Source of the DNA: Thermoanaerobaculia bacterium
GTDB taxonomy: Bacteria > Acidobacteriota > Thermoanaerobaculia > Gp7-AA8
Assembly: GCA_017883205.1 (NCBI GenBank)
Contig: JADGNZ010000001.1
Span: forward strand, 297,639-340,341
Direction: 5' to 3'
Length of the DNA stretch: 42,703 nt
A program made the position numbers and the translations under genes. The notes under the pieces were generated by a model that ran no database searches, was not told where the DNA came from, and was given only the letters and a program-made list of their open reading frames with translations. Of this stretch, positions 1 through 42,703 are shown piece after piece; the first letter of the stretch is position 1, and every line of letters begins with the position of its first letter.

Positions 1-1822
1 CCGCGAACATGGCTTTGCCGTTCGAGTAACGGAACGAGTAAACGAACAGGGACTTACCGTCCGAGGCCGCTAGTGGAAGCGCCGGCGTAACGAAATCAGA
101 ATCCGTCAGGACAGCTTTCGCGACGATGTTTCCAATCGCGTCCGTGCGCGCAAATGAATTGTTTTCTGGGAGGGAGCATTCTGTACATAGAGGACCTTCC
201 CAGTGCCACGTCACGCTGCATCCACCTGCGGCACACGAAACGACAGGCGAATCAGCGGAAGCACTCGTCTCAACCACCTGCCGAGGAACGGACACGGTGC
301 CGTCTGGACTGACGCCGGAGATCGTCACAATATTACCTGCCGTCAGCACAACGTACGAATGGCCGCTCCAGCCGATGGCGAGGGAGTCTGATGGAAATCC
401 GTAAGGTGTGATGACGATTGGGGTGGAGTCGAGCACACCTTCTAGCGTCACGCGGCGAACCACGAGTGCCCAGTGTGAATCAAAATACGCGACCAGGAAA
501 TCACGGCCATTGGACGCTGTGGCCGTTGCCGACTCCGGATCCGCATCACCAAGGTCGATGGGAGGGCCGAGTTGTCCATCCGCGGCGATGAATGCAGCGC
601 GGGCGACGGCTTGAAAGCCCGCGCGTTCGCGCCAGGTAACCAGAGACAGGGTTCCATTCGAAGCGATCGATCCGCCGCCCTGCTCAGGCGCGGAGCTGGC
701 GATGGCTACGCGCCTGCGTGATGCCGGTTCGGCGTCGATTTGCGGCAGTGATTTGAAAATGGCCGCGGTCGTGCGCCAACCCGAATAGTCACTTTCGCGG
801 CTGATGATGACGGTGTCCCGTCCATTGCCGGCGATCGCGAATGGGTAGCTATTACCTCCGGACTGCGCGGGAGTAATCGCGACAGGCGCGGCGTCGAGCG
901 GCAGGCCGGTCGCGTCGACACGTGCCGCCAGAATCTGGCTTGGCGAGTAGTTGTCCGGTCTCGAAGTCGGCCAGGCCAGCGTGTACTCGTTGCCGGACCA
1001 GGTTGCTACGATTGCTCCGCCCGGTTGAAAGTCGGTTCTGCGCAGCGGCCCGCTGTTGCCGGCAGAGCCGACCGGCATAAAGGCGATCCGGCCGCTGATT
1101 ACCGGCATCATCAGGAATGACGATCCATTCGACGTCACGGAGACGCTGTTGATGTAGGAAGGCTCCGGAACCGAAAACGCGCTCGAGAGCTCAACATCAC
1201 CCCTTGAATTGAGGATCGTGAACGAGCCACGAGATGCGTAGCTGTCTGCTTCGGCGATCAGGTATTGGCTGCCATTCGAGGTAACCGATGGGTAGTGGAA
1301 TACGACGTTTGGAAGGACGCGGTCAGCGCCCAGCGGAGTCCCGTCGGCGGCGAGCATCCGGATGGAATTCGCCGACGTGATCATCAAGACATTGTCGCCA
1401 TTGCTGGCCATCTGTCCCACGCTGGTGTTGCTGATCACAACTGCTTGCTGATCGACCAGCCGGCCTTCGGGAGAGACACGCCGCGCGATGAGGGATGTCC
1501 CTGACGCATAGACGACGAGAAAATTGCCACCTACGAAAAAGACGTTGGGTTGACCAAACGCGGTGCCCGACGCGATCAGGATGCTGGGCCGGTCGAGCAA
1601 CTCGCCAGCCGGAGACAGGCGGCCACATCCGATCACGACCGCATTCGATGCCGTGCGTGTCCTCCAGACCGCGAAGAAGTTCGTGCCGTCCGAGGCGACG
1701 CGCGCGAATTCCTGCCGCGCCGGAGCGGCGCCCAGAACCGCCGAGGTCAGCGCCTGATCGCTGCGGATCTGCGCCAACACCGGCGTCGCAGCAAGCAAGA
1801 GCAATAACGCCATCTTTCTCAT
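1..1822 (-). CDS. Secreted repeat (beta-propeller-like) protein, 3' end outside window
   Basis: The frame is open from an ATG at 1822 to the window edge, giving 607 residues without a stop. The N-terminus (MRKMALLLLLAATPVLAQ) is a clear signal peptide, so the product is exported. The mature part repeats a short motif roughly every 50-60 residues, for example VASDGTNFFAVW, MASNGDNVLMI, VTSNGSQYLIA, IASNGTLSLVTW and TASNGRDFLVAY. This looks like the blades of an extracellular beta-propeller. No catalytic motif is recognisable, and function is unknown. It is divergent from fabI, 81 bp away. What lies 3' of it cannot be seen. The call as a real secreted repeat protein is firm; the exact fold is inferred. 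Confidence 0.8.
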   Translation of the reverse strand, partial: MRKMALLLLLAATPVLAQIRSDQALTSAVLGAAPARQEFARVASDGTNFFAVWRTRTASNAVVIGCGRLSPAGELLDRPSILIASGTAFGQPNVFFVGGNFLVVYASGTSLIARRVSPEGRLVDQQAVVISNTSVGQMASNGDNVLMITSANSIRMLAADGTPLGADRVLPNVVFHYPSVTSNGSQYLIAEADSYASRGSFTILNSRGDVELSSAFSVPEPSYINSVSVTSNGSSFLMMPVISGRIAFMPVGSAGNSGPLRRTDFQPGGAIVATWSGNEYTLAWPTSRPDNYSPSQILAARVDATGLPLDAAPVAITPAQSGGNSYPFAIAGNGRDTVIISRESDYSGWRTTAAIFKSLPQIDAEPASRRRVAIASSAPEQGGGSIASNGTLSLVTWRERAGFQAVARAAFIAADGQLGPPIDLGDADPESATATASNGRDFLVAYFDSHWALVVRRVTLEGVLDSTPIVITPYGFPSDSLAIGWSGHSYVVLTAGNIVTISGVSPDGTVSVPRQVVETSASADSPVVSCAAGGCSVTWHWEGPLCTECSLPENNSFARTDAIGNIVAKAVLTDSDFVTPALPLAASDGKSLFVYSFRYSNGKAMFA

Positions 1823-1873
1823 GCGCGATACGGTACTGCAACTCTCGATCGGAAGTCGGTGACGAGGATGGCT

Positions 1874-1882
1874 TGCTATGAT
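1874..1882 (+). promoter_or_regulatory. Extended -10 promoter element before fabI
   Basis: TGCTATGAT matches an extended -10 (TGn followed by a TATAAT-like hexamer) 21 bp before the fabI start. No convincing -35 is seen. A similar CTTGCTATAT string lies at 15487-15496 upstream of the DUF1844 operon, which gives mild support for a shared promoter type. Confidence 0.35.
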
Positions 1883-1903
1883 CCGCTATCGGAGGGGACA
1901 AGC

Positions 1904-2677
1904 ATGCCGCTGCTCGAAGGAAAGACCGGGATCGTTTTCGGGGTCGCCAACAAACGCTCCATCGCCTGGGCCATCGCGCAGGCGTTGGCGCGCGAGGGAA
2001 TGCGTTTGGCCTTCACCTATCAGGGCGAGCGGCTCAAGGCGAATGTCGAAGAGCTCTGCGCGGCCATGCCGGACTCGCTCATCCTGCCGTGCGACGTTAC
2101 GGTAGATGCCGAGGTTGAGAGCGTGTTCCGCGAAGTCGGTGAGAAGTTCGGCCGGCTCGACGCGCTCGTACACTCGGTTGCCTTCGCCCCTCGGGAAGAT
2201 CTCGAAAACGACTTCGTGAACACGTCACGCGAAGGCTTCAAGATAGCGCACGACATTTCCGCGTACTCGCTCGTCGCGCTGACGCGTGCCGCGCTTCCCT
2301 TGTTTGAGCAATCGGGCGGCGGCGCGGTCCTGGCGATGACCTACTACGGCGCGGAGAAAGCGGTCGAAGGCTACAACCTGATGGGCGTGGCAAAAGCCTC
2401 CCTCGAAGCCAGCGTCCGGTACCTCGCCGCAAACCTCGGCCCGAAGAACGTCCGCGTTAACGCCATCTCCGCCGGTCCGGTCAACACTCTCGCTGCGCGC
2501 GGCATCAAGGGATTCACCGGCATGCTCAAGCATCACGCCGAGCGCGCTCCGTTGCGGCGCAATGTGGAGCTCGAAGAGATCGGCAACGCTGCGCTTTTCC
2601 TGCTCTCTTCGATGTCGGCGGCCATCACCGGCGAAGTCATGTTCGTCGACGGCGGCTACAACATCATCGGACTTTGA
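1904..2677 (+). CDS. fabI: Enoyl-[acyl-carrier-protein] reductase (NADH), FabI
   Basis: Catalyses the last reduction of each fatty-acid elongation cycle, trans-2-enoyl-ACP to acyl-ACP with NADH, in the cytosolic type II pathway. The 257-residue protein is normal length for FabI. It carries the divergent nucleotide-binding start GVANKRSIAWAIA and the FabI-specific Tyr-X6-Lys pair in YNLMGVAK (Tyr157, Lys164), with the extra tyrosine near residue 147 (TYYGAEKA). The C-terminus VDGGYNIIG is typical. I chose the ATG at 1904 rather than the upstream GTG because GGAGGGG at 1891-1897 is six bases before it and family proteins begin at this point. The 3' end overlaps the convergent isochorismatase-fold gene by 14 bp. 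FabI is the target of triclosan and isoniazid-type inhibitors. Confidence 0.96.
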   Translation: MPLLEGKTGIVFGVANKRSIAWAIAQALAREGMRLAFTYQGERLKANVEELCAAMPDSLILPCDVTVDAEVESVFREVGEKFGRLDALVHSVAFAPREDLENDFVNTSREGFKIAHDISAYSLVALTRAALPLFEQSGGGAVLAMTYYGAEKAVEGYNLMGVAKASLEASVRYLAANLGPKNVRVNAISAGPVNTLAARGIKGFTGMLKHHAERAPLRRNVELEEIGNAALFLLSSMSAAITGEVMFVDGGYNIIGL

Positions 2678-3245
2678 TCGCGGCCAGAACGTCTTCCGTC
2701 GAGCGCACGCGCCCCATGCGCGGAAAGATCGTCGTTACCGCGAAGGCGTGCGCGCCTTCTGTGAGACCGGACATGGCATCTTCGACGAAGAGCTGCTCGA
2801 AGCCGCGCTCGTAAGCATCGCGCGCGGTCGACTCGACGCCGAAGTTCGTCGCGATTCCGCCGTAGACGAGCGTCTTGATCCCGCGGCGCCGCAACTGCAG
2901 ATCGAGCGCGGTGCCGTAGAACGCGCCCCACTGCCGCTTGAGGATCACGATGTCGCCCGGCTGCCGATCGAGCTCCGGTACAAGCTCGCTCCAGTCGGCT
3001 GCTCGTGGCATTGCTGGCGGCGCCGCGTCCGCCGTTGGTGTTAGCCGGTCGCAATCATCGTCCGAGAAACCAACCTGGACGAGCACGACGAGCGAGCCGG
3101 CTTCGCGGAATGCCTTTGCCAACTTCGCGCAGCGCGAGACGACGTCGGCAGCCGAGTGCGGAGCGGCTGGCCGCGCCACGATGCCGTGCTGAAGATCGAT
3201 GACGATCAGCGCGGTTGTTGAGGGATCGATGACGAGATCAGTCAT
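2664..3245 (-). CDS. Isochorismatase-family cysteine-hydrolase fold protein with Gly in place of Cys
   Basis: A 193-residue cytosolic alpha/beta protein of the isochorismatase superfamily (PF00857). The conserved Asp (Asp17 in VIDLQHG) and Lys (Lys103 in LKRQWGAFYGT) are present. In the motif that normally holds the nucleophilic cysteine the sequence reads GIATNFGVESTARDAYERG, with Gly136 at the Cys position. The same Gly substitution occurs in true isochorismatases and YecD-like proteins, so amidase chemistry is unlikely. A vinyl-ether hydrolase or an unknown role is possible. The ATG at 3245 lies 26 bp after the anti-sigma gene, so it probably belongs to that operon. A longer in-frame extension runs through the anti-sigma gene and was rejected. 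Substrate unknown. Confidence 0.85.
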   Translation of the reverse strand: MTDLVIDPSTTALIVIDLQHGIVARPAAPHSAADVVSRCAKLAKAFREAGSLVVLVQVGFSDDDCDRLTPTADAAPPAMPRAADWSELVPELDRQPGDIVILKRQWGAFYGTALDLQLRRRGIKTLVYGGIATNFGVESTARDAYERGFEQLFVEDAMSGLTEGAHAFAVTTIFPRMGRVRSTEDVLAAIKVR

Positions 3246-3271
3246 GCGCTCGATGGGTGCAGAAACAATTC

Positions 3272-4066
3272 CTACGTGCTTCCAGCCACAAAGAAATTCG
3301 TGTTCGTCGGCTGGGCGACGCCGCCTTTTGGCTCCAGCGTCACCGCCAGACCTTTGATCTCGGTCGCCAGCGGCAGGTTCTCGATCGAGATCGATGCGGC
3401 TCCGTCCTTCGTCACGTCGAAGACTCCGGCGCTTTGCGGTTTGGGTTGATCCGCGCGGAGGATCCAGAGCTGGTAACTCTTGTCGGCGGCGTTGGCCGGC
3501 AGGTTGTAGAAGAAGACGACGGCCCGGCGCTGCTGCGGTTCGAGGAAGACTTTCGCCGACGCGGACGGCGACACCTGCTGACCCGACAGTGCGATGGTGC
3601 GCGTGTCGCGCGAGGCCAGCGCAGACATCTCGGCCGCGAGCTTCTCGTTGCGGGAAGCCAGCAACTCGTTTTCGTTCGTGACGCGGCGCAGCTCGGCTTC
3701 GCGGGTGTTGACCCTTTCGCGCATCACGCGGACCGACAGCTCGCGCCAGCCCCACAACGCGAGGAACAACACCGCTGCAACCATCCACCAGCGGCTGATG
3801 CCGAATCGCTCGCGCGCATCGACGACATTGTCATCGGTGCTGGCTTCATCGACAGCCGCGACGATGCGGTCGCGAAGTTGGCGCGGCGGCGGGACCGGAT
3901 CGAGATCGCGCGCGATGAGCGACGCAGCTTCCTCGTACTCGTCCCGAGCGCGGCGGCAGTCCGCGCAGGTGGCGGCATGCGCGCGGAAAGCGCTGCCTTC
4001 CTCCGCCGTTGCGGCGCCGATCGCTTCGAGAGCGGCGATCGATTCGAGCTCGTCGTGCGTCATCAT
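3272..4066 (-). CDS. Membrane anti-sigma factor, RskA-like, with zinc-finger motif
   Basis: A 264-residue anti-sigma factor for the ECF sigma encoded just upstream. The N-terminal cytoplasmic domain has the zinc-binding anti-sigma motif H30-x3-C34-x2-C37 (HAATCADC). One membrane helix follows near residues 93-110 (WWMVAAVLFLALWGW), then a coiled-coil stretch to about 165. The C-terminus resembles the anti-sigma-K (RskA) periplasmic domain, with VFFYNLPANAADKSYQLW and a final TNTNFFVAGS. Its ATG overlaps the sigma-factor stop as ATGA (4063-4066), which implies translational coupling and matched expression. Release of the sigma factor by regulated proteolysis is known for this family but cannot be read from the sequence. 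The inducing signal is unknown. Confidence 0.9.
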   Translation of the reverse strand: MMTHDELESIAALEAIGAATAEEGSAFRAHAATCADCRRARDEYEEAASLIARDLDPVPPPRQLRDRIVAAVDEASTDDNVVDARERFGISRWWMVAAVLFLALWGWRELSVRVMRERVNTREAELRRVTNENELLASRNEKLAAEMSALASRDTRTIALSGQQVSPSASAKVFLEPQQRRAVVFFYNLPANAADKSYQLWILRADQPKPQSAGVFDVTKDGAASISIENLPLATEIKGLAVTLEPKGGVAQPTNTNFFVAGST

Positions 4067-4641
4067 CGGTAGGCCTTCAGCCGCTCCCGCAGCTTCTTCA
4101 TCCCGAGCTGCATGCGTGTTTTGATCGTGCCGAGCGGCTCGCCGAGCTTCGCGGAAATCTCCGACTGAGAAAGCCCTTCGAAGTACGCCAGCGCCAGGGC
4201 CACGCGCTGCGGCTCCGGCAATTCCGCGAGCGCACCGCGCACCGCCATCCGTTCTTCGGATTCGATCGCGTCGTCAGCGCCCGTTCGTTTCTCGACGAAG
4301 CCGAGGCTGGTGGAGAGCTCGCGGCCGGCGTCGTCTTCGCGGTCGCCGCGAATCTTCCTGGATCGCAACCGGTCGATACCGCGGCTGCGTGCAATCGAGA
4401 TGAGCCAGGCAACATCGCTACCGCGCACGGCGTCGAACATCTTGGCGTTCGTCCACGCCTTCACGAACGTCTCCTGCAGGACTTCCTGAGCGTCGTCGGG
4501 ATTGGCGAGGATTCGGAGGAGAAGGGCATAGAGGGTCGAAGAATGGCGGTCGTACAGCCGCTCGAATGCATCGAGATCGCCCCGCGCGACGGCGGGCAGC
4601 AGCGAGCTGGATTCGACGCTGATGTCCATTGCGACGGTCAT
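4063..4641 (-). CDS. RNA polymerase ECF-type sigma factor
   Basis: A 192-residue sigma-70 family factor of the extracytoplasmic-function group, close to SigK/RpoE-like members. Region 2 includes DDAQEVLQETFVKAW and the promoter-melting helix. Region 4 has the helix-turn-helix GLSQSEISAKLGEPLGTIK followed by a basic helix. It overlaps the downstream anti-sigma gene by four bases. A second possible start (MDISVESS) lies four codons in; neither start has a strong ribosome site. The gene is expected to direct RNA polymerase to stress promoters, often including its own. The pair plus the isochorismatase-like gene form a likely three-gene operon. Confidence 0.93.
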   Translation of the reverse strand: MTVAMDISVESSSLLPAVARGDLDAFERLYDRHSSTLYALLLRILANPDDAQEVLQETFVKAWTNAKMFDAVRGSDVAWLISIARSRGIDRLRSRKIRGDREDDAGRELSTSLGFVEKRTGADDAIESEERMAVRGALAELPEPQRVALALAYFEGLSQSEISAKLGEPLGTIKTRMQLGMKKLRERLKAYR

Positions 4642-4692
4642 AGCCAGGCGCTGAACTTACGTCGCAGCGCCCATGCTGGATTCACGCTGGAT

Positions 4693-4881
4693 TCACTTCT
4701 TCGGCTGGTCGCTTGATTCTTGCGGAAACTCGATGTCGGTCCGGTAGCCGGTCCGCGAGTTGGAGCGCTTGCCGGGATAGCCGTCCGGCCGTCCGGACGA
4801 TTCTTTGTTCGTCCCGTGCCCTTGGGCGCCGCCGTCCCAGAAGCCTTTGTCCTTGACGTTTTGCTGCGGATTGTCAGCCAT
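4693..4881 (-). CDS. Small hydrophilic protein of unknown function
   Basis: A 62-residue frame rich in Gly, Asn, Ser and charged residues, with no hydrophobic stretch (FWDGGAQGHGTNKESSGRP in the middle). I do not recognise a family. It sits between lon and the ECF sigma gene in the same direction. No good ribosome site is visible upstream of its ATG. Codon choice resembles its neighbours, which favours a real gene, but its length leaves doubt. Confidence 0.5.
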   Translation of the reverse strand: MADNPQQNVKDKGFWDGGAQGHGTNKESSGRPDGYPGKRSNSRTGYRTDIEFPQESSDQPKK

Positions 4882-4897
4882 GGGCGGATTCTATCGC

Positions 4898-4927
4898 GTG
4901 AGCACAGACAAGAGAGTCTGTGCTCAC
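4898..4927. repeat. Perfect 12-bp inverted repeat, shared dispersed element
   Basis: Arms GTGAGCACAGAC (4898-4909) and its exact complement (4916-4927) enclose a 6-base loop. It lies about 30 bp beyond the lon stop and may act as a terminator, although no T-run follows. A 17-base string at 4941-4957 starting TGTGGCATGG recurs exactly at 13235-13251 next to a second hairpin of the same type. Confidence 0.75.
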
Positions 4928-4957
4928 AGGAACCTGCTCTTGTGGCATGGCACAGAC

Positions 4958-7429
4958 CTACCCCGGCTGCGCCACCGGCATCTGCTCGGTCACAGGCGGG
5001 GCCGGCTCCGGCTCGGCCAGCGGCTTCGACTCGCGGCCGGCTCGCTCGGTGGTCTTCTGATCTGCGGCGGCGCGGTCGAGCAGCGCGATCCTGAGTACAT
5101 CTTCGACATGCTCGACGAAATAGAACTGCATGTCGCGCTTGATCGGCTCGGGGACGTCGATCAGGTCGCGCTCGTTCAGCTTCGGCATGATGACGGTGGT
5201 GATCTTCGCGGCGCGTGCGGCCAGCACTTTTTCCTTCAGGCCGCCGATCGGGAGAACGTCTCCACGCAGTGTCACTTCGCCGGTCATGGCAACATTTCGC
5301 CTCACGGGCCGGCCGGTGATCATCGAGATGATCGCGCTCGTCATGGTGATGCCTGCTGACGGGCCGTCTTTCGGAATCGCGCCCGCGGGGACGTGGATGT
5401 GAATGTCGTGCGTCTCGAAGTAATCGGGCGGGATGTTCTGCTCGTCGGCATGCGCGCGAGCGTACGTGAGTGCCGCCTGCGCTGACTCCTTCATCACATC
5501 GCCGAGCTGGCCGGTGAGCACGAGTTTCCCTTTGCCCTTCACGGCCAGCGCTTCGATGAAGAGGATGTCGCCGCCGACCGCGGTCCAGGCGAGACCGGTA
5601 GCCACGCCGACCTGATCGCGCTCGAGCAATTCTTCGGCGAAATGCTTCATCGGTCCGAGGTACTTTTCGACCGATGTGTCGGTGATGCGGTAGCTCTCCT
5701 GCTGGTTTCCGCCGGCCACCTGCACCGCGATCTTGCGGCAGACGGTGCCGATCTCGCGCTCCAGATTGCGAAGCCCGGCTTCCTTGGTATAGCCGGTGAT
5801 GATGCGCGTGATGCCGGAGTCGGTCCAAACCACAGGCGTCTCTTTGATACCGTTCTCCTCCATCTGCTTCGGGATGAGATGTTGCTTGGCGATGGCCAGC
5901 TTCTCCTCATCGGTGTAGCCGGACAGACGGATGACTTCCATGCGGTCGAGGAACGCCGGCTGAATCGTGTCGAGCACGTTGGCGGTGACGACGAACATCA
6001 CGTTCGACAAGTCGTAGGGGACGCCGAGGTAGTGATCGCGGAAGGAGAAGTTCTGCTCGGGATCGAGGACCTCGAGGAGTGCCGATGAGGGATCGCCGCG
6101 GTAGTCAGCGCCGATCTTGTCGACCTCGTCGAGCATGAACACCGGGTTCGATGTGGCGGCCTGGTTGATGCCCTGGATGATGCGGCCGGGCAGCGCGCCG
6201 ACGTAGGTTCGCCGGTGGCCGCGGATTTCGGCCTCATCGCGCACGCCGCCGAGCGAAATGCGAACGAACTTGCGGTCGAGCGCTCGCGCGATCGAGCGCC
6301 CCAGCGACGTCTTGCCGACACCGGGGGGGCCGACGAAGCAGAGGATTGGGCCTTTCATCTTCTGCCCGCGCAGCTTGCGTACGGCCAGGTACTCGAGGAT
6401 GCGCTCCTTGATCTTCTCGAGGTCGTAGTGGTCTTCGTCGAGGATCGTGCGTGCGCGCACGAGGTCGTGGTTGTCCGCGGACATCACACCCCACGGCAGT
6501 CCGGTCATCCAATCGAGATACGTGCGGATGATCGAGGTCTCGGCCGAATCGGGATGCGACCGCTCCAGCCGCTTGATCTGTTTCTCGACCTCTTCCTTCG
6601 CCTCGGACGGGATCTGCTTCTCTTCAATCTTCTTGCGGTAGTTCTCGACATCCTCGGCGACGTCTTCTCCTTCGCCGAGCTCCGACTGGATCGCCTTCAG
6701 TTGCTGCCGCAGGAAGTACTCGCGCTGCGACTTGTTCATCTCGCCCTGGGCGGCCGACGAGATCTCTTGCTGCATGGTCAGAAGGTTGATCTCGCGGGAG
6801 AGGAGGTCATTGACCTTCTTGAGCCGCTCGACGGGATCCATCGTCTCGAGGATCTGCTGCGCTTCCTCGAGCTTGAGGTCAAGGTTCGATGCGGCCAGGT
6901 CGGTCAGGCGCGCCGGATCGTCGAGATTGGCCGCGATCACCATGACCTCGGGACTGATGTTCTTGCCGAGCCCAACCGCTCGGTCGAGGTTCTGCTTCAC
7001 GGCGCGGATGAGCGCCTCGGTCTCGAGGCCACGGTCCTTCGCCGTCGTCTCCTCGATGCGCGTGATCTTCGCTTTGAAGAACGGAGCGGTCTGGATGAAG
7101 TAGTCGATCCGAGCGCGGCTGAGGCCTTGCACGAGGATGCGAATGCGGCCATCGGGCAGCTTCAGCATCCGCATGATGATGGCCACGGTGCCGACTCGAT
7201 AGAGGTCGTCCTCGGCCGGGTCTTCGTTTTGAAAGTCTTTCTGCGCCGTCAGCATGATGACGCGGTTCTCGGCCAGGGCCTGATCCACCGCGTTGATCGA
7301 CTTCTCCCGCGACACCGACAGCGGCACGATGATGAAGGGGAAGATCACGAGGTCCTTGAGCGGCAGCACCGGCAGGACGTCGGGGATTTTGATTGGCTCT
7401 TCTTTCGCGGTTTCGTTCGCGTCAGTCAT
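4958..7429 (-). CDS. lon: ATP-dependent Lon protease
   Basis: An 823-residue cytosolic serine protease of the AAA+ type that degrades damaged and short-lived regulatory proteins. The order is the usual one: N-terminal substrate-binding LAN domain (1-210), coiled helical region, AAA+ module with Walker [10 protein letters not shown] near 370 and Walker [11 protein letters not shown], and the C-terminal protease domain. The catalytic Ser is in KDGPSAGIT (about 690) and the Lys in LKEKVLAA (about 733). Length fits bacterial LonA. A Pro/Glu-rich tail follows the protease domain. GAGAGG lies five bases before the ATG. It follows nrdR by 69 bp on the same strand, so the two may be co-transcribed. 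Confidence 0.97.
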
Positions 7430-7498
7430 CGGTACCTCTCAACTCTCGGGAAACCATCGTTATGGCTGTGCAATGCGTGTTCCTGCGTGTTGCGGCCG

Positions 7499-7945
7499 CT
7501 ACTTCAACTGATGCAACTCTTTCACAAACGCGTCGACATCTTCGAATCTCCGGTACACCGAAGCGAATCGGACGTAGGCCACCGGATCGAGATCGCGAAG
7601 CCGTTCCATGACCATCGTGCCGATCGACTTGCTCGAAATCTCGCGTTCGCTGGAATCCTGCATGGCGGTTTCGATGAAGTCGGCGAGGCGTTCCAGTTTT
7701 TCCTGCGGCACCGGACGTTTGCGGCAGGCTACCTGGAGACCGCGCATCAACTTGCCGCGGTCGTAGGTCTCCCGCCGTTCGTCGCGCTTGGCCACCTGAA
7801 ACGGCAGTTGCTCGATCTTCTCGTAACTCGTGAAGCGCCGCTCGCATTTGGTGCACTCGCGCCGGCGGCGGATGACGTCGGCCTCGCGGCTCTCACGTGA
7901 GTCGACGACGCGGTCTTCTGTGTTGCCGCAGAACGGGCAGCGCAT
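7499..7945 (-). CDS. nrdR: Transcriptional repressor NrdR
   Basis: A 148-residue zinc-ribbon/ATP-cone repressor that binds NrdR boxes and controls ribonucleotide reductase genes according to dATP/ATP level. The zinc ribbon cysteines are Cys3, Cys6, Cys31 and Cys34 (MRCPFCG and ECTKCERRFTSYE). The ATP-cone follows from about residue 49 (VAKRDERRETYDRGKLMRGL). Length and motifs match the family closely. Lon lies downstream and the flippase-like gene 15 bp upstream, all on the minus strand. No nrd gene or NrdR box was found in the window, so its targets lie elsewhere. Confidence 0.96.
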   Translation of the reverse strand: MRCPFCGNTEDRVVDSRESREADVIRRRRECTKCERRFTSYEKIEQLPFQVAKRDERRETYDRGKLMRGLQVACRKRPVPQEKLERLADFIETAMQDSSEREISSKSIGTMVMERLRDLDPVAYVRFASVYRRFEDVDAFVKELHQLK

Positions 7946-7960
7946 TCTGAAGGCCGTATA

Positions 7961-9052
7961 TCACGACTGCGAAAGAGTTTCGTTGTCGGCCGGCACATCC
8001 TCGGCGGCACGCCTGAGGTCGCGCCAGCGCAGCCCCTCGCGCGCGAAGAGCACCACGCCGGTGATGACGACGGGAAGCGTGCCGACCAGGTGCAGCAATA
8101 GAGCGGTGGCAACCGAGGTGTCGATATCGAAGCCGTAAAACGAGGTGAGCGCCCATTGACAGAGCTTGTGGAATCCGCCGACGCCGCCCGGGGTGGGGAT
8201 CGCAACGCCGATCGTCGTCACGGCGCTGATGAAGAAAGTCGAGTCGAACGGTAGCGGGCGATGAACGGCGATGAACACGAGCCAGTACTGCGCGGTCAGG
8301 CAAAGCCAGACGCCGGCGGTCGCGAAGATTACGGTGAAGAAATCGCGCGGTCGCTCGGTCACAGCGAGCGTCTTCGCGAAAGCGTCGAAGAACTTCATCC
8401 ACGGTTCGCGGAATCGCTTCGGCAGGATGCGACCGATCCATTCGTGCACGCGCCTGACGACGCCACCGAAAAAGTAGAGCCCGACGAGAAACGAAAGGAG
8501 CGCGATCAGGACGATCGTGCAGCCGATAGCGCCTCCGTGTACGACTCCGGCGCCATTCGGAAACGCGTTCCAGCGCAAAGCTGCAAAACAGATGAAGAGG
8601 GCGAGGATGCTGAACAGATCGAGGATCCGTTCCGTCAGCACGGTCCCCAGTGCCTCAGCGAACCGAACGTTGGTGCGCCGCGCCAGCAGGGCCGGCCGCG
8701 CCACATCTCCAGCGCGGATCGGCAGCACGGTCGAGAGCATGTAGCCAGTGGTGTTGGCGAAGAACGTCGGATAGAAGCCGGGCGGTTTTGGGCTGGCGAG
8801 GAGGACGCGCCAGCGGATCGTGCGGAAGATCAGAGCCATCCAGTTGACAGCGAACGCTGACGCGAGCCACCACGGACTCGTCGCGGTCATGATCCGCCAA
8901 ACCTCCGTGAGGTTGCTTTTCCAGAGGAAGAGCCCGAGGAAGAAGATCGTGAGGAGCGCGACCGAGGTGACCTGGAGAGTGCGGCGCAAAGTCGGGCAGT
9001 TGTACCACAGCGTTGTTTGACGACTGGGCGAACGGGAGAGCTGGCCAGGCAT
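7961..9052 (-). CDS. UPF0104 / lysylphosphatidylglycerol synthase-type membrane protein
   Basis: A 363-residue polytopic inner-membrane protein with about eight hydrophobic helices, of the PF03706 family (the flippase-like half of MprF, also YbhN/AglD). The hallmark IPTPGGVGGFH is present near residue 290, with TERILDLF and RAGDVARP earlier. The soluble aminoacyl-transferase domain of MprF is missing, so it cannot make lysyl-phosphatidylglycerol itself. A lipid or glycolipid translocation role is inferred. AGGAG at 9061-9065 (plus coordinates, read on minus) is eight bases before the ATG. It lies immediately upstream of nrdR. The first 21-bp tandem array begins 149 bp upstream of its start. 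Confidence 0.87.
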   Translation of the reverse strand: MPGQLSRSPSRQTTLWYNCPTLRRTLQVTSVALLTIFFLGLFLWKSNLTEVWRIMTATSPWWLASAFAVNWMALIFRTIRWRVLLASPKPPGFYPTFFANTTGYMLSTVLPIRAGDVARPALLARRTNVRFAEALGTVLTERILDLFSILALFICFAALRWNAFPNGAGVVHGGAIGCTIVLIALLSFLVGLYFFGGVVRRVHEWIGRILPKRFREPWMKFFDAFAKTLAVTERPRDFFTVIFATAGVWLCLTAQYWLVFIAVHRPLPFDSTFFISAVTTIGVAIPTPGGVGGFHKLCQWALTSFYGFDIDTSVATALLLHLVGTLPVVITGVVLFAREGLRWRDLRRAAEDVPADNETLSQS

Positions 9053-9200
9053 TTCTCACACTCCTGGGCGGCTCCTTTGATCGACAACTGTGAGAAATGA
9101 CAAGTCAAAACGGGCGGGAGCAAACGCGGGCTCCTTGGCTGCTGCCGATGTTGTTGGCGTCGCGCCGTCCGTGAGCCGGCTGGGCACGATGCGAACCATC

Positions 9201-9872
9201 GATCCAATGTTTCACACCCTCGACGCTGCGTCTTTCACCCGCGATGCCGTGATTCACACTGGCGATGAGGTGCCCTGCACCCACGATGATGTCTTTTGCA
9301 GCCGCGATCCTGCGTCCTGAACCCACGATGATGTGTTTCGCACCCCCGATGAGATGTTCTGCACCCCCGATGAGATGTTCTGCACCCCCGATGAGATGTT
9401 CTGCACTCCCGATGAGATGTTCTGCACTCCCGATGAGATGTTCTGCACCCCCGATGAGATGTTCTGTACCCCCGATGAGATGTTCTGCGCTCCCGATGAG
9501 ATGTTCTGCACTCCCGATGAGATGTTCTGCACCCCCGATGAGATGTTCTGCACCCCCGATGAGATGTTCTGCATTCACGATGAGATGTTCTGCATTCACG
9601 ATGAGATGTTCTGCATTCACGATGAGATGTTCTGCACTCACGATGATGTGGCCTGCACCCACGATGATGTGGCCTGCACTCACGATGATGTGGCCTGCAC
9701 CCACGATGCTGCGGCCTGCACCCACGATGCTGCGGCCTGCACTCACGATGCTGCGGCCTGCACCCACGATGCAGCGTTCTGTGCCCACGATGCTGCGGTC
9801 TGCACCCACGATGCTGCGTTTCACACGCGCGATGCGGTGTTTCGAACCATCGATCGTGAGTCTTGAACCGTC
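9201..9872. repeat. Tandem array of 32 units of 21 bp
   Basis: This fills most of the 833-bp gap between two minus-strand genes. Every unit starts with GAT or GAC and is exactly 21 bp; GAT recurs in register from 9201 to 9852 with no insertion or deletion. Central units read GATGAGATGTTCTGCACC then three C-rich bases; later units carry GATGATGTGGCCTGCACC or GATGCTGCGGCCTGCACC. Edge units are degenerate, as expected of an ageing array. Because 21 is a multiple of three and units lack stops, long frames open on both strands (heptapeptides such as EHLIGGA or PDEMFCT). I treat these as by-products, but a repeat protein is not excluded. There are no spacers, so it is not CRISPR. Confidence 0.9.
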
Positions 9873-9884
9873 GAGCCTGATACG

Positions 9885-12800
9885 TCAGCCGGGCCGCGAT
9901 GAACTGCCGTCGCTACTTCCCCACCACCAGCACGAACGTACTCCCGCCTGCGATTTCCTTCCGGCGATACTGGATGACGTTGAAGCGCGGCGGGATCTCG
10001 GGCGGGCCGTGCCGCTGAGGAGAAAGGCAATGCGCAGGCCGCGCTCCGGAACAGCGAACGATGGTGTTTCGGCTTGCGTGACGCCGGCAGCGATGTAGAG
10101 GCGTGCCGTGTCGTAGGCTTCGAACGACCTACCCAGGACGCTGCGCGCGGCGTCGAGCTGCGCGGTGTTCGGTGGGACAACCCTCAATGCAGACCGTTCC
10201 CTAAGGGAGAACGGCGGCACCTCTTTCGGCAGGAAAAAGGCGATGGCGGAATCTGAGCCGCCAAGGAGCTCGAAGGAGAGCGTGGTCTCGTTCGTTGGCG
10301 GACCGAGGATGTTCAGGATCGCGACGGACCATGGCGGTGGGGCGGGGCTGGGTGGCTTGGGCGGAGCGTTGACGACGTGCAGGTTCTTCAAACCAGCACG
10401 CTTGTCGAGCTTCACCAGCGCATCGACGTCGAAGATCTTGTGCGCGGCGGGGATCGGGTCGTCCTGTGAGTCGACGACCAGCAGCAGACACGTGTGCGTG
10501 GCCTGACCCATTGGGGTGGCCCAGTCCCACTCCAGCACTGTTGGCAGCGTGGGCGTGACGGAGACGGTCTTGGCCGCGCCGATGGGGTGCCAGGGCGAAT
10601 TCGGCACGGCGGAGTTGCCGGGGAAGGCGGACCAGAAATCGTTTGGCAGGAGAGGAACCTTCGCCGTTGCGTCGGCGAACAGTAGTTTGACGGTCACGTT
10701 CGATGTCTTAATCCCACGGTTGTGTACCTGCGCGTAGACGCGGTTCACGTTCCCGCGCTCGGCGTCGCGGTGGAAGAGCTGCGCCTCGTAGACCACGAAG
10801 TCGACATCGCTGGGGGCATACTGAAACGACAGCGGATTGCCGACCAGTGCGTCGACTTTCATATCGACACACATCCAGTGACGCTGGGGATCGCCAAGCG
10901 CGACGAACTGCCCGACGTTCTTGAACGCGGCGGGAACACCTTCCGGCGCCAGCCCGCGGCCGGTGTCCATCATGTGATGGCGCACGTAGATGTCGACGTC
11001 AGGCATCGACGCCACGTCCACCCGCCTTTCCCAGATTCCCCGGCCGTGCGTAGCCGCGCGCAGTAGTTGCGACGGTCCGTGAAGGCGCAGGTCGTAGACC
11101 GCCGTATTCGGCAGCCCCTGGCCGAAGTTCGACCATATCCCGCCGGCGTTCGTGGTCCTGAAGACACCGATGTCGGTCCCGACGTAGTAGGTCGACGGCG
11201 CCGCCGGATCGATGACGAGCGAGTTCGCAGGCACGTCGGGGAATCCTGACGCTCCGCTGCCACTGACGTCCGTCCATGCCGCCACGCCGTTCGGCGGCAC
11301 GATCGCGCTCCAGACGTGGCCGGTGCCGTAGCCGGAGACAACAGCGATGATGTGCGTGCTGTCGTTCGGCATGACGCCGATGTCCCAGACGAACCGCAAC
11401 GGAAACGGCGCGGCATGAATCGGCTCGGCAATCCAGTCGAGGCCCCCGTTCATCGAACGGACGGCCCACACCTGGCCGTGGATCGCCGCGCAGTAGATCA
11501 ACGTCTTGCTGACGAAGTTGATCGCCGAGACCGGCCCGGTATTGCCCGGCAGGGGGATGAACGTCGGCCAGCCGCCCGTCCCCTGCGCCTTGTCGATGAA
11601 AAGGGACGAGGTGCCGAAGGCGATCCAAGTCGGATCTTCCGCACAGAGCGCATACGGCGGATAGAAGAGCGTCGCGCCGGCGATCCCTTGGAAGATGTCC
11701 GTGAAGGTTGTGTACTCGCCCGCCTGCGTCGAGCGCTGCAGCGAGATGGAGTAGTGCTCAAGGATGACGTTATGCGGGTTGTTGAAATCGACGGCCGTGA
11801 AGCCGCCGTCGCCGTCCGAGGCCGCGGGGAACACGGTGCTGTTGCGGAACTGCTGCGTGCCGTTGTCCTGTGTGCCGCCGAAGACGACCGCATCGGAAGT
11901 TGGGTGATGATCGATGAAGTCGAACTGCGTGATGGAGAGGCCGCGGTTGAGGTCATCGCTCCACGAGCCACCGCCGTCGTGCGATTCGTAAATCCCACCG
12001 TCCGTGCCGGCGTAGACGTGCAGATGGTTCGTCGGATCGAAGGCAAGGGTGTGTTGGTCGGCGTGCGTTTTCCCCAGGCTAATGTTGCTGCCGCTCCATG
12101 TGACGCCGACGGGGTCGAATGTGAACTTCATCATGTGCGGTTCGCCGCTGAGGTAGACGACGTTGGGGTCGGTGGGATCGAACGCGACGTTGCTGCAGTA
12201 GAAGGTGATCGTGCATTTCACTAACGCTACGCCCGTCTTTTTCCATGTCTGGCCGCCGTTGGTCGAGTACCAGAGGTCGTCATTGAACCCCGCCGCCATG
12301 AGCTGTGGTTGGGAAGGGGAGAACGCGATGCTCCCTCGAAACGTGTTGTTGGCTTGCAGGTCCGGAACCTGCGTGAAGGCCGGGCTGCCGGCGTTCGCAT
12401 TCGAGCTCTGATATGCGCCCTCACCGATAAAGTAGGTGAAGGCGATCGACGGATCTGTCGGATGGAGCACGATCTCCGTGCAACCGGTAGCAGTGCCGGG
12501 AACCGTCGGGGGAAGGCCGTTCGTGACGTGCGTCCACGATGTGCCGCCGCTGTCGCTGAGAAAGAGACCGTTCGACGTCGCTGCCCACACGCGGCTTGGG
12601 TTGGCCGTATGCACGGCGATGCGGAAGAACGCCGCGCCGGTGAACTCCGCCTGACCATACAGGTTCCAGCTTGTCCCGCCGTTGATGCTCTTCAGGATGC
12701 CGGCGCCGTAGTAGCTTTCCTGCGTCGAGTCAGGGACGTTGACGACGTAGAAAATGTTGCCCTCTCCCGTTCCCGCGTAGACCGTCTGGGGGAAGACCGG

Positions 12801-13253
12801 GTCGACGGCGATCGCGCCGATGGCAAGGGAAAGCTCATCATCGGACATCGGCAACCAGGTCTTGCCGGCGTTGGTGGTTTTCCAAACGCCGCCTTTGGCC
12901 GCGCCGAGGTACATCGTCCCGGCGGCGTTTGGATCGACGACGATGGCGGTGAGGCGGCCTGTCCAGAACTCGAGGTTCTTGGCGTAGGCCATCCCGTCGG
13001 TGGTGGCCATCGGTCCGAGCTGCACCCAGTTGCTGGCCCCCGGAATCGGCTTGAGCTCCGTCGGCCCCTTCCCGAAACCGCCGTGACTCTTCAACGCCGC
13101 GATGCGCCGCGGGGCGAGACGTTCCCGCTCATTGCCGACGCGAATGTCGGCACCGAGGCTGCTGATGCGGAGAGACGGCTTGTCGATCGGTGAACGGATT
13201 GGGGAAGTATGCTCGAAAAATGAGAAGACTGCGATGTGGCATGGCACAGACAC
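9885..13253 (-). CDS. Large BNR/sortilin-type beta-propeller protein, frameshifted near the 3' end
   Basis: An approximately 1,100-residue protein built from BNR/Asp-box type repeats, e.g. VWKTTNAGKTWLPMSDDE, ILKSINGGTSWNLYGQ, LWYSTNGGQTWKKTG and VFRTTNAGGIWSNFG. These are typical of secreted sialidase-like and VPS10-like propellers. No enzyme site is identifiable. The start is uncertain: GTG at 13253 or 13247 is possible, but both lie in a palindrome; no signal peptide is seen in frame. Near 10001-10008 the coding pattern changes frame. The reading frame given ends at 9885 with an Arg/Ser-rich tail, whereas the -1 frame gives a plausible ending (PEIPPRFNVIQYRRKEIAGG, then STFVLVVGK) and stops at 9913. 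A one-base loss in a C/G run would explain this. Confidence 0.75.
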   Translation of the reverse strand: MSVPCHIAVFSFFEHTSPIRSPIDKPSLRISSLGADIRVGNERERLAPRRIAALKSHGGFGKGPTELKPIPGASNWVQLGPMATTDGMAYAKNLEFWTGRLTAIVVDPNAAGTMYLGAAKGGVWKTTNAGKTWLPMSDDELSLAIGAIAVDPVFPQTVYAGTGEGNIFYVVNVPDSTQESYYGAGILKSINGGTSWNLYGQAEFTGAAFFRIAVHTANPSRVWAATSNGLFLSDSGGTSWTHVTNGLPPTVPGTATGCTEIVLHPTDPSIAFTYFIGEGAYQSSNANAGSPAFTQVPDLQANNTFRGSIAFSPSQPQLMAAGFNDDLWYSTNGGQTWKKTGVALVKCTITFYCSNVAFDPTDPNVVYLSGEPHMMKFTFDPVGVTWSGSNISLGKTHADQHTLAFDPTNHLHVYAGTDGGIYESHDGGGSWSDDLNRGLSITQFDFIDHHPTSDAVVFGGTQDNGTQQFRNSTVFPAASDGDGGFTAVDFNNPHNVILEHYSISLQRSTQAGEYTTFTDIFQGIAGATLFYPPYALCAEDPTWIAFGTSSLFIDKAQGTGGWPTFIPLPGNTGPVSAINFVSKTLIYCAAIHGQVWAVRSMNGGLDWIAEPIHAAPFPLRFVWDIGVMPNDSTHIIAVVSGYGTGHVWSAIVPPNGVAAWTDVSGSGASGFPDVPANSLVIDPAAPSTYYVGTDIGVFRTTNAGGIWSNFGQGLPNTAVYDLRLHGPSQLLRAATHGRGIWERRVDVASMPDVDIYVRHHMMDTGRGLAPEGVPAAFKNVGQFVALGDPQRHWMCVDMKVDALVGNPLSFQYAPSDVDFVVYEAQLFHRDAERGNVNRVYAQVHNRGIKTSNVTVKLLFADATAKVPLLPNDFWSAFPGNSAVPNSPWHPIGAAKTVSVTPTLPTVLEWDWATPMGQATHTCLLLVVDSQDDPIPAAHKIFDVDALVKLDKRAGLKNLHVVNAPPKPPSPAPPPWSVAILNILGPPTNETTLSFELLGGSDSAIAFFLPKEVPPFSLRERSALRVVPPNTAQLDAARSVLGRSFEAYDTARLYIAAGVTQAETPSFAVPERGLRIAFLLSGTARPRSRRASTSSSIAGRKSQAGVRSCWWWGSSDGSSSRPG

Positions 13254-13265
13254 TCTTGTCTGTGC
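13244..13265. repeat. Perfect 9-bp inverted repeat, second copy of dispersed element
   Basis: Arms GCACAGACA (13244-13252) and TGTCTGTGC (13257-13265) flank a 4-base loop. The preceding 17 bases (13235-13251) are identical to 4941-4957 downstream of lon. It sits between the divergent propeller and deacetylase genes, so it cannot be a terminator for either, which argues for a dispersed repeat element. Confidence 0.75.
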
Positions 13266-13304
13266 TCCGAGGCGGCGTTCAATCAGAATGTGCGTGATCC
13301 TCCG

Positions 13305-14240
13305 ATGATCTCCATCTACACCAACCCCATCTTCCACAAACACGATACCGGCGTCGGGCATCCGGAGACGGCGACGCGGCTCGATGCGGCGCTGGCTGGC
13401 GTTGTGCGGGCAGGGCTGGCCGGACGGATTACACGCGAGACGGCGGAGCATCGCGATACCAATCGCCTCATCGCAAAGGTGCATTCGACGGATTACCAAC
13501 GGTCGATCGATGAAGCTTCTCAGTCGGGCATGCGACTCTTCCATTCGATCGACAACCCGATGTCGTCGCAGACGTTTGCTGCCGCGCGCACAGCGGTCGG
13601 CACCGCGCTCACCGCTGCGGAAGAGATGATGCAGAGCGAAGCGGGACGTGCATTCGTCATTGCCCGGCCGCCCGGACATCACGCCGAGCGGCTGAAAGCG
13701 ATGGGCTTCTGTTTCTTCAACACGATCGCCTGCGTTGCCGAATGGATTCGCGAGCAGCCCGGCATCGATCGAGTCTTCATCTTCGATTTCGACGTCCATC
13801 ACGGCAACGGAACGCAGTCGCTGTTCTGGGACCGCGACGACGTCTTTTACCTCTCGATGCACCGCTTTCCGTTCTATCCGGGAACGGGCGCAGCGAGCGA
13901 AATCGGCTCCGGAGCCGGCCGGGGCACCACGATGAACATCCCGCTAGAACGCGGCCTCGGCGACGCCGCATACCTGCGTGGAGTCGAAGACGTCGTCGTC
14001 CGCGCTATCGATGCCTATCAGCCTCAGGCAATCCTGCTGTCGTCAGGTTTCGATGCGCACCGCCGCGATCCGCTTGGTGGCATGCGCGTGACGGAGCGGG
14101 CGTACGGCGAGATCACGACGCGCATCGTCGAAGCCGCAGCGCGCCACAGCGGCGGGCGCGTGCTCTCGCTGCTCGAAGGCGGTTACGACATGGAAGGGCT
14201 CGCGGCGAGCGTCGCCGAGCATGTGAACGCTCTCGCGTAA
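13305..14240 (+). CDS. Class II histone deacetylase / acetoin utilisation-type deacetylase
   Basis: A 311-residue zinc hydrolase of the arginase/deacetylase fold (HDAC family), which removes acyl groups from lysine or polyamines. All key elements are visible: the catalytic His pair in ARPPGHHAE, zinc ligands in FDFDVHHGNG (Asp163, His165) and SSGFDAH (Asp250), and the transition-state Tyr294 in EGGYD. It begins with the family-typical ISIYTNPIF-HKHDTG-GHPE. The ATG at 13305 is chosen because upstream frames run through the hairpin at 13244. No strong ribosome site is seen. The natural substrate in bacteria is usually unknown and cannot be inferred here. It converges on a glycosyltransferase gene. 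Confidence 0.94.
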   Translation: MISIYTNPIFHKHDTGVGHPETATRLDAALAGVVRAGLAGRITRETAEHRDTNRLIAKVHSTDYQRSIDEASQSGMRLFHSIDNPMSSQTFAAARTAVGTALTAAEEMMQSEAGRAFVIARPPGHHAERLKAMGFCFFNTIACVAEWIREQPGIDRVFIFDFDVHHGNGTQSLFWDRDDVFYLSMHRFPFYPGTGAASEIGSGAGRGTTMNIPLERGLGDAAYLRGVEDVVVRAIDAYQPQAILLSSGFDAHRRDPLGGMRVTERAYGEITTRIVEAAARHSGGRVLSLLEGGYDMEGLAASVAEHVNALA

Positions 14241-14254
14241 AACCGGGGGAGAAC

Positions 14255-14324
14255 CGTTTCACGCGGAGACGCGGAGGGCGCGGAGTTGGTTTTCCCCGTG
14301 TCCTCCGCGGCTCCGCGTGAAACG
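14255..14324. repeat. Long inverted repeat between convergent genes (probable bidirectional terminator)
   Basis: Arms 14255-14268 and 14311-14324 (CGTTTCACGCGGAG and complement) pair perfectly over 14 bp. After a 2x2 mismatch another 7 bp pair (14271-14277 with 14302-14308), leaving a 24-base loop. It fills the 87-bp gap between the deacetylase and glycosyltransferase stops. The 'TTTCACGCGGAGACGCGGAG' style is that of dispersed repeats in many environmental genomes. Confidence 0.8.
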
Positions 14325-14327
14325 TTT

Positions 14328-15440
14328 TCAGTAGTCTTTCGCGCGAAGTACCGACTCATACAACGCTTCCAACCTCGTAATCCGCAACTCTTTCGAGAAG
14401 CCGCGTACGACGTGCTCACGTGCGTTTTTCGCGACACGCTCGCGCCGCGCCGCATCGTCGATCACCTCGGCGATCGCGCGCGCCAGCGGCGGCACTTCCT
14501 TCGCGGGAATCAGCCAACCGACTTCGGCTGATGAGACGAGCTCGCGGTTGCCGCCGCAATCGGTGGCGATGACCGGTTTTCGCATGGCCATGGCCTCGCG
14601 GATCGTGCCGGTGATGCCTGTGCCGTCCCACGAAGCGTCGACGACGAGATCGCAGGATGCGAAGACGTTCGGCATGTCGTCGCGGTACTCGACGGGCGTG
14701 ACGTGCGGCCCGATGCCGCGCTCACGTGCGTAGCTCGCCACCTCCGCCCGCTCCGACCCGTCGCGGCAGCCGATCAGCACCAGGTGGGCGTGTGGGTGGG
14801 TGGGAAGGATCGAAGCGACGGCGTCGATCAACTCCTTCCAACCTTTCCAGGGTCGTACGCCGATCTGAGCGATGAGGAAGGCGCCGTCCGCGATTCCCTT
14901 TTCGCGGCGGAAGGCGGTCGTATCCCAGCGTGCCGGATCGAAGAGATGAACATCGGTTCCGGCATAAACGACGACGACCTTCTCTCGCGGCAGAAGGCCG
15001 CTGGCAACGATTACCTCCTGGATCTGCGCGCAGACGGTGACGACGCGATCAACACGATGCGTCCGGTATTTGATGCGGTTCCAGACGTCGAGAGGAAAGG
15101 AGACGCCGCGGTTCACGATGAATGCGCCCACCGGCCGGGCGAACGTAGCGGCCAGCGCGAGCGCGTGCGCGACGCCCTTATGCACGTGGACGACGTCGGG
15201 CCGGAGCTCGCGAAAAAGCTGCCCCAACTTCCACGCGCTGACGAGATCGAACTGGTTGCGCATGCGCAGTCCAGCGAATCCCACCCCAGCCTGATACGCC
15301 TTTTCTTCGAGCACGGCATCGGGGCGGCTGATGATCGTTACGTCGTGACCGCGCTCGCGCAAACCGGATGCTGCCTGAAACATCTGGTGCACGGAGCCGG
15401 TGTTGAATTGATTGAATTCGAGGATTTGGAAGATGCGCAT
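14328..15440 (-). CDS. Glycosyltransferase family 4 (GT-B fold)
   Basis: A 370-residue retaining glycosyltransferase of the GT4 type with both Rossmann halves. The N-terminal half opens with MRIFQILEFNQFNTGS and includes ELRPDVVHVHKG. The C-terminal donor-binding half includes IGVRPWKGWKELIDA and the E-x7-E type region IREAMAMRKPVIATDCGGN. It would transfer a sugar from a nucleotide donor to a lipid- or glycan-bound acceptor on the cytoplasmic side. I chose the ATG at 15440, since the 15 codons upstream do not look like family sequence; TACAAT lies 17 bases before it and may be a -10. It stands alone, divergent from the DUF1844 operon. Donor and acceptor are unknown. Confidence 0.9.
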   Translation of the reverse strand: MRIFQILEFNQFNTGSVHQMFQAASGLRERGHDVTIISRPDAVLEEKAYQAGVGFAGLRMRNQFDLVSAWKLGQLFRELRPDVVHVHKGVAHALALAATFARPVGAFIVNRGVSFPLDVWNRIKYRTHRVDRVVTVCAQIQEVIVASGLLPREKVVVVYAGTDVHLFDPARWDTTAFRREKGIADGAFLIAQIGVRPWKGWKELIDAVASILPTHPHAHLVLIGCRDGSERAEVASYARERGIGPHVTPVEYRDDMPNVFASCDLVVDASWDGTGITGTIREAMAMRKPVIATDCGGNRELVSSAEVGWLIPAKEVPPLARAIAEVIDDAARRERVAKNAREHVVRGFSKELRITRLEALYESVLRAKDY

Positions 15441-15566
15441 CGGCGAGGGGGCGGATTGTACCGGCGGTAGCGCGCAACCGCGCACTTGCTATATCGTTTC
15501 CGGTCCCTTGAAAGGAGCTTTGCGCACAGAATCCAGCACGCAGGCTGGCCGCTCGCCAAGAGCCAA

Positions 15567-16070
15567 ATGGAAAGACCAAAATCCGAGATCAAAGTAACGG
15601 ACAAGCGGATCTTCACCGCCGAGGGAGAGATTCGCGAGGAGTTCCGGCAGGAGGTTACGCCGGTCGATCCGGCTGCGGCGAGTCCGGCCGCGGCCCCTGC
15701 TGCAGCCGAGAGCGAGAAGCCGGCGCCGGAAGCTGCAAGAGCGGCTCCTCCAACCCGTGCTGCTGAGCCGCCCGCCAGCGAGCGACGCAACAAATCCGTG
15801 GCAGACAAGGCGTTGAATCCCGGCACACCCTTCGCGGACTTCGTCGAGCCTCTCATTGCTCAGGCGTACATGTCGTTGGGCATGCTGCGCAACCCGTATG
15901 ATCCGAAACCGAAACTGGATGCCGCGGCGGCGCGTCAGATGATCGAGATGCTGACTATGCTCAAGGAGAAGACCAACGGGAACCTGACGGTGGATGAGGA
16001 CGATTTTCTGTCGACACATCTGGGAGAATTGAAGCTCGCATTCGTCCAACGAACGAAAAGCCTTACATGA
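15567..16070 (+). CDS. DUF1844 domain protein
   Basis: A 167-residue cytosolic protein. An acidic start (ERPKSEIKVTDKRIFTAEGE) is followed by an Ala/Pro/Glu-rich linker (about 40-75). The C-terminal DUF1844 domain (PF08899) is recognisable from FADFVEPLIAQAYMSLGM through AAARQMIEMLTMLKEKTNGN to the final helix. The domain's function is unknown. I prefer the ATG at 15567, preceded by AAGAG, to the GTG/TTG-type starts further upstream. Its stop overlaps the next gene's start as ATGA (16067-16070), so the two are translationally coupled. CTTGCTATAT at 15487-15496 is a possible promoter -10. Confidence 0.85.
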   Translation: MERPKSEIKVTDKRIFTAEGEIREEFRQEVTPVDPAAASPAAAPAAAESEKPAPEAARAAPPTRAAEPPASERRNKSVADKALNPGTPFADFVEPLIAQAYMSLGMLRNPYDPKPKLDAAAARQMIEMLTMLKEKTNGNLTVDEDDFLSTHLGELKLAFVQRTKSLT

Positions 16071-17908
16071 AACGACGTCCGATCCTGCTGCTCGCCGCGT
16101 CGATGTGCCTCGCGTCAGCCGTGGCACACGCGGGAGACACAGCACCTCGCGATATCTGGTCGCAGGCGGCCGCGTCCGCCGACGCCGGCAATATCGACGC
16201 GGCTGCAAAGAAGACCAGCGAGTTGATGGAGGTCGGCAAGGCGTCCGGCATCCGAACCTATCCGTTGTACGCCACCTCTGCCGCGATTCTCGCGCGGACG
16301 GCGCAGTCCAATAAGCCGGTTGCCGATTGGGCGAACAAAGCTGCTGACACCCTCGATCCCGGCTCGTCGTCGGTCGCGTTCATCCGTGCCGAGGAGGCGG
16401 TGGAGTCAAGGAGCTGGGGCACGGCGCTGCCGGTACTCGTCCGCGGCATCGCCGGACTTTTTGCCCGCTACCGCTCGCGGCTGCTCGCCCGTGCCGACAC
16501 GGTCATCACACTCCTTCTCGCTCTCTCGCTGACGGCCGCGATTTTCTCGTTCGCTCTATTGATCCGTTACGGCCGCGCCATGACCCACGACTTCCGCGAG
16601 ATGCTCGGGGAGCGCCTGCACGGTGGCTCGGTTTCGGTGCTCGCTTTCGCTCTTCTTTTTCTGCCGGTCTTCCTCTGGCTCGGGCCGCTCTGGCTCGTCT
16701 TCTACTGGTTCATCATCTTCTTCGGCTACGCCAAGACCGGCGAAAGGATCATGATCGCCGTCCTCTCGTTGTTGCTGGCGGGCGCGCCGCTGGCGCTCGA
16801 CTGGACATCCCAGCGGATCGCCGGGATCGACAGTCCGGTCGTGATGTCGGCCATTACCAGCGACGAGCGAACCTACGAGCCGGACGCGCTCCGCCGGATG
16901 CAGGAGCTCGTCAACATCGTCCCTGACGATGCCATGCTGCATCTCCTCCTCGGTACTCTTTATCTTCAGGACGGCAACGATCAACAGGCCAGCCAGCACT
17001 ATCAGCGATCGGCCGAGCTGAACGACAACGCCGGAGCGCACGTCAACCTTGGCAACCTCCATTTCTACAACAACGACTTCGCGACCGCGGTGACGGAGTA
17101 CAACAAAGCCGAGGCGCTGGATCCTCGGCTGGCGATCGCGTTTTACGACGAGTCCATCGCCCTCGGTGAGCTGTACAAGTTCGACCAGCAGGCGCAGAAA
17201 CTCGATGTGGCAAGGAGGATCGACCGGGCTCTCATCGAACGGCTCTCCTCGGAACCGCGGTCGCAGAAGCTCGAAGTCGTTCTCTACCATCCAAGCATCG
17301 CGCAGGCGTGGACCGTCTCCTCGGAGATTGCCCGCCGCGGCATCGCGCGCTCGCTCTTCGGAAACTACGCCTGGTTCGATCCGATCGAGAGCATGAGCAA
17401 TCCGCTGACGGGTGGCGCGATTCTCACGTTGGTTCTGGCGCCGCTACTCTTCCTCAAACGGCGCCGGGCCGGATTCGCCGGATCCTGCTTCAAGTGCGGA
17501 CGAACCTTCTGCCTTCGCTGCAAGTCGGCGCGGGAGAGCACGACCTTCTGCACGCAATGCATTCACATCTACCTGAAGCGCGACGGTGTTTCAGCAGCTA
17601 CGAAGCGCGCCAAGCTCGAAGAAGTCAGCGAGCATCAGCACGGCATCCTGAAGCGGAACCGATGGCTGGCCACCTTCCTGCCCGGCTCGGCGCAGGTCAT
17701 CGAGGGACACACTGCCGCAGGCACCGCTGCGTCGTTCGCATTCGCGTTCTTCGTTTCGCTTGCGATTCTCTCCGGCAGGCTTGCGCCGGTTCTGGCGCCG
17801 GGGGATACGGCCAAGACGATCGTCCGCATCGCTGCCATCGTCTTCGCCGCCGCGCTCTGGTTGTTCATTACGCTGCCGGTGTATCGGAGGAACGTCAATT
17901 CGTTTTGA
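16067..17908 (+). CDS. TPR membrane protein with cysteine-rich zinc ribbon
   Basis: A 613-residue protein with a signal peptide (MKRRPILLLAASMCLASAVAHA), several membrane helices (around 147-170, 188-245, 445-460 and two near the C-terminus) and TPR repeats at about 285-400 (LLLGTLYLQDGNDQQASQHY, AHVNLGNLHFYNNDFATAV). After the TPRs a six-cysteine ribbon follows, Cys474/477, Cys482/485 and Cys495/498 (CFKCGRTFCLRC, FCTQC), which probably binds zinc. This layout is a repeated Acidobacteriota/Deltaproteobacteria type of unknown role. It is coupled to the DUF1844 gene upstream and 12 bp from the DUF4388 gene downstream, so the three products may act together. Confidence 0.85.
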   Translation: MKRRPILLLAASMCLASAVAHAGDTAPRDIWSQAAASADAGNIDAAAKKTSELMEVGKASGIRTYPLYATSAAILARTAQSNKPVADWANKAADTLDPGSSSVAFIRAEEAVESRSWGTALPVLVRGIAGLFARYRSRLLARADTVITLLLALSLTAAIFSFALLIRYGRAMTHDFREMLGERLHGGSVSVLAFALLFLPVFLWLGPLWLVFYWFIIFFGYAKTGERIMIAVLSLLLAGAPLALDWTSQRIAGIDSPVVMSAITSDERTYEPDALRRMQELVNIVPDDAMLHLLLGTLYLQDGNDQQASQHYQRSAELNDNAGAHVNLGNLHFYNNDFATAVTEYNKAEALDPRLAIAFYDESIALGELYKFDQQAQKLDVARRIDRALIERLSSEPRSQKLEVVLYHPSIAQAWTVSSEIARRGIARSLFGNYAWFDPIESMSNPLTGGAILTLVLAPLLFLKRRRAGFAGSCFKCGRTFCLRCKSARESTTFCTQCIHIYLKRDGVSAATKRAKLEEVSEHQHGILKRNRWLATFLPGSAQVIEGHTAAGTAASFAFAFFVSLAILSGRLAPVLAPGDTAKTIVRIAAIVFAAALWLFITLPVYRRNVNSF

Positions 17909-17920
17909 TGATGGTTTGAT

Positions 17921-19219
17921 ATGGCACTCGAAGGCACACTCAAAGATTTCAGTCTCGCCGATATCTTTCAGCTCATCGGTCTGCAGCGAAAGACCGGAGT
18001 TCTGACGCTTCGCAGCAAGGATGACACCGTCACGGTGACGTTCCTGGACGGCAAGGTCGTCGGCGCCGACTCCCTGAGCCACCGCCTCGAGAACCGGCTC
18101 GGTCACGTGCTTCTGCGAAGCGAACTGCTGACCCAGGACCAGCTAAACCGCGCGCTGGAGATTCAGAAAGAGACGCTTCAGCGGCTCGGATTCATCCTCG
18201 TTCACTACGGCATCATCTCGATCGACTCGCTCAAGCAGGCGCTCCAGCTTCAGATTCTCCAGATCGTCTTCCGCCTGTTCCGCTGGAAAGACGGCGACTA
18301 TCACTTCTCGCAGGAGACGACGATCGAGTACGACCGCGACTACGTCGTTCCCGTCAGCGCCGAGTCGATCCTGATGGAAGGCGCCCGGATGATCGACGAG
18401 TGGCCGATCATCGAGAAGCGCATCCGCTCGTACGACATGGTCTTCCGCAAGAAGATGACCGATCAGGAGATCGTCGTCGCCGGCGCGTCGGAAGAGGCGG
18501 ATGAGGTCGACTTCGATGCCGCGCCTGGACGCCGTCGCAAGCCGGTCATGACCGACAAGGTCCGCATCTCGCGCGACGAGAAAACCATCTACGACATGGT
18601 CGACGGCACGACGTCGGTAACCGGTGTCATGGAGCTGTCGAAGCTGCCGGAGTTCGATACGGCAAAGGCGTTGTACGAGCTCCTGACGCGCGATCTGATC
18701 GAGGAAGTGCGCGGAAGCGGTGCCGCGGAAGTGCTCGCGCAGATGACGCCTGTGGATGAAGACGAAGTTGCCGAAACGCCGGTTCCGTTGCCGCTCGTGG
18801 CAGTGCTGGCACTCCTCGCGCTCCTTTCGCTGGCCACATCGTTCCGGAATCCGCTCAACTCACTGCATCCGCTTGGCCCGGCCCATCGATCGTCGTCCGT
18901 CGCGGAAACGCGCAAGGCGATCTCCATCGAGCGGATCGAGCAGATCGGCGAGTCGCTCGAAATGTACAACGTCATCAACGGACGCCTTCCGGCGAGGCTT
19001 CAGGACCTTGTCCCGCTCTATCTTTCGCCGTCGCTTCTGCGCGATCCGTGGGCTCACGCGTACAAATACCTCCCACAGCCGCAGCGATACCTCGTCATCG
19101 GGTTCACTGCCGACGAAAAGCCCGATACGGACCTCTTCCTCTCGCACGTGATCGACGCCGGAGCGCCTGCCGCGGCCTCCTCGAAACCGGTAACGGGTGG
19201 GATACAACTCATCGATTGA
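17921..19219 (+). CDS. DUF4388 (PATAN-like) protein with membrane helix and pseudopilin-like tail
   Basis: A 432-residue protein starting with a DUF4388 domain (MALEGTLKDFSLADIFQLIG, then LRSKDDTVTVTFLDGKVVGA), a fold found in bacterial regulators and Myxococcus-type motility and signalling proteins. A second winged-helix-like region follows to about 270. One helix at about 290-307 (PLPLVAVLALLALLSLATSF) anchors it. The last 100 residues (MYNVINGRLPARLQDL, LRDPWAHAYKYLPQ) resemble the C-terminal part of type II secretion pseudopilins of the GspG class. The fusion is unusual. No clear ribosome site precedes the ATG, which suggests coupling to the TPR gene 12 bp upstream. Role unknown; a sensor or assembly factor is a guess. 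Confidence 0.85.
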   Translation: MALEGTLKDFSLADIFQLIGLQRKTGVLTLRSKDDTVTVTFLDGKVVGADSLSHRLENRLGHVLLRSELLTQDQLNRALEIQKETLQRLGFILVHYGIISIDSLKQALQLQILQIVFRLFRWKDGDYHFSQETTIEYDRDYVVPVSAESILMEGARMIDEWPIIEKRIRSYDMVFRKKMTDQEIVVAGASEEADEVDFDAAPGRRRKPVMTDKVRISRDEKTIYDMVDGTTSVTGVMELSKLPEFDTAKALYELLTRDLIEEVRGSGAAEVLAQMTPVDEDEVAETPVPLPLVAVLALLALLSLATSFRNPLNSLHPLGPAHRSSSVAETRKAISIERIEQIGESLEMYNVINGRLPARLQDLVPLYLSPSLLRDPWAHAYKYLPQPQRYLVIGFTADEKPDTDLFLSHVIDAGAPAAASSKPVTGGIQLID

Positions 19220-19261
19220 CGAATACGAAATGGCCGGGCGTTGTTCTGCCCGCCGGTCCGT

Positions 19262-19933
19262 ATGAAGACACTCATGGTTCTGTTGCTGCTCGCCCGGGCT
19301 GCATCGCTCTCCGCATCGACACCGAAGCTTCCGCTGGTCGAAGTGCCCGCCACGCGCGGTACGTCCGACACGCTGGTCGTTTTCGTCTCCGGTGATGGAG
19401 GGTGGGCGGCCATCGACCGCGAGATCTCGAAGGTCCTTGCCGGCGAGGGAATGCCGGTCGTGGGACTCAACGCGCTGCAGTATTTCTGGACGAAACGCTC
19501 TCCCGATACCGCCTCGGGCGACCTCCGAGCGATCATCGATCAATACCTTGGCCAGTGGCACAAATCGCGAGTGCTCCTGGTCGGTTACTCCCGCGGCGCG
19601 GACGTTCTACCGGCCATGATCAGCCGGCTGCCTGCGGAGACACAGTCGAAAATCCGCATGATCGTGCTGCTCGGTCCCAGCCCGAAAGTGGAGTTCGAGT
19701 TTCACGTCGCTGACTGGATGCGTAGCGGCTCGGCGGGGGAAGCGGTTATGCCGGAGATCGGCAAACTCGGCGCGCATCGCATTCTCTGCCTGTCGGGAGA
19801 GGATGATCATGAATCGCTCTGCCGCGAGCTGACCGGACGTCCGCACGTCGACGTCGTCACGCTCAAGGGCGCACACCACTTTGACGGCGGCTATGACAAC
19901 CTTGGCCGCATCATCATCGAGCATCTAAAGTGA
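19262..19933 (+). CDS. VirJ-like alpha/beta hydrolase, copy 1
   Basis: A 223-residue exported protein with a signal peptide (MKTLMVLLLLARAASLSAS) and the VirJ domain (PF06057). Hallmarks are VVFVSGDGGWAAIDREIS, the YFW..RSPD segment and the nucleophile elbow GYSRGAD with Ser110. A final His in KGAHHFDGGYD completes a plausible triad. In Agrobacterium the related AcvB hydrolyses lysyl-phosphatidylglycerol in the periplasm; the same activity here is inference. I chose the ATG at 19262 because the signal peptide begins there; the TTG 21 bases upstream would add non-signal residues. Its stop overlaps the next gene's GTG by four bases. Confidence 0.88.
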   Translation: MKTLMVLLLLARAASLSASTPKLPLVEVPATRGTSDTLVVFVSGDGGWAAIDREISKVLAGEGMPVVGLNALQYFWTKRSPDTASGDLRAIIDQYLGQWHKSRVLLVGYSRGADVLPAMISRLPAETQSKIRMIVLLGPSPKVEFEFHVADWMRSGSAGEAVMPEIGKLGAHRILCLSGEDDHESLCRELTGRPHVDVVTLKGAHHFDGGYDNLGRIIIEHLK

Positions 19934-20643
19934 GACGAATCGGATTCCTGCTATTGCTTCTCGCGGCCGGCACTGCGCGTGCCAGCGCGCCGGACGAGCG
20001 CTGCCCGGCGCGAGCGGACATTGCCGGCCTGCCGGTAGTGACGCTCAACGCCAAAGTCCCCAGCGACCGGTTCGCCGTCATGGTCACCGGCGACGGCGGC
20101 TGGCGGCGTATCGATCGCAAGATCACCGACCGTCTTCGCGCCGCGGGCATTCCGATCGTCGGATTCATCGCCTCCGACTACTTCCGGACACGGCGCACGC
20201 CCGACGAGTCGGCCTGCGACCTGGAGCGCATCATCCGTTACTACAAACTTCAGTGGCACCGGAACAAAGTGTTGTTGATCGGCTACTCGCGTGGCGCCGA
20301 CGTCCTGCCGTTCATGGCCAGCCGTCTTCCGGCCGATCTTCGCGCCGCCACACAGCTCATCGCACTCCTCGGACTGGAGCCAGCGGTTGACTTCAAGTAT
20401 TCGCCGGCATGGACTCTCAACGCGTACACGCACAAGGAACCGCTGCACGCCGTGAAACCCGATGTCGAGAAGTTGCGTGGTCAGAACGTGCTGTGCATCT
20501 TCGGAGCGAAGGAGAAAAACTCACTTTGCCACCAGCTCGACCCGAAAGCATTCAAGATCGTCGCGGAGCCGGGCGGACACCACTTCGCGGGCAAATACCG
20601 CGATATCGCGGACGTGATCTTGATCGAGTCTGCGGGGCGGTGA
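19930..20643 (+). CDS. VirJ-like alpha/beta hydrolase, copy 2
   Basis: A 237-residue paralogue of the preceding gene, again with a signal peptide (MRRIGFLLLLLAAGTARASA), VMVTGDGGWRRIDRKIT, GYSRGADVLPF (Ser120) and a C-terminal GGHHFAGKY. The start is GTG at 19930, embedded as GTGA in the stop of copy 1. The two share the central SRGADVLP and MxSRLPA blocks but differ elsewhere, so the duplication is not recent. This copy has extra cysteines (CPARAD and SLCHQLD), which could form a disulphide. Periplasmic hydrolase; substrate inferred to be an aminoacylated or other modified phospholipid. Confidence 0.88.
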   Translation: MRRIGFLLLLLAAGTARASAPDERCPARADIAGLPVVTLNAKVPSDRFAVMVTGDGGWRRIDRKITDRLRAAGIPIVGFIASDYFRTRRTPDESACDLERIIRYYKLQWHRNKVLLIGYSRGADVLPFMASRLPADLRAATQLIALLGLEPAVDFKYSPAWTLNAYTHKEPLHAVKPDVEKLRGQNVLCIFGAKEKNSLCHQLDPKAFKIVAEPGGHHFAGKYRDIADVILIESAGR

Positions 20644-20689
20644 AGGGGGGTGTCGGGGGCGACTTCGGAATCGCCCTGAAACGAACAGC

Positions 20690-20705
20690 GGCCCCTTGCG
20701 GGGCC
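20690..20705. terminator. GC hairpin after the VirJ-like operon
   Basis: GGCCCC-TTGC-GGGGCC gives a 6-bp stem with a tetraloop 47 bp after the operon's last stop. No clear T-run follows, so termination strength is uncertain. Confidence 0.45.
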
Positions 20706-20771
20706 ACTTAAAACCAGCAGGCGGAACCGCTGGCGCTGTATTCGCGGCGAATGTAGTATCGCGCTCCGTTT

Positions 20772-21434
20772 ATGTCAAGTACCGATGCGCTGCCAACTCG
20801 CCGCACCATCGTTTACGTCGACGGTTTCAATCTCTATTTCGGGCTGGTTCAACAAGGGTGGCGCAGGTACTTGTGGCTCGATGTCTACGCGTTCGGAGCT
20901 TCAATTCTACGTCCCGATCAACGACTCGTTCGCGTCCACTATTTCACGTCCGAGATCACCGGTCCCCCCGACAAGCTCGGGCGCCAGAGGTCTTACCTGG
21001 CCGCCGTTAGGACGCTCCCTGGGGTCACGATCCATCGTGGACGGTATGAGTCCGATCAAGTGAAATGTTCCAAATGTGGCGTGGCGCTAGCGTGCCCAAA
21101 ATGCCTGAAGCTCTGGTTTGACAACAACGAAAAAATGACCGACGTGAAGATAGCCACGGGGATGATCGTCGACGCGTTCCAGAATCGCTACGATGACGCC
21201 ATTCTCATCAGCGGTGATGCGGATCAGAAACCAACCATCGATTACGTGCGCAAGCTATTCCCGGACAAGAACGCCTACGTGTGCTTTCCTCCTTCGAGGA
21301 AGTCGTACCACCTGGAGGTAGCGGCAACCGGCGTCATCACTGCCCACGAGGAGAATTTCCGCAAGAGCCAGTTTCCGCAAGTCGTCACGACCTCGCCGGG
21401 TCGATCGGTGACGAAGCCGCCGTCATGGCGTTAG
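20772..21434 (+). CDS. NYN-domain (LabA/DUF88-like) protein with internal zinc ribbon
   Basis: A 220-residue PIN-like nuclease-fold protein. The acidic metal-site residues sit at the expected places: Asp17 in VDGFNLYFGL, the Asp of TDVKIATGMIVDAF, and ISGDADQKP. A four-cysteine insert, KCSKCGVALACPKC (about 97-110), probably binds zinc and may help bind RNA. NYN proteins are predicted ribonucleases; activity here is inferred. It stands alone after the VirJ-like operon. It has no strong ribosome site; TAGTAT lies 12 bp before the ATG and may be a -10. Somewhat lower GC than its neighbours hints at acquisition. Confidence 0.87.
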   Translation: MSSTDALPTRRTIVYVDGFNLYFGLVQQGWRRYLWLDVYAFGASILRPDQRLVRVHYFTSEITGPPDKLGRQRSYLAAVRTLPGVTIHRGRYESDQVKCSKCGVALACPKCLKLWFDNNEKMTDVKIATGMIVDAFQNRYDDAILISGDADQKPTIDYVRKLFPDKNAYVCFPPSRKSYHLEVAATGVITAHEENFRKSQFPQVVTTSPGRSVTKPPSWR

Positions 21435-21485
21435 GAGACGGGAATTTGAAAGTGCCGTAATCGGCCCTCGGCGATGTAACTGGAG

Positions 21486-21527
21486 TCTGCTCTCCCACTC
21501 CCCACCCCCGACACCCCACCCCCTACC
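21486..21527. repeat. C-rich half copy of a dispersed CCCCAC/GTGGGG element
   Basis: Runs such as CCCACTCCCCACCCCCGACA form one arm of an element that occurs as full inverted repeats at 24938, 35409 and 37821. The stop codon of the following minus-strand gene (21523-21525) is part of this string. Confidence 0.6.
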
Positions 21528-22005
21528 TCGGCATATCCGAGTTGAAAATGTCCTCGGTAGCCCACCAGCGGCCGGTAGTCTTCTTCCACACCACCATGTA
21601 CTTGCCGGCATCGTGAATAGCGTGGCCACCTCTCGGCGTGATGGTCAGGTCATAGCGGCCGTTCTCCACCGCCAGATCGCTGCATGACTGCGTTACGTGG
21701 TCGGGCGTAAGGGCCAGCTCGACCGCGCCGCTGCCAAGAACCTGCGTCCAGAACGCGCGGATCGCATCGCGGCCATGGAGCGCGGGCACATTCGGTGCCA
21801 TGGTTATCGCATCCGGAGCGTAGAAGTTGTCGACGATCGCTTGCGCGCTCCCAGCCCGCACGTCTGCCGAAAGCTGACTGTTCGCGCGGCGGATGGCGTT
21901 TTCCGCATCGCCCGCTGTGGCGGCGGCCGATCCCGGCGCCGACGACGAACATGCCGCGAGAACCATCAGAACCAGCAGCGCTCCGATCGATAGAAGTCGT
22001 TTCAT
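21523..22005 (-). CDS. SnoaL/DUF4440-like lipoprotein
   Basis: A 160-residue lipoprotein: signal peptide with lipobox VLAAC (lipidated Cys near residue 19), a short Ser/Ala linker and then a cone-shaped NTF2-like domain of the DUF4440/SgcJ class (AIRRANSQLSADVRAGSAQA, NFYAPDAITMAPN, RWWATEDIFNSD). Proteins of this fold bind small ligands or act as weak enzymes; no function can be assigned. AAGGGGG lies five bases before the ATG at 22005, a strong ribosome site. It is divergent from the lipoprotein gene at 22066. The stop codon lies inside a C-rich repeat string. Confidence 0.87.
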   Translation of the reverse strand: MKRLLSIGALLVLMVLAACSSSAPGSAAATAGDAENAIRRANSQLSADVRAGSAQAIVDNFYAPDAITMAPNVPALHGRDAIRAFWTQVLGSGAVELALTPDHVTQSCSDLAVENGRYDLTITPRGGHAIHDAGKYMVVWKKTTGRWWATEDIFNSDMPR

Positions 22006-22065
22006 GAATTCCCCCTTGCGAATGAACTACGACCCAGGCGGGCCAGCGGATCTAGAATACGCGCG

Positions 22066-22476
22066 ATGCGAGATCTCTATTCGATCGCCGCGGCCCTGTT
22101 GATGCTGCTCAATGCCGGTTGTCACAGCCCGACGTCGCCTGACAATGGAGTGCCGGCCCAGCACGGGCGGCTCTCGGGCATCGTCACGATCGGGCCGAAT
22201 TGCCCGGGTCCGGAAACCGCGAATCCCTGTCCGACGCAGCCGTCGGCCTATGCCGCGCGCAAGATCCTCGTCTACACGGAGACCAAGTCGAATCTGCTCT
22301 TCACGGTCGACATCGACTCACAGGGCGCCTACTTCATCGATCTCGCGCCGGGGAAGTACACGATCGACCTCAAGCCGAGCGGCATCGACAAAACATCCGA
22401 TCTGCCGAAGCTCATCGAGATCCATGCGAACACAGTGACGAGCCTGAACGTCAGCATCGACACAGGCATCCGCTGA
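22066..22476 (+). CDS. Small lipoprotein with carboxypeptidase-regulatory-like beta-sandwich
   Basis: A 136-residue lipoprotein. The signal ends in LLNAGC, with the lipidated Cys near residue 19. The mature part has one small beta-sandwich like the carboxypeptidase regulatory domain (RLSGIVTIGPNC, KILVYTETKSNLLFTV, GAYFIDLAPGKYTIDLKPSG). Such domains usually mediate surface protein contacts. TAGAAT at 22053-22058 lies seven bases before the ATG with no ribosome site, so the mRNA may be leaderless. It converges on the SWIB gene across a GC hairpin. Function unknown. Confidence 0.8.
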   Translation: MRDLYSIAAALLMLLNAGCHSPTSPDNGVPAQHGRLSGIVTIGPNCPGPETANPCPTQPSAYAARKILVYTETKSNLLFTVDIDSQGAYFIDLAPGKYTIDLKPSGIDKTSDLPKLIEIHANTVTSLNVSIDTGIR

Positions 22477-22483
22477 GACGAGA

Positions 22484-22506
22484 AGGCCGGCGCAGAACGC
22501 CGGCCT
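22484..22506. terminator. Bidirectional GC hairpin between convergent genes
   Basis: AGGCCGGCG (22484-22492) pairs perfectly with CGCCGGCCT (22498-22506) around a CAGAA loop. It lies 7 bp beyond the lipoprotein stop and 22 bp beyond the SWIB stop, as expected of a shared terminator. There is no T-run on either side. Confidence 0.65.
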
Positions 22507-22528
22507 CGGGTGGCTCGCGGTTCCGGGA

Positions 22529-22798
22529 CTACGCTTTCAGGTGCTTGCTGACGAGAGCGGTCATCTCGAACATCGAGACCTGCTTCTTGCCGTTGAAGAT
22601 CTTCAGCAGTTTGTCGTCTGCGTTGATCATCCGCTTGTTCGTCTTGTCCTGAAGGCCGTTGGCCTTGATGTAGTCCCACACCTTTTTCGTGACTTCGCTG
22701 CGGGGGATCGGCTTGCTGCCGACGATCGTGGCCAGGTCGCTGCTCGGAGTTACTTCCGCGGCAAGACCTTTGCCGGGGCTCTTCTTCGTTGTCGCCAT
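22529..22798 (-). CDS. SWIB/MDM2 domain protein
   Basis: An 89-residue stand-alone SWIB domain (PF02201) after a Lys-rich start. The core reads SEVTKKVWDYIKANGLQ, INADDKLLKIFNGKKQVSMF and MTALVSKHLK, a close family match. In eukaryotes the domain occurs in chromatin remodellers and MDM2. In bacteria it occurs alone or fused to topoisomerase I, with a suggested role in nucleoid or DNA-associated complexes. Basic charge supports nucleic-acid contact. GGAGAGGAC about nine bases before the ATG is a good ribosome site. No partner gene is adjacent. Confidence 0.92.
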   Translation of the reverse strand: MATTKKSPGKGLAAEVTPSSDLATIVGSKPIPRSEVTKKVWDYIKANGLQDKTNKRMINADDKLLKIFNGKKQVSMFEMTALVSKHLKA

Positions 22799-22974
22799 TA
22801 GTAATGTCCTCTCCTACGTTTGTTCTACGTTTTGGCGGATTGTGCGCTACTGCACCCTGCGCGTCAAACGGGGAATTTCGGTCGATGTGCCAAAAGTCAT
22901 GATGAGCCTGCTGCGCTTCAGGCACATGTGCATCCTCTCACGGCCACCTAGATTGACCGGCGAAGGAGATGCTC

Positions 22975-23706
22975 ATGCACCAGCAACCACTCGTCCGGCT
23001 GACCGAAATCACCCGCACTTACCCCCTCGGACGCGTCCAGGTCCGCGCGCTCACCGGGGTCTCGCTCGACATCGCCCGCGGTGATTTCCTGGCGTTGGCC
23101 GGGCCCTCTGGCAGCGGCAAAACGACGCTGCTCAACCTCATAGGATGCATCGACAAGCCCGATAGCGGCCGCATCGTGATCGACGGTATCGACGTGACTG
23201 GCGTTCCGCTGCACCGTCTGGCTGCGACCCGGCGCGACACGCTCGGCTTCATTTTTCAAACCTTCAACCTCATTCCCGTTCTCACCGCGTTCGAGAACGT
23301 CGAGTACCCGCTCCTGCTGCAGCACCTGCCTGCGAGCCAGCGACGCGACCGCGTTCGCTACTGGCTCGATCAGGTCGGGCTGTCGGAGCAGGCGCGCCAG
23401 CGGCCCGACCAGCTTTCCGGCGGCCAACGGCAGCGCGTGGCCATCGCCCGCGCCATGGCAGGCGAGCCGAAGCTCGTCCTCGCTGATGAGCCGACTGCCA
23501 ATCTCGACTCAGTGACTGCCGCGCGAATCCTCGACCTCGTCGAAGGGCTCAACGACTCCACCGGATGCACATTCATCTTCGCCACGCACGATCCCGCGCT
23601 GATGTCACGCGCCCGACGCTGCGTCCGCATGCACGACGGCGCGATCACCGCCGATGTCGCCGCCAATCTCATAGACCAGCCACTTCTCGAAGCACGCGCT
23701 TCGTAA
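22975..23706 (+). CDS. ABC transporter ATP-binding protein, LolD/MacB type
   Basis: A 243-residue ATPase of the LolD/MacB/FtsE class that would power the FtsX-like permease encoded 9 bp downstream. Visible motifs: Walker A GPSGSGKTT (43-51), Q-loop IFQTFNLIP, signature LSGGQRQR (from 147), Walker B LVLADEPTANLDS and the switch His in FATHDP. The ATG at 22975 is preferred to the one at 22969, because AAGGAG (22963-22968) touches the first but is six bases from the second. It is the first gene of a likely four-gene envelope operon. Such systems usually extract lipoproteins or other envelope substrates rather than importing solutes. Confidence 0.94.
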   Translation: MHQQPLVRLTEITRTYPLGRVQVRALTGVSLDIARGDFLALAGPSGSGKTTLLNLIGCIDKPDSGRIVIDGIDVTGVPLHRLAATRRDTLGFIFQTFNLIPVLTAFENVEYPLLLQHLPASQRRDRVRYWLDQVGLSEQARQRPDQLSGGQRQRVAIARAMAGEPKLVLADEPTANLDSVTAARILDLVEGLNDSTGCTFIFATHDPALMSRARRCVRMHDGAITADVAANLIDQPLLEARAS

Positions 23707-23715
23707 GGAAACCCG

Positions 23716-24930
23716 ATGCTCACCAAACTTGCCCTTCGCAACGTCTTCCGCAATCGCAGGCGCTCCGCCATCACCCTGCTCGTCATCGTCTTCGGCGCGG
23801 TCGGCTTGATTCTCTTCGGCGGCTACAAAGCCATCACGTTCCACGGTCTTCGCGAAAGCACGATTCGCAACCGGCTGGGACATCTCCAGATCTACAAACA
23901 GGGATTCGAGCACGCCGAGGCAAAGAAGCCACTCGAATTCGGGCTCGACGACGTCGCCCCGCTACGCCGTGCGATCGAGAGCGACAAGCGCGTCCGGATG
24001 ACCACCGCCCAGATCACGCTGATGGGCCTGATCAGCAACGGCGACAAGTCGGAGACCTTCCTTGCCACCGGCGTCGAGCCTAAGGAAGACCGGGCCATGA
24101 ACGCGCAACGCCTCGTCGCCGGTACCGATTTGCCGGAAGGCGAGAGCGATGCCGTGATCATCGGCCGCGGACTGGCCGCCTCGATGCACGCCAAGCCTGG
24201 CGACTACCTCACTCTGATGTCGACGACGACCTCGGGATCACTGAACGCCATCGACGTCCGCGTGGCGGGCATCTTCATGAGTGGCGTGAAGGAGTACGAC
24301 GACCGCGCCATCAAGATGCCGCTGGCAGGCGCGCAACAACTTCTGCAGACGAAGAAAGTCGAGCGCCTCCTCGTCCTTCTCAACGAGACGGACGACACCG
24401 CCGCGGTCCGCGCCGATCTCACCGCGCTCTTTGCGCGCAAGCACTGGGCGCTTGAGATGAAGGATTGGTCGCAGCTCGCCAGCTTCTACCACCAGGTCGT
24501 GCTGCTCTACAACGGCATCTTCGGCTTCATCGGCATGGTCGTCTTCGGCATCGTCATCTTCAGCGTGGCGAACACGATCGTGATGTCGATCTTCGAGCGC
24601 ACGCGCGAGATCGGCACGATGATGGCCATCGGCACGACGCGATCGAGCGTGTGGCGACTCTTCTTCCTTGAAGGCCTATTCATCGGCCTCCTCGGCGGCG
24701 TGGCCGGCTTGCTGGCGGGAGCCGGCGCATCCAGCATCATCAACCACGTTCACCTGATGTTGCCGCCGCCACCGGGCTACACGCAGGGCTATCCGCTACG
24801 CGTGATGCTCCAGCCAGGCATCCTAGTCACCGCGTTCCTCATCGCCGTCATCACCGCCACGCTCTCCTCGATCCTCCCCGCGCTCAAAGCGTCGCGCCTG
24901 AAGATCGTGGATGCACTGGGGCATATATGA
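23716..24930 (+). CDS. ABC transporter permease, FtsX/LolC type
   Basis: A 404-residue inner-membrane permease with the four-helix FtsX/MacB layout: one N-terminal helix (RRRSAITLLVIVFGAVGLIL), a large periplasmic MacB-like domain (about 45-270), then three helices with FGIVIFSVANTIVMSIFERT, the ERTREIGTMMAIG motif and a final helix near 380-395. The cytoplasmic C-terminus ALKASRLKIVDALGH is the usual ending. TAAGGAAA precedes the start. It works with the ATPase upstream. The LolA-like protein and barrel encoded downstream suggest a trans-envelope system moving a lipophilic substrate; that is inference. Confidence 0.93.
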   Translation: MLTKLALRNVFRNRRRSAITLLVIVFGAVGLILFGGYKAITFHGLRESTIRNRLGHLQIYKQGFEHAEAKKPLEFGLDDVAPLRRAIESDKRVRMTTAQITLMGLISNGDKSETFLATGVEPKEDRAMNAQRLVAGTDLPEGESDAVIIGRGLAASMHAKPGDYLTLMSTTTSGSLNAIDVRVAGIFMSGVKEYDDRAIKMPLAGAQQLLQTKKVERLLVLLNETDDTAAVRADLTALFARKHWALEMKDWSQLASFYHQVVLLYNGIFGFIGMVVFGIVIFSVANTIVMSIFERTREIGTMMAIGTTRSSVWRLFFLEGLFIGLLGGVAGLLAGAGASSIINHVHLMLPPPPGYTQGYPLRVMLQPGILVTAFLIAVITATLSSILPALKASRLKIVDALGHI

Positions 24931-24937
24931 GTTGGTT

Positions 24938-25117
24938 TGTGGGGAGTAGGGGGTGGGGTGTGGGAGTGCGGTTTTCGGGGGTCGGGAGTCGCAGAAACTC
25001 CGAATCCGAGGTCTCGCTTCGCTCCGAACCAGCTCTGTTGCCCCACTCCTCGTCACCCGATCCGACGTCGTGCCCTACGTCTCTCTCCCACCCCCCACTC
25101 CCTACACCCCACACCCC
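24938..25117. repeat. GTGGGG/CCCCAC inverted-repeat element within the ABC operon
   Basis: G-rich arm (24938-24969, e.g. GGGGAGTAGGGGGTGGGG) and a C-rich arm (25087-25117, e.g. CCCACTCCCTACACCCCACA) are imperfect complements around a core of about 117 bp. The C-rich arm ends at the GGAGG ribosome site of the next gene, so the element forms the whole gap between permease and LolA-like genes. Confidence 0.7.
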
Positions 25118-25126
25118 GGAGGCAAC

Positions 25127-25840
25127 ATGAAACGAACCCTGCTCATCCTTCTTCTCGCCGCTGCGCCGTTGCGCGCGGCCGGTAACGACGCGGCTTCCGT
25201 GCTCGCGCGCGCTGACGTCTTTCGCAATCCGATTCCGAGCTTCTCGGTCGATGTTGAGCTCATGTCGGTCACGCCGGACGGCAAGTCCAACACTTCGCGC
25301 TTTCGCGTCTACGGCAAAGGTGCGGACCGCAGCATCGTCGAGTTCACCTACCCGCAGACCGAGAAAGGGAAGTACCTGCTGATGCTGCGCGACGCGATGT
25401 GGATCTACATTCCGACGGCGAGCCGGCCGATCCGCATCTCGCCGCTGCAACGGCTGATGGGCCAAGCCTCGAACGGCGACGTTGCGCGGACGAACTTTGC
25501 GGCCGACTACGACGCGAAGTCGGTGGCCGAAGAGGGCGACACGTACGTTCTCGACCTCGTGGCCAGAGATCCGGCAGTCGCCTACAACCGCGTCAAGCTC
25601 TGGATCGACAAACAGAGCTACGAGCCGCGCCGCGCCGATTTCTACGTCGTCTCTGGCAAGCTGATCAAGCGGGCGAACTACCGCACGTACGGGACGATGG
25701 CCGGCCGCCGCGTGGTCACCGAGGTCGAGATCGAGGACCTCCTCCGCCCCGGCAACCGCACGACGATGCGCTACGCCAACCTCACACCCAAAGAGAACGC
25801 CGAAAAGATGTTCACAAAGGACTCGCTCGGCAAATGGTAA
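25127..25840 (+). CDS. LolA-like outer-membrane lipoprotein-sorting protein
   Basis: A 237-residue exported protein: signal peptide MKRTLLILLLAAAPLRAAG and a LolA/LolB-like domain of PF17131 type, with SFSVDVELMSV, EKGKYLLMLRDAMWIYIP, SRPIRISPLQRLMGQASNGD and EVEIEDLLRPGNRTTMR. LolA-like folds carry lipids or lipoproteins through the periplasm. GGAGG at 25118-25122 sets the ATG at 25127; longer frames upstream run through a repeat. Next to an FtsX-type transporter, the product is likely its periplasmic or outer-membrane partner. Confidence 0.9.
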   Translation: MKRTLLILLLAAAPLRAAGNDAASVLARADVFRNPIPSFSVDVELMSVTPDGKSNTSRFRVYGKGADRSIVEFTYPQTEKGKYLLMLRDAMWIYIPTASRPIRISPLQRLMGQASNGDVARTNFAADYDAKSVAEEGDTYVLDLVARDPAVAYNRVKLWIDKQSYEPRRADFYVVSGKLIKRANYRTYGTMAGRRVVTEVEIEDLLRPGNRTTMRYANLTPKENAEKMFTKDSLGKW

Positions 25841-27003
25841 GCGCGGGCAAGAACGCAGCGCCAGCGAACGCAGCGCAAACGAACGTAGCGCAAACGAACG
25901 TAGCGCCGCCGGCCCGGCGGCTGTACCGCCGGCGGCTCGCCGGCGGTCTTCTCATCGCACTGCTCGCAACCGCCGCCCACGCCGAGGTCTTCAAGATCTT
26001 CGGATCCGCCGGAGTGGAATCGCAGCTCACACCGGCGAACTCCTCCTCCCCATTGAATCCCGACAACGTCGCCGGCATCCCGTATCGAACATCGTCCGCC
26101 GACGCCGTTGCATTCTTCGATGCCGCGCCGGAGAGCCGCACGTGGAAGCTCCACCTCAAGCTTCGCGGCGATGCCGCCGAGGGAGGCAGTCAGCAGGCGA
26201 GTGTGGGCGAAGCCTACCTGCAGCTCAACCCGAAACCGTGGCTCGACGTCACGATCGGCCGCGTGATCGAGAAATGGGGCACCGGCTACGCCTGGAATCC
26301 GACGGCATTCGTCAGTCCCAGGAAGAACCCAACTGATCCCTCTGACTACCGTTCGGCGAATCAGGGCCTCAACATGCTGCGCGCCGATGTGTTCGCGCGA
26401 GGCACGAACGTCTCGCTCTACGCGCTCGATCATGGCGCCGTCGCGGCGCGGGTCTATCGACTGGTCGCGGGCACCGACGTGTCCCTCCACTTCCGGCGCG
26501 ATGGCGACGGTACGCAGCAGGGGGTGAGTGCAGCACGAGTGTTCGGCGACTCCCTCGAGCTGCATGCAGAGGTTGCACGCCGTCACGCGCTCGCCGGTGC
26601 GCAGTACACCTTCAAACGAAACGTCAATGTGGTCTTCGAGCTGTATCACAGCGGTGACGGCCTCGATGCACGCGCGTGGCGGGCGTTTCGCCTCATGGCC
26701 GACAACGCCAGGAGCGAAACGACGATCCGCACGGCGAATGGGGAGTACGCTCCGTTGCGAATGGCCCGCGACTACGCGTTTGTACGCGTCGACTGGCCGT
26801 TCGAAAAACTCGACGCCGAGCTGATCATGATCACCAATATGCGCGACGGTTCGCTCCTGGCACGTGCCACGTTCACGCACAAGCTTCGATCGAACATGAG
26901 CGTCTACCTGATCGACACCGAGTTCGCAGGTGCTAGAGCCAGCGAGCTCGCATACATGCAGGTGCGGCGCGTTACGACGGGTGGCGCGCGATTGTATTTT
27001 TGA
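25834..27003 (+). CDS. Predicted outer-membrane beta-barrel protein with repeat-derived N-terminus
   Basis: A 389-residue protein. After a late signal-like stretch (LAGGLLIALLATAAHA, about residues 35-50) the mature part alternates polar and aromatic residues as in barrels of the DUF1302/porin type, with GEAYLQLNPKPWLDVTIG and EKWGTGYAWNPTAFVS. It ends in Phe (ARLYF), a typical barrel C-terminus. The ATG at 25834 overlaps the preceding stop by seven bases, so it is coupled to the LolA-like gene. The first 34 residues (repeats of NAAQTNVA, then APPARRLYRR) are encoded by a dispersed GCCGCCGGC repeat that is also found at 36543-36648. The true start may therefore have been displaced. Probably the outer-membrane end of the ABC system. 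Confidence 0.8.
   Translation: MVSAGKNAAPANAAQTNVAQTNVAPPARRLYRRRLAGGLLIALLATAAHAEVFKIFGSAGVESQLTPANSSSPLNPDNVAGIPYRTSSADAVAFFDAAPESRTWKLHLKLRGDAAEGGSQQASVGEAYLQLNPKPWLDVTIGRVIEKWGTGYAWNPTAFVSPRKNPTDPSDYRSANQGLNMLRADVFARGTNVSLYALDHGAVAARVYRLVAGTDVSLHFRRDGDGTQQGVSAARVFGDSLELHAEVARRHALAGAQYTFKRNVNVVFELYHSGDGLDARAWRAFRLMADNARSETTIRTANGEYAPLRMARDYAFVRVDWPFEKLDAELIMITNMRDGSLLARATFTHKLRSNMSVYLIDTEFAGARASELAYMQVRRVTTGGARLYF
25900..25947. repeat. GCCGCCGGC dispersed repeat, one arm, inside the 5' end of a gene
   Basis: The stretch beginning GTAGCGCCGCCGGCCCGGCG is identical over its first 31 bases to the complement of 36548-36578, and nearly identical to 36600-36647. Here it encodes residues 23-38 of the barrel protein, just before its signal helix. 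Confidence 0.8.
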
Positions 27004-27015
27004 AGACAAAGGCAT

Positions 27016-27081
27016 CACCACAGAGGCTCAGAGGACACAGAGCAAATGCTTCACCTCTGTGGTCTCAGTGCCTCTGTAGTG
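27016..27081. repeat. Imperfect long inverted repeat (CACAGAGG type)
   Basis: Arms 27016-27042 (CACCACAGAGGCTCAGAGG at the start) and 27055-27081 pair at about 22 of 27 positions around a 12-base loop. It lies 12 bp after the barrel stop and before the histidine kinase, so it may end the ABC operon transcript. Confidence 0.7.
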
Positions 27082-27105
27082 CACTGTTTCACGACCTAGA
27101 ATGCC

Positions 27106-28221
27106 ATGAACGTGAACGAACAGAAGATCAAGTTGATCGGGGTGCTGACGTGGATCATCGTCGGGATCCCGACCGTGCTGTGGGAAGCGGAGCATCGGTC
27201 GCTCTTCACGGCACGCGCGGCGCTCCTTTTCGGCGCGTTCATCGTCTTCATCATCGGCTTCGTCGTCGGGACGCGTCCCGGCTGTGGCAACGCGATTCGA
27301 ATTCCGACGCTCATCATCGAGACGCTGGCGGCATTCACCTGCGTGATCCTGCAGCCGACCGGCTTCCTGCCCGTGCTGCTCGTGATCGTCGCAGCCCAGG
27401 TTGGCGGTTTTCCGCCTCGTTTCGCGATTCCCGTCATCGCCTTCAACTCTGTGGTGCTCGGTCTGATCGAGCGGCGAACAGGGGGCGACTTCGTCATCTA
27501 CGCGTTGGTCTACTTCGCCTTCTCGCTCTTCGCGCTCTTCTCGATGCACGTCGCTCACTCCGAGATGGAAGCGCGAAAGGCGTTGACCGAAGCCAATGCG
27601 GAGCTACGGATGACCACGGAATTGCTGGAGATCAGCAGCCGCACTTCGGAGCGTCTCCGCATCGCCCGCGATCTCCACGACCTCATCGGGCATCATTTGA
27701 CCGCGCTCAGTCTCAATCTCGAAGTGGCCAGCCATCTCTCCAGCGGCGAAGCGAAGGAGCATGTGGAGAAGAGCAAAGGAATCGCCAAGCAGTTGCTCGT
27801 CGACGTACGGGAAGTCGTCAGTCGCCTCCGCAACGACGAGCCGGTCGATCTCACGGCCTCGCTGGAGTCGCTGCGCGATGTGATGGTCGCACCGTCGCTC
27901 CATCTCGACTATCAGGACGGCCTCGCGGTCGCCGATGCGAACGTGGCGCAGATCGCGTTGCGCACAGTTCAGGAGATCGTGACGAACGCCGTGCGCCACT
28001 CCGGTGCGCGCAATCTCTGGCTCAAGCTCGCGGCCGGCGACCGCGCCCTTTCGATCGATGCCCGTGACGATGGCACCGGCACCGATAACATCCGCTTCGG
28101 CAACGGTCTCCTCGGCCTTCGCGAGCGCGTCGAGCAGATTCGCGGCACGTTCGAAGTGACGTCGATGCGCGGACGCGGCTTCTCCGTTCACGTGACGCTG
28201 CCCCTCGGCGGTGCCGCGTGA
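27106..28221 (+). CDS. Sensor histidine kinase, NarL/DesK type
   Basis: A 371-residue membrane kinase. Six hydrophobic helices occupy residues 8-150, with little extracellular sequence, suggesting that it senses within the membrane. A short coiled coil leads to the HisKA_3 dimerisation domain with the phospho-acceptor His191 in RIARDLHDLIGHHLTAL. The HATPase domain follows, with QEIVTNAVRHSGA (N-box), DARDDGTGTDN and NGLLGLRERVEQI. It overlaps the response regulator by four bases (GTGA), so the two form a pair. It lies directly after the ABC/barrel operon, so control of that operon by envelope state is possible but unproven. Confidence 0.93.
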   Translation: MNVNEQKIKLIGVLTWIIVGIPTVLWEAEHRSLFTARAALLFGAFIVFIIGFVVGTRPGCGNAIRIPTLIIETLAAFTCVILQPTGFLPVLLVIVAAQVGGFPPRFAIPVIAFNSVVLGLIERRTGGDFVIYALVYFAFSLFALFSMHVAHSEMEARKALTEANAELRMTTELLEISSRTSERLRIARDLHDLIGHHLTALSLNLEVASHLSSGEAKEHVEKSKGIAKQLLVDVREVVSRLRNDEPVDLTASLESLRDVMVAPSLHLDYQDGLAVADANVAQIALRTVQEIVTNAVRHSGARNLWLKLAAGDRALSIDARDDGTGTDNIRFGNGLLGLRERVEQIRGTFEVTSMRGRGFSVHVTLPLGGAA

Positions 28222-28859
28222 TCCGCGTCTGCATCGTCGAGGATCAGACAATCGTCCGGCAGGGTCTGCGCAGCCTGCTCGCGCTCGTGCCGGACATCGA
28301 AGTGGCAGCCGAGGCGAGCGATGGGGAGGAGGCGGTAGCGGTCATTCAGCGCGAGAAGCCAGATGTGGTGCTGCTCGATCTGCGCATGCCGAAGCTCGAC
28401 GGCGTCGGCGTTCTCCGGCAGTTGCGCGAGCGAGGCGCCGCGCGGCCGACGCTCATCCTCACGACGTTCGACGATGACGCCATCCTCTTCGAAGCCGTGC
28501 GCGCCGGCGCGAAGGGCTGGCTGCTCAAAGACGTCTCGCTGGAGCGCCTGACGAGCGCGATCCGTACACTGGCCGAAGGAGGCACGTGCATCGAACCGGT
28601 GATCACCGAGCGAATCATGCGCGCCCTCGAAAAGAGCGACTCAGCATTCGAGTCCACCGACCTCCCCGAACCGCTCACCGACCGCGAACGAACGATCCTC
28701 CGCCTCCTCGCCGGCGGCTACAGCAACAAAGAGATCGGCGAGCTGCTCAACATCACCGACGGCACGGTCAAGAACCACATCTCGAACCTGCTGGCGAAGT
28801 TGGGAGTACGCGATCGGACGCGAGCGGTGTTGCGGGCGATTGATTTGGGAGTGATTTGA
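28218..28859 (+). CDS. Response regulator, NarL/FixJ type
   Basis: A 213-residue two-domain regulator. The receiver domain has the acidic pair Glu8/Asp9, phospho-acceptor Asp54 (VVLLDLRMPKLDG), Thr in LILTTFDDD and Lys in AKGWLLKD. The LuxR-type helix-turn-helix lies at about 151-210 (LTDRERTILRLLAGGYSNKE, TDGTVKNHISNLLAKL). The start is GTG at 28218, inside the kinase stop. It is expected to be phosphorylated by the kinase and then bind promoter DNA as a dimer; targets are not visible. A hairpin follows the stop. Confidence 0.95.
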   Translation: MIRVCIVEDQTIVRQGLRSLLALVPDIEVAAEASDGEEAVAVIQREKPDVVLLDLRMPKLDGVGVLRQLRERGAARPTLILTTFDDDAILFEAVRAGAKGWLLKDVSLERLTSAIRTLAEGGTCIEPVITERIMRALEKSDSAFESTDLPEPLTDRERTILRLLAGGYSNKEIGELLNITDGTVKNHISNLLAKLGVRDRTRAVLRAIDLGVI

Positions 28860-28893
28860 GGGATTCGTGGCACGCCCAACCCCGCAACCGCGA

Positions 28894-28929
28894 AAGGGGC
28901 GCCGCGTTCTCATTCACGCGGCACCCCTT
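28894..28929. terminator. Bidirectional hairpin between convergent genes
   Basis: AAGGGGCGCCGCGT (28894-28907) pairs with 28916-28929 at 13 of 14 positions; the one mismatch would be a G-U pair in the minus-strand transcript. The loop is 8 bases. It sits between the response regulator stop (28859) and the minus-strand gene stop (28942). Confidence 0.75.
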
Positions 28930-28941
28930 CATCACGCGCGA

Positions 28942-29658
28942 CTACTTCTTCGGATCCTTTGCGATTTCGTGAACGAGATCGAGGATCTTATCGTCGGCCG
29001 GATCGGTTTGCGCCTTCGCCGCAGCCTTGGTAGCAAGAGAGGGGGCCAGAAAGCCCTGTGTGGGAGGAGTGGTGGGAGGAGTCGTTGAGGGTGGTGTGGT
29101 AGGAGGGTTGTTGGCGGGTTTTTGCGGCTTGCGGCGGTTCATCGTCCGATCGACGACACTCTGTAACTCATCGACATAAATCCGCGCCCCGCCGCCGTCA
29201 GGCTGCTTCACGTGACGCTTGCCCCATTGAAACAACTGAAGGGCATGTTCGCCGGAGATGGACAGCTTCTGATCCATCGAATACGACATGGCCATCGTGA
29301 TCGCCGCCATCCTCTGCGTGATCGGGTGCATCTGGCGCTCGTAGTCGAGGGCGTACTGCGCGGCGGCGGTGTCGAACATGTTGCGCTGCTGAAACGGTGG
29401 ATAGGAGTTGACGGCGTTGATCATGGGCGGGATGAGCGCGCGTCCGAACTTCGCGCTCTGGGCGATGCGTGTGATCTTCGTGATATCCGGCTGGATCAGA
29501 TCGGGGATGATGGCCTCCATTTCGTTGAGCAACTCGACCATCCTGGCCGCTGCCGCGACAGGGTCCGGGATGGCCGCGATGGCCTTTGGTTTGGTCCTGG
29601 TGCGCTTCTGAACGACGGTTTTGGAAGAGCGGTTTCCGGTGCGGTTTCTCGTTGGCAT
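28942..29658 (-). CDS. Protein of unknown function with Thr/Pro-rich linker
   Basis: A 238-residue protein I do not recognise. A basic N-terminus (MPTRNRTGNRSSKTVVQKR) leads to a mostly helical domain at about 30-165 (AARMVELLNEMEAIIPDLIQ, KFGRALIPPMINAV, MAAITMAMSYSMDQKLS). Then come a Thr/Pro repeat linker (about 183-200, TTPPSTTPPTTPP) and a short charged helix at the C-terminus. No signal peptide or catalytic motif is seen. AAGGAG six bases before the ATG is one of the best ribosome sites in the window, so it is certainly translated. The second 21-bp array begins 116 bp upstream of its start. Confidence 0.75.
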   Translation of the reverse strand: MPTRNRTGNRSSKTVVQKRTRTKPKAIAAIPDPVAAAARMVELLNEMEAIIPDLIQPDITKITRIAQSAKFGRALIPPMINAVNSYPPFQQRNMFDTAAAQYALDYERQMHPITQRMAAITMAMSYSMDQKLSISGEHALQLFQWGKRHVKQPDGGGARIYVDELQSVVDRTMNRRKPQKPANNPPTTPPSTTPPTTPPTQGFLAPSLATKAAAKAQTDPADDKILDLVHEIAKDPKK

Positions 29659-29773
29659 CTCGATCTCCTTTGCCGCGCAGTCGAGGTCCAGCCTCCTGCG
29701 GGCTCATCTTCTGAGACGTTTCACAAAAAAAAAGGTTACTGGGAGTGAATGCGATCGGTTTCGGCGGGGTCTT

Positions 29774-30107
29774 GATCTCTGCCCGGCAGGTCGCGATCTA
29801 CCCTGATCGACACGCGATCTATGCCTGGTAGCTACGGATCTATCTTCGGGAGATCGCGATCTATTTTTTTGAGATGCGGATCTATCCCTGGTAGATCGCG
29901 ATCTCTTTTTAGGAGATGCGGATCTGTTTTTAGGAGATGCGGATCTCTTTTTTTAGATGTGGATCTCTTTTTGGGAGATGCGGATCTGTTTTTAGGAGAT
30001 GCGGATCTCTTTTCAGGAGATGCGGATCTCTTTTTGGGAGATGCGGATCTCTTTTTGGGAGATGCCTATCTCTTTTCTTAGATGCCGATCTATCCTCAAG
30101 GGCGACG
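29774..30107. repeat. Tandem array of 16 units of 21 bp with self-complementary core
   Basis: GATCT recurs every 21 bp (one unit is 20 bp) from 29774 to 30087. The typical unit is GATCTCTTTTTGGGAGATGC plus one base. Joined units create GAGATGCGGATCTC, a 5-bp stem with 4-base loop; older units at the left edge carry the perfect 12-bp palindrome AGATCGCGATCT. The right and left edges are degenerate. Together with 30108-30386 it fills the gap between the unknown gene at 29658 and the propeller gene at 30387. Frames through the array (DADLFLG repeats) are by-products. Confidence 0.88.
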
Positions 30108-30175
30108 TCTGATCTCGGTAAGTGCATGCTGGATCAATGGCTTACGTCCAAGCACCGTCAGTTCTCCTGAGAGTG

Positions 30176-30228
30176 GTGTCATCCCGAGCGGGCGAACGCC
30201 GCAGGCGCCGGTGAAGCGGAGATGACAC
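30176..30228. repeat. Short inverted repeat, GTGTCATC type
   Basis: GTGTCATC (30176-30183) and GATGACAC (30221-30228) flank a GC-rich core containing CCGAGCGGGCGAACGCCG. The style matches dispersed intergenic repeats. Nothing else was found in 30108-30386. Confidence 0.5.
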
Positions 30229-30386
30229 TGTGTCTGCCGAGCGCGAAATCACGCCCCCATCGTAAGTTCATGAATCTAAAGGCAAACATCGCGCTCACGC
30301 AAATCGTGTCATCCTTTCAGGGACGAAACGCTCACCTCACCATTCTTCCCAACCATCGAGATCCGCTTCGACGCCATCTTCGCGGA

Positions 30387-31397
30387 TTAGCGCAGGACGG
30401 CGATGCGTGGTCCCGCGATCGAGTCTGTCAGTGCGAGCCACAGTCGATTCTGTGAATCGACGGCCATCCCAAGAATGTGACCTGGCCAGGACCCGAACGG
30501 AACGCCGAACGTTCGCGGCTCCGACTGCTGAACGTAATGAACGAGCACCGGAGTGTATGTGGGATAAATTGCTTCGAATCCGGGCGCGATACCTTGGATG
30601 ATCCAGACCGACGCATCGGGAGCCGCGCTCAGGCCCGCCGGAGAACTGATCACCAACTCTTCGTGGAAGGAGCCATCCTGGGTGAAGGCTACGATCGCGC
30701 CGGTTCGGTGGTACTGGCTCGTGCGACTCTCAGTTCGAATCGACAGCCACAACGTCCCGTCGGAGCCGGCAACCAACCCCGAGAAACCGGCACCGGGATT
30801 ACGTCTCTCGAACAGGGCATCATCGCGAAAGACGTCGTAAGTGCCATCCGGGATCATCCGGACGAGCGTCGGACCGGCAGTGAACCACACCGCGCTGTCG
30901 GAGGCGACGGCGAGTGAATCGGGCACGATCGCTTGCGGCAGCTCGATGTGGGTTACGACCCCGTCTAGCGTGAGCCGCCCGATCCGTCGAGTATAACTTT
31001 CAAGGAACATGACCGTCCCGTTCGGCGCTGCGACCAGGCTCCAAGCGCCGACAAAAGCGCCCAGCGAGACAGTTTCGATTTGGCCGCTCGGCCTTACGAC
31101 TCGTAATACGTCTTCGGCCGAGGATCGACTGATGCAGACGAGGGCGTCGTCGCTTCTGACGACTGCCCCAGCGGAACAGTTGACGCCGCTTGCAACGAGC
31201 GTCAATCGACCATCCACCGCAATCGTTCCGACGTCCGCGCCCGCAAACCAGATTGAACCGTCCGGCGCGGCAACGAGCACGGAGCTCGCGTCGTGAGCCG
31301 GGAACACCGAGAACCCAGGAGGCTGCGCCGCGCGCCGCCTGACCTCAGCAACGCAAGGTGTTGTTACGAGAAGGAGGATGGCAAGTAGTCGGCGCAC
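30387..31397 (-). CDS. Secreted streptogramin-lyase-like (Vgb) beta-propeller protein
   Basis: A 336-residue exported protein. Signal peptide MRRLLAILLLVTTPCVAEV, then NHL/Vgb-type blades: VLVAAPDGSIWFAGADVG, SLAVASDSAVWFTAGPT, GLVAGSDGTLWLSI, GLSAAPDASVWIIQG and GMAVDSQNRLWLALTD. The pattern 'dGsiWf' is shared by virginiamycin B lyase, but the lyase active-site His residues are not obvious, so a binding or structural role is more likely. The start is GTG at 31397; no strong ribosome site is seen. It is divergent from the Uma2 remnant. Its 3' side leads, after about 280 bp, into the second tandem array. Confidence 0.82.
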   Translation of the reverse strand: MRRLLAILLLVTTPCVAEVRRRAAQPPGFSVFPAHDASSVLVAAPDGSIWFAGADVGTIAVDGRLTLVASGVNCSAGAVVRSDDALVCISRSSAEDVLRVVRPSGQIETVSLGAFVGAWSLVAAPNGTVMFLESYTRRIGRLTLDGVVTHIELPQAIVPDSLAVASDSAVWFTAGPTLVRMIPDGTYDVFRDDALFERRNPGAGFSGLVAGSDGTLWLSIRTESRTSQYHRTGAIVAFTQDGSFHEELVISSPAGLSAAPDASVWIIQGIAPGFEAIYPTYTPVLVHYVQQSEPRTFGVPFGSWPGHILGMAVDSQNRLWLALTDSIAGPRIAVLR

Positions 31398-31410
31398 ATC
31401 GGGAGGTACG

Positions 31411-31546
31411 GATGGCTACTAAGCGACGTCCAAGTCGTGACAGCTCGTGAGTAAACGAAGAACATCCTGGGGTCGCCCGATCTCGTCATCGAGATCCTCC
31501 TCGAGTCGAATCGGAAGTACGACGAGGTGACCAAGCGCGCGGGTCT
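31411..31546 (+). pseudogene. Remnant of a Uma2-family (DUF820) endonuclease gene
   Basis: At 31470-31545 a frame reads GSPDLVIEILLESNRKYDE then VTKR, the core motif of Uma2-family PD-(D/E)XK proteins. GGGAGG at 31400-31405 followed by ATG at 31411 could be the original start, but that frame stops after 12 codons. Intact members are about 190 residues, so most of the gene is missing. The fragment ends at the left edge of a 26-bp perfect palindrome (31547), which looks like the deletion or insertion joint. Not functional. Confidence 0.7.
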
Positions 31547-31607
31547 ACGTAGGTCGGACTCTCCAGTCCGACGTTCTCGCTGTCGGACTGGAGAGTCCGA
31601 CCTACGT
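31547..31607. repeat. Perfect 26-bp palindrome, dispersed-repeat type
   Basis: Left arm 31547-31572 starts ACGTAGGTCGGACTCTCCAG and its exact complement is 31582-31607; the loop is 9 bases. The Uma2 remnant stops at one edge and the minus-strand small gene ends at the other (its TAA is 31607-31609). Confidence 0.92.
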
Positions 31608-31846
31608 TACGTCCGCGGCAAACACGCCGAGCCGGCCGTCTTCGCCGGAGGCGCACCGTGCTCGGCGAGAAATTGCCTGAGTGCCGCGTTCACGGACGTC
31701 GAGTCGCGGAAGACCTCGGCTACGTCTGGAGCGAGGAGCACTAGATTCGCACCTTCCTTGTAGCGGACGTAGTACTTCCCTCGTACGCCTCCCGGCGCCG
31801 CGGTTTGCTCGGTGATTTCGAGTTCGTTGTCGTTATCCTGATTCAT
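31607..31846 (-). CDS. Small conserved protein of unknown function, antitoxin-like
   Basis: 79 residues from the ATG at 31846 (MNQDNDNELEITEQ). The core GGVRGKYYVRYKEGANLVLL and DVAEVFRDSTSVNAALRQFL resembles a short family I recall as uncharacterised proteins encoded near toxin-antitoxin genes; this is memory, not a search. A longer form from ATG 31903 would begin one base after the upstream gene's stop (TGAAATG). The last residues (SACLPRT) and the stop touch a 26-bp palindrome, so the natural C-terminus may have been altered. No toxin lies next to it. Confidence 0.65.
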   Translation of the reverse strand: MNQDNDNELEITEQTAAPGGVRGKYYVRYKEGANLVLLAPDVAEVFRDSTSVNAALRQFLAEHGAPPAKTAGSACLPRT

Positions 31847-31904
31847 GAGATATTCGTTATACGGCCGTTGCCTGGGACGTTGTTCCGTGGAACGAGTTGC
31901 CATT

Positions 31905-32417
31905 TCAGGCCGAAAGAGTGGTCAGGCGCTTCTTATATTCGATCGAAAAGGCGTTGATGGCTTGGATGCACTTCACTGCATCGCCGCTGCCGCAGATGTC
32001 GTATGTGCTGGGGATGTCGAGTCCCAGCTCGGTCGCGCGGTCTCCGAGCTGGCTGGCTTGCTCCGAGTAGGGATCGCGCGCGCGGATAGCGAGAAGCAAA
32101 ATAATAGCCGCGTAGAGATAGGAGAAAGCCCGAGCTGGTTCAGCAAGCTCTTCGAGTTCGAGTGCCTCCTTCCGAATCATCTCGGCATGGCTTCTCTCGA
32201 ACTCCTGTGCCCGTTCACCGAGTGGAGGCATTTGAATGGCGTAACTCAAGACGCAGTTGGCGAGAAGCATCGCTTCGACTGGCGCCTCTAGACGGACACG
32301 CGAACCGTATTCCATTGCGAGGTCCATCACGACGCCAATTTGAAGGCGTTCAATCGCCTCCTCAAGAATCCTGACTGGTTCTGGCCCTCGGCCAAAGAGT
32401 CGCTTCCAGAACGCCAT
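31905..32417 (-). CDS. Hypothetical helical protein in the accessory patch
   Basis: 170 residues, mostly helical, starting MAFWKRLFGRGPEPVRILEE. Heptad-like stretches such as EFERSHAEMIRKEALELEEL and a moderately hydrophobic segment (FSYLYAAIILLLAIRA, about 108-123) are visible. I do not recognise a family. I chose the ATG at 32417 because AAAGGA precedes it by nine bases; the longer frame upstream reads through the attC-like site. GC is lower than in the core genes around it, consistent with acquisition. Confidence 0.7.
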   Translation of the reverse strand: MAFWKRLFGRGPEPVRILEEAIERLQIGVVMDLAMEYGSRVRLEAPVEAMLLANCVLSYAIQMPPLGERAQEFERSHAEMIRKEALELEELAEPARAFSYLYAAIILLLAIRARDPYSEQASQLGDRATELGLDIPSTYDICGSGDAVKCIQAINAFSIEYKKRLTTLSA

Positions 32418-32528
32418 TTTGTCATTCCTTTGGTTATTGGTTGTCGAAAACCATGGCGCTTCTTGCCGAGCTGTAGCTTGCTCGCGCGTTGCACGCGGTT
32501 CAAGGGAGGCACTTGGCAAGATCAAGCT

Positions 32529-32627
32529 GCCCAATGCATCCTGTGTTTCACCCAACACGAACCGTGAATCGCTGGAGTATAGACCTCGCGGCACAGCGGT
32601 TCGTGTCGGGCGCACCCGATGTTAGGC
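32529..32627 (-). repeat. attC-like site (integron cassette recombination site), degenerate on one side
   Basis: Read on the minus strand, GCCTAAC (complement of 32621-32627) fits the RYYYAAC core and begins six bases after the nuclease-like gene's stop, as in integron cassettes. An 11-base spacer is followed by a 14-bp imperfect stem (32597-32610 with 32551-32564, 13 matches, CGGTTCGTG core), then a spacer and ATTGGGC (32529-32535), one base off the GTTRRRY core. No integrase is in the window. Confidence 0.45.
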
Positions 32628-32632
32628 CACAC

Positions 32633-33520
32633 CTAGACCGCAAGGTTGGCAACAAACTCTGACATTAAGAACTTAGAGAAATGATCGCTCGTGACGATGA
32701 TGATGTGTCTGCGCGCCGCACGCTCAAGCATGGCAGGATCTTGCATCCGGTCGATGCGAACCAGGGGATCGTGGAGATGCCGCGGTAGAGGATACTTGTA
32801 GATCGCAAACGGCACTTGGCAAAAAACAACGTCTTCGGCGGCTATTTCACCACTAGTTCCACCTACCCGCCTCGCGTCAAAGACCGCCCGAAAGAGCTTT
32901 GCCGAGGTGACGATGACGGGAACTATGACTTGGTTGGCCCAAGGCAGATCGGTCGTCTTGGACCTTTCCGCGCGATGAGAGCTTCGGGATTCCTCCTCCG
33001 CGGCAATCGCCTGCGCGCCGAGCGCTACCTGGTGCGCGGCGTCCGAAATAGCAGCGTTTGATGTCTTCGTCTTGTCGCCTTTGGTATACGAAAGATAGTT
33101 GCCTCGTGTCTCTCTCGCCTCATCCGCTATGAACCCGTCGTGACGCACCGACGACCAAATCGACACACAAGACCAGCCGGCCACATTTCCGCTTACTCTG
33201 TTCTCGAGTTGATGCACATCAAAATATTCGAAGTCCGATCCGAACAGCACCCAGTCGACGAAATCCGGATTGTTTTTCTTGCATTCGATCACGAACGTGA
33301 GCAGGGTTTGACCGCGCCGATATTCTGCCCAGATGTCGACCTCCGTCTCCTTCCCGGGGAGTTCGGGGGCAGTCGGGTACTTGACCGTGTAGTTTGATGA
33401 ACGAACTCTCCAGCGGCCCGTATCCTGTAAGCACTGCGCACACCAGCGTTCGAAGAATGTCCCGTGAATGTTCAGCGCACGGACCAACCATTCGTGTTCG
33501 GTTTTCAGGTCAACGCTCAT
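32633..33520 (-). CDS. PD-(D/E)XK nuclease-like protein, cassette-like
   Basis: A 295-residue protein of no family known to me. The N-terminal third shows the pattern of a PD-(D/E)XK nuclease: Glu24 in GTFFERWC on the first helix, Asp62 in TEVDIWAEY, and Glu79-x-Lys81 in LTFVIECKKNN. The remainder (SVRHDGFIADEA, VIVTSAKLFRAVFDAR, IIIVTSDHFSKFL) may be a second domain for target binding. I chose ATG 33520 over the GTG just before it. TACAAT about 20 bases upstream may be a -10. GC is lower than in the core genes. An attC-like site follows the stop. A defence or mobile-element role is inferred. Confidence 0.75.
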   Translation of the reverse strand: MSVDLKTEHEWLVRALNIHGTFFERWCAQCLQDTGRWRVRSSNYTVKYPTAPELPGKETEVDIWAEYRRGQTLLTFVIECKKNNPDFVDWVLFGSDFEYFDVHQLENRVSGNVAGWSCVSIWSSVRHDGFIADEARETRGNYLSYTKGDKTKTSNAAISDAAHQVALGAQAIAAEEESRSSHRAERSKTTDLPWANQVIVPVIVTSAKLFRAVFDARRVGGTSGEIAAEDVVFCQVPFAIYKYPLPRHLHDPLVRIDRMQDPAMLERAARRHIIIVTSDHFSKFLMSEFVANLAV

Positions 33521-33611
33521 CACGAGAACCCCGACCGATTGTACACATTAGGTGCGCCGGGCGGCCTCACGACATCTAACCTCCGCGGCGAGTTGTCGTG
33601 GGAGACACTGA

Positions 33612-33836
33612 TCAATGAGGACTCGCAACGGCGGACACTGTCTCCTTTGCGAGCTCCAGCGCTGCGACGGCCTGTTCCCTGCTAACGTCTGGGAAGGAAT
33701 CCAAGAAGACATCCAGCGAATCGCCTGCCTCGAGATAGTCGAACAGGTTGCGGAGCGGGACCCGGGTTCCCACGAACACAGGTTCGCCCGCCAGGATCTC
33801 TGGATCGGCGTGCACGATCTGGTTGTGAGTGAGCAT
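33612..33836 (-). CDS. DUF433 family antitoxin-like protein
   Basis: A 74-residue DUF433 protein (PF04255): HADPEILAGEPVFVGTRVPL, LFDYLEAGDSLDVFLDSFPD and VSREQAVAALELAKE are a close family match. These are small winged-helix-like proteins, usually the antitoxin partner of a PIN-like DUF5615 toxin encoded directly downstream. Here no such toxin follows: the next gene in that direction is the nuclease-like gene. It is thus an orphan. No ribosome site is obvious. GTTAGAT (complement of 33575-33581) lies about 30 bp after the stop. Confidence 0.9.
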   Translation of the reverse strand: MLTHNQIVHADPEILAGEPVFVGTRVPLRNLFDYLEAGDSLDVFLDSFPDVSREQAVAALELAKETVSAVASPH

Positions 33837-33874
33837 CTGTCGAATTCTACTACTCGGGCGCTGCCGACTAACCC

Positions 33875-35407
33875 CTACTTCGGAATCGGAATACTCCCCA
33901 GCAAGTACTTCAAATCATCGTCGCGCCACCGAATGCCTCCTCCGAATGTGAAGGCGGTGTGGTTGAGGACATTGTCGACTCCGCTGCGGATGAAGATCGT
34001 TGGAGTGGTCGGCTTCTCCTGGCGGAAGGTGTATTCGCCGAAGAGGCGGACGTGGGGGTTGTTGTCGCCGTTGCGGTGGCCGAAATCGAAGACTTCGCCG
34101 GTGGCGCGGATGCGGTTGTTGAAGAAGTAGTCGACGCCAGCGCCGCCTGAGGAGTCGATCATGCCGAGGCGGACGGCGAAGGGGGCGATCGTCCAGCCGG
34201 CTTGGGCGGAGACGAGGAACGAGCGGTCGAAACGGGTCTGTTGCGTGATCGTCGTCTGCGATTGGCCGGTTGCCGGATTCGTCACGGTCTGTTCGATCGT
34301 ATTGTCGCGGCGCTTGCCGAACGGCGTGTCAGCGAGCTCGATGTTGTAGAAGCGATTGTGCTCGGGATTCGGGTTCAGGCGCAGCCAGACGGCGGAGCGG
34401 GAGTTGCCCAGCTTGCCGTTGCCGTCCTGTTGCGCGGGCAGACCGGCGTAATAGTCGCCATTGAGCCCGAGGTCGAGCTGCATTCTGCTGGCGCGGCCGA
34501 GCGTGTTGCGCAACTCGTTCACGCCGCTCTCGACCGAGCCGAGGGCCGCGGTGAGGCGGTCGTGCGCTTCGTTGCTGTAGAGAAGCTTGCCGACGGTTCC
34601 TTCACCGCTGCGGATCTGGGTGGTCACGGCGTTGAGATTGTCGGATGTGGTCTTGAGATCGGCGGAAAGGGTGCGGAGGTTTTCGACGATGTGGCGGACG
34701 TCTTCGCGATTCTCGCCGACCGTGCCGTTCATCTGCGTGGCCATCCGGTCGATTGAAGCGGCCAGACGTGGGATCTCGACGCGCAGCGATTCGCTGATGA
34801 CGCGCGCGTTCGCAACCGTGGCGTCGACGTTGGTCCGGTTCGCAGCGATCAGGTCGCGCACCTGCTCGGTGATGGTGCGGACATTGTCGACGATGTCGAC
34901 GAGACGCTGCTGCCCGGCGGGTCCGCTCATTGCGCCGCGCAGCGAGGCCGTGATCGCCTTGACGTCGTTCGCGATCGCGGCGACCTGATTGGTGATGTCG
35001 TCCATCGAAGCCGGCTGCGTTCCGTGAAGGACGACGCTCTGTTCTTGCGGTATTACAGGTGCATTGGACGGGCCGGGATCGAGCTCGACGTACTTCTCGC
35101 CGAGGAGCCCGAGGTTGGCGACGTGCGCGACGGCGCCGGGATGAAGCACCACGTCGGGATCGATATCCAGCGTCACCTCGGCTTTGCCATCCGAACGGAG
35201 CTTGATATTCGACACTTTTCCGACGCGAACGCCGGCCACGCGGACGGCCGATTTGTTATCGAGACCGGCGACGGAGTCGAAGAGCGCCGTCACTTTGCGT
35301 GCGCCGGTCCCGTGACCGATCTGCACGTCTTCGATCTTCAGGATGAAGTACCCGAGGATCGCCAGGACGATGAGCATGAAAACGCCGACTTTGGCTGCGG
35401 ATGACAT
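33875..35407 (-). CDS. MCE/MlaD-domain protein with coiled coil and barrel-like C-terminus
   Basis: A 510-residue envelope protein. An N-terminal anchor helix (GVFMLIVLAILGYFILKI) is followed by an MCE domain at about 35-115 (VTALFDSVAGLDNKSAVRVA, HVANLGLLGEKYVELDPG). A long amphipathic coiled coil follows (about 130-300). The last 190 residues look like beta-barrel strands (WLRLNPNPEHNRFYNIELA, VSAQAGWTIAPFAVRLG, HTAFTFGGGIRWRDDDLKYL). MCE proteins form tunnels that carry phospholipid between membranes, normally with MlaE/MlaF partners. None is adjacent. The barrel-like tail would let one chain span the periplasm; this is inference. Confidence 0.85.
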   Translation of the reverse strand: MSSAAKVGVFMLIVLAILGYFILKIEDVQIGHGTGARKVTALFDSVAGLDNKSAVRVAGVRVGKVSNIKLRSDGKAEVTLDIDPDVVLHPGAVAHVANLGLLGEKYVELDPGPSNAPVIPQEQSVVLHGTQPASMDDITNQVAAIANDVKAITASLRGAMSGPAGQQRLVDIVDNVRTITEQVRDLIAANRTNVDATVANARVISESLRVEIPRLAASIDRMATQMNGTVGENREDVRHIVENLRTLSADLKTTSDNLNAVTTQIRSGEGTVGKLLYSNEAHDRLTAALGSVESGVNELRNTLGRASRMQLDLGLNGDYYAGLPAQQDGNGKLGNSRSAVWLRLNPNPEHNRFYNIELADTPFGKRRDNTIEQTVTNPATGQSQTTITQQTRFDRSFLVSAQAGWTIAPFAVRLGMIDSSGGAGVDYFFNNRIRATGEVFDFGHRNGDNNPHVRLFGEYTFRQEKPTTPTIFIRSGVDNVLNHTAFTFGGGIRWRDDDLKYLLGSIPIPK

Positions 35408-35408
35408 G

Positions 35409-35650
35409 GTGTGTGGGGGGTGGGGAGTGGGGGGTGGGGTGTGGAAGAACTGTTCCCGCTTCCAAGCCTCACTTCATACGTCCCGTTCCTTTCTTAGGCA
35501 TCAGTTGTATCTGGGGGTCGCGCGTCGGGTGTCGGGTGTCGGAGCAAGTCCTGGCGAAACGCTTGGCTTGTCGCTCCCACACCCCACACCCTACTCCCGA
35601 CTCCCCGCGAAAACACCCCACACCCTACTCCCCACTCCCCCGAAAAACAT
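35409..35650. repeat. GTGGGG/CCCCAC inverted-repeat element between maf and the MCE gene
   Basis: G-rich arm 35409-35446 (TGTGGGGGGTGGGGAGTGG) and C-rich arm 35574-35640 (two tandem ACCCCACACCCTACTCCC blocks) are imperfect complements with a core of about 127 bp. Related GACTCCCGA strings continue into the 3' end of maf to about 35682. Confidence 0.7.
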
Positions 35651-36253
35651 CTACGACTCCCGACTCCCGACCCCCGACAACCGCAGGACATCGATCCCTG
35701 CCCGCCGCAGCATCTCGAACAGCAAAGCAAGTGGTAATCCAACTACGTTCGTGTAACTGCCGTGGATGGAGTCGATGAACATCCCGCCAATGCCTTGTAC
35801 GGCGTAAGCGCCCGCTTTGTCGAGCGGCTCGCCGGTGGCCACGTACCAGGCGATCTCGCGTTCGTCGAGCGGGAGCATACGCACTTCCGACTCGGCCACG
35901 CGCGTCTCACGCCAGTCCCGAGCGGTGTTCTGCAGCGTGACGCCGCTGTAGACGACGTGCGTTTTGCCGGCGATCAAACCGAGCATCCGCCTGGCGTCAT
36001 TTGCGTCGACCGGCTTTTCGAGTAGTTGGTCGCCGAGGAGGACGGTCGTGTCGGCGGCGATGATCCAGGCGTCGGGATGGCTGGCCGCGACCACCTCGGC
36101 CTTATCGCGCGAGAGCCGCGCCACATACTCCTCGGGTGATTCGCCGGGCTGATGAATCTCCGGCACATCGCTCGGAATGACGTCGAAGGCCAGGCCGATC
36201 GACGTCAGCAACTCGCGGCGGCGCGGCGATTGCGAAGCGAGGATGAAACTCAT
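35651..36253 (-). CDS. maf: Maf-family nucleoside triphosphate pyrophosphatase
   Basis: A 200-residue house-cleaning enzyme that hydrolyses dTTP/UTP or modified nucleotides to monophosphates. Family marks: LASQSPRRRELL at the start, SPEEYVARLSRDKAE, the catalytic Asp in IIAADTTVLLGDQLLEKP, TRVAESEVRMLPL and YVATGEPLDKAGAYAVQG. The full set fits the YhdE-like dTTP/UTP subgroup. The start overlaps the RelE-like toxin stop by four bases (ATGA at 36250-36253). The final residues (RLSGVGSRES) are encoded by a dispersed repeat string rather than family sequence, so the C-terminus has been rewritten without loss of the core. Confidence 0.94.
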   Translation of the reverse strand: MSFILASQSPRRRELLTSIGLAFDVIPSDVPEIHQPGESPEEYVARLSRDKAEVVAASHPDAWIIAADTTVLLGDQLLEKPVDANDARRMLGLIAGKTHVVYSGVTLQNTARDWRETRVAESEVRMLPLDEREIAWYVATGEPLDKAGAYAVQGIGGMFIDSIHGSYTNVVGLPLALLFEMLRRAGIDVLRLSGVGSRES

Positions 36254-36501
36254 CGCGCCAGTACCAGGCTGATGCTCAGAACGACGATGAATCGCGCTTC
36301 AGTGACGATGCGATAGATGATGCGGATCCCCTCGCTGCGGTAGCTCCAGTAACCGCGCAACGGCTCGAAGAGCGGCGCTCCGATGATGGGATCTTCGTCG
36401 ATGGTCTCGAGCGCGCGGGCGGTGACCGCGCGCTGCTCGTCGGTGAGCGCGCGCCAGTCTTTTTCAACGCGCTCGGCAAAACGGAGACGGTCATTCCACA
36501 T
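36250..36501 (-). CDS. RelE/ParE-type toxin
   Basis: An 83-residue toxin of the RelE/ParE fold: RFAERVEKDWRALTDEQRAV, FEPLRGYWSYRSEGIRIIYR and IVVLSISLVLAR are the expected helix pair and beta-sheet. RelE members cut mRNA on the ribosome; ParE members inhibit gyrase; the sequence alone does not decide. Its antitoxin is probably the Phd-like protein at 36649-36909, but a 147-bp gap holding an inverted repeat now separates them. Its stop overlaps the maf start. Confidence 0.88.
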   Translation of the reverse strand: MWNDRLRFAERVEKDWRALTDEQRAVTARALETIDEDPIIGAPLFEPLRGYWSYRSEGIRIIYRIVTEARFIVVLSISLVLAR

Positions 36502-36542
36502 GAGCGAAGTCTACTCGCGAAGGATTGGAAGGTCGCCACCGA

Positions 36543-36648
36543 GCCGGTGGCGGTACAGCCGCCGGGCCGGCGGCGCTACGCTTGTCTCGCGCGCCATTGT
36601 GTAGCGCCGCCGGCTCGGCGGCTGGATCGCCGGCGGCCCGCCGGCGGT
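36543..36648. repeat. GCCGCCGGC inverted-repeat element between antitoxin and toxin
   Basis: Two arms in opposite orientation (36543-36578 and 36600-36636) flank a short core (CTTGTCTCGCGCGCCATTGT). The left arm is identical over 31 bases to the complement of 25900-25930. The element ends at the antitoxin stop codon (36649-36651). Confidence 0.82.
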
Positions 36649-36909
36649 TTATCCGCCAAGCAGATCCTCCGCAGCCAGCATGGCGCCGCGCAGCACCTCG
36701 GTCTCTCCCTCTTCGATGGCAGCGCGCAGCGGCGCGTCGTCGGCGATGTCGATCGTCTCGCGGAGAGCGAGGTATTCATCGTGCGAGATGAGGATGGCGA
36801 TGGGACGGTCGTTGCGAAGGAACGTGGTGCGGTTGCCGGTCAGTTCGCATTCGCCGACCAGGGCGCGAAGGTCTTCCGATACGTCGTGGATATCGAATCG
36901 CTTGTCCAT
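36649..36909 (-). CDS. Phd/YefM-type antitoxin
   Basis: An 86-residue antitoxin of the prevent-host-death class: DIHDVSEDLRALVGECELTG, then NRTTFLRNDRPIAILISHDE and YLALRETID are the DNA-binding half. The acidic C-terminus (IADDAPLRAAIEEGETE) would wrap the toxin. It should bind and neutralise the RelE-like product and repress its own transcription. Its ATG overlaps the galU stop by one base (TAATG), so translation is coupled to galU. The final residues (AAEDLLGG) and stop abut the GCCGCCGGC repeat. Confidence 0.88.
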   Translation of the reverse strand: MDKRFDIHDVSEDLRALVGECELTGNRTTFLRNDRPIAILISHDEYLALRETIDIADDAPLRAAIEEGETEVLRGAMLAAEDLLGG

Positions 36910-37799
36910 TAGTTCTGACGATTTTTCGGAACGTCATTTCCGAACAGCGACTGCAGATACGTGCGGAACTCGCTGCCGACGGCCGGATGGCGCAGCGCGT
37001 AATCGACGGTCGCTTTGAGATAGCCCAGCTTCTCGCCGGCGTCGTAGCGCTTGCCTTCGAAGACGTAGCCATAGAAATCGCCGGTGCGCACCAGCTCCCG
37101 CAGCGCGTCCGTGAGCTGGATCTCGCCGCCGGCGCCGCGCTCGGTCTTCTCCAGCAGCGGGAAGACGTCCGGCGGCAGGATGTAGCGCCCGATGATCGCG
37201 TAGTGCGACGGCGGATTCACTTTCGGCTTCTCCACCATGTCGGTGATGTGAAAGCGGCGGTTGCCGAGCATGTTGCCGGCGACGATGCCGTAGCGTGTGG
37301 TCTCCGCCGCCGACACTTCCATCAGCGCGATGACCGGACGGCCTGTCTCCTCGAAGACGCGCCGCATCTGCAGGAGACACGGCTCGTTGGCCAGGATGAC
37401 GTCGTCGGGCAGGACGACTGCGAACGGCTCGTTGCCGACGGCATCCTTCGCCTGCAACACTGCGTGGCCGAGTCCGAGTGCTTCCTTCTGCCGGACCGAG
37501 ATGAGATCGGCCATCGTGCTGACCGTCTCGACCTCGCTGAGGAGATCGTTCTTCTTCCGCTCCTGCAGCGACCGCTCCAGCTCCGCCGTACGATCGAAAT
37601 GATCGAGGATGGCGTCTTTCCCCTTCGACATGACGACGATCAGCTTGTCGAGTCCCGATCCGAGCGCCTCCTCGATTCCATACTGCAGAATCGGCTTGTC
37701 GACGAGCGGCAACATCTCCTTCGGAATGACTTTCGTCGCCGGAAAGAAGCGGGTGCCGAATCCGGCGCAAGGGAAGACGCAAGTGCGAAGGGCGGTCAT
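36909..37799 (-). CDS. galU: UTP-glucose-1-phosphate uridylyltransferase
   Basis: A 296-residue cytosolic enzyme that makes UDP-glucose from UTP and glucose-1-phosphate, feeding envelope polysaccharide and glycolipid synthesis. The nucleotide-binding signature is intact: FPCAGFGTRFFPATKVIPKE, then KPILQYGIEEALGSG. Further marks are QKEALGLGHAVLQAKD, VVLPDDVIL, ITDMVEKPK and the sugar-binding GEIQLTDALREL. The ATG at 37799 is chosen; longer frames run through a G-rich repeat. It heads a tightly linked minus-strand chain: galU, Phd antitoxin, RelE toxin, maf. Confidence 0.95.
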   Translation of the reverse strand: MTALRTCVFPCAGFGTRFFPATKVIPKEMLPLVDKPILQYGIEEALGSGLDKLIVVMSKGKDAILDHFDRTAELERSLQERKKNDLLSEVETVSTMADLISVRQKEALGLGHAVLQAKDAVGNEPFAVVLPDDVILANEPCLLQMRRVFEETGRPVIALMEVSAAETTRYGIVAGNMLGNRRFHITDMVEKPKVNPPSHYAIIGRYILPPDVFPLLEKTERGAGGEIQLTDALRELVRTGDFYGYVFEGKRYDAGEKLGYLKATVDYALRHPAVGSEFRTYLQSLFGNDVPKNRQN

Positions 37800-37820
37800 G
37801 ATTTGCGAGGATAGCAGTGA

Positions 37821-37945
37821 CGGGGGGTGGGGAGTTGGGGGTGGGGAGTGGGAGCGAGGCAGAACGTCGGAGCGCTTCGGACATCGGCGCGAGCAGGACG
37901 CAGCGAACCCCTTCTCCCACACCCCACGCCCTACTCCCCACCCCC
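37821..37945. repeat. GTGGGG/CCCCAC inverted-repeat element upstream of galU
   Basis: G-rich arm 37821-37854 (GGGTGGGGAGTTGGGGGTGG) and C-rich arm 37914-37945 (ACCCCACGCCCTACTCCCCA) are imperfect complements around a 59-bp core rich in CG. It fills the gap between the divergent galU and propeller genes, so any promoters must overlap it. Confidence 0.7.
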
Positions 37946-37985
37946 AAGGCAGCAATATTGCTTTGTGGTAAAACTCTGACCGGGC

Positions 37986-39905
37986 ATGCGCAGACTCCTC
38001 ATCACTCTCACGATTCTCATCATTGCGCTACCTCTTTGCGCACAGTGGCGGCGGGCCAATCTTTACGGCGCCGACGTTCGTGCGCTGATCATCGACCCTT
38101 CCAATCCCGACACGCTCTACCTCGGCACGAGCGGCGGCGAGGTCTATGTTTCGACGGACGCCGCGAAGACGTGGCAGAACCCGCGCCGCGGAATCCCGTT
38201 TCCGGGCTACGTCGTCGACAACCTCGTGCTCGATCGCAGCGGCCGTCTCTGGGCGGCGTGCTGGGGTGCGTGGGGAGGCGGCGTCATCGCGGTCTCCGAG
38301 GATGGCGGGCAGAACTGGACGCGGCGCGATGCCGGCCTCGAGGACTTTTCGGTCCGCGCGATCGCGATCGATCCACACGACGCCGATTTCATCGTCGTCG
38401 GCGGCCTGACTGGCGTTTATCGATCGACCGACGGCGGCGCGTCGTGGGAGCAGATCTCGAAACAGATCAATGTCGAGTCGCTCGCTCTCGATCCTCGGAC
38501 GCACGACCGCATCTACGTCGGTACCTGGAGACAGGGAACGCGCACGGACGACGGCGGCAAGACGTGGAAGCTGATCAACAACGGGATGGTGCTCGACACC
38601 GACATGTTCTCGATCACCATCGACCGCTATAACCCCGACAAGGTGTGGGTCTCCACGTGCGGCTGGGTCTACAACACGCCGAACCGCGGCGACAACTGGA
38701 CGCGTTATCGCGACGGTTTCGACAACCGGCGCATTCACGACATCGCGCTCGATCCGTGCGACCGCGACTCGATTTACGCCGGCTCGGTGGCCGGCCTCTA
38801 TCGCAGCCACGACGGCGGCAAGAGCTGGTACGTGATCTCGGATGAGTCGCTGGTCGTGAATACGATCGCTCTCCATCCGCAGCGCCCGGGCCGCGTCATC
38901 CTCGGCGTCGAAGGTGACGGCGTCTATCTCTCCAACGACAACGCGAAGACGTTCACGCGCATGTGCGATGGCCTTCGCAATCTGACCATCACCTCGGTCG
39001 CTTCCGACGCCTCGCATCCGAAGAACGTTTTTGCCGCAGTTGCGTTCGGCGGCGCGTCGAGCGGCATCTATCGCTCGGCCGATGCCGGTGCAAGCTGGGC
39101 GAAGCTGGCGTCAATCGATCTGCCGCCCGTGCTCTCGCTCGTGGTCACGGACGACGCTGAAGCGAAATTCGTTGCCGGAACGGAAAAAGGATTCTTCTGG
39201 AGCAGCAACGGCGAACGGTGGACGCAGGCGCAACCGGCAAACACTCCCATTCGCGTCGACAAGGTTCTGCGATTCAACAAGGCACGCTTCTTCGCTGCGA
39301 CTTCCGAGGGGGTCTTCACGAGCCGTGATTCGGGGAAGAGCTGGTACCTCCTTGCAGGCGCCGACAATCGCGCCGTCGACATGGCCATCGGCAACCTCGG
39401 CGACAAGCGCGCGCTCTTCGCCCTGACCAGCGTCGGCGTGCTCGCGTTCGACGGGACGCAATGGACCTCGATCGAAGGCGCGCCGCCGAAGGGCCGCACG
39501 CTGGCCGTACGCGGCACGGGCGACGACCAGCTCGTCTTCGTGGCCGGATCGCAGGGCGTGAAGGCAGGACGTGTCGGTGCGGACCGGAAATGGGTCGAGG
39601 CAGAGGCCCCGGACGCGCAGTTTGCTTCGGTTTTCGGAAGCTCGCGCAGCGCCGACAACTTCGTCTTCCTCACCTCGCGCCAGCAGCACGAGATGCTCGT
39701 CGCCGAGCCGAAGACGGACGAGTGGCGCTCCTACCCACTGCCCTCGCGCACTGCTGAGGTGTCGTCGGTCGCGCTCGACCCATTCGATGGCGAGCGTCTC
39801 TACGTCGGCACCCAGGGCGAAGGGATCTTCATCTTCGAAGGGAAGTCAGCCAAGTACGAAGCGAAGAAGGCGACGGAAGCGGCGGCGGCGATGGGGACGA
39901 ATTAG
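37986..39905 (+). CDS. Secreted BNR/sortilin-type beta-propeller protein
   Basis: A 639-residue exported protein: signal peptide MRRLLITLTILIIALPLCAQ, then two consecutive sets of Asp-box blades such as VYVSTDAAKTWQNPRRG, IAVSEDGGQNWTRRDAG, VYRSTDGGASWEQIS, LYRSHDGGKSWYVISD, IYRSADAGASWAKLAS and VFTSRDSGKSWYLLAG. The Asp boxes are strictly kept (SxDxGxxW), as in VPS10/sortilin and sialidase propellers. Catalytic sialidase arginines are not evident, so binding is the likelier role. The C-terminus ends in an Ala/Lys/Glu-rich tail. The third tandem array starts about 120 bp after its stop. Confidence 0.88.
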   Translation: MRRLLITLTILIIALPLCAQWRRANLYGADVRALIIDPSNPDTLYLGTSGGEVYVSTDAAKTWQNPRRGIPFPGYVVDNLVLDRSGRLWAACWGAWGGGVIAVSEDGGQNWTRRDAGLEDFSVRAIAIDPHDADFIVVGGLTGVYRSTDGGASWEQISKQINVESLALDPRTHDRIYVGTWRQGTRTDDGGKTWKLINNGMVLDTDMFSITIDRYNPDKVWVSTCGWVYNTPNRGDNWTRYRDGFDNRRIHDIALDPCDRDSIYAGSVAGLYRSHDGGKSWYVISDESLVVNTIALHPQRPGRVILGVEGDGVYLSNDNAKTFTRMCDGLRNLTITSVASDASHPKNVFAAVAFGGASSGIYRSADAGASWAKLASIDLPPVLSLVVTDDAEAKFVAGTEKGFFWSSNGERWTQAQPANTPIRVDKVLRFNKARFFAATSEGVFTSRDSGKSWYLLAGADNRAVDMAIGNLGDKRALFALTSVGVLAFDGTQWTSIEGAPPKGRTLAVRGTGDDQLVFVAGSQGVKAGRVGADRKWVEAEAPDAQFASVFGSSRSADNFVFLTSRQQHEMLVAEPKTDEWRSYPLPSRTAEVSSVALDPFDGERLYVGTQGEGIFIFEGKSAKYEAKKATEAAAAMGTN

Positions 39906-40023
39906 GTCGCGGGGTTGCTAAGGCTCCGCTGATTCGGGTCGCATGAAACGATTAACTTAACTGACTGAGCCAGCGAAGGATGCGCTCGTGTCGTCTCCGT
40001 CGATCACGTCTGGTGCGGCAGGG

Positions 40024-40546
40024 CGCTTTCGCAGGACTCGGGGGGCTTTCGCTAATGACTCAAGGTCATTCGTCAATGACTCGGGGGTCATTCGTTAATG
40101 ACTTAGGGGTCATTCGCTAATGACTCGGAGGTCATTCGCAAAAGACTCGGGGGTCTTTCGCAAAGGACTCAGAGTCATTCGTTAAAGACTCGGGGGTCTT
40201 TCGTTAAAGACTCGAGGGTCTTTCGTTAAAGGCTCGGGGGTCTTTCGTTAAAGACTCGGGAGTCTTTCGTTAAAGACTCGAGGGTCTTTCGTTAAAGACT
40301 CGAGGGTCTTTCGCAAAGTACTCGGGGGTCTTTCGTTAAAGACTCGGGGGTCTTTCGCAAAGTACTCGGGGGTCTTTCGTTAAAGACTCGGGGGTCTTTC
40401 GCAAAGTACCCGGGGGTCTTTCGTTAAAGACTCGGGGGTCTTTCGCAAAGGACTCGAGGGTCTTTCGTTAAAGACTCGGGGTCCTTCGCAAAGGACGCAG
40501 GGGGCTTTCGTTAAAAGACTCGGGAGTCTTTCGCAAGAGACTCCTC
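40024..40546. repeat. Tandem array of about 24-25 units of 22 bp, each a small hairpin
   Basis: TTCG recurs every 22 bp (a few units are 21). The main unit is AAAGACTCGGGGGTCTTT plus CGTT, in which AAAGAC pairs with GTCTTT over a 6-base loop. Units 3-6 instead have AATGAC with GTCATT, so both arms changed together. Some units have CGCAAAGTAC and are less paired. The array occupies most of the 798-bp gap between two plus-strand genes; the flanks (39906-40023 and 40547-40703) hold nothing else I recognise. Confidence 0.9.
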
Positions 40547-40703
40547 GTGAAACCTGAAGGAAGAGTGCGACCTCGGATGCTCCAACGTTTTCCTGGGCTC
40601 AGCACCCGGCAAACCCAACGCGACCACGAACCGCGCGACCGCGACCGCGAATCCCCCCGCAACCACAACCGCGGCTTCCCCCTTGCAGTAGACTCATCGC
40701 AAC

Positions 40704-42575
40704 GTGCGTCCCTACGACGACGAAGATACCGACGACTTCGATCGGACGCTTTCCCTGCGCCGCTTGCCGGAGTCTGCGACGACGTTCTCTGACAAGCGGA
40801 CCTCGGCGGAGCGGCGCGGGTCATCGCACTCGCGGATTCTCTTCATCACCGTCGTCGTCATCGCCATCCTCTATCTCGCCAAGCCGGTGTGCGTCCCGAT
40901 CGCGCTGGCGATCCTGTTTGCGTTTCTGCTGACTCCGATCGTTTCGATTCTGGAGCGGACGCCGCTGCGCCGCACGGGAGCCGTCGTTCTCTCGCTCAGC
41001 CTCATCGTGACCGGACTCGGGTTTGGCGGCTGGTGGCTGTACCAACAGCTCAACGACGTCGCCAAGGAGTTCACGGACGCGGCAACGAGCGGCAAGATCG
41101 AACAGAAGCTTCGCTTCCTGAAACGGAGTCCCGGCGGCACCATCGACCGGCTCGAGAAGACGCTCGCGCGCGTCACCGAAGCGACCGCGGACAAGCAGGA
41201 GCGCGCCGATCTCAAAGTGCGCGTGATCCCCGACCGGCAGAACGTCGCCGGCCGCTACAAGACGCTGGCACCGGAGATCGAGCTCGTCGCGGCTGCCTTC
41301 CTCGTCATCGTGCTCGTCTTTTTTCTCCTGCAGGACCGCGAGCAGTTACGCGACAAGATGTTGCGCCTGGCTGGCCGCGCGCATCTCACCGTCACCACCC
41401 AGGCCATCGGCGAGACCTCGGACCGCATCAGCCGCTATCTCTTGACCATCGCTCTGCTCAACGTCGGCTTCGGTCTCCTCATCGGCCTCGGTCTCTTCCT
41501 GCTGAAGGTCCCGCACGCGCCGCTGTGGGGCGTGCTCGCAGGACTGTTCCGTTTCATCCCGTACGTCGGCGCGGTGTTGAGCGCGGCCCTGCCGACCTTT
41601 CTGTCGATCGCGGTTTTTCCCAACTGGTACATCCCGCTGGCAGTTCTTGCACTCTTCGTCCTGACCGATCAGCTCATCGGCGGCTTCATCGAGCCGATCG
41701 TCGTCGGACATCGCGTCGGCGTCTCGCCGATCGCGCTGCTCGTGTCGGCGATCTTCTGGGGATGGTTGTGGGGCCCGGTTGGTCTGCTCCTGGCGGTGCC
41801 GATCTCGGTGTGCCTCACCGTCGCTGGTGAATTCATCCCGGCGCTGCGCATCTTCTCGATCATGTTCGGCGACGAGGATCCGCTGGAGGGGTACCTCAGC
41901 TTTTACAACCGCCTGCTGCTGCGCGACCGCACCGGCGCCATCGCCATCGCCGACCGCCATTCCGAGACCGACACGATGGAGGAGATGTTCTCCGACCTCT
42001 TCATCCCGACGCTGACCTTCGCGCAGGAAGAGCTCGACCGCAAGCGCATCACCTCGGCCAACGATCACTTCATCAAGGACGTGATCCGCGAGCTGATCAT
42101 CCGCTTCGGCGACCGCAACGCAGGCGTTCCCGATCCGGAGCGCCACATCGTCGCCGTCTCCGTCGCCGGCGAGCGCCTCTCCCTCGGCACGCTCATGCTG
42201 ACCCAGTTGCTTCGCGAGGAAGGCTTCTCGATCGACTACTTCACCGATCTGCCGGACGCCGAATTGATCTCGTTCGTCAACGAAGTGAAGCCCGAGGCGA
42301 TATTCGTCTCCTGCACCAATCCTGACCACCTCGAAGCCGGCTACGGCCTGTTGCAACTGATCGCGGCTTCGTTCATCGATCTGATGATCGGCGCAGGCGG
42401 CTCCGCCTTCGCACGCGACCGCGCCAAGACCCTCTCCGCCGGCGCGACTTACGTTCCGACGTCGCTCGTCGAAGCAAAGGAAGACTTCCTGACGCGCCGC
42501 AAAGCCGCACGCCGCAAGATATCGCGCTCGATCACGTTCAGCGGCACACGCTTCCGCGTACCGCCATCGGCGTGA
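40704..42575 (+). CDS. AI-2E-family permease fused to a cobalamin-binding-like domain
   Basis: A 623-residue membrane protein. Residues about 40-385 are an AI-2E/YdiK-type (PF01594) transporter with seven or eight helices: LFITVVVIAILYLAKPVCVP, LAPEIELVAAAFLVIVLVFF, GVLAGLFRFIPYVGAVLSAA and VSAIFWGWLWGPVGLLLAVP. The cytoplasmic C-terminus (about 424-600) resembles the helical bundle plus Rossmann fold of B12-binding regulators (MEEMFSDLFIPTLTFAQEEL, then GERLSLGTLMLTQLLREEGF, ending GAGGSAF). The usual cobalt-ligating His of the ExxHxxG-type motif is Leu here. The start is GTG at 40704; TAGACT nine bases before it may be a -10. The transported substrate is unknown. Confidence 0.85.
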   Translation: MRPYDDEDTDDFDRTLSLRRLPESATTFSDKRTSAERRGSSHSRILFITVVVIAILYLAKPVCVPIALAILFAFLLTPIVSILERTPLRRTGAVVLSLSLIVTGLGFGGWWLYQQLNDVAKEFTDAATSGKIEQKLRFLKRSPGGTIDRLEKTLARVTEATADKQERADLKVRVIPDRQNVAGRYKTLAPEIELVAAAFLVIVLVFFLLQDREQLRDKMLRLAGRAHLTVTTQAIGETSDRISRYLLTIALLNVGFGLLIGLGLFLLKVPHAPLWGVLAGLFRFIPYVGAVLSAALPTFLSIAVFPNWYIPLAVLALFVLTDQLIGGFIEPIVVGHRVGVSPIALLVSAIFWGWLWGPVGLLLAVPISVCLTVAGEFIPALRIFSIMFGDEDPLEGYLSFYNRLLLRDRTGAIAIADRHSETDTMEEMFSDLFIPTLTFAQEELDRKRITSANDHFIKDVIRELIIRFGDRNAGVPDPERHIVAVSVAGERLSLGTLMLTQLLREEGFSIDYFTDLPDAELISFVNEVKPEAIFVSCTNPDHLEAGYGLLQLIAASFIDLMIGAGGSAFARDRAKTLSAGATYVPTSLVEAKEDFLTRRKAARRKISRSITFSGTRFRVPPSA

Positions 42576-42641
42576 TTGCGCTGCGCGCGTTGTCTTAAGG
42601 CGCGTTTCTCACACATTTCTGCGACTCCTTCCAATCGAGCG

Positions 42642-42676
42642 CCTTCTCCCCCCGCGCTTTTTGCGGGGGGAGAAGG
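42642..42676. repeat. Perfect 14-bp hairpin at the window end
   Basis: CCTTCTCCCCCCGC (42642-42655) pairs exactly with 42663-42676 around a T-rich 7-base loop. It lies 67 bp after the permease stop and may terminate it. The following GAAGGTGGCGAAGCCGGATG string is of a widely dispersed repeat type. Confidence 0.75.
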
Positions 42677-42703
42677 TGGCGAAGCCGGATGAGGGGGGCG
42701 TCG

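Follow-up and report, generated by a model that had tools for sequence, protein, structure and literature searches.

Intergenic 21-bp tandem arrays in a Thermoanaerobaculia genome, some of them paired with an undescribed gene family

In type III toxin-antitoxin systems, as described in the excerpted parts of PMC5086642, a tandem array lies directly 5' of the toxin gene, with repeats of 34-36 nt in the quoted examples and a terminator before the gene; unit length is conserved despite diverging sequence, and the repeats of close toxins are conserved. Iteron-Rep origins are outlined in an extract of PMC4980987 as 2-7 direct repeats of 17-22 bp, bound by a sequence-specific winged-helix Rep protein with helical-phase-dependent cooperativity. 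REPtrons, as presented in PMC8266576, combine REP palindromes with TnpA-REP. BrickBuilt of Porphyromonas gingivalis, in the portion of PMC4596501 that covers it, consists of a minisatellite of 23-nt units carried within a MITE, with ~19 copies, one unit family and IS5-like terminal inverted repeats. Of the features that define each of the first three systems, the gene-plus-array unit reported here lacked at least one when tested, and a PMC full-text search retrieved no description of its arrays or of the linked gene family.

The window, that is, the whole stretch of 42,703 nt that was analysed, contains three tandem arrays whose unit sequences are unlike one another, as the original prediction had it. 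Tandem Repeats Finder (TRF) placed them at 9263-9843 (21 bp), 29835-30094 (21 bp) and 40035-40533 (22 bp), with scores of 498, 284-346 and 598, respectively, all other TRF rows in the window scoring 40-122. Degenerate units, identified by reading the sequence, extend the arrays to about 9201-9872, 29774-30107 and 40024-40546. The next ORF starts beside them, at 9052 (minus strand), 29658 (minus strand) and 40704 (plus strand), agree with the predicted spacing of 116-159 bp between array and gene. Arrays 1 and 3, to which no strand was assigned, are orphans, array 1 having neither a gene of the linked family described below nor a remnant of one nearby. The units of array 1 are without dyad symmetry (contiguous stem 3, P 0.93), and 222 bp of it are 79% identical to a gene-linked array at C16:65675. 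Array 2, on the minus strand, lies 5' of a family gene and consists of palindromic units (GAGAT..ATCTC; contiguous-stem score P 0.03). The units of array 3 have arms, for example AAAGAC/GTCTTT and AATGAC/GTCATT (stem P 0.015), and its unit family was found again at nine other places in the genome (E<=1e-13). Rfam, at the gathering score, gave no matches in the window.

The original prediction attached these arrays to secreted propeller genes, 3' of which they would act in transcript processing, packaging or control. Within this window an array does lie 67, 130 or 311 bp 3' of three propeller genes. We considered 16 propeller genes, namely 14 PF15902-matching ORFs of the same genome, the fourth propeller of the window and the Vgb-like gene. 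Only one further gene (C1:220152) had an array within 1.5 kb 3', at 954 bp, and the link is rejected for this genome because the remaining 12 of 16 had none (one of the 12 over only 734 bp of 3' sequence); that most propeller genes have no array downstream speaks against the idea. The fourth propeller, whose 3' side lies outside the window, is among the 12: its ORF runs leftwards on the minus strand from 1822 to C1:297262, and the nearest array in the sequence before position 1 lies at C1:287416-287744. Nor do the arrays keep to gaps between co-directional genes, as had been proposed. They occur in every gene orientation, the 51 arrays of a larger sample (see below) having tandem (22), convergent (14) or divergent (9) neighbours or lying at contig ends (6), so that only 22 of the 45 arrays with both neighbours called conform. 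In the 22 tandem arrays the distance to the next start, predicted to be fixed, varied between 27 and 1356 bp. A role tied to propeller genes is thus extremely improbable, and the arrays look like part of a gene-plus-array unit that is separate from the neighbouring propeller genes.

The larger sample comprised 1.02 Mb, or 16%, of the window's own genome. It contained 51 such arrays, amounting to 1.6% of the sampled sequence. The best repeat lag was 21 bp in 40 of these. Among 54 gene-linked arrays it was 21 bp in 46 and 20-22 bp in 51. All these arrays form a single genome-wide class of intergenic tandem repeat of variable sequence, with the unit length held at 21 bp, close to two turns of DNA, which bears out the proposal of a distinct class. 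Unit families recur at distant places in the genome. Orphans, defined by the absence of a family gene within 1.5 kb, made up 40 of the 51 sampled arrays, and orphan arrays share both array and flank with gene-linked arrays elsewhere. The contiguous-stem score was significant in 13 of the 51 (combined P 4e-6), and the whole-unit dyad score gave a weak signal, with 8 of 51 arrays reaching P<=0.05. We rejected the possibility that the 21-mers had grown from 7-mers, given that 7-bp self-similarity was absent within 37 units (0.224 versus 0.241 expected).

The linked genes belong to a large, undescribed protein family. Array and gene together make up a two-part unit with the array on the 5' side, and this unit occurs in many diverged copies. 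The family is present in 5 of the 18 genomes of its taxonomic family, and we examined 70 family genes in the five genomes, drawn from 157 profile matches. Of 62 family genes, 49 had an array no more than 1 kb away on the 5' side and 13 had none in that range; on the 3' side the count was 0 of 58. In the 1.02-Mb sample, an array was present on the 5' side of 8 of 10 called family genes versus 42 of 870 others (Fisher P 2.6e-9), and on the 3' side of 0 of 10 versus 68 of 870. The linkage extends to a second genus, where all seven family genes of genome G009 had an array within 1.5 kb. In G001, with nine profile matches, arrays accompanied just two of the four family genes examined, and none was found in 100 kb. 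Estimates of dN/dS between 0.13 and 0.70 (16 pairs) indicate purifying selection on the family genes.

Nothing in Pfam, NCBIfam, PHROGs and PADLOC matched the family convincingly, and we recognised no DNA-binding domain in it. The best E-values of single members were 0.031 (Pfam), 0.014 (PHROGs), 0.0085 (NCBIfam) and 0.0031 (PADLOC); we counted these weak matches as chance, since none was common to more than two of 27 members. A single-protein query matched four genomes outside the two genera at E 0.001-0.009, one of which (G026) gave zero matches with the family profile. This profile lacks any segment of high enough conservation for scanning viral contigs. Foldseek searches with the two AlphaFold2 models that were made had no hit reaching E<=0.001 in either PDB or BFVD, and VIA-align, run on four chains only, returned one row (Z 5.3 over 57 residues). 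These searches establish the fold neither as new nor as known. Some C-terminal tails of the family (RGRPK) have what we take to be the look of AT-hooks, from reading of the alignment.

In at least one subfamily the array-gene unit recurs as a whole block whose ends are shared between copies. The element containing array 2 spans about 1.26 kb on the minus strand (28896-30156). Its gene (28942-29658, minus strand) encodes 238 aa with a predicted all-helical core (residues 33-174) and predicted disordered ends. An inverted repeat at 28896-28927 (minus strand), 14 bp past the stop codon, forms the common 3' end of five element copies. Four copies have a clear common 5' end; in the window this end is worn (30118-30156, minus strand) and matches GGTTAGCGGCAA..CTTAC of four other copies. 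One copy has lost most of the gene to a deletion and kept both ends.

Among gene-linked arrays, symmetric stems were present in 29 of 54 (combined P 5e-20), and in the other 25 the stem was not significant. Units are unrelated between most paralogs, including close ones: L201 and L202, with proteins 81% identical, match at 9 of 21 unit positions, and L243 and L246, at 84% identity, match at 10 of 21. The flanks of L201 and L202 are alike (89% and 85%) around unrelated arrays. In sister copies with similar flanks, the unit sequence can change completely, while unit length and place persist. That the units of close paralogs can be unrelated argues against sequence-specific binding. Because sister genes can carry such unlike units, any recognition would have to go largely by spacing and symmetry, or specificity would have to change very fast.

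The unit differs from iteron-Rep origins, with which, as far as the extract describes them, it shares direct repeats near a protein's gene and a lag within the 17-22 bp range (PMC4980987). Unlike those origins, the arrays have about 10-20 units, are chromosomal and multi-copy, and change their units between close paralogs; no Rep initiator was matched among the Pfam hits of 27 family members or in NCBIfam. The unit resembles REPtrons, as presented in PMC8266576, in having many dispersed palindromes and a linked gene, but its family matches no Y1/HUH profile. Y1 transposases were rejected as array partners because their counts (15 in G000, 8 in G001, 9 in G002, 1 in G009, 14 in G010, 7 in G012, 3 in G013 and 0 in G016) do not parallel those of the family or the arrays.

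Beyond the array class and its gene-linked subset, we tentatively favour, at somewhat less than even probability, a reading in which each array would serve the protein of the neighbouring gene as a helically phased platform on the DNA. Two-turn units, often two-fold symmetric, would seat dimers on one face of the DNA. Cooperative binding to a row of 10-20 such sites would regulate the gene and also bridge or compact DNA, and orphan arrays would offer additional places to dock or represent non-autonomous copies. The steady 21-bp period, the one-sided 5' linkage, the symmetric stems, the common element ends, the orphans that share flanks with linked arrays, the purifying selection and the linkage in a second genus speak for this reading. 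The unlike units of close paralogs, the many orphans, the family genes that lack a 5' array, the linked arrays whose stem is not significant and the few arrays of G001 count against it. A serious rival, to which we give an only slightly lower probability, is a selfish element of the IS or MITE type, moved by the linked protein or by a factor acting in trans, whose array has no binding role and grows, shrinks or is replaced by slippage or unequal exchange. The gene-deleted copy that retains both ends fits such an element, as does the absence from G002 of four arrays whose orthologous gap was located; three of these gaps were resolved in G001, where the array is absent too, and in G002 the unit family of one such array turns up elsewhere, at more than ten sites. 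BrickBuilt, as described in PMC4596501, also favours it: the arrays are likewise intergenic, dispersed copies with an internal tandem repeat that are present or absent between genomes. Unlike BrickBuilt in that description, they fall into many unit families, are accompanied on one side by a linked gene family and have no terminal inverted repeats that we could see. By eye, neither such repeats nor a target duplication was apparent in the five copies of the array-2 subfamily; the four empty-site gaps compared for target duplication were too diverged to place ends exactly. Moreover, a selfish element leaves unexplained the constant 5' placement, the period staying at 21 bp and the symmetry of linked units. 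The comparison neither puts the gene-plus-array unit among the minisatellite-bearing MITEs nor sets it apart from them, and orphan arrays considered alone would be just one more form of minisatellite-bearing element.

The unrelated units of most paralogs would also follow if copying or repair machinery working in steps of 21 bp amplified local sequence next to these genes, the machine setting the period and the seed setting the sequence. The unrelated arrays between the similar flanks of L201 and L202 suit this process, and the first units of L201 resemble its flank, an impression gained by eye from this single pair. Such a process does not predict symmetric units, and the recurrence of unit families at distant places means that arrays are also copied; we consider it improbable. 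Less probable still, and very unlikely, is a module like type III toxin-antitoxin systems, in which the array would be transcribed as a repeat RNA restraining the protein encoded downstream. Its appeal lies in the array 5' of the gene and in a unit length that outlasts the sequence, both shared with the systems excerpted in PMC5086642. In contrast to those systems as quoted there, the unit is 21 bp, and close paralogs differ in their repeats. Terminator-like hairpins between array and gene were not in excess (18 of 56 sense, 18 of 56 antisense, 9 of 56 shuffled), and an RNA-type mispair bias was absent from 43 linked arrays (G.T 168 versus A.C 188). Inspection by eye of the sense strand of the sampled arrays likewise revealed no consistent G.T versus A.C bias indicative of RNA hairpins. 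Compensated pairs numbered 37 of 808 changed pairs in linked arrays, and covariation in sampled arrays was weak (mean z 0.98 for the best axis, a value biased by choice of that axis, versus -0.03 for others). No toxin profile appeared among the Pfam matches of 27 members, including any ToxN/AbiQ-type endoribonuclease at E<=1, and the core of the family protein is predicted to be all-helical.

The platform reading has a bolder and unlikely extension, a bacterial counterpart of satellite DNA, in which the members of a large family of helical proteins, each with a fast-changing tandem array of its own beside the gene, would recognise that array by geometry, through 21-bp spacing and two-fold symmetry, rather than by base sequence. 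Array sequence would then be free to turn over, with unit length and position retained, and the arrays would be regulatory or chromosome-organising platforms that spread as orphans. A multi-copy protein family of no recognised kinship, tied to arrays of constant unit length and changing sequence, makes it testable whether a bacterial system can select helical spacing and symmetry instead of sequence. Among other gene clusters, one alone was found near at least three arrays, a response-regulator-like cluster (15 genes, 3 arrays). Several contig ends of the assembly fall inside arrays, and the arrays account for part of the repeat DNA in these soil bacteria.

The three tandem arrays at approximately 9201-9872 and 29774-30107 (both 21 bp) and at 40024-40546 (22 bp), hereafter arrays 1, 2 and 3, were confirmed by TRF and direct reading (coordinates without a contig prefix are window positions). 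They face, respectively, the 5' sides of an LPG-synthase-like gene (7961-9052), a 238-aa ORF without a Pfam match (28942-29658, minus strand) and a gene combining AI-2E transporter and B12-binding domains (40704-42575), and the 3' sides of BNR or Vgb-like propeller genes; the distances to the three propellers, in ascending order, are 67, 130 and 311 bp. The original prediction was that such arrays lie 3' of propeller genes and between genes of the same direction. We inspected the 3' sides of all 14 PF15902-matching ORFs and of two further window propellers: a fourth propeller had a 3' array (C1:220152, at 954 bp), and the remaining 12 of 16 had none within 1.5 kb (only 734 bp being covered for one of them), so the propeller rule does not extend to the genome. 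The transporter gene at 40704-42575, in which an AI-2E transporter domain is fused to a B12-binding-like domain, has relatives of >70% identity in 15 others among the genomes searched within the taxonomic family.

The neighbour that recurs is the 238-aa ORF. Array 2 and this gene form a single repeated element, with further copies at C1:74368-75559 (87%), C32:862-2022 (84%) and C57:25469-26295 with 25076-25326 (85% and 76%), and one lacking most of the gene at C1:27318-28003. The five copies share a 3' end, an inverted repeat beginning 14 bp past the stop codon. Their 5' end, GGTTAGCGGCAA, is recognisable without difficulty in four copies but worn in the one from the window, and by eye no target duplication was seen at any of them. 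A profile of the protein family gave 64 matches in the genome itself (G000), 54 in G002, 28 in G009 (a second genus), 9 in G001 and 2 in G016; the remaining 13 genomes of the taxonomic family had none. In a phylum sample, with at most seven candidates scored per genome, it was found in 3 of 396 genomes (G000, G002 and G009). Searches of Pfam, PHROGs, NCBIfam, PADLOC and PDB sequences returned nothing convincing for the family; models predict an all-helical core, and fold searches with them gave no usable match. Values of dN/dS between 0.13 and 0.70 in 16 pairs show purifying selection on its genes.

We inspected the neighbourhoods of 70 family ORFs (32 in G000, 26 in G002, 7 in G009, 4 in G001 and 1 in G016). 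Of the 62 with sufficient sequence upstream, 49 had an array within 1 kb 5' of the gene; within 1 kb 3', the count was 0 of 58. In a 1.02-Mb sample of G000, a 5' array within 1 kb accompanied 8 of 10 called family genes versus 42 of 870 others (Fisher P 2.6e-9), and a 3' array none of the 10 versus 68 of the 870. The association is weaker from array to gene: a family gene lay within 1.5 kb of 11 of the 51 sampled arrays and was absent from 40. With tblastn, a 31-aa family-gene fragment was found beside the orphan array C91:115137, at a distance of 44 bp, and no remnant alongside arrays 1 and 3 in the window. Two or three family genes stand in a row behind one array at L187, L217 and L224 (G000 C2:38-42 kb, G002 C179 and G001 C61).

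The 1.02-Mb sample comprised the whole of C1, the 340,341-bp contig that ends with the window, and parts of C5, C16, C32, C57, C82 and C91 (genome 6.37 Mb, 105 contigs); it was not fully blind to arrays, because these six contigs, chosen for their known minimum lengths, were picked from the list of array-3 matches. It contained 51 arrays, totalling 16.4 kb, with a base period of 19-23 bp or double that, 40 of them with a best lag of 21. Heptamer arrays (44) apart, other periods with at least four copies were 8, 11, 12, 15 and 18 bp, one array each. No array was spanned by a called gene, gene calls having excluded ORFs with at least 30% array overlap. The flanking genes were tandem at 22 arrays, convergent at 14 and divergent at 9, with 6 at contig ends (213, 60 and 92 when every gap of 100 bp or more is counted), which does not bear out same-direction neighbours as a rule. 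Contig ends fall inside 21-bp-type arrays (C5, C32 and C57 ends; C16, C20 and C91 starts), and the assembly therefore probably undercounts arrays.

Among 54 gene-linked arrays (median length 306 bp), the best lag was 21 in 46, 22 in 4, 20 in 1 and 12-13 in 3. The longest stem reached P<=0.05 in 29 of the 54 (combined P 5e-20) and a full dyad did so in 15. For the 48 G000 sample arrays whose consensus unit measured 19-23 bp, symmetry reached P<=0.05 in 5 of 11 linked versus 5 of 37 orphan arrays (Mann-Whitney P 0.048). Array 3 has perfect arms AAAGAC/GTCTTT in ten cases and AATGAC/GTCATT in three, with imperfect arms in eight, and array 1 showed no unit symmetry (stem test P 0.93).

Only for close paralogs do more similar proteins go with more similar units (Mantel rho 0.14, a value reached in 0 of 1000 permutations). 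At L201 and L202 (81% protein identity), the arrays are unlike and the flanks on the two sides 89% and 85% identical. At L216 and L218 (91%), the units agree at 13 of 21 positions, and the arrays align in phase despite a match within the range of unrelated pairs, which reach up to 14-15. Four arrays with a located orthologous gap are absent from G002 (gaps of 218, 186, 172 and ~0 bp) and, in all three resolved cases, from G001; the unit family of one of the four, C1:184293, occurs at more than 10 other sites in G002. Orphans such as C1:216157, C82:137909, C32:61267 and G002 L131 have the array and ~20-160 bp of flank in common with linked arrays.

We conclude that an array 5' of a family gene forms a two-part unit in two genera, constant in geometry and inconstant in sequence, and that many orphan arrays belong to the same class as the linked ones. 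The linked protein would use the array as a phased platform. Chief among the rival readings is a selfish, BrickBuilt-like minisatellite element (PMC4596501) with a gene of its own or a hitch-hiking one. The array and gene could also be read as a type III toxin-antitoxin pair; however, a terminator and a toxin profile are both missing, and the repeats of close paralogs are not conserved.

In stretches taken by place, and with criteria slightly different from those of the 51-array count, G000 had 52 arrays in 1.02 Mb, G002 had 5 in 72 kb and the 120 kb of G009 contained a single short row, rich in AG; none was found in G001 (100 kb), G016 (100 kb) or ten genomes without a family gene (337 kb combined). 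Excluded as chosen by synteny were G002:C44 (58 kb, one short row) and L050 of G001:C22 (none). By these counts, family-gene number and orphan arrays rise together at the high end. In G009, arrays are mostly beside genes, with one within 1.5 kb of 7 of 7 examined genes; of the 4 family genes examined in G001, only 2 had an array.

DNA similarity of the window to G002:C44 breaks off between 28860 and 40704, which places arrays 2 and 3 (regions 28860-30387 and 40000-40704) at or inside a non-syntenic stretch; similarity to G001 begins at 40688. The array C1:230151-230760 flips orientation midway, from GCTTCGACATT units to AATGTCGAAGC units, and the adjoining gene end differs from that in G002, where the array is absent. 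Another, C1:226903-227247, is flanked by purine-rich and pyrimidine-rich DNA resembling the arms of heptamer hairpins, and the matching gap holds a (GAATGTT)n hairpin in both G001 and G002. In relatives, heptamer arrays occur as inverted pairs, such as (TGGATTT)5 with (AAATCCA)5 (L085:10451-10530, L032:1384-1486 and L038:1417-1492), which would form long intergenic hairpins. A REPIN- or MITE-like element of ~200 bp with inverted arms of ~65 bp (L058:11913-12118, that is, G000 C82:111913-112118) has dozens of relatives on both strands in G002, and a 59-bp CACAGAG/CTCTGTG palindromic repeat (L010:13905-13964, G000 C1:193905-193964) is present dozens of times in G001 and G002.
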